This document shows positions 1-34,957 of a stretch of 34,957 bases of DNA, piece after piece. The DNA comes from Solirubrobacterales bacterium (GTDB lineage: Bacteria; Actinomycetota; Thermoleophilia; Solirubrobacterales; Solirubrobacteraceae): contig JAFAXX010000024.1 in assembly GCA_019240655.1 (NCBI GenBank), forward strand, positions 1-34,957. The letters are read 5' to 3'. A program made the position numbers and the translations under genes. The notes under the pieces were generated by a model that made no database searches, was not told where the DNA came from, and worked only from the letters and a program-made list of their open reading frames with translations. The stretch's first letter is position 1. Each line of letters opens with the position of its first letter.

Positions 1-420
1 GTCGAGCAGGCGCGCCGCGCACGCCAGAACTCTCGTCTGGGTCAGCTCGGAGCCTTGCAGATCGGTTGCCACGCGGCGCCGGAGCTGAGGCAGCGAGCTG
101 CCGAAGCGGACCATCTTCTCGAACTTCTCCCGGTCCCGGCGCTCGCGCCAGCGAGGGTGATACAGGTACTGCTTGCGCCCGGCGGCGTCGATTCCCGTCG
201 CCTGCAGGTGCCCGAGCGGGTCCGAGCAGATCCACACCTCCCTCCACGCCGGCGGGATCGCCAGCGCCCGCAGGCGCTCGAGCACCTCGGGGTCCTTGAT
301 CACGGCCCCGCGTTCGTCGAAGAACGAGTAGCCACGGCCCTGTCGCCGGCGCCGTAGGCCGGGACCCGAGCAGTCCGACCGCCGCAGGCGTCCCTTCCGC
401 TCGATCCTGGTTACCGACAA
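1..420 (-). CDS. DNA topoisomerase IB, N-terminal part (runs off the window)
   Basis: The reverse strand is open from a TTG at 420-418 to the window edge, giving 140 residues. The translation carries the opening of the poxvirus/eukaryote-like bacterial topoisomerase IB family: RLRRSDCSGPGLRRRRQGRG, then YSFFDERG, DPEVLERLRALAIPPAW, VWICSDPLGHLQATGIDAAG and KQYLYHPRWRERRD. These match the N-terminal DNA-clamp domain. The catalytic domain with the active-site tyrosine lies outside the window. By family, the enzyme relaxes supercoils through a 3'-phosphotyrosyl intermediate. The TTG start is chosen because a GGGAGAG ribosome-binding sequence sits just upstream and an in-frame TGA lies near 476. 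It is downstream of, and codirectional with, a histone-like gene. Family assignment is confident; exact start less so. Confidence 0.86.
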   Translation of the reverse strand, partial: MSVTRIERKGRLRRSDCSGPGLRRRRQGRGYSFFDERGAVIKDPEVLERLRALAIPPAWREVWICSDPLGHLQATGIDAAGRKQYLYHPRWRERRDREKFEKMVRFGSSLPQLRRRVATDLQGSELTQTRVLACAARLLD

Positions 421-445
421 GCTCTCTCTCCCCGAAAACGACCGA

Positions 446-465
446 GGCCCGCGCTCAGGCGGGCC
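446..465 (-). terminator. Hairpin between the histone-like gene and topoisomerase IB
   Basis: A perfect 7-bp inverted repeat (GGCCCGC / GCGGGCC) encloses a 6-nt loop. On the minus strand it follows the stop of the 496-999 gene by about 30 nt, and a short TTTT run appears about 10 nt further on. It resembles an intrinsic terminator with a weak U-tract. It could also partly limit read-through into the topoisomerase gene, whose start lies 25 nt beyond. Confidence 0.45.
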
Positions 466-495
466 CCGGAAAGGTCACTGCCGTCCACCGCGCTC

Positions 496-999
496 CTAGG
501 CGAGGCGCTTGACGCGCTCGACGATATTCTCGGCGTCCTTGCGGACACCCTCGGTCTGATGCTCGATCTCGCGGCGCCGGCGGGTCAGCACTCGCTCGGA
601 GCGCCCGAGCGCGCGAGCGCCGCGGCGCTCGTACTGATCGAGCTCACGGGCCACGCTGTTGAGTCGCGTATAGGTCTGGACGTTGCGGACCAGCGCGTCA
701 CGCGCGGTGGCGGCGACGCCGACCTGGATGTACAGCACCCGCTGCGCGCGGCGTCCGAGCTCGTCGATCCGGTCGCTCACCACGTCCAGCCGGCGCCCGG
801 CGGTCCGGGTCGCCTGCCTGCCGGTGCGAGCCGCCTCGCGGCCGGTCCGGCGTGCGCTGCGCGCGGTGGCCGCGGCAGAGCTGCGGGTGGTGCGCACGGA
901 AGCCTTCGTTCTTGATGCGCTGCGGTTGGCGGCGTTCTGCTTTCTCGTCGCCGCCGCCTTGTTGGCCGAAGCCTGGCGCTGCGTTCGAGTCTGAGCCAT
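496..999 (-). CDS. Histone-H1-like basic protein with a helical C-terminal half
   Basis: This 167-residue protein has two parts. Residues 1-70 are almost entirely Ala, Arg, Thr, Ser, Lys and Gln, a disordered, strongly basic tail like H1/HU-tail proteins of actinobacteria. Residues 70-167 are charged and predicted to be helical (LDVVSDRIDELGRRAQRVLY, ERRREIEH-like stretches), perhaps a coiled coil or phasin-like bundle. The start ATG at 999 follows a clear AGGAGT Shine-Dalgarno sequence near 1009-1014. I do not recognise a named family. Nucleoid association is an inference from composition and from the neighbouring topoisomerase gene. There are no membrane segments or signal peptide. An alternative is an HbhA- or phasin-like surface or granule protein. 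Confidence 0.72.
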   Translation of the reverse strand: MAQTRTQRQASANKAAATRKQNAANRSASRTKASVRTTRSSAAATARSARRTGREAARTGRQATRTAGRRLDVVSDRIDELGRRAQRVLYIQVGVAATARDALVRNVQTYTRLNSVARELDQYERRGARALGRSERVLTRRRREIEHQTEGVRKDAENIVERVKRLA

Positions 1000-1140
1000 G
1001 GGCGAGTTACTCCTGATTTCATTCGTCGGGGTGCTCGCTCAATGGTAGTAGCCGTACCCGAACGCGCGTTTGCCAAACCGGCGGTCGCCGGGACCGCGGG
1101 AGCCGGCGCACACCGGCTCGTGTGACGAAGCTCACACTAG

Positions 1141-1170
1141 TTCCGACGCGGCACCGACCGGTGGAATACT
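1141..1170 (+). promoter_or_regulatory. Candidate pepT promoter, probably leaderless
   Basis: TTCCGA (1141-1146) and AATACT (1165-1170) are separated by 18 nt, and the pepT ATG begins 8 nt after the -10-like hexamer. No Shine-Dalgarno sequence lies in between. Transcription would therefore start at or next to the start codon. This is read from the sequence only. Confidence 0.4.
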
Positions 1171-1178
1171 GACACGAG

Positions 1179-2459
1179 ATGGGCCCCGCCCCGTACACCT
1201 CGTCGCTCGCCGAGGCGCTGGCGCCCGAGGTACTCGAGCGCTTCACCCGCTACGTCCGGATCGACACTCAAGCCAGGCGCGACCGGACCGGCTCCCCGAG
1301 CACGCCCGGCCAGCTCGAGTTCGGACGGCTGCTCGCGCAGGAGCTAGTCGATATCGGGCTCGACGACGCGCAGCTCGACGACAACGGCTACGTGATGGCC
1401 ACGCTCCCGGGCACAGCCGCCGACGCCACGGTGATCGGGCTGATCGCGCACCTCGACACGAGCCCCGACGCGCCTGGCGCCGGCGTTCAGCCGATCGTGC
1501 ATCGCGGCTACGACGGCGCGACGATCGCGCTGCCGCGCGAGGGCACCAGGCTCGATCCCGCCGCGATGCCCGAGCTGGCGGCCAAGCTCGGGCACGACCT
1601 CGTCACCGGCAGCGGCGACACGCTGCTCGGCGCCGACGACAAGGCGGGAGTGGCCGAGATCATGACCGCGGTGGCGCACCTTGCTGCGCATCCTGAGCTG
1701 CCCCGGCCGACCATCCGGGTCGCCTTCACGCCCGACGAGGAGGTCGGCGAGGGCGCCACCCTGTTCGACCTCGAGGGCTTCGGCGCCGCGTGCGCGTACA
1801 CGCTCGACGGCTCGGACCTGGGCCAGCTGCAGGACGAGACGTTCAACGCGCTCGAGGCGATCGTCACCGTGCACGGGGTCGACGTGCATCCCGGATTCGC
1901 TACCGGCAAGCTCGTGAACGCGCTCCGCTTGGCCGCTCGAATCGTCGCCGCCCTGCCCGCCGACCTCGCCCCCGAGACGACCGCCGGCCGGGATGGGTTC
2001 ATCCACCCGTACGCGATGAAAGGCAGCGCGGCGAAGGCCACCATCCGGGCGATCGTGCGCGACTTCGACGACGAGGCGCTCGAGCGGCACGCCGAGATCC
2101 TCAGGAGGACCGCGGAGCAGATCGTGGGCGGAGCCCCCGGGGCCCGGCTGGAGCTCGAGCTGCGCACGCAGTACCGGAACATGCGCCGCTACCTCGACGC
2201 GGTGCCGGAGGTCACGCTGGCCGCCGAGGAGGCAATTCGCCAGGAGGGCATCGAGCCGGTGCGCGGCGCGATCCGAGGCGGCACGGACGGCTCGCGCCTC
2301 AGCGAGATGGGGCTGCCGACGCCCAACCTCTTCACCGGCGGCCACGAGTACCACTCGGTCCGCGAGTGGGCTTCGGTCAACGACATGGCTGCTGCCGCGG
2401 CGACGGTCGTGCGCCTGGCCGGCGTCTGGGCGCGGCAGCCCAGTACCCTGCCGGCGTGA
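1179..2459 (+). CDS. pepT: Peptidase T (tripeptide aminopeptidase, M20B)
   Basis: The product has 426 residues, close to the usual length of about 410. It is a cytosolic di-zinc aminopeptidase that removes N-terminal residues from tripeptides. Metal and catalytic signatures appear in order: HLDTSPDAPG (H91, D93), GADDKAGVAEI (bridging D near 153), DEEVGEG (catalytic E187, E188), the D of YTLDGSDLG (near 210), then HPGFATGKLVNA of the dimerisation domain and GGTDGSRLSEMGLPTPNLF with GGHEYHSVREW near the C-terminus. All active-site positions look intact. The start has no ribosome-binding site but a -10-like element directly before it. The last codons and the stop lie inside a direct repeat whose second copy holds the start of the next gene. 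Confidence 0.95.
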   Translation: MGPAPYTSSLAEALAPEVLERFTRYVRIDTQARRDRTGSPSTPGQLEFGRLLAQELVDIGLDDAQLDDNGYVMATLPGTAADATVIGLIAHLDTSPDAPGAGVQPIVHRGYDGATIALPREGTRLDPAAMPELAAKLGHDLVTGSGDTLLGADDKAGVAEIMTAVAHLAAHPELPRPTIRVAFTPDEEVGEGATLFDLEGFGAACAYTLDGSDLGQLQDETFNALEAIVTVHGVDVHPGFATGKLVNALRLAARIVAALPADLAPETTAGRDGFIHPYAMKGSAAKATIRAIVRDFDDEALERHAEILRRTAEQIVGGAPGARLELELRTQYRNMRRYLDAVPEVTLAAEEAIRQEGIEPVRGAIRGGTDGSRLSEMGLPTPNLFTGGHEYHSVREWASVNDMAAAAATVVRLAGVWARQPSTLPA

Positions 2460-2491
2460 TGGCGCGGCAGCCCAGTACGCTGCCGGCGTGA
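2429..2491 (+). repeat. Direct repeat spanning the pepT stop and next gene start (2 x 31 bp)
   Basis: Copies at 2429-2459 and 2461-2491 differ at one base and are separated by a single T (period 32). Both end in GGCGTGA. In copy 1 the TGA is the pepT stop. In copy 2 the GTG is the aminotransferase start. The likely ancestor was a GTGA stop-start overlap that was duplicated, moving the two genes 28 nt apart. Confidence 0.9.
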
Positions 2492-3282
2492 GCACCGCTC
2501 CGGGTTGCCTGGCTTCGCTCGACGGCGAGATCATGCTCGCCGCCGAGGCGAGCATCCCGGCCACCGACGACGGACTGCTTCGCGGCGACGGAATCTTCGA
2601 GGTGGTGCGCGTCTACGACGGCAAGCCGTTCGCGTTCGCCGAGCATCTGGCCCGGCTCGAGCGCTCGGCCGCCAACCTCCGTCTGGAGCTCGACCTCGAG
2701 GCGGTGCAGGCGGATGCCCATCGCCTGTTGGCCCGCGCCGGGCCCGGGCCGGAGCACGAGCTGCTGCGAATCGTCCTCACCCGCGGCGGCCGGCGGCTGC
2801 TGTTGACCGAGCCGCTGGCCCCGACCCCGGAGCGGATCCGTCTCGCGACGGTGACCTACTCGCCCACCCGGCTGCTCGACGGCGTCAAGTCGCTCTCGTA
2901 TGCCGCGAACATGCTGGCGAGTCGCCTCGCGCAGGAGCGAGGCTTCGACGAGGCTCTGCTGGTCACACCGCACGGCCGGGTGCTCGAGGCTCCGACCAGC
3001 TCCCTGTTCTGGGTCACCGACGGCGCTGTGCTGACCCCGCCGCTCGACGACCACATCCTCGCCTCGATCACGCGCGCGATCGTCATCGACGTCACCGGGG
3101 CGCGCGAGCATCCGTGTACGCTCGAGGACCTGTTCGCTGCCGATGAGGCGTTTCTCGCCTCGACCACGCGGGAGGTCCAGCCCGTGGCGGCCGTGGACGA
3201 CCGGACGCTCGGGGCCGGCGGGAAGGCGACCGCGAGGATCGCGGCACAGGTAGGCGCGGAGATCCGCTCCCGGCTGACTTGA
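2488..3282 (+). CDS. Class IV PLP aminotransferase (aminodeoxychorismate lyase / branched-chain type)
   Basis: The 264-residue protein has the fold type IV pattern. It shows DDGLLRGDGIFEVVRVYDGK near the N-terminus, the Schiff-base lysine in GVKSLSYAANMLAS (K134), and the cofactor-binding glutamate in GRVLEAPTSSLFWV (E167), followed by PLDDHILASITR. Members make p-aminobenzoate from aminodeoxychorismate (PabC), or transaminate branched-chain or D-amino acids. Sequence alone does not settle which. The short length and absence of a neighbouring pabB leave PabC likely but unproven. The GTG start lies in the second copy of the direct repeat. The stop overlaps the TTG start of the epimerase gene (TTGA), so the two are probably translationally coupled. 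Confidence 0.88.
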   Translation: MSTAPGCLASLDGEIMLAAEASIPATDDGLLRGDGIFEVVRVYDGKPFAFAEHLARLERSAANLRLELDLEAVQADAHRLLARAGPGPEHELLRIVLTRGGRRLLLTEPLAPTPERIRLATVTYSPTRLLDGVKSLSYAANMLASRLAQERGFDEALLVTPHGRVLEAPTSSLFWVTDGAVLTPPLDDHILASITRAIVIDVTGAREHPCTLEDLFAADEAFLASTTREVQPVAAVDDRTLGAGGKATARIAAQVGAEIRSRLT

Positions 3283-4352
3283 GAGTCCTCACGGTGATCG
3301 GCAACCGACCGCAGTTCATCAAGGCGGCGGCGGTTTCCCGGCTCCTGCGGGAGTCGCACGTTGAGCTCCTGGCTCACACCGGCCAGCACTTCGACGAGAC
3401 CCTGTCGGCGGTGTTCTTCGATGAGCTCGAGCTGCCCATGCCCGACTTCGAGCTCGGCATCGCGCGCGGGTCAAACACCTCGCAGACCGCGCGGATGCTC
3501 GGCGGGCTCGAGCCCGTCCTCGGCGAGACGTCGCCCGACGTCGTCCTCGTCTACGGCGACACCAACTCCACCCTGGCCGGCGCGCTCGCCGGCGCCCAGG
3601 CCGGCGTGCCGGTGGCCCACGTCGAGGCCGGGATGCGCTCGTTCGATCGTTCGATGCCCGAGGAGCTCAACCGCGTGGTCGCCGATCACCTGAGCGCGCT
3701 GTTGCTGTGCTCCTCGGCGACCGCCGCGGAGAACCTCGAGCGCGAGCACGTCGGCGGCGCGGTCGAGCTCGTCGGCGACGTGATGGTGGACGTCGCTATG
3801 GCCGTGCAGCCACGCGCGCGGGCGAGGCCGGAGCTGGTGGCGGCCCACGGCGTCAAACCCGGTGAGTACGTGCTGGCCACCGCGCACCGGGCGGGGAACG
3901 TCGACGACCGAGCGCGCCTCGAGCGGCTGGTGGAGCTGCTTACTGCGATCCCTGGCCCGGTGGTGCTGCCGCTCCATCCCCGCACCCGCATTCGGCTGGA
4001 GGAGGCGTGCCTGCTCGAGCGCCTGCGCCGCGGCGGTGAGGTGCGGCTGACGCCGCCGCTCGGCTACTTCGAGCTCACCGCGCTGCTGTGCCACGCCTGC
4101 GCGCTCGTGACCGACTCGGGAGGTCTGCAGAAGGAGGCCTACCTGGCCGGGATCCGCTGCGTGACCCTGCGCACGGGCACCGAATGGCCGGAGACCGTGG
4201 AGCATGGGTGGAACGCGCTGGTCGACCTCGACCGCGACGCGGCGCTCGCCGCCCTCGCCGCACCGCTTCCGTCCGAGCGTCCCCCGCTGTATGGCGCCGG
4301 CGACGCCGGCGGTCGCGTCGTGGCCGCTCTTACACTCCACCTCGCATCATGA
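3279..4352 (+). CDS. wecB: UDP-N-acetylglucosamine 2-epimerase (non-hydrolysing)
   Basis: The product has 357 residues, a little shorter than the usual 370-390. GT-B-like epimerase signatures are visible: VIGNRPQFIK at the N-terminus, HTGQHFDE, VYGDTNSTLAG (D94), HVEAGMRSFDRSMPEELNR (E116 and the PEE at about 127-129), ATAHRAGNVDD (H203), LPLHPRTR and TDSGGLQKEAYLAG. The enzyme interconverts UDP-GlcNAc and UDP-ManNAc, or the matching diacetamido-uronate if it is the WlbD member of the adjoining set. Start TTG overlaps the previous stop, and the stop overlaps the next ATG (ATGA). Tight coupling to the WlbA- and WlbB-like genes supports a role in making an N-acetylated mannosamine or uronic-acid nucleotide sugar for a surface glycan. 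Confidence 0.93.
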   Translation: MRVLTVIGNRPQFIKAAAVSRLLRESHVELLAHTGQHFDETLSAVFFDELELPMPDFELGIARGSNTSQTARMLGGLEPVLGETSPDVVLVYGDTNSTLAGALAGAQAGVPVAHVEAGMRSFDRSMPEELNRVVADHLSALLLCSSATAAENLEREHVGGAVELVGDVMVDVAMAVQPRARARPELVAAHGVKPGEYVLATAHRAGNVDDRARLERLVELLTAIPGPVVLPLHPRTRIRLEEACLLERLRRGGEVRLTPPLGYFELTALLCHACALVTDSGGLQKEAYLAGIRCVTLRTGTEWPETVEHGWNALVDLDRDAALAALAAPLPSERPPLYGAGDAGGRVVAALTLHLAS

Positions 4353-5371
4353 ACCACCGTCCGCTCCGAGTCGGCGTGGCCGGGCTCGGCTACTGGGGTC
4401 CGAACCTGGCCCGCAACTTCGCCGCGATTCCAGGGGTCGAGCTTCGTTGGTGCTGCGACGGCGCGGCTGCGGCCCGGGAGCGAGCGGCGGCCCGGTTCCC
4501 GGGCGTGCGGCTGGCCGAGGACCTCGAACCGCTGCTCGGCGATCCCGAGCTCGATGCGGTCGCGCTCGCCACGCCGGTTGCGAGTCACGCGCCGCTCGCG
4601 GTCCGCGTGCTCGCGGCAGGCAAGCACTGCTTCGTCGAGAAGCCGCTCGCGCAGTCGGTGACCGACGCCGAGCTCGCGGTCGCTGCCGCGGCGGCGAGCG
4701 GGCGCCTGCTGATGGTCGGGCACCTCCTCGAGTACCACCCGGGTGTGCAGCGGCTCAAGCAACTCGCGGACTCCGGCGAGCTGGGTGAGGACATCTACTA
4801 CATCTACGGCAACCGCCTGAACCTCGGCAAGCTGAGGGCGGACGAGAACGCGCTCTGGAGCCTCGGCGCGCACGACGTCTCCGTCGTCCTGCACCTGGCC
4901 GACGAGGAACCCTGCGAAGCGGTCGCCCACGGCGCTTCCTACGTACGCGAGGGGATCGAGGACGTGGTGTTCTGCTTCCTGCGGTTTCCGTCCGGGCTGA
5001 CCGCGCATCTCCACCTGTCGTGGCTCGATCCCCACAAGGAGCGCCGCTTCACCGTGGTCGGCTCGCGCCGGATGGCCACGTTCGACGACATGGCGCTCGA
5101 GGGCAAGCTGACGATCTACGACAAGGGCTTCGACGAAGACGCGCGCGGATACGGCGAGTACATCACCCGCAGCGGAGACATCTTCTCGCCGCGGATTCCG
5201 AACATCGAGCCGCTGCGAGTCGAGTGCGAGCACTTCGTCGAGTGCATCCGCACGGGCGCGCAGCCGCGATCCGACGGCGCCCGTGGCCTGCGGGTGGTCC
5301 GCGTCCTCGAGCAGCTGCAACGCTCGCTCGAGGCTTCGGGAGCGGCGCGGCAGGTCGCGGTCGGTGGCTGA
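4349..5371 (+). CDS. Gfo/Idh/MocA-family NAD-dependent sugar dehydrogenase (WlbA-like)
   Basis: The product has 340 residues. It opens with a Rossmann motif (VGVAGLGYWGPNLARNF), then has the EKPL signature (E97-K98-P99) and a catalytic histidine context (SLGAHDVSV, about 172-180). The C-terminal domain contains the stretch GNRLNLGKLRADENALWSLG, typical of WlbA-like UDP-GlcNAc-uronate 3-dehydrogenases and related oxidoreductases. The reading frame is open upstream, but the ATG at 4349 overlapping the epimerase stop (ATGA) is the sensible start because the Rossmann motif begins a few residues later. The stop overlaps the next GTG start by 8 nt. By context it would oxidise C3 of a UDP-HexNAc-uronate before amination and acetylation. 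Substrate is inferred. Confidence 0.88.
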   Translation: MNHRPLRVGVAGLGYWGPNLARNFAAIPGVELRWCCDGAAAARERAAARFPGVRLAEDLEPLLGDPELDAVALATPVASHAPLAVRVLAAGKHCFVEKPLAQSVTDAELAVAAAAASGRLLMVGHLLEYHPGVQRLKQLADSGELGEDIYYIYGNRLNLGKLRADENALWSLGAHDVSVVLHLADEEPCEAVAHGASYVREGIEDVVFCFLRFPSGLTAHLHLSWLDPHKERRFTVVGSRRMATFDDMALEGKLTIYDKGFDEDARGYGEYITRSGDIFSPRIPNIEPLRVECEHFVECIRTGAQPRSDGARGLRVVRVLEQLQRSLEASGAARQVAVGG

Positions 5372-6122
5372 CGAGCTGCTCGCCGGCGCCCACGTGTCCG
5401 CGCGGGCCGAGGTGGCGCCCGGAGCTCGAATCGGGCCGAGCGCGGTCGTCGAGGCCGCCGTACGGATCGGGCCCGGAACCGAGATCGGGCCCGGTGCGGT
5501 GATACACGCCGGCACGCAGATCGCCGGCGACTGCCTGATCGAAGCGCACGCGGTGCTCGGGAAGCGTCCTCGGCTGCGTGCGCGCTCGACCGCGCCGCGC
5601 GACGACCTGCCGGCGCTCCAGATCGAACCGGGAGCGACGATCTGCGCCGGCGCGGTGGTGTACGCGGGCACCCGGATCGGCGCCGGGGTGATCGTCGGCG
5701 ACCAGGCCCACGTGCGCGAGCGGGTGGTGATCGGAGCGGGCTCGGTGATCGGCCGCGGCTCCTCGGTCGAGTTCGGGACACGGATCGGCGCCCGCGTGCT
5801 GATCCAGAGCGACGTGTACGTGACCGCGGGCGTGATCGTCGAGGACGACGTGTTCGTCGGTCCGGGCGTCGTCACCACCAACGACGACACGATGGGCCGG
5901 CATCCCACCGGTGAGCCGCGTCGCGGAGCCGTGCTGCGGCGAGCCTGCCGAGTCGGCGGCGGCGTGGTGATCGTGCCCGGAGCGGAGATCGGCGAGGAGG
6001 CGTTCGTGGCCGCCGGCGCGGTGGTCACCGGCGACATCGGGCGGCGCGAGGTCGTGATCGGCGTTCCCGCCCGGGTCGTCCGCACGGTCGGCGACGAGGA
6101 CATGATCGAGCGCTGGACCTGA
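5364..6122 (+). CDS. Left-handed beta-helix (hexapeptide) N-acetyltransferase, WlbB-like
   Basis: The 252-residue product consists mostly of imperfect hexapeptide repeats ([LIV]-G-x4) forming a left-handed beta helix, for example ARIGPSAVV, VRIGPGTEIGPGAVI, TRIGAGVIVGD, VVIGAGSVIG and TRIGARVLI. It ends with VVIGVPARVVR, a typical acyltransferase C-terminus. TNDDTMGRH resembles the active-site loop of WlbB/WbpD enzymes, which acetylate the 3-amino group of a UDP-2-acetamido-3-amino-uronate with acetyl-CoA. The GTG start at 5364 (VADELL) overlaps the dehydrogenase stop; earlier in-frame starts would add low-complexity residues. The PLP aminotransferase expected between the WlbA and WlbB steps is not in the window. 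Family confident, substrate inferred. Confidence 0.87.
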   Translation: MADELLAGAHVSARAEVAPGARIGPSAVVEAAVRIGPGTEIGPGAVIHAGTQIAGDCLIEAHAVLGKRPRLRARSTAPRDDLPALQIEPGATICAGAVVYAGTRIGAGVIVGDQAHVRERVVIGAGSVIGRGSSVEFGTRIGARVLIQSDVYVTAGVIVEDDVFVGPGVVTTNDDTMGRHPTGEPRRGAVLRRACRVGGGVVIVPGAEIGEEAFVAAGAVVTGDIGRREVVIGVPARVVRTVGDEDMIERWT

Positions 6123-6166
6123 AAGGATCCCAGCTCACCCGCAGCGAGAGAAGCTAGGAGCAGCCT

Positions 6167-6493
6167 ATGGAGACCTGGGACGTCCGTGCACTGGCGATCG
6201 AGCCGCACCAGCCGCAGGTGCTGCGCTCCGACGCAGAGACCCGCGCGATCGCGCTCGTGCTACCGGCCGGCGAAGAGCTCCAGGAGCACCAGGTGCACGA
6301 GCACGCCTACCTGATCGTCCTCGAGGGGACGATTGAGCTCTCCGGTGGCGGGCGGACCGAACGGGGCGGCCCCGGCTTCCTCTCGCACTTCGAGCCGGCT
6401 GAGCGTCACGCCGTGCGCGCGACAGAGGACGCACGTCTCCTGCTTCTGCTCGCGCCTTGGCCGGGGGAGGGCCATCCGTCGCGGGCTCATTGA
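6167..6493 (+). CDS. Small single-domain cupin protein
   Basis: This 108-residue protein has the two conserved cupin boxes: an HQVHEHAYLIVLEGTIELS-like first motif (histidines around 42-47, glutamate and glycine following) and a second, HFEPAERHAVRATED. These form a metal-binding beta-barrel. There is no additional domain, signal peptide or membrane segment. AGGAG about 9 nt before the ATG supports the start. It follows the sugar-nucleotide genes by 44 nt on the same strand and may be cotranscribed, but nothing ties it to that pathway. It converges on purA with an 11-nt gap. Function within the cupin superfamily cannot be predicted. Confidence 0.82.
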   Translation: METWDVRALAIEPHQPQVLRSDAETRAIALVLPAGEELQEHQVHEHAYLIVLEGTIELSGGGRTERGGPGFLSHFEPAERHAVRATEDARLLLLLAPWPGEGHPSRAH

Positions 6494-6494
6494 C

Positions 6495-7920
<1,426 letters not shown>

Positions 7921-8268
7921 CTAGGCGAGGCGGAGCCTGGCCATCCGCCGCGGTCGCCTGCTCACCGTGGCCGTCGGCGCGATCGCCGTCGCGTGGGTGC
8001 GGAGCAGGTCGAGCAAGTGCAGTGTGGGAGAGAACGGATCCGCGACCACCGAGCCGCTCGCCATCGACAGCGCGGCGCGCAGCTCTCCGTCCACCTCGGC
8101 CAGCAGCACCGGCGGCGGTGGCGGCGCGCCCGCGCTGTCGAGCGTCGCGAGCCGGAGCAGCGCATGGTCGTCATCGGCGTAAGCGCGGCGGATCGTGATC
8201 GTCTCGGCTGCGACGGCACGCGCACGGTGGGCGGAGATCGTCCGGGGGGCAACGGGGCGGCTCGACAT
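7921..8268 (-). CDS. Small GNAT-like protein
   Basis: This 115-residue protein starts with a polar, basic leader, then TITIRRAYADDDHALLRLATLDSAG, resembling the first strand and helix of GNAT acetyltransferases. It continues with PVLLAEVDGELRAALSMASG and SVVADPFSPTLHLLDLLRTH, the next strands and helix, and ends with a basic tail (SRRPRRMARLRLA). The acetyl-CoA-binding motif A (R/Q-x-x-G-x-G/A) of a full GNAT domain is absent, so this is a half-domain or degenerate relative. Small proteins of this shape are, from memory, common in this actinobacterial group. It is divergent from the LysR gene with a 72-nt shared promoter region, suggesting LysR control. Function unknown. Confidence 0.65.
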   Translation of the reverse strand: MSSRPVAPRTISAHRARAVAAETITIRRAYADDDHALLRLATLDSAGAPPPPPVLLAEVDGELRAALSMASGSVVADPFSPTLHLLDLLRTHATAIAPTATVSRRPRRMARLRLA

Positions 8269-8277
8269 GCCGGTTCA

Positions 8278-8332
8278 ATATGCGCCCGGGCGTGCATAAA
8301 AGCAAATTGGGGTTTGCTGGACGCTGTATAAC
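8278..8332. promoter_or_regulatory. Divergent GNAT/LysR promoter with a 6-6-6 palindrome
   Basis: A perfect inverted repeat AGCAAA (8301-8306), 6-nt spacer, TTTGCT (8313-8318) lies between the two starts. On the minus strand TTGCTT (8305-8300), 17 nt and CATATT (8283-8278) make a good promoter for the GNAT-like gene, and its -35 box lies inside the left arm. On the plus strand TATAAC (8327-8332) is 8 nt before the lysR ATG, implying a leaderless mRNA. The palindrome is a candidate LysR operator. Confidence 0.55.
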
Positions 8333-8340
8333 TTGTCGTC

Positions 8341-9378
8341 ATGCTAGACGTCCGACGCCTCGGCTTCCTGCGCGAAGTGGCCCGGCGGGGCTCGTTCACC
8401 GGCGCCGCCGAGGCGCTTGGCTATACCCAGCCCGCGGTTTCGCGCCAGATCGCGGTGCTCGAGGCGGAGGTCGGGATGGCGCTGGTTCGCAGGGTGCCGC
8501 ATGGCGCGGTGCTCACCGACGCGGGGCGTCTGCTGGCCGAGCGTACGGAGGCCGTGCTGCGGCAGTTGACGGACATCGAGGTCGAGCTGCGGTCGCTGGC
8601 CGGTCTTCGGGGCGGCAGCCTCAGGCTGGCGTCGTTCGCGTCGGCGGCCGCTTCGATCGTGCCCCTGGCGATCGCCCGGTTCCGCGAGCGCCACCCGGCG
8701 ATCGAGCTGACCGTGATGATGGCCGATCCGATCGACACGCTGCCGCGTCTGCGCGCGGGGGATCTCGATCTCGCACTTTCGCACGATCCGCTTGTCGGCC
8801 GCGCGCAGGCGGCGGATGCGCTCACCGTCGGCGGCGCGCAGCACGACGGCGCCGACGTCCCCGGCCACGAGCGCGACGGCCGGCCCGCGCTCGAGACGGT
8901 GCACCTGTTCGACGATCCGATGTACGTGGCGATGCCGGTCGGTCACCGTCTGGCCGAGGTCGCGCCGCTCGGCCTCCGCGCCTTTGCCTCGGAGCCGTGG
9001 ATGCTCGGGACGACGACGTCCTGTCCGGACTCGCGGCTCTTCCTGCGTGCTTGCCACGCGGCCGGCTTCGAGCCGCAAATCGCCTTCCAGAACGACGATT
9101 ACCCGGCGATTCTGGGATTCGTCGCCGCCGGCGTGGGAGTCGCCCTGATCCCGGACATGGTGGCCCGTGGCGTCCGCGAAGACGTGATCGTTCGCCCGCT
9201 CGAGCCCGCGCCCCCCGCGCGTCCGATCCTCGCCATGCTCCCCGCCGGCTACCGCTCGCCCGCCGCGGCGGCGATGCTCGACATCCTGCACGAGGTGAGC
9301 ACGTCGTGGGTGGCCGCGCGGCCGGCGGGTGGCCGTCCGGCCGGCGGTCTGAGCTCCGCGCTGACCGGCGCGGGGTAG
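8341..9378 (+). CDS. LysR-family transcriptional regulator
   Basis: The product has 345 residues. The N-terminal winged helix-turn-helix is clear: FLREVARRGSFTGAAEALGY, TQPAVSRQIAVLEAEVGMAL, then LTDAGRLLAERTEAVL. The effector-binding type 2 periplasmic-binding-like domain begins near residue 95 (GGSLRLASFASAAASIVPLA) and includes LRAGDLDLALSHDP and GVGVALIPDMVARG. An insertion around residues 150-185, rich in Ala, Gly and Asp, separates strands of the first lobe. The C-terminal VAARPAGGRPAGG comes from a 19-bp tandem duplication. It is divergent from the GNAT-like gene, the usual layout for a LysR regulator and its target. Ligand unknown. The start lies 8 nt after a -10-like hexamer and has no Shine-Dalgarno sequence. 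Confidence 0.93.
   Translation: MLDVRRLGFLREVARRGSFTGAAEALGYTQPAVSRQIAVLEAEVGMALVRRVPHGAVLTDAGRLLAERTEAVLRQLTDIEVELRSLAGLRGGSLRLASFASAAASIVPLAIARFRERHPAIELTVMMADPIDTLPRLRAGDLDLALSHDPLVGRAQAADALTVGGAQHDGADVPGHERDGRPALETVHLFDDPMYVAMPVGHRLAEVAPLGLRAFASEPWMLGTTTSCPDSRLFLRACHAAGFEPQIAFQNDDYPAILGFVAAGVGVALIPDMVARGVREDVIVRPLEPAPPARPILAMLPAGYRSPAAAAMLDILHEVSTSWVAARPAGGRPAGGLSSALTGAG
9310..9347 (+). repeat. Tandem 19-bp duplication near the lysR 3' end
   Basis: Copies 9310-9328 and 9329-9347 differ at two bases. They lie about 30 nt before the lysR stop and encode the RPAGG repeats beyond the conserved domain. The unit length is not a multiple of three, so the second copy shifts the frame of the tail. 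Confidence 0.75.
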
Positions 9379-9407
9379 CGCGCCTCCTGGTGAGCTAGCG
9401 TTTGGCC

Positions 9408-9596
9408 ATGACCGAGGAGGAGCAGACGGCCGAGCTGCGCCGGGCGCAGCTTCAGCGCGAGCAGGCCGAACACGAGCTGGCGAGCGCAGCCCCGGACGAC
9501 GAGGAGTTCGCTCAGCACCAGCGACGGGCCGAGAAGGCGGCTTATCTGCGGCGCAAGCTGGAGGAACGGGCGGAGTCCGAGTCCCGGGACCAGTGA
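9408..9596 (+). CDS. Small charged coiled-coil protein of unknown function
   Basis: This 62-residue protein is almost all Glu, Gln, Arg and Ala (TEEEQTAELRRAQLQREQAE at the start, KAAYLRRKLEERAESE later). It should form one or two amphipathic helices, probably a coiled coil, with no signal peptide or membrane segment. The ATG at 9408 is preferred over a TTG six nt upstream. TAGCGT (9396-9401) lies 6 nt before the ATG with no ribosome-binding site, so the mRNA may be leaderless. It sits between lysR and the convergent helicase-loader gene. I do not recognise a family. Composition and codon use look genuine. Confidence 0.68.
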   Translation: MTEEEQTAELRRAQLQREQAEHELASAAPDDEEFAQHQRRAEKAAYLRRKLEERAESESRDQ

Positions 9597-9668
9597 TTCC
9601 CGGGCGTGCTGCGCGGTCGCGGCCTCGCCCGAACGCGGTTCCCTGGCCGGATCGAGGCTCCGGCGGGC

Positions 9669-10397
9669 TCAGCCCACGCGCAGGTCCATCCGGTGGTCGT
9701 GTCCGAGCAGCGGCAGCTCGTCGCACATCTCGGTCAGCCGCGAGACCGTCCGCTCGGTGATCTGGCCGCACAGCGCCTCGCGGTCGAGGATGTTCGTCGT
9801 GATCACCATCGAGCGCTGGTCCTCGTAGCGGGCGTTGACGATCGAGTAGAGCTCCTCGAGCACCCAGTCGGTGGTTCGCTCGGCGCCGACATCGTCGACG
9901 TGCAGGAGATCGACCGCGGTGAGCCGGTCGAGCAGCTCGACGTGAGAGCGCTCGGCCCGGTGGGTGTCCCGGATCTCGTTGAGCAGCCGCGGGAGCGAGT
10001 AGATGGCGACCGACCGACCGGTCTTCAGCGCGGCCTTCGAGACGAGCATCGCCAGCGTCGTCTTGCCGGTCCCGACCGGACCCATGAACCACAGCCCGCG
10101 GCCGGCGTCCAGTTTCTCGCCGATCGTATCGGCGAAGCGGCGGGTGGCCGCCACGATCGGCAGATCGATTTCGGTCACGGGCGGTCGGTCGAAGGCGACG
10201 TCGCGGTAGCGCCGGGGGATCACGGCCGAGAGGCTCCGAGCCTTGGCCAGGGCCACGCGCTGGGCCCGGCAGCGGCAATCGTAGGCCGTGTTGGTCTCCA
10301 CCTCGTAGCGGAACCCCGAGCCGTCGCACAGGCCGAACGGGCACTGGTCGGCGTGACCGTAGAGCAGCTCCGAGGCGATCGGCCGCAGGCTGCTCAT
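9669..10397 (-). CDS. DnaC/DnaI-type replicative helicase loader (AAA+ ATPase with N-terminal zinc motif)
   Basis: The product has 242 residues. The N-terminal 45 residues hold four cysteines arranged as C19-x4-C24 and C41-x-C43, a likely zinc site like that of Bacillus DnaI. The AAA+ core follows: Walker A GPVGTGKT (106-113), Walker B LLHVDDVGAE (D168-D169), sensor 1 ITTN (near 199-202) and an arginine-containing RTVSRL segment near the C-terminus. The DnaC/DnaI/IstB family loads the hexameric DnaB helicase onto DNA. The ATG overlaps the dnaB stop (ATGA), strong evidence for a functional pair, and there is no transposase beside it, which argues against IstB. Downstream is a 72-nt gap holding nothing I can identify. 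Confidence 0.88.
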   Translation of the reverse strand: MSSLRPIASELLYGHADQCPFGLCDGSGFRYEVETNTAYDCRCRAQRVALAKARSLSAVIPRRYRDVAFDRPPVTEIDLPIVAATRRFADTIGEKLDAGRGLWFMGPVGTGKTTLAMLVSKAALKTGRSVAIYSLPRLLNEIRDTHRAERSHVELLDRLTAVDLLHVDDVGAERTTDWVLEELYSIVNARYEDQRSMVITTNILDREALCGQITERTVSRLTEMCDELPLLGHDHRMDLRVG

Positions 10398-11752
10398 CCG
10401 GCAAACCGGTCGCCGGCGTAGTTCATGAACTTCGGGTACTCCTTCTGGAAGGTCAGTACCACGTCCCCGACCGGCCCATTTCGGTGCTTGGCGATGATGA
10501 TGTCGGCCTCTCCGGGTCGCTCGGATTCCTTGTCGTAGTACTCCTCGCGATAGATGAACATCACGAGGTCGCTGTCCTGCTCGATCTGACCCGACTCGCG
10601 GAGATCGGAGAGGATCGGCTTCTTGTCGCCCCCACGCTGCTCGACCGCACGGCTCAACTGCGAGAGCGCGATCACCGGAACGTTCAGCTCGCGGGCCAGG
10701 CCCTTGAGACCGCGGGAGATCTGGCCGACCTGTTCGACCCGGCTCTCGACCCGGCCCTCGTGGCGCATCAGCTGGAGGTAGTCGATGACGATCAGGCCGA
10801 GGCCGCCCTCCATCTGGTGATGGAGGCGCCGAGCCTTGGCGCGCACCTCCAGCACGCCCGTGTCGCTCGAGTCATCGACGAACAGGGGCGCGCGAGCAAG
10901 GCGCTGACAGGCCTCGAGGATCTTCGGCCAGCGGGCCTCCGGAACCTTGCCGCGGCGGAGATCCTCCCCCTTGATCCGGGCCTGGGAGGCGACGAACCGC
11001 TGAGCGAGCTCGGACTCGGACATCTCGAGCGAGAACAGCGCCACCGGGTGGCCGGCCAGCACCGCGTTCTCGGCGATGTTGCAGACGAGGGCGGACTTGC
11101 CCATCGACGGGCGAGCGGCGACGACGATGAGGTTGCCGGGCTGAAAGCCGCCGGTCTTCTCGTCGAGGTCCTTGAAGCCCGACGGCGTGCCGGTGAGCGG
11201 CGTCCTCGCCACCGACAGCCGGTGCAGCTTGTCGGTCTCCTCGTGGAGGATGTCGGCGATCGCCCGGATCTTCTTCTGCCGGTCGTCGTGGGCGACCTCG
11301 AGCATCGAGCGCTCCGCCCGCTCGACCAGGTCCCGGGCCGGCGCCTCCCGGGCGAGCACGCTGGCCTGGATGTCGTAGGAGGCACGGAGCAGCGCCCGCA
11401 TCTGGGCGTTGTCGCGCACGATGCGCCCGTACTCGCGGGCGTGGCCGGCGGCGGGCACCCATCCGGCCAGCTCGTCGACCGCCTCGGCGCCGCCCACCTC
11501 CTCGAGCTTGGCGCGCTGGCGGAGCGTCTCGGCGACCGTCAGGTGATCGATCTTGCCGTCGCCCTCGTAGAGCGCGATCATCGCCGCGAACACCGCCCCG
11601 TACTGCTCCCGGTAGAAATGCTCCGGACGGAGCTGCTCCTCAACCAGCAGCGCGTGCAGGTGGCGCTCGTCGAGCAGGACCGCGCCAAGCACCGACTTCT
11701 CGGCCTCGAGATTGTGCGGTGGGACGGCGATTGGCTGGACGGCGGTGCTCAT
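10394..11752 (-). CDS. dnaB: Replicative DNA helicase DnaB
   Basis: The product has 452 residues, the normal length without intein. The N-terminal domain (PPHNLEAEKSVLGAVLLDE) and linker are followed by the RecA-like helicase domain: Walker A ARPSMGKSAL (near 213-222), SLEMSESELAQR, Walker B LIVIDYLQLM, the DnaB-specific LARELNVPVIALSQLSR, and DLRESGQIEQDSDLVMFIYR with AKHRNGPVGD at the C-terminus. It unwinds DNA 5' to 3' at the replication fork. It lies downstream of rplI in the conserved rpsF-ssb-rpsR-rplI-dnaB neighbourhood, but a 190-nt gap and its own -10-like element suggest separate initiation. The stop overlaps the start of the helicase-loader gene. Confidence 0.97.
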   Translation of the reverse strand: MSTAVQPIAVPPHNLEAEKSVLGAVLLDERHLHALLVEEQLRPEHFYREQYGAVFAAMIALYEGDGKIDHLTVAETLRQRAKLEEVGGAEAVDELAGWVPAAGHAREYGRIVRDNAQMRALLRASYDIQASVLAREAPARDLVERAERSMLEVAHDDRQKKIRAIADILHEETDKLHRLSVARTPLTGTPSGFKDLDEKTGGFQPGNLIVVAARPSMGKSALVCNIAENAVLAGHPVALFSLEMSESELAQRFVASQARIKGEDLRRGKVPEARWPKILEACQRLARAPLFVDDSSDTGVLEVRAKARRLHHQMEGGLGLIVIDYLQLMRHEGRVESRVEQVGQISRGLKGLARELNVPVIALSQLSRAVEQRGGDKKPILSDLRESGQIEQDSDLVMFIYREEYYDKESERPGEADIIIAKHRNGPVGDVVLTFQKEYPKFMNYAGDRFAG

Positions 11753-11760
11753 CGCGGCAG

Positions 11761-11773
11761 GCCGAGTCTAGGA
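11761..11773 (-). promoter_or_regulatory. dnaB promoter element identical to one before ssb
   Basis: On the minus strand this reads TCCTAGACTCGGC, containing the -10-like hexamer TAGACT. It ends 8 nt before the dnaB ATG, which would give a very short leader. The same 13 bases occur upstream of ssb at 13235-13247. No clear -35 box is visible. Confidence 0.45.
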
Positions 11774-11915
11774 ACGGCGGAGGCGGCTGAATCGAGCAGT
11801 TCCCGCTATCAGCGACGAGTTCGGTTAGCGGTCCGGGAACGATGGTCAAGCGGCCGCGCGAGCCGGCGCCCGCCGCCCTCGCGTCAGGTTGGGCTGCCCG
11901 GTGTCCGAGTGATGA

Positions 11916-11939
11916 GCGGGGTGGCGGCGTCGGCCCCGC
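11916..11939 (-). terminator. Weak hairpin after rplI
   Basis: GCGGGG (11916-11921) pairs with CCCCGC (11934-11939) around a 12-nt loop, immediately after the rplI stop on the minus strand. There is no T-run. The remainder of the 190-nt rplI-dnaB gap shows no gene. Confidence 0.22.
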
Positions 11940-11942
11940 GGC

Positions 11943-12392
11943 CTAGCTCGCCACCACCATCGTCTTCACGGTGGCCGTGACCTCGTCGGTCACCTCGACG
12001 ACGACCATGTAGGTGCCGGTGTGGCGGATCGGCTCGTCGAGGTAGATCTTGCGGCGATCGACCTTGATGCCGCGGGCGTCGCGGATCGCATCGGCGATGT
12101 CCTGCGTCGTCACAGATCCGAACAGGCGGCCGTCGTCGCCGGCCTGCTGCGGGATCGTCAGCACCGTGCGCCCGAGCAGCGCCGCGCCCTCCCTGGCCCG
12201 GTCGGCGGCCTCGAGCTCCGCGCGCTCGGCGGCCTCACGACGTCGGCGGGCCGCCTGGATCGAGCCGGCGGTCGCCGGCTCCGCGAGCTTGCGGGGCAGC
12301 AGGTAGTTCCGCAGATAGCCCGCCGAGACGTCGACGACCGCACCGCGCTCGCCCAGCGCCTCGACGTCCTGGAGCAGAATCGCCTGCGCCAT
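11943..12392 (-). CDS. rplI: 50S ribosomal protein L9
   Basis: The product has 149 residues, the usual length. It carries the L9 N-terminal rRNA-binding signature (AILLQDVEALGERGAVVDVS, GYLRNYLLPRKLA), the long connecting helix rich in Ala, Glu and Arg (about 45-80), and the C-terminal domain (GRLFGSVTTQDIADAI, VDRRKIYLDEPIRHTGTY). It bridges 23S rRNA domain V and helps maintain the reading frame. It directly follows rpsR with a 6-nt gap, so the two are cotranscribed. Confidence 0.97.
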   Translation of the reverse strand: MAQAILLQDVEALGERGAVVDVSAGYLRNYLLPRKLAEPATAGSIQAARRRREAAERAELEAADRAREGAALLGRTVLTIPQQAGDDGRLFGSVTTQDIADAIRDARGIKVDRRKIYLDEPIRHTGTYMVVVEVTDEVTATVKTMVVAS

Positions 12393-12398
12393 GGCCGG

Positions 12399-12692
12399 CT
12401 ACCGGTCCGATCCGCGGCCGCCGCCGCCCTCGGCGACGTACGGCAGCAGGGCGAGCTCGCGCGCGCGTTTGACCGCGCGGGCGACCTGATTCTGATGGCG
12501 ACGACACGCTCCGGTGATCCGGCGCGAGCGGATCTTCCCGCGCTCGGAAATGAATCGGCGCAGCGACGAGATGTCCTTGTAGTCGACCTGCTCCACCTTG
12601 TCGCGGCAATAGGGACACGGCTTCCGGCGTCCGGAAGTCGGACCCCCTTTTCTGTCGCGCCGGCGAACCGGCCTTCTACGTTGCTTAGCCAA
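12399..12692 (-). CDS. rpsR: 30S ribosomal protein S18
   Basis: The product has 97 residues. After a basic N-terminus it has [17 protein letters not shown], then [20 protein letters not shown] and [20 protein letters not shown], the full S18 signature. The cysteines C-x2-C and the later GAC (with a following histidine) keep the zinc-ribbon-like form (C+ type). The C-terminus carries a Gly-rich extension ([11 protein letters not shown]). S18 pairs with S6 on the 30S platform; S6 is encoded three genes upstream in the same cluster. It follows ssb by 44 nt. Confidence 0.96.
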
Positions 12693-12736
12693 CCTGCATC
12701 ACCTGACTCGAGTTACTTGCGGACGAGTTCGACGCC

Positions 12737-13195
12737 TCAGAACGGGATGTCGTCGTCGGCGACGCCGGCGCCCACGGGCGAGGCTTCGAAATCACCGGTA
12801 TCGATCGGAATGTCGCCCTCCGAAGCGCGTACGTTGCTGGAGAAGCCATTCCCGTTGCCGGCATCATCGCGGCCGCCGAGGAACTGCACGGAATCAGCAA
12901 TGATATCGATCGACTCGCGCTTTTGCCCCTCGACTTCCCACTGGCTCCACTCCAGGCGGCCGTCGATCGCGACCGGCCGTCCCTTCTTCAGGTACTGGGC
13001 GCAGTTCTCCCCCTGGGCGCCGAAGACCGTCACCCGGAAGTAATTGGGCTTCTCTTCCCACTGGCCGCTGGCGCTGTTCTTGCGCCGGGTGTTGCACGCG
13101 ATCCCCAGCTTGCAGACCGATAGCCCGTTGCCGGTCGAGCGCAGTTCGGGATCCCGCGTCAGGTTCCCGGTCAGCACGACGCGGTTGATGTTCAT
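12737..13195 (-). CDS. ssb: Single-stranded DNA-binding protein
   Basis: The product has 152 residues. The OB fold spans about residues 1-110 (NINRVVLTGNLTRDPELRST, FRVTVFGAQGENCAQYLKKG, GRLEWSQWEVEGQKRESIDI). It is followed by a short Gly, Asn and Asp-rich linker and the acidic tip DDDIPF, which recruits partner proteins. It protects single-stranded DNA in replication and repair. The ATG is preceded by AAAGGAG at about 9 nt. It lies in the usual place between rpsF and rpsR, but the 284 nt between rpsF and ssb is longer than normal and contains a -10-like element, so ssb may have its own promoter. Confidence 0.97.
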   Translation of the reverse strand: MNINRVVLTGNLTRDPELRSTGNGLSVCKLGIACNTRRKNSASGQWEEKPNYFRVTVFGAQGENCAQYLKKGRPVAIDGRLEWSQWEVEGQKRESIDIIADSVQFLGGRDDAGNGNGFSSNVRASEGDIPIDTGDFEASPVGAGVADDDIPF

Positions 13196-13234
13196 GCTCG
13201 AGGCTCCTTTCCGGAGATCGATTGAAAGCCTGTC

Positions 13235-13247
13235 GCCGAGTCTAGGA
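13235..13247 (-). promoter_or_regulatory. Candidate ssb promoter element, shared with dnaB
   Basis: The minus strand reads TCCTAGACTCGGC, identical to the element before dnaB. TAGACT would be the -10 box, giving a leader of about 36 nt with a good Shine-Dalgarno sequence. The 230 nt further upstream to the rpsF stop shows no gene and no clear terminator. Confidence 0.42.
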
Positions 13248-13479
13248 CCGAGGTCGGCGCGAACGCCCGCCTGAACCGCAATATGGACGGAAACGTTGGT
13301 GGGTCGAAGCCGAGACGTCGGACGGCGACACAGAGGCGTTACAGGTGGCGAGCCGGCGGAATTGGCGCCCGGTCATGTTGCCTTGAAGCTGGTCGGACTC
13401 GACCGCCGCGTGGATGGACGCCGGCGACTCGCGGCCGGGGCGCTGGAGCGTCGCGCCGGCGCGCGAGGGCAGCTTCGGA

Positions 13480-13848
13480 CTAGGACTCGGATGGGCCGGC
13501 GGCCACCGGCGCGATCACCGGCGGGGCCGAGTCAGGCGCCGGCGGCGTCCCGGGGATGACCTTTATGATCCGGAAGCGCAGGACGCCGTCGGCGATCCGG
13601 AGGCTGTGCGAGAGGGTCTCGAGCAGCGACGGCGGCCCGGTGAACTGCAGCAGGTGGTACTCCGCATCACGCTGGTGGCTGATCCGGTAGGTCATCGGAC
13701 GAGTGCCCCAGTCGTCGTTGCGCGCGATCGCGCCTCCACCGCTGGAGATCGCCGACTCGACATCGGCGAGGATCTTCGCTCGCGCGTCGTCTTCAGCGCT
13801 CGTCGAGAGGAGCAGCGTCAGGTCGTACAGGGGGGCTGATTTCGCCAT
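13480..13848 (-). CDS. rpsF: 30S ribosomal protein S6
   Basis: The product has 122 residues. It shows the S6 ferredoxin-like fold: PLYDLTLLLSTSAEDDARAK, DDWGTRPMTYRISHQRDAEY, HLLQFTGPPSLLETLSHSLR and DGVLRFRIIKV. An Ala, Pro and Ser-rich C-terminal tail (about 104-122) follows. The frame is open much further upstream, but the ATG at 13848 begins the conserved domain, with AAGGA about 13 nt before it and a TATAGT -10 box at 13885-13880. It heads the rpsF-ssb-rpsR-rplI cluster. Confidence 0.95.
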   Translation of the reverse strand: MAKSAPLYDLTLLLSTSAEDDARAKILADVESAISSGGGAIARNDDWGTRPMTYRISHQRDAEYHLLQFTGPPSLLETLSHSLRIADGVLRFRIIKVIPGTPPAPDSAPPVIAPVAAGPSES

Positions 13849-13879
13849 AGTTTGAGCGTCCTTACCGGGACGGCGGCCG

Positions 13880-13887
13880 ACTATAGC
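13880..13887. promoter_or_regulatory. Overlapping -10 boxes of rpsF and the divergent ydeI-like gene
   Basis: The palindrome CTATAG (13881-13886) gives TATAGT on the minus strand (for rpsF, 31 nt before its ATG) and TATAGC on the plus strand (29 nt before the ydeI-like ATG). One symmetrical -10 element may serve both directions. Confidence 0.38.
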
Positions 13888-13915
13888 AACGGTCCCAGGA
13901 CGCCCCGCGACCGCA

Positions 13916-14497
13916 ATGCCGACAGCACCAGAGCTACCGATCCTCGAGTTCCCGGACCGCGCGGCATGGGACAGCTGGCTCGCGGGCAACCACGGCTCGG
14001 CGCCGGGAGCCTGGCTGAAGCTGGCCAAGCGGGGCTCCGGGGCGGTCACGGTGAGCTACGCGGAAGCGCTCGAGGACGCGATCCGCTACGGCTGGATCGA
14101 CGGGCAGAAGGCGGGCCACGACGCTGCCCATTGGCTGCAGCGGTTCACGCCGCGGGGTCCGCGGAGCCGGTGGTCCCAGGTCAACCGGCGAACCGCCGAA
14201 CGGCTGCTGGCGGAGGACCGGATGACCCCGGCCGGTCTCGCGCAGATCCAGGCCGCGGAGCGCGACGGCCGCTGGGAGGCCGCCTACGAGCCGCAGAGCC
14301 AGGCGAGCGTCCCCGAGGACCTCGAGCGCGCGCTCGACGCGCATCCTGGCGCGAAAGCGTTCTTCGCGACCCTGACTGGCGCCCGCCGCTACGCATTCCT
14401 CTACCGGCTTCACCACGTTACGCGTCCGGAGGCGCGGGCGAGGAGGATCGAGCGCTACATCGAGCTGCTGGCCGCGGGCCGGACGCTGCACGACTGA
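13916..14497 (+). CDS. YdeI/OmpD-associated family protein
   Basis: The 193-residue protein matches the YdeI-like family, sometimes called bacteriocin-protection family. It begins with a short strand and AWDSWLAGNHGSAPGAWLKL, then VSYAEALEDAIRYGWIDGQK, FTPRGPRSRWSQVNRRTAER, and a C-terminal helical part with PGAKAFFATLTGARRYAFLY. These are the diagnostic segments. There is no signal peptide and the protein is probably cytosolic. The biochemical activity is unknown. It is divergent from rpsF, separated by 67 nt. The ATG at 13916 is supported by domain position; no ribosome-binding site is visible. Confidence 0.87.
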   Translation: MPTAPELPILEFPDRAAWDSWLAGNHGSAPGAWLKLAKRGSGAVTVSYAEALEDAIRYGWIDGQKAGHDAAHWLQRFTPRGPRSRWSQVNRRTAERLLAEDRMTPAGLAQIQAAERDGRWEAAYEPQSQASVPEDLERALDAHPGAKAFFATLTGARRYAFLYRLHHVTRPEARARRIERYIELLAAGRTLHD

Positions 14498-14540
14498 CCG
14501 AGCCCTTCCCGGACCGTCGCGAACGCGGCCGCCACGCCCC

Positions 14541-14562
14541 GGGGCGCCCGTGAGGGCGCCCT
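14541..14562. terminator. Strong hairpin between convergent ydeI-like and otsA genes
   Basis: GGGCGCCC (14542-14549), GTGA loop, GGGCGCCC (14554-14561), extendable by a G-T pair. The loop is a GNRA tetraloop on the plus strand. It lies in the 71-nt gap between convergent genes, the place for a bidirectional terminator. There is no U-tract, as is common in GC-rich actinobacteria. Confidence 0.62.
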
Positions 14563-14568
14563 CATCCC

Positions 14569-16020
14569 CTACTCGACGCCCCCCTTGCGGCGGATATCCG
14601 CGAGCTGGTCGTCCACCCAGTCGCCGGGATTACGGGCGGTGATGATCGACTTCAGCCCCTCGTGGCGGCGGTGGCGCTCCTCGTCGTCCATGGTCAGCGC
14701 GGCGTGGATCGAATCCGCCAGCTCCTGGATGTCGAAGGGGTTGACCGACAGGGCGTACTCGCCCAGCTCCTCATGGGCCCCGGTGTTCTCGGACAGGATC
14801 GAGGCGCCGCCCCGCTCGTTGACCATCGGACCCTCCTTGGCGACCAGGTTCATCCCGTCGAACATCGCGTTGACCATCAGCACGTCGTAGTGCTTGTAGG
14901 CGGCCACCGCCTCTTCGAGATCGTCGCGGAGCTTCAGCTGGATCGGCATCCAGTCGGGCGAGCCGTGACGATGGTTGACGACCGCGACGACCGCCTCGAT
15001 CCGCTCGAGGTACTCCGCGTACTCCGGGACGTCGGTCCGCGAGGGCATCAGCTGGGCGATGAACGTCACCCGTTCTCGGAACTCGGGGTGCTGCTCGAGG
15101 AACACATCGAACGCGCTGAACCCCCGCAACACGTTCTTCGAGAGGTCGGCCCGATCGACGCGGAGGATCAGATGGTCGCGCCGGCGCCCCAGCAGCTCCT
15201 CCTCGAACCGTCGCACCCGCTCGCGGCGGGCCACGGCCTGAATCGCGCTGGCGTCGATCGGGAGGGGGTACGCGCGGACCCATACCTCGCGGTCCTCGAA
15301 ATGGACGACGCCGCGCTCCATGTCGACGTCGAGGTCCATCAGGTCACGGCAGCACTGCAGGAAGTTGCGCCGGTAGGAGCGGGTGTGGAAGCCGATGATG
15401 TCGTTGGCGAGGATCCCGCTATAGATCTCGCGGCGCATCATCGACGGCAACACGCGCCAGGAGTCGGGCTGGCTCCAGGGGATGTGGACGAAGTGGTGCA
15501 GGAAGGCGTCCGGGCGGGCGTGGCGGATCAGGGCCGGCAGCGTGTAGAGGTGATAGTCGTGGACCATCACGACCGGGTTCTCGACGTCCTCGAGCTCGTC
15601 GAGCACCGCGCGGGCCAGGTCCTCGTTGACCGCGTTGTAGCCGAACTCGAACGCCTCGGTCTCGTTGCGGCGGATGTCGGGCGCGTTCGAGAGGTCCCAC
15701 AGGTAGTGCTGGATGAACCACAGCATCGGGTTGGCCATGATGTTGTAGAAGCGGTCGTAGGCGTCGCTGTCGGAGGCGACCAGCTTCACCCGGTACTCGC
15801 CACCCTCCGGGGCCTCGACCGCAAACGGCCGGCCCTGGTTGCGCTCCGCGTGCTCGACGTCCTCGTCGGTCATCGCCGAGGCGACCCAGGTGACGTCACG
15901 GTAGGAGGCCAGGCCGATCAGCGCGGTGACCAGGCCGCCGGTCCCGCGCCGGATCTCTCCGTTCGGACCGAACGTGACCGGGCCGCGGTTGGAGACGAGG
16001 TAGAGCGGTCCCTCGGCCAT
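14569..16020 (-). CDS. otsA: GT20 trehalose-6-phosphate synthase-like glycosyltransferase
   Basis: The product has 483 residues. GT-B fold landmarks are present: LVSNRGPV at the N-terminus with GTGGLVTALIGL, VMVHDYHLYTLPALI, HIPWSQPDSWRVLP, a donor-binding VDRADLSKNVLRGF segment (R and K conserved) and FDGMNLVAKEGPMVNERGG near the C-terminus. OtsA makes trehalose-6-phosphate from a nucleotide-glucose and glucose-6-phosphate. Several motifs differ from classical OtsA: HIPW rather than HIPF, RADLSKN for RLDYSKG, NAMFDGMNL for TPLRDGMNL, and ILSENTGAHEEL. A related specificity is therefore possible. The ATG shares one base with the treT stop (TGATG), indicating coupling. No otsB phosphatase of the HAD type is nearby. 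Confidence 0.85.
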   Translation of the reverse strand: MAEGPLYLVSNRGPVTFGPNGEIRRGTGGLVTALIGLASYRDVTWVASAMTDEDVEHAERNQGRPFAVEAPEGGEYRVKLVASDSDAYDRFYNIMANPMLWFIQHYLWDLSNAPDIRRNETEAFEFGYNAVNEDLARAVLDELEDVENPVVMVHDYHLYTLPALIRHARPDAFLHHFVHIPWSQPDSWRVLPSMMRREIYSGILANDIIGFHTRSYRRNFLQCCRDLMDLDVDMERGVVHFEDREVWVRAYPLPIDASAIQAVARRERVRRFEEELLGRRRDHLILRVDRADLSKNVLRGFSAFDVFLEQHPEFRERVTFIAQLMPSRTDVPEYAEYLERIEAVVAVVNHRHGSPDWMPIQLKLRDDLEEAVAAYKHYDVLMVNAMFDGMNLVAKEGPMVNERGGASILSENTGAHEELGEYALSVNPFDIQELADSIHAALTMDDEERHRRHEGLKSIITARNPGDWVDDQLADIRRKGGVE

Positions 16021-17252
16021 CAGACCTCGAGCTCCTCGAAGAGCTCGAGCCAGTCACGAAGCAGCCGCGGCGTCAGGAACCGCCGGCGCGCGGCCTCCTT
16101 GCCGGCTCGCCCCAGGCGCTTGCCCAGCCCCGGGTCCTTGAGGATCTCGAGCGAGCGCCCGGCGCACTCCTCGACGGTCGAGACCAGGAAGCCGGTCTCT
16201 CCGTCGCTCACCTGAAGGGGGATCCCCCCGACCGCTCCGCCGACGAACGGGCGGGCCTTCCACAGCGCCTCGGTGACCGTCAGCCCGAAGCCCTCCCGCA
16301 TGGATTTCTGGAGCACGACGTCGCAGTGTGACTGAAACGCGTTGACCTCGATGGCGCCGACGTTGTTGAGGTTGTTAAGGATGTGGATGTCGGGGTCGCC
16401 GTCGGCGTGCGCCACCGTCGCGTTGAAGTAGTCCCAGCCCTCGGGGTCGTCGGTGGCCATCGAGCCGACGAGCGCCAGCTGGATCTCGGGCATCTGCTGC
16501 TTGACGATCCGGTAGGCGTCGATCACCCCGAGCGGGTCCTTCCACGGGTCGAAGCGGGAGACCTGGCAGAGCAACGGCCGGTCGACGTCGATCCCGAACT
16601 GGTCGCAGATGTACACCGCGTCCTCGGGTGAGAAGGCCATGTTCTTGGGCGCCAGCGGATCGATCGCGGGGGGGACGATGTGCGCGCGGCCGTTCATCCC
16701 GGCCGGAACGTAGTCGGGCATGTGGAACACAGCCGCGGGGTAGGGCTCCAGATACGGCAGCAGGCGGCTGAGCGTGGCCTCGTTCGGCTCGGAGAGGTCG
16801 ATGTGGCAGCGCCAAACCCACTCGCGGGCCTTCTCTCCGACGAGCGAGGCCAGCGCGGCCGGTTGCGGATCGTGCACGATGCAGACGTCCCAGCCCTCGG
16901 TGAGCTCGCGAGCGTTGATCTCGTTGTAGCGAGACCACGTCGCCCACTGCTCGTCGGTGAGCTCCTGCGGGCTGCCCTGGAGCGCGTTGTGCATCAGCTT
17001 GGTGGCGTTGAAGAACTCCTCGCGGCCGTAGATGATCTGCCACTCGCACTCGAGGCCGACATCGACCATCAGCGGCACGAGCGTGTTGAGGATCTCCGAC
17101 ACGCCTCCCCCGAACGCCGTGGCGGACACGTGTAGGACCCGCTTGCCCTGCAGTCGCTCGGCGCGCTGCCGGATCTCATCGACGAGCTGGCGCCCGACGA
17201 TGCTGGCGTAATCGTTCAGCTGCTTGTGGGCGACGGAGACGGGCTGGAGCAT
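16020..17252 (-). CDS. treT: Trehalose synthase TreT-type GT4 glycosyltransferase
   Basis: The 410-residue protein matches TreT-type trehalose glycosyltransferases: VLHVSATAFGGGVSEILNTL, IIYGREEFFNATKLMHNALQ, CIVHDPQPAAL, WVWRCHIDLSEPN, IVPPAIDPLAPKN, QVSRFDPWKDPLGVIDAYR, and the C-terminal KSMREGFGLTVTEALWKARP with GGAVGGIPLQV, where the conserved glutamates of the E-x7-E motif lie. TreT forms trehalose from a nucleotide-glucose and glucose in one step. It is followed directly by the GT20 gene with stop and start sharing one base. Upstream, a 26-bp tandem repeat array separates it from the phosphatase-family gene. Two trehalose-forming enzymes in one transcript suggest that the disaccharide or a related solute is important here. 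Confidence 0.86.
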   Translation of the reverse strand: MLQPVSVAHKQLNDYASIVGRQLVDEIRQRAERLQGKRVLHVSATAFGGGVSEILNTLVPLMVDVGLECEWQIIYGREEFFNATKLMHNALQGSPQELTDEQWATWSRYNEINARELTEGWDVCIVHDPQPAALASLVGEKAREWVWRCHIDLSEPNEATLSRLLPYLEPYPAAVFHMPDYVPAGMNGRAHIVPPAIDPLAPKNMAFSPEDAVYICDQFGIDVDRPLLCQVSRFDPWKDPLGVIDAYRIVKQQMPEIQLALVGSMATDDPEGWDYFNATVAHADGDPDIHILNNLNNVGAIEVNAFQSHCDVVLQKSMREGFGLTVTEALWKARPFVGGAVGGIPLQVSDGETGFLVSTVEECAGRSLEILKDPGLGKRLGRAGKEAARRRFLTPRLLRDWLELFEELEV

Positions 17253-17286
17253 GGCGTCAGCGGCGCCGGACGATACCGTGCCCGCT

Positions 17287-17390
17287 CGCTCGGCCGCGCC
17301 CGGGCGCCGCTTCGCTCGGCTGTGCCCGGGCGCCGCTTCGCTGGGTTGTGTCAGGGCGCCCGCTCGCTGGGTTGTGTCCGAGCGCCGGCT
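17287..17390 (-). repeat. Four tandem 26-bp imperfect repeats
   Basis: Units at 17287-17312, 17313-17338, 17339-17364 and 17365-17390. Each begins CGCT and carries a GGGCGCC-like core. Units 1 and 2 differ at two bases, and 3 and 4 form a second, more diverged pair. The array fills most of the 189-nt gap after the phosphatase-family gene and before treT, and could affect treT expression. Confidence 0.85.
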
Positions 17391-17441
17391 CGCTCGATCG
17401 CAGCGGGCAGGCGCCGTCCGGATGCTCCGTGGAGCGAGCGC

Positions 17442-18389
17442 TCACGCGCTTGCGCCGCGAAGCCGGGCGATGCCCTCGTCGACCGCCCGGACCAGTTTGG
17501 CGTGCAGCGCCGGAGTGCCGGCCGAGATCGAGGACATCTGGAACTCATGGCCGGAGCCCAGCAGGTGATGGCGGTCGAGCGGCCGGCCCCAGCCGTCGGT
17601 GACCGTGCCGCCGGCCTCGCGTAGGCAGAGCCACGGCGCGGCAAGATCGTAGGGGGAGTTGTTGAGCACCCGGCCGCCGCCCACGCGCTCGAACGCGGCG
17701 CGCATCCCGGGCACTTCGTCGACCATCCGGGAGCCGATCTCCACGACCGCGTCGAGCTGCCCGGTGACGACCCTCGTCATCGCGAACGCCTGCGAGCCCA
17801 GCTCGAACGTCCCGCCGCCGACCGAAGAGGCGTCGATCAGATCGCCCAGTACCTCGACCGTAGCGCGCGCCGGCCGTCCTCGAAAGCCGTAGCCCCAGAA
17901 CATCCGCGCCACGTCGGTCGCGCGACTCAGCGCGACCGGGCGAGTGCCACGCACGCCAGCGCCGCGACGCGCCAGAAACCAGTCACCTGATTTGATCTCG
18001 ACCACGCACCCCGCCTCGACGGCGCCCATCGTCGGATCGCCGTCGCCGAGCGCGGCCAACGCCACCGCGACGCAGGCCGACTCGAGCCCGGCCATCGCTG
18101 GGCGGGTGCCGTCGATCGGGTCGACTACCAGGACGTCGACGGCGTCGGCGGGCGCGACCAGCCCGCGGTCCTCGGAATACCAGGCCGTCCGCCGCGCGTG
18201 CTCGGCCAGGAACGCGCTCAGTGCGTGCTCCGCCAGCTCGTCGACGGCAAAGGTGACGTCGCCACCGGCGGCGTCGCCGGCATGCGCGCGCCCGGCCAGC
18301 GAGCCCAGCTCGGGCACGACGCACTCGCGCAGGTGCAGCCCGAGGTCGAGAACGAGCCGCTCACGCGCGGGCAGGCCGGATGTGCTCAC
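17442..18389 (-). CDS. Inositol-monophosphatase-family phosphatase
   Basis: The 315-residue protein has the FIG/IMPase fold. It shows a metal-binding acidic stretch (SEDRG in the usual E-E position), the signature VVDPIDGTRPAMAG, and a C-terminal SPYDLAAPWLCLREAGGTVTDGWGRPLD (the D-x-A-A and EAGG motifs). Family members are Mg- and Li-sensitive phosphatases acting on inositol-1-phosphate, fructose-1,6-bisphosphate, 3'-phosphoadenosine phosphates or sugar phosphates. The SEDRG variant departs from the common GEE, so metal coordination may differ. The start overlaps the stop of the histidine kinase gene (GTGA), and treT and otsA lie downstream. A role as the missing trehalose-6-phosphate phosphatase is possible but only inferred. 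Confidence 0.83.
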   Translation of the reverse strand: MSTSGLPARERLVLDLGLHLRECVVPELGSLAGRAHAGDAAGGDVTFAVDELAEHALSAFLAEHARRTAWYSEDRGLVAPADAVDVLVVDPIDGTRPAMAGLESACVAVALAALGDGDPTMGAVEAGCVVEIKSGDWFLARRGAGVRGTRPVALSRATDVARMFWGYGFRGRPARATVEVLGDLIDASSVGGGTFELGSQAFAMTRVVTGQLDAVVEIGSRMVDEVPGMRAAFERVGGGRVLNNSPYDLAAPWLCLREAGGTVTDGWGRPLDRHHLLGSGHEFQMSSISAGTPALHAKLVRAVDEGIARLRGASA

Positions 18390-19780
18390 GCAGGGATCTC
18401 GAGCATGAAGGTGGTCTCGCCGGGCTCCGAGCGCACGCTCAGACGGCCCGCCATCCGCTCGGCCAGCTCGCTGGCGATGGCCAGCCCGAGACCGGAGCCC
18501 TGGGCGTCATCCGCCGTGTAGAACGGCTCGAAGATGCGCGGCACGGCCACCGGATCGATGCCCTCTCCGTCGTCGCGCACGGCCAGGCGCGCATGTCCGT
18601 CGGTCTGGCCGGCGGTGACGAGGATGCGCGTTCCGGGCGGAGTGTGGGTGAGCGCGTTGTCGATCAGGATGCGCATGATCTGGGCCAGCCGCACGGGGTC
18701 GCACAGCGCTTCTATCCTCCGCCCGGCCAGCCGAAGCTCGAGATGCGCGTCGTGCTGGACGAGCGTCGGTTCGAACTCGCCGGACACCGCGCGCGTCAAC
18801 TCGGCGAGGTCGACCAGCTCCGGCCGCAGCTCGAGTGACCCCGCCTCGAGCCGGGAGAGATCGAGGAGATCGACGGAGAGCTTACGCAGCCGCTCCACCT
18901 GCTGCTTGACCTGCTCGAGGAACCGCCGGCGCGTGTCCGGGTCGAGATCCTCTTCCTCGAGCAGCTCGACGAAGCCCCCGAGGGAGAAGATCGGCGTGCG
19001 CAGCTCGTGCGAGGCGGTGGCGATGAAGTTCTTGCGTGCGGATTCGAGCTGGCCGAGCTGGCGCTGCATCTCATTGAAGGCCACGGCCAGCTGGCCAAGC
19101 TCGTCGCCGGAGTCGATCCGGATCGGATGCTCGAAGTCACCGGCGGCCACCTGTTCGGCCGCGCGCTCGAGACGCTTCACCCGCCGGCCCAGCGCGCGCG
19201 TGAGCAGATAGCCCCCGAGCAGCGCCAGGATCAGGGCGATCCCGCCGGCGACGAGGATCTCGTGGCGGACGACGGCGACGCTCCGCACGATGTCCGAAAC
19301 CGAGGTCGAGTACACGATGACCGACCCCGTCCGGCCCTGGTAGCGGACCGGCGAGGCCGCCTCGGCGACGGTCGCCCCGCGCATTCCCTCGGTTCCCGTC
19401 CGAGGTGCGCCTGCGCTCACCGCGCGATAGGCGATCGGGAACCGGAGCGGCGGGGTGGCCCCCGGCTTGCTCGAATCGGCTTCTGGGGAAAGCTGCGGAG
19501 CGCCCAGGGCGTAGCTGACCACGAGCACCGTCACCCGCTCTCGCGAGGCGAGCGCTGCGGCGTCGACCCGTGTCCGCAGCACCGAGACCGGCTCGGCACT
19601 GCCGATCGTGCGGATGATCGGCCCCGAGTCGGTGCGGGCATGAGCGGCCAACTCGCTCAGCGTGTCGTTGACCAGGCGCGTCTGCAGCCCCGGTGCCACG
19701 TACAGGTACAGCGCCCCGATCGCGACGAGGTTGATCCCGAAGAAGAGCAGCGCCAGCCGGTAGCGGAGGGAGAGCCTCAT
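18386..19780 (-). CDS. Membrane sensor histidine kinase (HAMP-HisKA-HATPase)
   Basis: The product has 464 residues. The first transmembrane helix spans about 8-30. An extracytoplasmic sensor region runs from about 31 to 172 with no recognised domain. The second helix is at about 175-195, followed by a HAMP linker (200-250), the HisKA box ATASHELRTP with H258, then the catalytic domain with the N box ILIDNALTHTPPG, DDGEGIDP and GSGLGLAIASELA. It autophosphorylates on H258 and passes the phosphate to its response regulator, encoded 18 nt upstream. The stop overlaps the start of the phosphatase-family gene, so a kinase-phosphatase-treT-otsA transcript is plausible. Confidence 0.95.
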   Translation of the reverse strand: MRLSLRYRLALLFFGINLVAIGALYLYVAPGLQTRLVNDTLSELAAHARTDSGPIIRTIGSAEPVSVLRTRVDAAALASRERVTVLVVSYALGAPQLSPEADSSKPGATPPLRFPIAYRAVSAGAPRTGTEGMRGATVAEAASPVRYQGRTGSVIVYSTSVSDIVRSVAVVRHEILVAGGIALILALLGGYLLTRALGRRVKRLERAAEQVAAGDFEHPIRIDSGDELGQLAVAFNEMQRQLGQLESARKNFIATASHELRTPIFSLGGFVELLEEEDLDPDTRRRFLEQVKQQVERLRKLSVDLLDLSRLEAGSLELRPELVDLAELTRAVSGEFEPTLVQHDAHLELRLAGRRIEALCDPVRLAQIMRILIDNALTHTPPGTRILVTAGQTDGHARLAVRDDGEGIDPVAVPRIFEPFYTADDAQGSGLGLAIASELAERMAGRLSVRSEPGETTFMLEIPA

Positions 19781-19798
19781 CTCGTTCGCCGTCGCCGC

Positions 19799-20512
19799 TC
19801 AGGGCTCTGAGTCGCGGAAGCGGTAGCCGACGCCGCGGACCGTGAAGAGATACTCGGGATCCTTGGGGTCGCGCTCGACCTTCTCGCGCAGATGCCGGAT
19901 GTGCACGTCGATCGTGCGCGGGTCGCGGTAGGCGCAGTCGCCCCACACCCCGAGGAGCAGCATGTCGCGCGTGAACACGCGGCCGGGCGCACGCGCCAAC
20001 ACCGACAGGATCTCGAACTCTACGAACGTCAGCTGCGCCTCGCGGCCATCGACGCGGACGATCCGCTTGGAGAAGTCGATCTTGAGCTTGCCCACCTCGA
20101 GCGGGGCCTCGTCCGGGGCGGTCTCGACCCGGCGGCTCATCTCGGCTCGCCGGAGCGCCGCCTTGACCCGGCTCGAGAACTCGCGCAGAGAGAATGGCTT
20201 CGTGATGTAGTCGTCGGCGCCGAGCTCGAGCCCGACCACCTTGTCGATCTCCTCCGACTTCGCCGTCAGCATGATGATCGGCACCGAGCTGCGGCTGCGC
20301 AGGCGCCGGCAGACCTCGAGCCCGTCGACCTTTGGCAGCATGAGGTCGAGGACGACGAGGTCGAACTGCTGCTCGTCGAAGCGCTCGAGCGCCTGCTGGC
20401 CGTCGGTGGCCTGCACCACGTCGTAACCGTCCTTGTGCAACGGATACGAAAGCAAGGTCTGGATGGGCTGCTCGTCGTCCACGAGCAGGATGCGCGCCGA
20501 GCGGTCTGCCAA
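19799..20512 (-). CDS. OmpR-family response regulator
   Basis: The product has 237 residues. The receiver domain (1-120) has the acidic pair D12-D13, phospho-acceptor D56 in VVLDLMLPKVDG, T83 and K105. The C-terminal winged helix (about 140-235) contains LTFVEFEILSVLARAPGRVF, DPRTIDVHIRHLREKVE and LFTVRGVGYRF, the OmpR/PhoB DNA-binding signature. The start is a TTG at 20512 with GGGAGAGGAC upstream. It is the cognate partner of the downstream kinase. It is divergent from the sortase region, so the 90-430 nt between them probably holds its promoter. Confidence 0.95.
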   Translation of the reverse strand: MADRSARILLVDDEQPIQTLLSYPLHKDGYDVVQATDGQQALERFDEQQFDLVVLDLMLPKVDGLEVCRRLRSRSSVPIIMLTAKSEEIDKVVGLELGADDYITKPFSLREFSSRVKAALRRAEMSRRVETAPDEAPLEVGKLKIDFSKRIVRVDGREAQLTFVEFEILSVLARAPGRVFTRDMLLLGVWGDCAYRDPRTIDVHIRHLREKVERDPKDPEYLFTVRGVGYRFRDSEP

Positions 20513-20606
20513 GGTGTCCGTCCTCTCCCTGCGGAAGAGTAGTAATCGCGCTGAGTCGACACCGGGCCGAGGGCGCTACCCCCTCGGGGATAACCTCTCG
20601 GCGGCG

Positions 20607-20954
20607 ATGCTCGATCCGCGCATCAACCGCATGGGGATGTTGGCGGCCTTCGCGGTGAGCGCGCGCAGATTAACGGTGTCCCGCGGGAGCGTGGCGGCCG
20701 GCAGCGTGGATGGGATGCGCCGGCTCCACACGGCGACCGGAACGCTCGCCGGGCTCTCCGCAGGGAGCATCGTGGTGGTCGCCCCCGGTGAGGTGTCGAC
20801 GTGGTCGGGCCCCGGTGAGGTGACGACGTGGTCGCGCCCCGGTGAGGTGTCGACGTGGTCGCGCCCCCGTGAGGTGTCGGTCACCGTTCGCGACGCGTTC
20901 ACCTCCGTGTGTTCCGGCGGGCTCGGCGGCACCCGATCGGTGCTGCACCGATGA
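20607..20954 (+). CDS. Possible small gene coupled to the sortase (low confidence)
   Basis: A 115-codon frame starts at ATG 20607 and ends with TGA overlapping the sortase ATG (ATGA), as expected for a coupled gene. Third positions are about 85-90% G or C, but the antisense frame at 20576-20932 shares those third positions, so composition cannot choose the strand. The product has GMLAAFAVSARRLTVSRGSV, TATGTLAGLSAGSIVVV and then a 9-residue repeat (PGEVSTWSx, three and a half copies) from a 27-bp tandem array. I recognise no family, signal peptide or LPxTG motif. A near-leaderless start is possible (GATAAC at 20589-20594). If not a gene, the 438 nt between the response regulator and sortase holds only promoters and this repeat. 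Confidence 0.38.
   Translation: MLDPRINRMGMLAAFAVSARRLTVSRGSVAAGSVDGMRRLHTATGTLAGLSAGSIVVVAPGEVSTWSGPGEVTTWSRPGEVSTWSRPREVSVTVRDAFTSVCSGGLGGTRSVLHR
20784..20880 (+). repeat. Tandem 27-bp repeat, about 3.6 copies
   Basis: Units at 20784-20810, 20811-20837, 20838-20864 and a partial fourth from 20865 to 20880. The core is GGTGAGGTG(T)CGACGTGGTC with few substitutions. The unit is nine codons long, so it is neutral to any reading frame, unlike several other arrays in the window. Confidence 0.88.
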
Positions 20955-21736
20955 GCAGCCGCACCGAGCCCAGGCCGTCCGGCGCTTCAGTGGTGGCGCC
21001 GCCGCCGGCGACGGGCCGGACTGCGACGCGCCGGCGCCGGACGATCACTCGCCTGGTCCGCGGCGTCGCCTCGGTGCTGATCATCTCCGGGGCTCTGTTG
21101 CTGGCCGACGCCGCGGTCACGCTGGTCTGGCAGGAGCCGGTGACCGCGGTGATCGCGCTGGTCCAGCAGAGCCGGATCGACAAGCGGTTCCTCACCTTCC
21201 GCAGCGTTCCGCTGGCTCCGGTCGAGCGCCATGCCCTCGCCGAGGTGAGAAGCGACCGCCGGCGGGCGGCGTATCTCGCTCGTCGGGAGGCGCGCCGCCT
21301 GAGCGCGGGTGACGCCATCGGCCGAATCGTGATCCTGCGGATCGGCGTCAGCTCCGACGTGGTCCAGGGCACGGACCCCGCGAGCCTCGAGAAGGGACCC
21401 GGCCATTATCCGGGCACCGCGCTGCCCGGCCTCGGGCGGACGGTGGCGATCGCGGGGCACCGGACCACCTACCTGGCTCCGTTCCGCCACATCGATGCAC
21501 TCCGTCCCGGTGACCGAATCGTCCTGCGGATGCCCTACGGCAACTTCACATACCGCGTCCAGTACAACCGGATCGTGGCGCCGACGGCGCTGTGGGTCAC
21601 CCGCGACGTCGGCTATGACCGGCTGGTCCTGTCGGCTTGCACCCCGCTCTACAGCGCCGCGCAGAGGATCATCGTGTTCGCCCGCCTGGCCGGCTTCGTG
21701 CCCCTCGGGGCTGCCCGTGTGACCGGCTCCCCGTAG
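20951..21736 (+). CDS. Class E sortase
   Basis: The product has 261 residues. A cytoplasmic basic N-terminus (RRRRTITR) is followed by a transmembrane helix at about 37-60, giving a type II membrane anchor. The sortase beta-barrel runs from about 120 to 255: PGHYPGTALPG, the catalytic histidine in AIAGHRTTYLAPFRHID (H170), the catalytic cysteine in LVLSACTPLYSAAQRIIVFA (C230) and the arginine R239. Sortases cleave sorting signals on secreted proteins and join them to the cell wall. No protein with an LPxTG or LAxTG-type tail is encoded in the window, so the substrate lies elsewhere. Its last codons and stop form the first copy of a sequence repeated three more times about 400 nt downstream. 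Confidence 0.92.
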   Translation: MSSRTEPRPSGASVVAPPPATGRTATRRRRTITRLVRGVASVLIISGALLLADAAVTLVWQEPVTAVIALVQQSRIDKRFLTFRSVPLAPVERHALAEVRSDRRRAAYLARREARRLSAGDAIGRIVILRIGVSSDVVQGTDPASLEKGPGHYPGTALPGLGRTVAIAGHRTTYLAPFRHIDALRPGDRIVLRMPYGNFTYRVQYNRIVAPTALWVTRDVGYDRLVLSACTPLYSAAQRIIVFARLAGFVPLGAARVTGSP

Positions 21737-22265
21737 CGGGCTGCGCACGGGTCCGTACCTCGTGGGTCGGTGCCCGGGGAGCGGATGCTCGCTCGGCTGA
21801 GGTTGTCCGTCGAGGGAGCGGGGGCCCGGGGGCGGATTCAGCTCGCCGACGGCTCTCTGCTGTGCGACCCCCTCGGTGATGAGCGGCGGTTCGATCGGGA
21901 TCGCGGTGCGATCAAAACGTTCCTTACGCCGCGCCGGGACGAGCGCGGACGCAAACTCTGTCGATGAGCGCCAACTATTGCGCCCGCGGCCTGAGCTCGA
22001 CGACGCGAGGAACGAAATGTGCAGCAGGGCGGCCAATCAAGCGACCCGAAGCATCGCGCTCGCGGCCACGGCGCAGAGCGGAGTCGCGACGCGCCGCCCG
22101 GTGCGGGCTCACGAAGCCGCCTCAGCGCAGCCGAGCCGAGCCGCCCGTGTGACCGGCTCCGCACAGCGGGGCCGGGCCGCGCCCGTTGACCGCTACCGCG
22201 CAGCGGGGCGAAGACCGCCCGTGTGATCGGCTCCGCGCAGCGGGGCGCGACCGCCCGGCCAGGCC
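21737..22265. other. 529-nt gap with no confident gene; dispersed copies of the sortase tail
   Basis: Open frames on both strands here have poor codon bias and no recognisable domain; a 65-codon plus-strand frame from a GTG at 21770 is the least bad. The clearest content is repeated sequence. A 28-bp segment covering the end and stop of the sortase gene (21713-21740) recurs at 22143-22170 (3 mismatches), and more divergently at 22181-22208 and 22218-22245, just before the thiL stop. The middle (21880-22020) is less GC-rich than its surroundings. Confidence 0.6.
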
Positions 22266-23279
22266 TCAGAACCTATGCTCGTACCCGGACAGCGGTCCGG
22301 CGGAGTCGGTGAACGTCACCTCCGGGCTACCTTCCACCACCGAGCCGATCCAGGTCAGGCCAGTCGCGCCCGCGTCGAGGTCCGGCACCGCGGGCGACGG
22401 CGTGCCGGCCACCATGCCGGCCACCTCGCCGGCCACCCCGCCGGCCACCGCGGGGACGCACACACATATCTCATAATCATCGCCCGCAGTCGCCGCGAAC
22501 TCCCGCGGTTCCACTCCAAGCTCGGCGGCCACCTCGGCGACTCCCTGCGCCAGCGGCAGCGCCGCGAGCGTCAGCTCGATCCGGACGCCGCTTCGCTGCG
22601 CCACGTGCCCGGCGTCGGTGGCGAGGCCGTCGGAGAGGTCGATCATCGCCCGCGCGCCGCGGGCGCGTAGAGCGAGCGCCTCCCGCAGCCTCGGCACCGG
22701 CCGGGCGTAACGCGCGACGAGCGCGCGCCGCAGGTGGTCGGAGAGCCCCTGTCCGGCTCGTCCGTCGAGGACCGCCAGGCCGGCGCCGGCGGCGCCGATC
22801 GTCCCGGTCACGCCGACGAGATCCCCCGGCCGCGCGCCATCCCTCCCGATGACCTCGCTCGGCTCGTCCGCCCATCCCACGACCGTGAACGAGACGGTCA
22901 GGTCGCGGGCCCCGGTGATGTCGCCGCCGGCGATCGTCACGCCGGCGTCGACGGCGAGCTGGTGGGCACCGCGCACGAGCGAGAGCACGTAACCGGCGTC
23001 GATGCCGGCGGGCAGGCCGAGAGCCATGTACGCCTCCCCCGGGACAACCGCCATCGCCGCGAGGTCGGACAGCGCGGCCCCGAGCGCACGGTGGCCGATG
23101 TCGGGCGCCGACAGCTGGCTGGTCAGGAAGTGGACGCCGTCGACCATCGTGTCGAGCGAGGTGACCGCGTAGCGGCCCGCCCGCACGACCGCGGCGTCGT
23201 CTCCCAGCCATCTGAGCACCCGCGGGCCCGCGGGGCCCAGCGCCGACTCGAGCGCGGCGATCAGCTCGAGCTCATGCAT
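22266..23279 (-). CDS. thiL: Thiamine-monophosphate kinase
   Basis: The product has 337 residues, close to the usual 310-330. It phosphorylates thiamine monophosphate to thiamine pyrophosphate, the last step of the pathway. Diagnostic segments: GDDAAVV (26-32), [71 protein letters not shown] and [12 protein letters not shown]. Near the C-terminus a loop is enlarged by a four-residue repeat ([16 protein letters not shown]) from a 12-bp tandem array. It is downstream of infA by 35 nt on the same strand. No thiamine riboswitch or other thi gene is visible. Confidence 0.95.
22404..22451 (-). repeat. Four tandem 12-bp repeats inside thiL
   Basis: Units start at 22404, 22416, 22428 and 22440. Each begins GCCGGCCACC and differs only in its last two bases. 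The array is in frame and inserts V-A-G-x four times into a loop of ThiL between conserved C-terminal segments. Confidence 0.88.
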
Positions 23280-23314
23280 CGCGCCTGGCGTCGGGAGTCA
23301 GGTGCCGGACCGGC

Positions 23315-23536
23315 TCAGCGGTGCCGGTAGACGATGCGCGCGCGATCGAGGTCGTAGGGCGAGAGCTCGACGCGAACCCGGTCGCCGGGGAGGATGCGGA
23401 TCCGAAAGCGGCGCATCTTGCCGGCCACGTGCCCGAGCACCGTCCGATCCATGTTGTCGAGCTTGACTCGGAACATCGCGTTGGGGAGGGCTTCGACGAC
23501 CTCTCCCTCGAGCTCGACTTTCTCTTCCTTTGGCAT
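23315..23536 (-). CDS. infA: Translation initiation factor IF-1
   Basis: The product has 73 residues and is a single S1/OB domain: [60 protein letters not shown]-1 occupies the A site of the 30S subunit during initiation. The ATG at 23536 is taken because it begins the domain; the frame stays open upstream through repeats. TAGGAT lies 8 nt before the ATG with no clear Shine-Dalgarno sequence, so a leaderless mRNA is likely. The gene stands alone between a PBP gene and thiL rather than in the rpmJ-rpsM ribosomal operon, which is unusual. It may be a second paralogue. Confidence 0.93.
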
Positions 23537-23544
23537 CCACCCTA

Positions 23545-23550
23545 ATCCTA
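23545..23550 (-). promoter_or_regulatory. Candidate infA -10 element
   Basis: The minus strand reads TAGGAT, ending 8 nt before the infA ATG, consistent with transcription beginning at the start codon. Directly upstream lie two tandem-repeat arrays, so any activator site would be embedded in or beyond repeats. Confidence 0.35.
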
Positions 23551-23581
23551 GACGGTTCCTGCCGGCACTCGGGCCGGTGCC

Positions 23582-23633
23582 GCCGCGAGCGCCGGCCGCG
23601 AGCGCCGGCCGCGGGCGCGAGCCGCGGGCGCGG
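23582..23633 (-). repeat. Four tandem 13-bp repeats upstream of infA
   Basis: Units 23582-23594 and 23595-23607 are identical (GCCGCGAGCGCCG). Units 23608-23620 and 23621-23633 are variants with GGGCGCG endings. The array is about 45 bp upstream of the infA start. Confidence 0.85.
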
Positions 23634-23651
23634 GCGAGTTGCGGTATCGCG

Positions 23652-23793
23652 GCGCTGAGCGCATCGGCCCCGCCGCCGCAAGCGCTGAGCGCGTCGGCCC
23701 CGCCCCCGGAGGCGCTGAGCGCGAGGGCACGCAACCGGAGGCGCTGAGCGCGTCGGCCCCGCCGCCGGAGGCGCTGAGCGCGAGGGCACGCAA
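23652..23793 (-). repeat. Five tandem ~30-bp repeats between PBP stop and infA
   Basis: Units start at 23652, 23682, 23712, 23741 and 23771, each opening GCGCTGAGCGC. Two variant interiors occur: units 1, 2 and 4 continue with a TCGGCCCCGCC-type sequence, and units 3 and 5 with GAGGGCACGCAA. In PBP order (minus strand) the variants therefore run B-A-B-A-A. The last unit touches the PBP stop codon (23794-23796). Confidence 0.92.
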
Positions 23794-26031
23794 TCAGTGC
23801 GTCTTGACCCCGGCCCCGCCGGTGCCGCCGCTATTCCCGCCGCCATTGGCGCTGCCGCCGGCAGCCCATCCGCCGGGGATGGCGCCGCTACCCGAGGCGG
23901 CGCCGCCGGGGTGGCCGCCCGCCGTGGTCCCTGTCCCGGTGCTTGTCCCAGCCCCGGAGCGGCTCGCCCGCGCGGGGCTCGGCGCCGGCTGGGCGTACAC
24001 AGTCGGGTTGCTGTACGGGCTCGTGTAGGTCGGGCCGGTGGTCGTGCCGTTTGAGTTCTGGTTGGGATTCTGGAAGACCGGGCCGTTGCCGGCGGAATGG
24101 GGACCGGTGAACGGGCCGCCATAGAACGGGTCGTTGGGCTGCGTGAAGTCACCGCAGTAGCCGTTGCTGGCCTGCGCCATGAAGTCGTGCCAGATCGGCG
24201 CCGCCAGCGTGCCGCCGAAGCCGTCGCCCATCGGGACGTTCCCCTCCGGATAGCCGACCCAGACCGCGGTCGACAGCTTCGGCGTGTACCCGACGAACCA
24301 CGCGTTGGCGAGGTTCTCGGCGGTGCCGGTCTTGCCCGCCGCCGGACAGCCGTAGCCCGCCGCCGTCCCTGTCCCGCTCTGAATCACGCCCTCGAGCACA
24401 CTCGTCGCGGCGTACGCCTCGCCGTCGGAGAACACGCGTGTGTGCGGCGGATTGCCAAGGCTGTCGACGCGGCCGTTCGGAAACATGACGTGGTCGAGGA
24501 TCGTCGCCGGGACGTGCGAGCCGCCGTTTGCCAGGGTCGCGTAGGCATCGGCCATCTCGAGGGGGGTCACGCCGTTGCCGACACCGCCGATCACCTCGGC
24601 CGGGTTGCCCTGAAGGGGCGAGGTGATCCCCATCGCGTGCGCCATGGCGTCGAACTTGTCCATCCCGAGGTCGACCGCGAGCTGCGCGAACACGGTGTTG
24701 TCGGAGACGATCGTCGCCTTGGTGATATTGATCGTGCCCTGGTAGCTCTCCTCGGCGGTGTGGACCGACCACGCTGGTTCGGAGGGCAGCCACCCGGCTG
24801 GGAGGTACTGCGAGACGTAGTTGGTCTGACCGGGGTCGCCGTGGTAGTCGTGAATCAACGTCATCAGGGCGAACACCTTGAACGCCGAGCCTGGCTGACG
24901 CGAGCCCTGGGTGGGATAGAAGAACTTGGTCTGGCTGTAGTCCGAGGTCGAGGCCATCGCGACGATGTGGCCGTTGGACGGGTCGACGGTGGCCAGCGCC
25001 GCGGCCGGGTTGCCCGCGCCGCCTTCGTGTGCGAGGACCGCATTCCGCGCCTCCTGCTGGAGATTCAGGTCGATCGTCGTGTAGACCTTGAGCCCGCCGT
25101 CCTCCACAGCCTTGAGCCCGTACTTATCGATCAGCTGCTGCTGGACATAGTCGAACACGTACGGCTCGCGGCGGATGTTGTAGGAGGTGTTGTGCTGGAC
25201 CTGAAGCGGCTGGCGCGCGACCGCGTTGGCGAGGCTCTGGCTGATGTAGTGCGAGGCGACCATCGCCTGCAGCACCTCGTTGCGGCGCTGCTTGGCCAGA
25301 CCCGGAGCGAGGAACGGGTTGTACTCCGATGGGGCCTGCGGCAGCCCGGCGAGCAGCGCCATCTGGGCCAGGTTGAGCTTGCCGACCGGCTTGTTGAAGA
25401 AGATCTCCGACGCGGCGCCGGCGCCGCGAGCCGTTTCGCCGTCGACGGTCCCGTAGGGGGCGTCGTTCAGGTAGGTGTTGAGGACCCAGTTCTTGGTGTG
25501 GTTGCTCTCGAGCTGCTCGGCCAGCTTGGCCTGCACGATCTTGTACTTGAGGTCATGCCGGACGGCGTACTGGGGCGGCATGTACATGTTGTCGACAAGC
25601 TGCATGGTCAGCGTCGAGGCGCCCTGCAGCGATGCGCTGCCGCCGAACACGTCACGGATCCCGGCGCGAAGAATCCCCTGGTAGTCGAGCGCGCCGTGTT
25701 GGAAGAACCGACGGTCCTCGATTGCCACCGTCGCCTGCTTCATGCGGTTGGGAATCTGGCTGCCGGGCACATTGCGGAACACGATGTCCGAGTGGATGTA
25801 CCCGAGCGGTGTCCCGTCGGAGGCGAAGATCTCCGAGAGCGCGTGGGGCGTCCGCGGCGTCAGCTGCTTTAGGTCGGGCGCCGAGTTGGCTGCCGCGACG
25901 ACCCAGCCAACCGCCGCTGCGGCACCCAGCATCAACGCCGTCATCGCCAGGACGACCATGACCAGCACCACCCGTCGCACTGGGTGGCCGCGGTGGCGCG
26001 TGCGGCGCTTCTGTCGTTCGCGTCGTCTCAT
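23794..26031 (-). CDS. Class A penicillin-binding protein (GT51 and transpeptidase)
   Basis: The product has 745 residues. A basic cytoplasmic tail precedes one transmembrane helix (about 20-48). The GT51 glycosyltransferase domain has catalytic E105 in [21 protein letters not shown] (138-149) and [20 protein letters not shown] (219-238). The transpeptidase has S382-x-x-K385 (PGSAFK), S443-D-N445 and K567-T-G569. A 110-residue tail rich in Gly, Ser, Thr, Pro and Asn follows. It polymerises and crosslinks peptidoglycan outside the membrane. The frame is open for another 1.7 kb upstream, but the ATG at 26031, just before the transmembrane helix, is the sensible start. A TACACT -10-like box lies at 26104-26099. 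The stop is followed directly by a 30-bp repeat array. Confidence 0.94.
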
Positions 26032-26226
26032 CGAGGACTGTGGCGGAGCGGCGCCGCGGCGAGAAGTGAGCGGGCTCGGCGCCGAGACTCGACCGGTGAG
26101 TGTAGCTACCCGGGTTTTTCGGGCCGCCCGGCCCGGCTCCTTCCGGCTGACCGGCCGGCTTATTAACTCGAAGCCCGCCGGCTCTGGCGCTTTCGCGCCG
26201 TTGTTCGGCGCGTCGAGCCCGGCCGG

Positions 26227-26913
26227 ATGATCGCGGCCGGCGTGCGAGCCGTGCTGCTCGACGCGCTCGGCACACTCGTCCGACTCGACCCGCCGGCACC
26301 GCTGCTCCGAGTGGAGCTGCGCGAGCGGTTCGGCCTCGAGGTGAGCGAGGCCGACGCCGCGGCGGCGCTCGCCGCCGAGATCGCCCACTACCGCGCCCAC
26401 CTCGACGAGGGAAGGGACCTGGCCGCGGTGGCCGCGCTGCGCGGCCGCTGCGCCGAGGTCCTGCGGGCGGCGCTCCCGCCCTCCGATGCCCTCGCCGCGG
26501 TGGACGGCGACGCGCTCACCGACGCCCTGCTCGCGTCGCTGCGCTTCAGCGCCTATGCGGACGCCGCCCCGGCCCTGGCCGCGCTCGAGCAACTCGGCCT
26601 GCGCCTGGTGGTGGTGAGCAACTGGGACGTGTCGCTTCACGAGGTGCTCGAGCGCCTTGGCCTCGCCGCGGTGCTCCACGGCGTGCTCACCTCGGCCGAG
26701 ATCGGCGCGCGCAAGCCGGCCGCGGAGATTTTCAACCGGGCCCTCAGCCTTGCCGAGGCCGGTGCGCACGAGGCGGTCCACGTCGGCGATAGCCTCGATG
26801 AGGATGTTGCGGGTGCGCGGAATGCCGGTATCACGCCGGTCCTGGTGAAGCGCGACGGCGGCGCCGGGCCGCGCGAGGTCACCACGATCGCCAGTCTCGG
26901 CCAGCTCGCCTGA
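26227..26913 (+). CDS. HAD-superfamily hydrolase
   Basis: The product has 228 residues. Motif I is VLLDALGTLVRL with nucleophile D12; the usual second aspartate of DxDGT is replaced by leucine, as in some HAD-IA members. A helical cap follows (about 20-110). Motif II is VVVSNWD, motif III the lysine in GARKPAAEIFNRAL, and motif IV HVGDSLDEDVAGARNAG. The family covers phosphatases and dehalogenases; loss of the second motif I aspartate makes ordinary phosphatase activity less certain. It is divergent from the PBP gene. The stop codon region is tandemly repeated four times. Confidence 0.88.
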   Translation: MIAAGVRAVLLDALGTLVRLDPPAPLLRVELRERFGLEVSEADAAAALAAEIAHYRAHLDEGRDLAAVAALRGRCAEVLRAALPPSDALAAVDGDALTDALLASLRFSAYADAAPALAALEQLGLRLVVVSNWDVSLHEVLERLGLAAVLHGVLTSAEIGARKPAAEIFNRALSLAEAGAHEAVHVGDSLDEDVAGARNAGITPVLVKRDGGAGPREVTTIASLGQLA

Positions 26914-26976
26914 GCCTCGGCCAGCTCGCCTGAGCCTCGGCCGGCTCGCCTGAGCGTCGGCCGGCTCGCCTGAGCG
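26897..26976 (+). repeat. Four tandem 20-bp repeats containing the HAD gene stop codon
   Basis: Units 26897-26916 and 26917-26936 are identical (TCGGCCAGCTCGCCTGAGCC). Units 26937-26956 and 26957-26976 are identical to each other and differ from the first pair at two bases. Each holds the CTCGCCTGA that ends the HAD gene in unit 1. Pairwise identity suggests a doubling of a doubled or diverged unit. Confidence 0.95.
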
Positions 26977-27012
26977 ACGACTCCTCGGCCACGCCGTAAC
27001 CTCATCGTTGGA

Positions 27013-27900
27013 GTGCCGAGCCTGCCGCCAACTGACGCGATTGCCCCGTCCCCGTCGCCCCCCGACGCACCGAGCGAGTCGCTGCGCGAACGCGACCAGG
27101 TGCCGTGGCCGCTGTGGACGGCGCCCGCGGGCGTCGTCCTCGGGCTTGCGCTCGGGCTCGTCGGCAGCATCGTGGTCGCCGTGGTGGCCGCGATCGGCGG
27201 CTCGACCCTCGCCCATCCGACACCGGCGGTCAGCATCCTCGGCGACCTGCTCTTCGACCTCGGCTTCGTGGCGGCGGCGATCTACCTCGCGCGGGTCAGC
27301 AGCCGCCCCCGGCTCGCGGACTTCGGCTTCCGCCCGGTGAGTCCCGCGCTGGCGGTCGGGGCGGTGGCGCTGGCAGGCATCGGCTACTACCTCATCACCG
27401 CGATCTACGCGAGCCTGTTCCGGTTGCACGGGAGCGACAAGCTCCCCAGTGAGCTGGGCGTCACCAAGAGCACGGCCGCGCTCATCGCGGCGGCGGTGTT
27501 CGTCTGCGTGATCGCCCCGGTCTGCGAGGAGTTCTTCTTCCGCGGGTTCATCTTCGGGGCCCTCCGCCGCTGGCGAATCGGGTTCGCGGGTAGAAGCCTC
27601 GGACCGTGGATCGCGGCGGTGATCACCGGGATCCTGTTCGGTCTCGCCCACACCGGCTCGGCGTCTCCTCAGTATCTCCTGCCGCTCGGGTTCCTCGGGT
27701 TCGTCCTCTGCCTGCTGCGCTGGCGCACCGCATCGCTGTATCCGGCAATGGCGCTTCACTCGATCAACAACTCGCTCGCGCTTGGGCTCAACGAACTGCA
27801 TTGGGGCGCGCCGGCGATCCTCGGGCTGATGGCTGGTTCGATCGCCGTGATCTCGGCGCTCACCGGTCCGCTCGGCGCGCGCTCGCCGCGCCTGGTCTAA
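27013..27900 (+). CDS. CPBP-family intramembrane metalloprotease
   Basis: The product has 295 residues with about seven or eight hydrophobic helices after a Pro and Ser-rich N-terminus. The CPBP (Abi/CAAX-protease-like) motifs are present: CEEFFFRGF (E172, E173, R177), GLAHTG (H213) and ALHSINNSLAL (H249, N252). These coordinate zinc within the membrane. Members process prenylated proteins or peptides, or protect against bacteriocins; the substrate here is unknown. The start is a GTG at 27013; TAACCT (26997-27002) lies 10 nt before it and there is no usable Shine-Dalgarno sequence. It follows the HAD gene across the 20-bp repeats and precedes pyrE. Confidence 0.9.
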   Translation: MPSLPPTDAIAPSPSPPDAPSESLRERDQVPWPLWTAPAGVVLGLALGLVGSIVVAVVAAIGGSTLAHPTPAVSILGDLLFDLGFVAAAIYLARVSSRPRLADFGFRPVSPALAVGAVALAGIGYYLITAIYASLFRLHGSDKLPSELGVTKSTAALIAAAVFVCVIAPVCEEFFFRGFIFGALRRWRIGFAGRSLGPWIAAVITGILFGLAHTGSASPQYLLPLGFLGFVLCLLRWRTASLYPAMALHSINNSLALGLNELHWGAPAILGLMAGSIAVISALTGPLGARSPRLV

Positions 27901-27940
27901 CGCTTGTCGTTACGGTGATCGGGTCGACGTCTACTACTGA

Positions 27941-28012
27941 GTCGGGTCGCCGTGGACACTGAGAGGGCCGCCCGCGGTCGGGTGGCCGTGGACACTGAGA
28001 CGGCCGCGCGCG
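27941..28012 (+). repeat. Tandem 36-bp duplication carrying the pyrE start codon
   Basis: Units 27941-27976 and 27977-28012 differ at three bases. Each contains GCCGTGGACACTGAGA, so the GTG start context is present twice, 12 codons apart and in frame. The duplication either extends the PyrE N-terminus or leaves the first start as an alternative. Confidence 0.9.
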
Positions 28013-28548
28013 AGCGCCTGCTGGCGGAGCTGCGCGAGCATGCGCTGGTGATCGGCACGGTCGTGCTCACCAGCGGACGGACGGCCGAGTACCTGGTCGA
28101 CGCCAAGCGGGCGATCCTGCGCCGCGCCGGCTTCCAGGCGCTGTCCGAGCTGGTGGCGGGTCAGGCGCGGCAGTGGGGTGCCACCGCGGTCGGGGGAATG
28201 ACGATGGGCGCGGACCCGATCGCCTGCGCCGCGCTCGCCGGCGGCGCCGACGTGAAGGCGTTCTTCGTCCGCAAGGAGGTCAAGGCGCATGGCCTCGCGC
28301 GGCGGATCGAGGGACCGCTGCTCGCGCCCGGTGACCGGTGCATGCTCGTGGAAGACGTCGTCACGACCGGAGGCTCGACCATCCGCGCCGTCGAGGCGGT
28401 GCGCGACGAGGGTCATCAGGTCTGCGGCGTGCTCGCGATCTGCGACCGGCTGGCGGGCGGGGGGGAGGCGATCGCACGGGCCGCCGGCGCCCCCTACCGG
28501 GCGCTGACCACGATCGACGAGGTCTACCCGCAGCGCCCTGATCGCTGA
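27952..28548 (+). CDS. pyrE: Orotate phosphoribosyltransferase
   Basis: The product has 198 residues from the first GTG, or 186 from the second (27988). It transfers the phosphoribosyl group of PRPP to orotate, forming OMP in pyrimidine synthesis. It shows LTSGRTAEYLVDAKRAILRR, VGGMTMGADPIACAALAG, FFVRKEVKAHG with the catalytic lysines, and the PRPP loop MLVEDVVTTGGSTIRAV. The domain begins after the duplicated leader (LLAELREHALVIG), so both starts are compatible; the shorter fits the family length better. The first 12 codons arise from the 36-bp tandem duplication. No ribosome-binding site is visible before either start. Confidence 0.95.
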   Translation: MDTERAARGRVAVDTETAARERLLAELREHALVIGTVVLTSGRTAEYLVDAKRAILRRAGFQALSELVAGQARQWGATAVGGMTMGADPIACAALAGGADVKAFFVRKEVKAHGLARRIEGPLLAPGDRCMLVEDVVTTGGSTIRAVEAVRDEGHQVCGVLAICDRLAGGGEAIARAAGAPYRALTTIDEVYPQRPDR

Positions 28549-28808
28549 GGTTTGGGGCCTCGCTTCGCTCGGCGTCCGTGGGGCCGGCTACTCCGGGCGG
28601 TTCCAGGTCGCCCGGCTGCGGTCTCTCGGGTTCTAGGTCTAGGCCGGCGGCCCGCTTTTCTTTCGCGGTACGCGTCGCCGGGCCGCTCACCGGCCCTTTC
28701 AGCGCCCAATTCGAGGCAGTCCTACGGACAAGGGCTGCGGCCGAAGGCCGCGGGCTGAGGCGCCAGCCGTAACCCAGCCGGCCGACAGCAGTCTCGCCCA
28801 CACCCGCG
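28549..28808. other. Intergenic region between convergent pyrE and the membrane protein gene, with hairpin
   Basis: This 260-nt stretch holds no supported gene. A perfect 6-bp hairpin GCGGCC-GAA-GGCCGC lies at 28737-28751 and could end transcription from either side. A shorter GGCC-rich stem followed by TTTTCTTT occurs near 28650-28665, on the pyrE side. The sequence CGCTTCGCTCGGC near 28562 also occurs in the 26-bp repeats at 17309. Confidence 0.45.
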
Positions 28809-30248
28809 TCACCGCGGCAACGCGCGGCACTGGGGCCGGCGCTGGTGCAGTGCCTGCAGCCGCCAGCCGCCGCGAGCCAGCGGCGTGAACAGGACGATCG
28901 GACGGCCGCGACGGATCGCCGGTCCGTATTTGAAGCCGACCCGGGAGACGTTCACACGAAGCGTCCAGGCCAGAACGGTCTGGTATTCGAGCCGGGTCAG
29001 CGGCTCGCCGCAGGCTTCGAAGCGGGCGGGGCCGCCGTGGCGGGAGACCACCGCGGCCAGGCTGTCGATGCTGGTGGTGCGCACGCGCTCCACGCGCAGG
29101 TCACGGCGCTCGTTCCGGGCGCGGGAGACCGTCGCCGGCACGAGGCTGCCCGCCGCCACCGCCACCAGCGCGATCGCCGCCCACCCGGCGGCGCGGGACA
29201 CGCGCGGGCCATCCGCGAGCAGACGGCCGACCGCCACTCCGGCGAGCACCACCATCACGCCGGCCGCCTCGAACATGTAGCGCCCGAGCCCTGGCCACCC
29301 GTGCAGCGCGAAGGCGATCTCGATCGCGACCCAGGCCACCACCCCGGCCGCCAGGGCCAGCGTGGTCCGGTCCCGGCGCCAGGCTGCCAGGCCGACGGCG
29401 AGAAGCGCGGCGAGCTCGACCGCCGGCTCGTGCAGGTCGAGGAAGCGGCCGATCGTCCCCAGCACCTGGTTGCTCTCGAGCCGGCGGCCGGAGCCCATCG
29501 CGTTGCTGGCGGCCACGAACGCACTTCGCGAGGTGAGCGCGGGGACGCCGAACCACAGCAGCACGATCACCGCCGCGCCGGCGAGCAGCTGCCAGCGCAT
29601 CGAGGGCATCGCCCGCCACGCCCAGATCGCGTACAGGCCAAGGAACGGCCAGACCTCGGGCCGGCCGAGCGCCGCCAGCGTGCCGAAGGCAAACGCCGCG
29701 CGGCGATGGCCGGCGAGATGCAGGTAGACCGCCCCGAGGCACACCGAGACGATCATCGGATCGGACTGGAAGCTCAGGATGTAGTGCGGGTAGTCCGCGA
29801 TCCCGAGCAGCGCGAGGCTGGCGAACACCGCCGCCGCCACCGCCGGCAGGCGGCGCTCGGGCGTCGCGCCGGTTAGCCGGTAGGCGATCGCGCCGGCGAA
29901 GACCACGCCGCTCAGCGCCACCGCGACCGCGGTGATCATCCACAGCCACAGCTCGTAGTGGCCGAACAGCGCGTAGGGCACGGTGAACACGTACGGCAGC
30001 GGCTTCCACGACGGCGCCGCGTTGGTGTCGAGCGAGCCCGCGAGCGTCTGGTGGCCCCAGACCATCCAGCCGTAGGGGTCGAAGCCCGGCCGGGTGCGCG
30101 CCCACAGCACTGTCACCGTGGAGAGCGCCAGTAGCCCCAGTGCGATCGCGACCGCCGGACGGCGGCGGACGCCCTCGGCCACGCCGGGGCGCGCCGCGCG
30201 GCGCCGGTCCTCGCCGGCCGGTGCGGGCGTCTGCTGAACCGTCGCCAT
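28809..30248 (-). CDS. Polytopic membrane protein, GT-C-like, paralogue 2
   Basis: The product has 479 residues with about ten hydrophobic helices. After the first helix comes ARTRPGFDPYGWMVWGHQTL, an acidic-containing loop as in GT-C glycosyltransferases, then SWKPLPYVFTVPYALFGHYE, HYILSFQSDPMIV, LGRPEVWPFLGLY, AFALHGWPGLGRYMFE and a soluble C-terminal segment (ACGEPLTRLEYQTVLAW, RPIVLFTPLARGGW). The 30260-31831 neighbour has the same blocks, so they are tandem paralogues. The frame stays open into the neighbour, but the ATG at 30248, just upstream of the hydrophobic core, is the natural start. Lipid-linked sugar transfer is inferred from topology only. Confidence 0.82.
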   Translation of the reverse strand: MATVQQTPAPAGEDRRRAARPGVAEGVRRRPAVAIALGLLALSTVTVLWARTRPGFDPYGWMVWGHQTLAGSLDTNAAPSWKPLPYVFTVPYALFGHYELWLWMITAVAVALSGVVFAGAIAYRLTGATPERRLPAVAAAVFASLALLGIADYPHYILSFQSDPMIVSVCLGAVYLHLAGHRRAAFAFGTLAALGRPEVWPFLGLYAIWAWRAMPSMRWQLLAGAAVIVLLWFGVPALTSRSAFVAASNAMGSGRRLESNQVLGTIGRFLDLHEPAVELAALLAVGLAAWRRDRTTLALAAGVVAWVAIEIAFALHGWPGLGRYMFEAAGVMVVLAGVAVGRLLADGPRVSRAAGWAAIALVAVAAGSLVPATVSRARNERRDLRVERVRTTSIDSLAAVVSRHGGPARFEACGEPLTRLEYQTVLAWTLRVNVSRVGFKYGPAIRRGRPIVLFTPLARGGWRLQALHQRRPQCRALPR

Positions 30249-30259
30249 AGCCGCAGCCC

Positions 30260-31831
30260 CTACCGGGACCGGATGAGGAGGCCGCCGGGGTGGTGGCGCG
30301 TGATCGCGTAGGTGGCGTTCAGGCCCCGGCAGCGGCGCACCTGGCGCGCCTTGGTGTGCACGGTGCGGACCGCCCAGCCCCCGCGGGGGACCGGCGCGAA
30401 CAGGACGATGGGGTAACGCTGGTGGAGCTCGAAGTTCGGGCGGTGCCCGACGTAGCCGACGTCCAGCCGCGTCATCCAGGCCAGTGCGCTGACGTACTCG
30501 ACGTCGGCCACCGGTTCGCCGCAGTTGCGGATGTGGCGGTAGCCGCCGAGCGTGTTGATCGTGGTCTGCAGCAGCGCCAACTCGTGCGTGCGGCCGCGCT
30601 CGTGGCGGAGATCGAGACGCTCGGTGCGCATCCGGGCGAGCGCGCCGGGGACGAGCGTGGCGAGCAGGACCACGACCACGGGGACGCCGGCCCAGCGCGG
30701 CAGCCCACGGCGTAGACGAGGCGCGCCCGCAAGCAGCAGGCCGACGCCCACCCCGGCCAGCGCCGCGGCGACCGCGGCGGGCTCCATCACGTAGCGCGGC
30801 AGCGCCGGCCACCCGTGCAGCGCGAACGCGATCTCGACGATCACCCACAGAACCGAGCCGGCGGCCAGGCAAAGCACGACCCGGTTGCGGCGCACGAAGG
30901 CGACGGCGACCGTGAACAGCGCGGCGATCCACACCGGCAGGTACTCGAGCTCGGTGAAGCGGCCGACCGTCCCCGTGACCTTGTTCTGATGAAGCTCCCG
31001 GGGCGAGCCCTCGGCCAGCTGGCCGGCCACGAACGGCCGGTGGTTGGTGATCGTCGGGATGCCGAACCACATGAACGCGACGAGCGCCCACCCGGCCACG
31101 AGCAGCCAGCGCATCGACTGGCTCCGCCGCCACATCCACAGCGAGTAGAGCCCGAGGAACGGCCACGCCTCCGGGCGGCCGAGCGAGGCGAGCGTGCCGA
31201 GGGCGAAGGCCAGGCGCGGGCGCCCCGAGAGATGGCTGTCGATCGCCGCCAGCGTGAAGGCGACGATCATCGGGTCGGTCTGGACGCTGAGGATGTAGTG
31301 CATGTAGTCCTCGAGCCCGAGCACCGCGGCGCCGGCGAACACCGCCGCCGCCACGGGCGCGAAGCGCCGCCACGGCCCGGTGGCGAGCTCGCCGCCGCGC
31401 GTCTCAGTGCCGCCGGCGCCGGGGAAGGCGACGGTCAGCCGGTAGGCGATCCGCCCGGCAAAGATCGCGCCGCTCAGCGAGATCGCCACGCAGGTGATCA
31501 TCCACAGCCACAGCGCGTAGTGGCCGGCCACGGCGAACGGCACCGTGAACAGGTACGGAAGCGGCTTCCACGACGGCGCGCCCCCGAGATCTAGGCTGAG
31601 GTGGAGCGTCTGATAGCCCCACACGAGCCAGCCATAGGCGTCGTAGCTCGGGCGCGTGCGCGCCCACACGAGTAGCGCCGCCGACAGCAGGACGAGCCCC
31701 ACCGCGGTCGTCCACCACGGATGCCGGCGCATGAACCCGCGCAGGGTCCACGGGACGGGCGCGGGCGTAGGCGTATGGTCCAGCGCCGCCGACCTCGCGG
31801 CGGGTGGGGCTTCTAGCGTGCTTTCAGACAC
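30260..31831 (-). CDS. Polytopic membrane protein, GT-C-like, paralogue 1
   Basis: The product has 523 residues from a GTG start. A Pro and Ala-rich cytoplasmic N-terminus precedes the first helix (about 40-58), followed by ARTRPSYDAYGWLVWGYQTL, SWKPLPYLFTVPFAVAGHYA, HYILSVQTDPMIV, LGRPEAWPFLGLYSLWMW, FALHGWPALPRYVMEPAAV and a soluble C-terminal part with CGEPVADVEYVSALAW, VLFAPVPRGGW and a longer tail than its paralogue. It has about ten helices. An 11-nt gap separates it from the downstream paralogue, so both are likely cotranscribed. TACCGT (31849-31844) may be its -10 box. Function unknown; a glycosyltransferase of the GT-C fold is the best guess. Confidence 0.82.
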   Translation of the reverse strand: MSESTLEAPPAARSAALDHTPTPAPVPWTLRGFMRRHPWWTTAVGLVLLSAALLVWARTRPSYDAYGWLVWGYQTLHLSLDLGGAPSWKPLPYLFTVPFAVAGHYALWLWMITCVAISLSGAIFAGRIAYRLTVAFPGAGGTETRGGELATGPWRRFAPVAAAVFAGAAVLGLEDYMHYILSVQTDPMIVAFTLAAIDSHLSGRPRLAFALGTLASLGRPEAWPFLGLYSLWMWRRSQSMRWLLVAGWALVAFMWFGIPTITNHRPFVAGQLAEGSPRELHQNKVTGTVGRFTELEYLPVWIAALFTVAVAFVRRNRVVLCLAAGSVLWVIVEIAFALHGWPALPRYVMEPAAVAAALAGVGVGLLLAGAPRLRRGLPRWAGVPVVVVLLATLVPGALARMRTERLDLRHERGRTHELALLQTTINTLGGYRHIRNCGEPVADVEYVSALAWMTRLDVGYVGHRPNFELHQRYPIVLFAPVPRGGWAVRTVHTKARQVRRCRGLNATYAITRHHPGGLLIRSR

Positions 31832-31927
31832 GAGAAGCCGACGACGGTAGCACGCGCGGTGGTGGGAAAAGCCTTAGCAAACGCGCGCGTACGCTCCTCG
31901 GGAAGCCGACTGGCAGAGTGCGTCTCA

Positions 31928-31999
31928 TGCCCCCGGCAGGAATCGAACCTGCATCCCGCGCTTAGGAGGCGCGTGCTCTATCCATTGAGCTACGAGGGC
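31928..31999 (-). tRNA. tRNA-Arg (anticodon CCT)
   Basis: On the minus strand the cloverleaf folds fully. The acceptor stem GCCCTCG pairs with CGGGGGC (one G-T pair). The D arm is GCTCAATGGATAGAGC. The anticodon stem CGCGC/GCGCG encloses CTCCTAA, so the anticodon is CCT and reads AGG. The T arm is GCAGG-TTCGATT-CCTGC, with discriminator A. The CCA end is not encoded. Confidence 0.97.
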
Positions 32000-32109
32000 G
32001 GGTCTGGATGAGGGTATCCGGCCGCCACGCCGCCACGCCGCGGCGTCGCGCCACGCGCGGGGACCTCATGCGCGCCGGCCAACATTGATTGCGGCCGGGT
32101 TAATCCGGG

Positions 32110-32138
32110 ATGACAGCGGCGGCGCGGTGTGGTATCTC
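32110..32138 (+). promoter_or_regulatory. Candidate promoter of the ABC transporter genes
   Basis: ATGACA (32110-32115), 17 nt and TATCTC (32133-32138) give a recognisable sigma-70-type promoter, with the start of transcription expected near 32145. The leader of about 45 nt carries a possible nine-codon open frame. The 32000-32110 segment between the tRNA and this promoter shows nothing else. Confidence 0.42.
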
Positions 32139-32163
32139 CCCGGTCGGTGGATGGAGGCATTTG

Positions 32164-32193
32164 GTGCGTCGCATAGAACATGACGCCCGATGA
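32164..32193 (+). CDS. Possible nine-codon leader peptide upstream of the permease
   Basis: GTG at 32164 follows GGAGG (32153-32157) by 6 nt. It encodes VRRIEHDAR and ends in a TGA that overlaps the permease ATG (ATGA). The permease itself has no Shine-Dalgarno sequence at normal spacing, so its translation may depend on termination of this leader. It is also possible that the leader is accidental. Confidence 0.3.
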   Translation: MRRIEHDAR

Positions 32194-33368
32194 GCGTCGG
32201 CTCACCTGAGCTGCTGGTCGAGACCGAGGGCGCGGCTGAGGAGGGGCTCGAGACCGCCGGCGCCGAAATCGCGGCACGCTCGCCGCGGGAGCTGGTCTGG
32301 CGGCGATTCCGCGCCGACCGTGTCGCCGTGGTCTCGCTCGGCTTCATCGTCGTGCTGATCCTGATCGCGATATTTGCGCCGCTGGTGGTGAAGCTGGTCG
32401 GAGCGCCCGGGCCCTACACCCCCGACAACAACGCGGTCAACCAGTTCGGGCTGCCGGCCGGGCCGTCACGCCACGCAACGTGGCCGTTCGAGGTTCTGCT
32501 GGTCGGAGCGATCCTGGCGATGCTCTCGCGGCTGGTTCCGATCCCGCCGGTCAGGCGCTACGGGGCGGCGGTGATCATGGCGATCGCCGGCGTGACCGCG
32601 ATCGTGATGGCGATCATCATCTGGCCGTCGGCCAACCACATCTTCGGCGTCGATCTGAACCATCTCGATGTGTTCAGCCGCGTGCTCTACGGCGCCCGCA
32701 CCTCGCTCGAGGTGGCGCTCGTCGCCACCGGTATCTCGCTGGTGATCGGAGTCGTCCTTGGCATGGTCGCCGGCTACTTCCGCGGCGGGGTGGACATGGC
32801 CATCTCGCGGGTGATCGACGTGCTGCTGGCGTTCCCGATCCTGCTCCTCGCCCTCGGAATCGGTGCGGCGTGCACGATCGGCGTCGGCGGCCAGCCGTCG
32901 CAGGGCTGCCTCGGGGGCCTGCTCAAGCCGGGGCTGCCCGTCGTCATCGCGGTGATCGCGTTCGTGAACTGGACGTACATCGCGCGGATCGTCCGCGGTC
33001 AGGTTCTCTCCCTGCGCGAGCGCGAGTTCATCGACGCGTCGCGCTCCCTCGGGGCGTCCAACCGCCGCATCATCTTCCGGGAGATCCTGCCCAACCTGTG
33101 GGCGCCGATTCTCGTCTACGCCACGCTGATCATCCCCACCAACGTCCTCTTCGAGGCGGCGCTGTCGTACCTCGGGGTGGGCGTCCGTTACCCCACCGCG
33201 AGCTGGGGAAAGATGCTCTCGGACGCCAGCGGCGGCAATCTCGGCATCGGCACCGTGTGGTGGCTGATGCTGTTCCCCGGTGCCGCCCTGCTGCTCACCG
33301 TGCTGGCGTTCAACCTGCTGGGCGACGGATTGCAGGACGCGCTCAACCCGCGGGCCAGCCGAACGTGA
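32190..33368 (+). CDS. Peptide/nickel-type ABC transporter permease (DppC/OppC-like) with an insertion
   Basis: The product has 392 residues against about 300 in typical members. The first helix is at about 45-68. A roughly 80-residue insertion follows (70-150), containing two extra hydrophobic helices at about 100-117 and 126-145. The core continues with FGVDLNHLDVFSRVLYGART, where the usual GTDxLGRD is altered, then VIDVLLAFPILLLALGIG, the ATPase-contacting EAA loop (FIDASRSLGASNRRIIFREI, ILPN) and LFEAALSYLGVGVRYPTASW. It forms half of the membrane channel for oligopeptides or similar solutes. The DppB partner is not upstream, where a tRNA lies. The receptor gene follows. Confidence 0.9.
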   Translation: MSVGSPELLVETEGAAEEGLETAGAEIAARSPRELVWRRFRADRVAVVSLGFIVVLILIAIFAPLVVKLVGAPGPYTPDNNAVNQFGLPAGPSRHATWPFEVLLVGAILAMLSRLVPIPPVRRYGAAVIMAIAGVTAIVMAIIIWPSANHIFGVDLNHLDVFSRVLYGARTSLEVALVATGISLVIGVVLGMVAGYFRGGVDMAISRVIDVLLAFPILLLALGIGAACTIGVGGQPSQGCLGGLLKPGLPVVIAVIAFVNWTYIARIVRGQVLSLREREFIDASRSLGASNRRIIFREILPNLWAPILVYATLIIPTNVLFEAALSYLGVGVRYPTASWGKMLSDASGGNLGIGTVWWLMLFPGAALLLTVLAFNLLGDGLQDALNPRASRT

Positions 33369-33424
33369 CCGTCGAATCCATGGGAAGGCACTCGATGAAC
33401 CAAACCAGACCGAAAGGAACACGC

Positions 33425-34957
33425 ATGCACAAGCCATGGCGGGTCACGGCGCTGATCGCCGTGGCGGCCTCGGCGCTCGGTATCGCCGCGTGCGGCTCGA
33501 GCAGCAAGACCACCACCAAGACCAGCAGCCCGAGCGGCGCCCCCACGGGGTCGCCCACGAGCGGCGGCACGGTCACGGTGCTCGACGTCGCCGGCGGGGT
33601 GGACAGCCTCGACCCCGGCTACTGGTACTACCAGACCGACTACCAGCAGCTCGGCCAGACCACCCAGCGCCAGCTCTACGGCTGGCCGGCCACCGCGGGC
33701 GCGCCCGTGCCTGACCTGGCCACGTCGCTGCCGAAGGTCTCAAACGGCGGCAAGACGCTGACCATCACGATCAAGTCCGGCATCAAGTACAGCGCTCCGC
33801 TCTCGACCCGGACCGTGAAGACGGCCGACATCAAGTACGCCCTCGAGCGTTGCTTCGCCGCCAACGTCGGCAACGGCTACGCGGGCGCGTACTACTCGCA
33901 TATCGTCGGGGCGCCCACGACGCCGCCCGCGACGCCGAAGCCGATCTCGGGCATCGTGGCCCCGAACGCGACCACGCTGGTGCTCCACCTCACCCAGCCG
34001 GTCGGCGTGCTCGCCAACGGCAACGCGCTGGCGCTGCCGTGCTCGACCCCGGTTCCCCAGGACTACGCGGCCAAGTACGACACCGGCGCGCAGTCAACCT
34101 ACGGCGAGCATCAGGTGTTCACCGGCCCGTACATCATCAAGGGCGCCAACGGCACGATCCCGCCTCAGGGCTACACGGCGAACAAGGTCCTCGACCTGGT
34201 GCGCAATCCGAGCTGGGACAAGGCGACCGACTTCCGCCCCGCGCACTTCAACGAGATCGTCATCCAGGAGGGCTACCAGCCGGAGGACGCCTCGCTCAAG
34301 GTGCTCACCGGCCAGAGCATGATCAGCGGCGACTACGCCGCGCCGCCGCCGGACATTGCCCAGCGGTATCTGCAGAGCAAGGCCAGCCAGTTCCACGTGG
34401 CCCCTAGCCAGAGCATCCGCTACATCGTGCTGAACCCAAAGATCAAGCCGTTTGACAACGTCGACGTGCGCCGGGCGGTCATCGCCGCCACCGACCGCAA
34501 CGCGCTGGTCCTCACCCGCGGCGGCAAGTACATCGCGCTTCCGGCCACCCACATGATTCCGCCGGGTATGCCGGGGTTCGATCAGGCGGGCGGCGATGCC
34601 GGGCCGGGGAACGACTTCTACGCAAACCCCAACGGCAACGTGGCGCTGGCGGAGTCCTACATGAAGAAGGCCGGCTACCCGAGCGGCAAGTACACCGGGG
34701 CCCCGTTGTCGGCGGTCGCTGACAACGCATCGCCGGCCAAGGAGACCGCCGAGGCGTTCGTGCAGCAGATGAAGCAGCTGGGGTTCAACATCCAGCTCAA
34801 CGAGGTCCCGCACAAGACGATGCTCTCGAAGTTCTGCAACGTCCCCAAGAGCCAGCCGGCGTTCTGCCCCAACCTGGGCTGGGGTAAGGACTTCTTCGAC
34901 TCGCAGTCGATGCTCGACCCGCTACTGAACGGATCGAACATCGCGGCCACGGGCAAC
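33425..34957 (+). CDS. ABC transporter substrate-binding lipoprotein, family 5 (partial, runs off the window)
   Basis: There are 511 codons to the window edge. A lipoprotein signal peptide (ALIAVAASALGIAAC, lipobox cysteine at residue 23) is followed by a Ser, Thr and Lys-rich linker. The SBP_bac_5 fold then shows TVLDVAGGVDSLDPGYW, LYGWPATAGAPVPDLATSL, TADIKYALERCF, YIIKGANGT-type blocks and DNVDVRRAVIAATDRNALV. It captures peptides or similar solutes outside the membrane for the upstream permease. AAAGGA at 33413-33418 gives a good ribosome-binding site, and the gap to the permease stop is 56 nt. The C-terminus and further transporter genes lie beyond the window. Confidence 0.92.
   Translation, partial: MHKPWRVTALIAVAASALGIAACGSSSKTTTKTSSPSGAPTGSPTSGGTVTVLDVAGGVDSLDPGYWYYQTDYQQLGQTTQRQLYGWPATAGAPVPDLATSLPKVSNGGKTLTITIKSGIKYSAPLSTRTVKTADIKYALERCFAANVGNGYAGAYYSHIVGAPTTPPATPKPISGIVAPNATTLVLHLTQPVGVLANGNALALPCSTPVPQDYAAKYDTGAQSTYGEHQVFTGPYIIKGANGTIPPQGYTANKVLDLVRNPSWDKATDFRPAHFNEIVIQEGYQPEDASLKVLTGQSMISGDYAAPPPDIAQRYLQSKASQFHVAPSQSIRYIVLNPKIKPFDNVDVRRAVIAATDRNALVLTRGGKYIALPATHMIPPGMPGFDQAGGDAGPGNDFYANPNGNVALAESYMKKAGYPSGKYTGAPLSAVADNASPAKETAEAFVQQMKQLGFNIQLNEVPHKTMLSKFCNVPKSQPAFCPNLGWGKDFFDSQSMLDPLLNGSNIAATGN

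Follow-up and report, generated by a model that had tools for sequence, protein, structure and literature searches.

Short tandem arrays at gene junctions of a Solirubrobacterales genome: a probable case of harmless duplications being retained

In the Solirubrobacterales DNA analysed here (a stretch of 34,957 nucleotides, hereafter the window) and in the genome around it, short tandem duplications probably arise chromosome-wide and persist only where they are harmless. It seems that this retention filter accounts for most of the noncoding and junction pattern of the arrays. Duplications of ~13-60 bp would arise anywhere along the chromosome, and the harmless ones would be kept. Those within genes would survive almost only with a period that is a multiple of three, those over a stop codon would be tolerated at any period if the stop lies in the first copy (the extra copies landing downstream), and those in noncoding spacers would be tolerated at any period save near gene starts, where a promoter, ribosome site or the start itself could be disturbed. 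The duplication step is presumably ordinary slippage or error-prone joining, and most of the arrays are likely to be without function.

A first-pass annotation of the window had listed ten direct-repeat arrays, most of them on or near a stop or start codon. All ten are real, being detected by TRF, and eight either reach a called gene end or come to within 50 bp of one; all gene ends are those of our own codon-model caller and not of a curated annotation. On the plus strand, a 32-bp array of 2.3 copies (2418-2492, the clean repeat starting at ~2428) spans the stop of pepT (TGA, 2457-2459) and the GTG start of a pabC-like gene (2488). A second 32-bp array (7853-7920; 2.1 copies, 100% identity) has the start of purA (minus strand, 7827) on one side and the stop of an ORF (7921) on the other; this minus-strand ORF of 115 amino acids has a weak caller score, and an NCBIfam search with it gave no match. 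The 26-bp array at 17282-17394 (3.7 copies) occupies the space from the start of a TreT-type glycosyltransferase gene (17252, minus strand) to the stop of an inositol-monophosphatase-family gene (17442, minus strand). At 22117-22257 a 37-bp array (3.9 copies) lies 8 bp from the stop of an AIR-synthase-family (thiL-like) gene, and 28 bp of its unit (93%) recur in the sortase gene, at the 3' end (21713-21740). Next come a 13-bp array (23582-23635; 4.2 copies), with infA (minus strand, start 23536) 45 bp downstream of it, and an array of either 30 bp in 4.4 copies or 59 bp in 1.9 copies (23651-23793) that runs up to the stop (23794, minus strand) of a penicillin-binding-protein gene. Two further plus-strand arrays are one of 20 bp (26896-26975; 4.0 copies), with the TGA stop of a HAD hydrolase gene (26911-26913) in its first copy, and one of 36 bp (27941-28012; 2.0 copies) that covers the region of the putative pyrE start (called at 27982, 27952 in the longest frame).

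The two exceptions to junction placement are both on the plus strand. A 19-bp array (9308-9347; 2.1 copies) lies in the 3' part of a LysR-type gene (8341-9378), away from its stop. The other, an in-frame 27-bp array (20775-20879; 3.9 copies), lies in a relic ORF (20607-20954) which shares 4 bases with the likely start of the sortase gene. The residues flanking this array match two stretches ~430 residues apart in a longer gene, found upstream of sortase in relatives, and the array sits at the scar of that gene.

At the scale of the genome, 625 kb were sampled, 76.3 kb of them noncoding. At a threshold score of at least 50, the noncoding DNA holds 65 arrays (8.5 per 10 kb); coding DNA has 1.99 per 10 kb, and first-order Markov imitations give 0.83. 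Strict arrays are ~12 times denser in noncoding (6.7 per 10 kb) than in coding DNA (0.53). One contig (L321; 2,620 bases, all masked) counts as noncoding in these densities and was left out of the -4 junction scan, the fold comparison and the stop/start placement test described below. The array sequences had been called unrelated, which holds for 60 of the 65 noncoding units; the remaining five, the unit of the 22117-22257 array being one of them, match elsewhere in the 625-kb sample, where one 24-bp array is common to contigs L019 and L325. A single dispersed element was thereby rejected as the source of most units.

The filter is most visible in the periods. Within the genome's own sample, periods divisible by three were found in 95 of 106 arrays inside genes (some of which, the weak ones, may be codon periodicity instead of duplication) and in 3 of 19 stop-crossing arrays. 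Over all groups, the stop lies in the first copy of 55 of 60 stop-crossing arrays against 26.5 expected under uniform placement, the criterion being an overlap of the array with the gene of at most one period plus 3. The same was seen in each group: 18 of 19 in the own genome (8.1 expected), 13 of 17 in other members of the genus (7.8), 16 of 16 in Streptomyces (6.9) and 8 of 8 in other Actinomycetia (3.7). No stop-crossing array was present in the family genome G035, and two genomes of the order stood outside this count. Where the period is not divisible by three, the first copy holds the stop in 40 of 42 cases. A stop within the first copy leaves the protein unchanged, and this tolerance would explain why arrays seem to be built from the gene end. 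No preference for a frame is seen in the stop-crossers as a whole (periods not divisible by three in 42 of 60, 40 expected), so that selection for extra stops in other frames, as an insurance, was rejected. Of the 146 arrays called noncoding, 72 have periods divisible by three (own genome 24/47, genus 14/30, Streptomyces 24/48, others 10/21); as this exceeds one third, some of these arrays probably belong to missed genes or to former ones. A limited literature search, judged by titles and the openings of abstracts, found no description of the first-copy rule. The rule is simple and testable, namely that a short duplication spanning a stop is silent to the protein at any length, and it yields predictions on where compact genomes keep repeats and how genes that overlap can separate.

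Placement was compared with random placement in the permitted space. Arrays crossing a stop are in excess both in the own genome and its genus (33 vs 15.6 expected) and in Streptomyces and the other Actinomycetia (24 vs 10.4), while those crossing a start are depleted (7 vs 16.2 and 1 vs 10.5, respectively) and those crossing neither are near expectation (66 vs 71.4 and 64 vs 68.8). Divergent junctions are poor in arrays (15 vs 27.2 in the own genome and genus), and stops between convergent pairs show an excess of 15 vs 7.9 in the same set and a weaker one of 10 vs 7.4 in Streptomyces and others. The first-pass annotation had proposed either a process focused on gene junctions or weaker selection there. 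The frame filter and the first-copy rule bear out weaker selection; most of the pattern requires no focused process, given that noncrossing arrays are placed as at random and starts are avoided. Uniform tolerance nevertheless does not explain the approximately twofold excess over stops. Slower decay of the copy held by the gene could, by a rough estimate, yield a ~1.2-fold excess, short of twofold, and since the excess persists, there may be a local bias at stops. Of two outcomes named beforehand, the uneven spread of arrays around gene ends after correction for space favours the first-pass annotation and the similar density of Streptomyces loci speaks against it.

Such a bias could take the form of a mutational hotspot at gene 3' ends (through termination, hairpins or transcription-replication conflict), with selection as a second filter, which is a possible though not a likely explanation. 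The stop excess in both sample groups is in its favour, although the excess at convergent pairs is clear only in the own genome and genus, and starts show no excess. Units at 3' ends in the own genome and genus also fold somewhat more stably than matched array-free 3' ends (mean percentile 0.63, se 0.04, n=65), but the corresponding value in Streptomyces and others is 0.46 (se 0.04, n=51), and in neither set does the longest perfect inverted repeat stand out (0.53 and 0.44). Hairpins were thus rejected as a general cause, though not for the genus. A functional role of the arrays, as tandem promoters, translation-coupling chains or regulatory RNAs under selection at junctions, is improbable. 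The pabC array does repeat a -10-like motif, TAC(C/G)CT, 6 bases before the GTG; the upstream region of purA in the relative G010 is present 3.6 times, up to the base before the ATG; a chain of mini-ORFs is kept in two -4 junction arrays (see below); and expression in Mycobacterium tuberculosis is described as tracking repeat length upstream of fpg1 (PMC2734929). Against function, neither place nor unit is conserved between species at the compared junctions, starts are avoided and the stop-crossing periods lack a frame preference. At the purA junction, for example, some relatives of the same genus carry arrays with unrelated units and others carry none, and array positions differ from species to species.

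Array density is also variable within the genus, approximately tenfold (from 0.7 up to 7.2 strict arrays in 10 kb of noncoding DNA), a spread for which the filter by itself does not account. One conceivable source of the duplications is Ku-dependent end joining with staggered breaks being filled in, and Ku presence matches density in five of seven sampled members: the own genome, G010, G011 and G022 have Ku and many arrays, and G012 is without both. Against this, no Ku match was obtained in G008 (90% complete), although its arrays are dense and near-identical, and G016 has Ku but few arrays. Joins with at most one base of extra homology were found in 15 of 18 nearly clean two-copy noncoding arrays of the own genome and genus, but a wider direct scan, which also catches pieces of longer arrays, found homology of at least 3 bases more often than chance would give; on balance, this origin too is improbable. 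An assembly artefact is very improbable. The densest genomes are indeed fragmented (191 contigs in the own genome, 270 in G008, 460 in G010 and 580 in G022) and the complete genomes of the same genus, G012 and G016, are sparse in arrays, but nine of the ten window arrays have diverged copies by TRF, and strict arrays reach 3.3 per 10 kb noncoding (4 arrays) in the complete family genome G035 and 6.0 in named Streptomyces loci. The same pattern in Streptomyces and other Actinomycetia indicates that it is not special to this lineage. These control loci (20 from Streptomyces and 13 from other Actinomycetia) came from the best 80 of 588 named-genome matches, which were mostly to other actinobacteria and cyanobacteria; the 20 from Streptomyces all represent a single homologous neighbourhood, that of purA, and are hence not independent. 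For G010, G008 and G022, samples of 45-48 kb yielded between 2 and 8 strict noncoding arrays per genome. The share of DNA called as coding is low in G022 (77%) and in the other Actinomycetia (80%), so that some noncoding DNA there is probably missed genes, and a cyanobacterial density control was set aside because the caller covered 27% of it.

The statement that no described class fits these arrays was too strong, as mycobacterial VNTRs (PMC2734929) and Borg repeats (PMC9879509) come close in the published accounts cited. The closest known kind is the intergenic VNTR array, or minisatellite, as in mycobacteria: the arrays here consist of head-to-tail units of ~10-100 bp in noncoding DNA. Like the mycobacterial VNTR/ETR loci, for example rnc-fpg1 (ETR-F/VNTR3239), they have locus-specific intergenic units in a compact, high-GC actinobacterial genome. 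For the M. tuberculosis complex the rnc-fpg1 gap is given as 279-358 bp, as against 1-54 bp for the remaining mycobacteria listed (PMC2734929). The repeat structure of mycobacterial VNTRs is described as varying between strains, with expression following length (PMC2734929), whereas the arrays here were compared between species only. Borg repeats are likewise reported to be recently formed, independent and rarely conserved between relatives, and on average 23% of the intergenic ones are divisible by three (PMC9879509). They are described, however, as perfect, A-enriched arrays of at least three units on archaeal extrachromosomal elements (PMC9879509), while the arrays here are chromosomal, GC-rich and mostly imperfect, and the contig carries purA, dnaB and infA. 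The small variable segments of E. coli and other species are also short variable pieces, thought to be due in part to slippage between short repeats, but according to their description they are defined by strain comparison and mostly not tandem (PMC2884548).

The pepT-pabC array resembles a further mycobacterial element, the MIRU, whose units at start/stop junctions are described as containing an ORF that joins the following gene at -4 (PMC12548453). A mini-ORF of 11 codons plus stop (2456-2491, plus strand) was read directly from the array: its GTG overlaps the pepT stop and its TGA overlaps the pabC GTG, a frame that follows from the period of 32 being 2 mod 3. Removal of one copy of the array yields a -4 GTGA overlap of pepT and pabC, and a plain -4 overlap is what 3 of 17 relatives examined have at this junction. 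Only the window array and one at 4675-4780 of contig L009 are clear among four flagged cases of a mini-ORF linked at -4 to the flanking genes, so that this anatomy is not general among arrays. MIRUs, in the description cited, are repetitive, apparently mobile and insert at start codons (PMC12548453); here the units have the look of local junction copies, and in the 625-kb sample the unmatched majority of units does not form one homologous family dispersed at many loci. A stop-crossing duplication in a 4-base gene overlap would separate the genes and create new intergenic DNA. It is an unlikely but conceivable reading that duplication across a -4 NTGA overlap, at 2 mod 3, gives a mini-ORF chain in which the end of each mini-ORF falls on the following start, so that downstream translation might stay coupled as the genes part, that MIRU-like elements may start as local duplications, and that stop-crossing duplication is a general source of intergenic DNA. 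Both clear cases have periods of 2 mod 3 (32 bp in the window, 35 bp in L009), which would occur by chance, without selection, ~1 time in 9; the two weak flagged cases (L125 and L195) are 1 mod 3.

The genome that carries the window (4.06 Mb, 191 contigs, approximately 70% GC; the window is contig C40) was annotated with our own gene caller, a codon model trained first on the window's named genes and then on the genome sample, which called 87% of the window as genes. These include the housekeeping genes purA, dnaB, infA and pyrE; among the matches listed, the closest named records for PurA belong to Thermoleophilaceae and Solirubrobacterales (64-72% identity), which places the genome among actinobacteria close to these groups. 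A tRNA-Trp called by ARAGORN at 28573-28652, with none found by Rfam at gathering score, is perhaps spurious. The ten tandem-repeat arrays described in the first-pass annotation were all recovered by TRF, and most do adjoin gene ends as it stated, eight of them touching a called gene end or lying within 50 bp of one. Array 9308-9347 was located within a LysR-type gene, as called here, and array 20775-20879 within a 115-codon ORF left uncalled.

For analysis of placement, each array was collapsed to one unit and the units were placed randomly anywhere not wholly within a gene. Units crossing stop codons numbered 33 versus 15.6 expected in this genome and the rest of its genus, and 24 versus 10.4 in Streptomyces and other Actinomycetia. 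Start-crossing units numbered 7 versus 16.2 and 1 versus 10.5 in the same two sets, and units crossing neither end 66 versus 71.4 and 64 versus 68.8, respectively. The stop excess remains when gaps are limited to 300 or 150 bases and, at gaps of up to 80 bases, in both sets (20 versus 13.0, P 0.015; 13 versus 7.1, P 0.011), while for this genome alone it is not significant at that limit (11 versus 7.6, P 0.09). Per 10 kb of exposure, unit midpoints in the genus set begin at 12.2 within 30 bases downstream of stops and drop to 6.3 (30-60 bases), then 4.1 and 4.7; they stand at 3.2 in the 30 bases preceding starts and 0.6 just within genes at starts. The profile after stops is blunter in Streptomyces and the others (23.9, 14.5, 19.3 and 9.8).

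Intragenic arrays mostly have periods that are multiples of 3 (this genome, 95/106; rest of genus, 90/106; Streptomyces, 91/105; others, 31/38), a rule from which stop-crossing arrays are free. Array overlap with the gene of no more than one period plus 3 bases was taken as the criterion that the first copy holds the stop; summed over samples, this applied to 55 of 60 stop-crossing arrays versus 26.5 expected from uniform stop placement along the array. The result is partly automatic for periods divisible by 3, because an in-frame stop recurs in every copy, but not for the other periods, where 40 of 42 follow it. The exception in the window is array 2418-2492 (overlap 42, period 32), whose overlap drops to approximately 32 once its ragged first ten bases are dropped. 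Across all samples, the period is a multiple of 3 in 72 of 146 arrays classed as noncoding, above the one-third expected, and some therefore probably lie in missed or former genes, like the array at 20784.

Upstream of the sortase gene, relatives carry a longer gene of approximately 480-500 called codons (e.g. L350, L354 and L359), mostly clipped at the locus edge. Pfam searches gave no match for the L354 piece and a single Peptidase M28 match, weak and under cut-off, for that of L350. A relic ORF in the window (20607-20954, plus strand) holds two short stretches matching this gene: one aligns over 33 residues with positions 8-40 of the L354 piece (48% identity, E 8e-4), the other with its final 31 residues (45%; 55% against L359). 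Approximately 430 residues are absent between them, with a 27-bp in-frame array in their place. Going by these short matching stretches, the array at 20784 is described here as a putative scar of the longer gene. The last 4 bases of the relic ORF overlap the presumed sortase start, the ATG at 20951 (the caller picked 20990), and the longer gene overlaps the sortase in this way in five of the 13 loci from relatives (L349, L352, L358, L359 and L361).

In the window, the pepT-pabC junction contains a 32-bp unit in duplicate, a duplication that appears to have drawn the two genes apart; the pepT stop lies in its first GTGA and the pabC start in its second. A period of 32, being 2 mod 3, sets up an 11-codon frame that starts at the first GTG and ends on the second copy's TGA. 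The same arrangement occurs elsewhere in this genome (L009; 35 bp, three copies); two other flagged arrays, L125 and L195, both have periods of 1 mod 3 and are weak cases. Among the 17 of 19 relatives' loci compared (L112 and L124 were left out), three have a plain -4 overlap (G014, G015 and G016), the others having gaps or longer overlaps according to our start calls. Read by eye, TAG(G/T)CT lies 6-8 bases before an in-frame start in nine (L110, L111, L113, L114, L117, L119, L120, L122 and L125); its window counterpart TACGCT, preceding the pabC-like start (2477-2490), is duplicated. This element looks like a leaderless promoter.

The 625-kb sample of this genome contains 174 arrays, 65 of them noncoding, with strict arrays at 6.7 per 10 kb noncoding versus 0.53 coding. 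This density is high yet not unique, the strict noncoding values elsewhere being 7.2, 7.0, 6.6, 3.5, 1.4 and 0.7 in congeners G022, G010, G008, G011, G016 and G012, 3.3 in the family (G035), 2.5 and 1.3 in the order (G037 and G053), 6.0 at the Streptomyces purA loci and 2.3 in other Actinomycetia. Density spreads approximately tenfold within one genus, and Ku presence is consistent with it in five of the seven members sampled (this genome and the six congeners listed). The first-pass observation holds, with known parallels in mycobacteria and Borgs. The mechanism appears mostly ordinary, arrays being retained where they are silent, which alone does not account for the twofold stop bias or the differences between species.

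That the units are unrelated, as first suggested, stood for 60 of the 65 noncoding units, which lack a match elsewhere in the sample, and not for the remaining five. One 24-bp unit is common to L019 (5433-5487) and L325 (13000-13053), on different contigs and in opposite orientation. Arrays in relatives differ from these and lie at those species' own junctions, for example a 38-bp unit (3.6 copies) before purA in G010 and a 20-bp unit (6.0 copies, 100%) over a stop in G008. In G010 (L027, 1364-1500), the 3.6 tandem copies comprise the purA upstream region including a TACACT element and end at the base immediately before the ATG.
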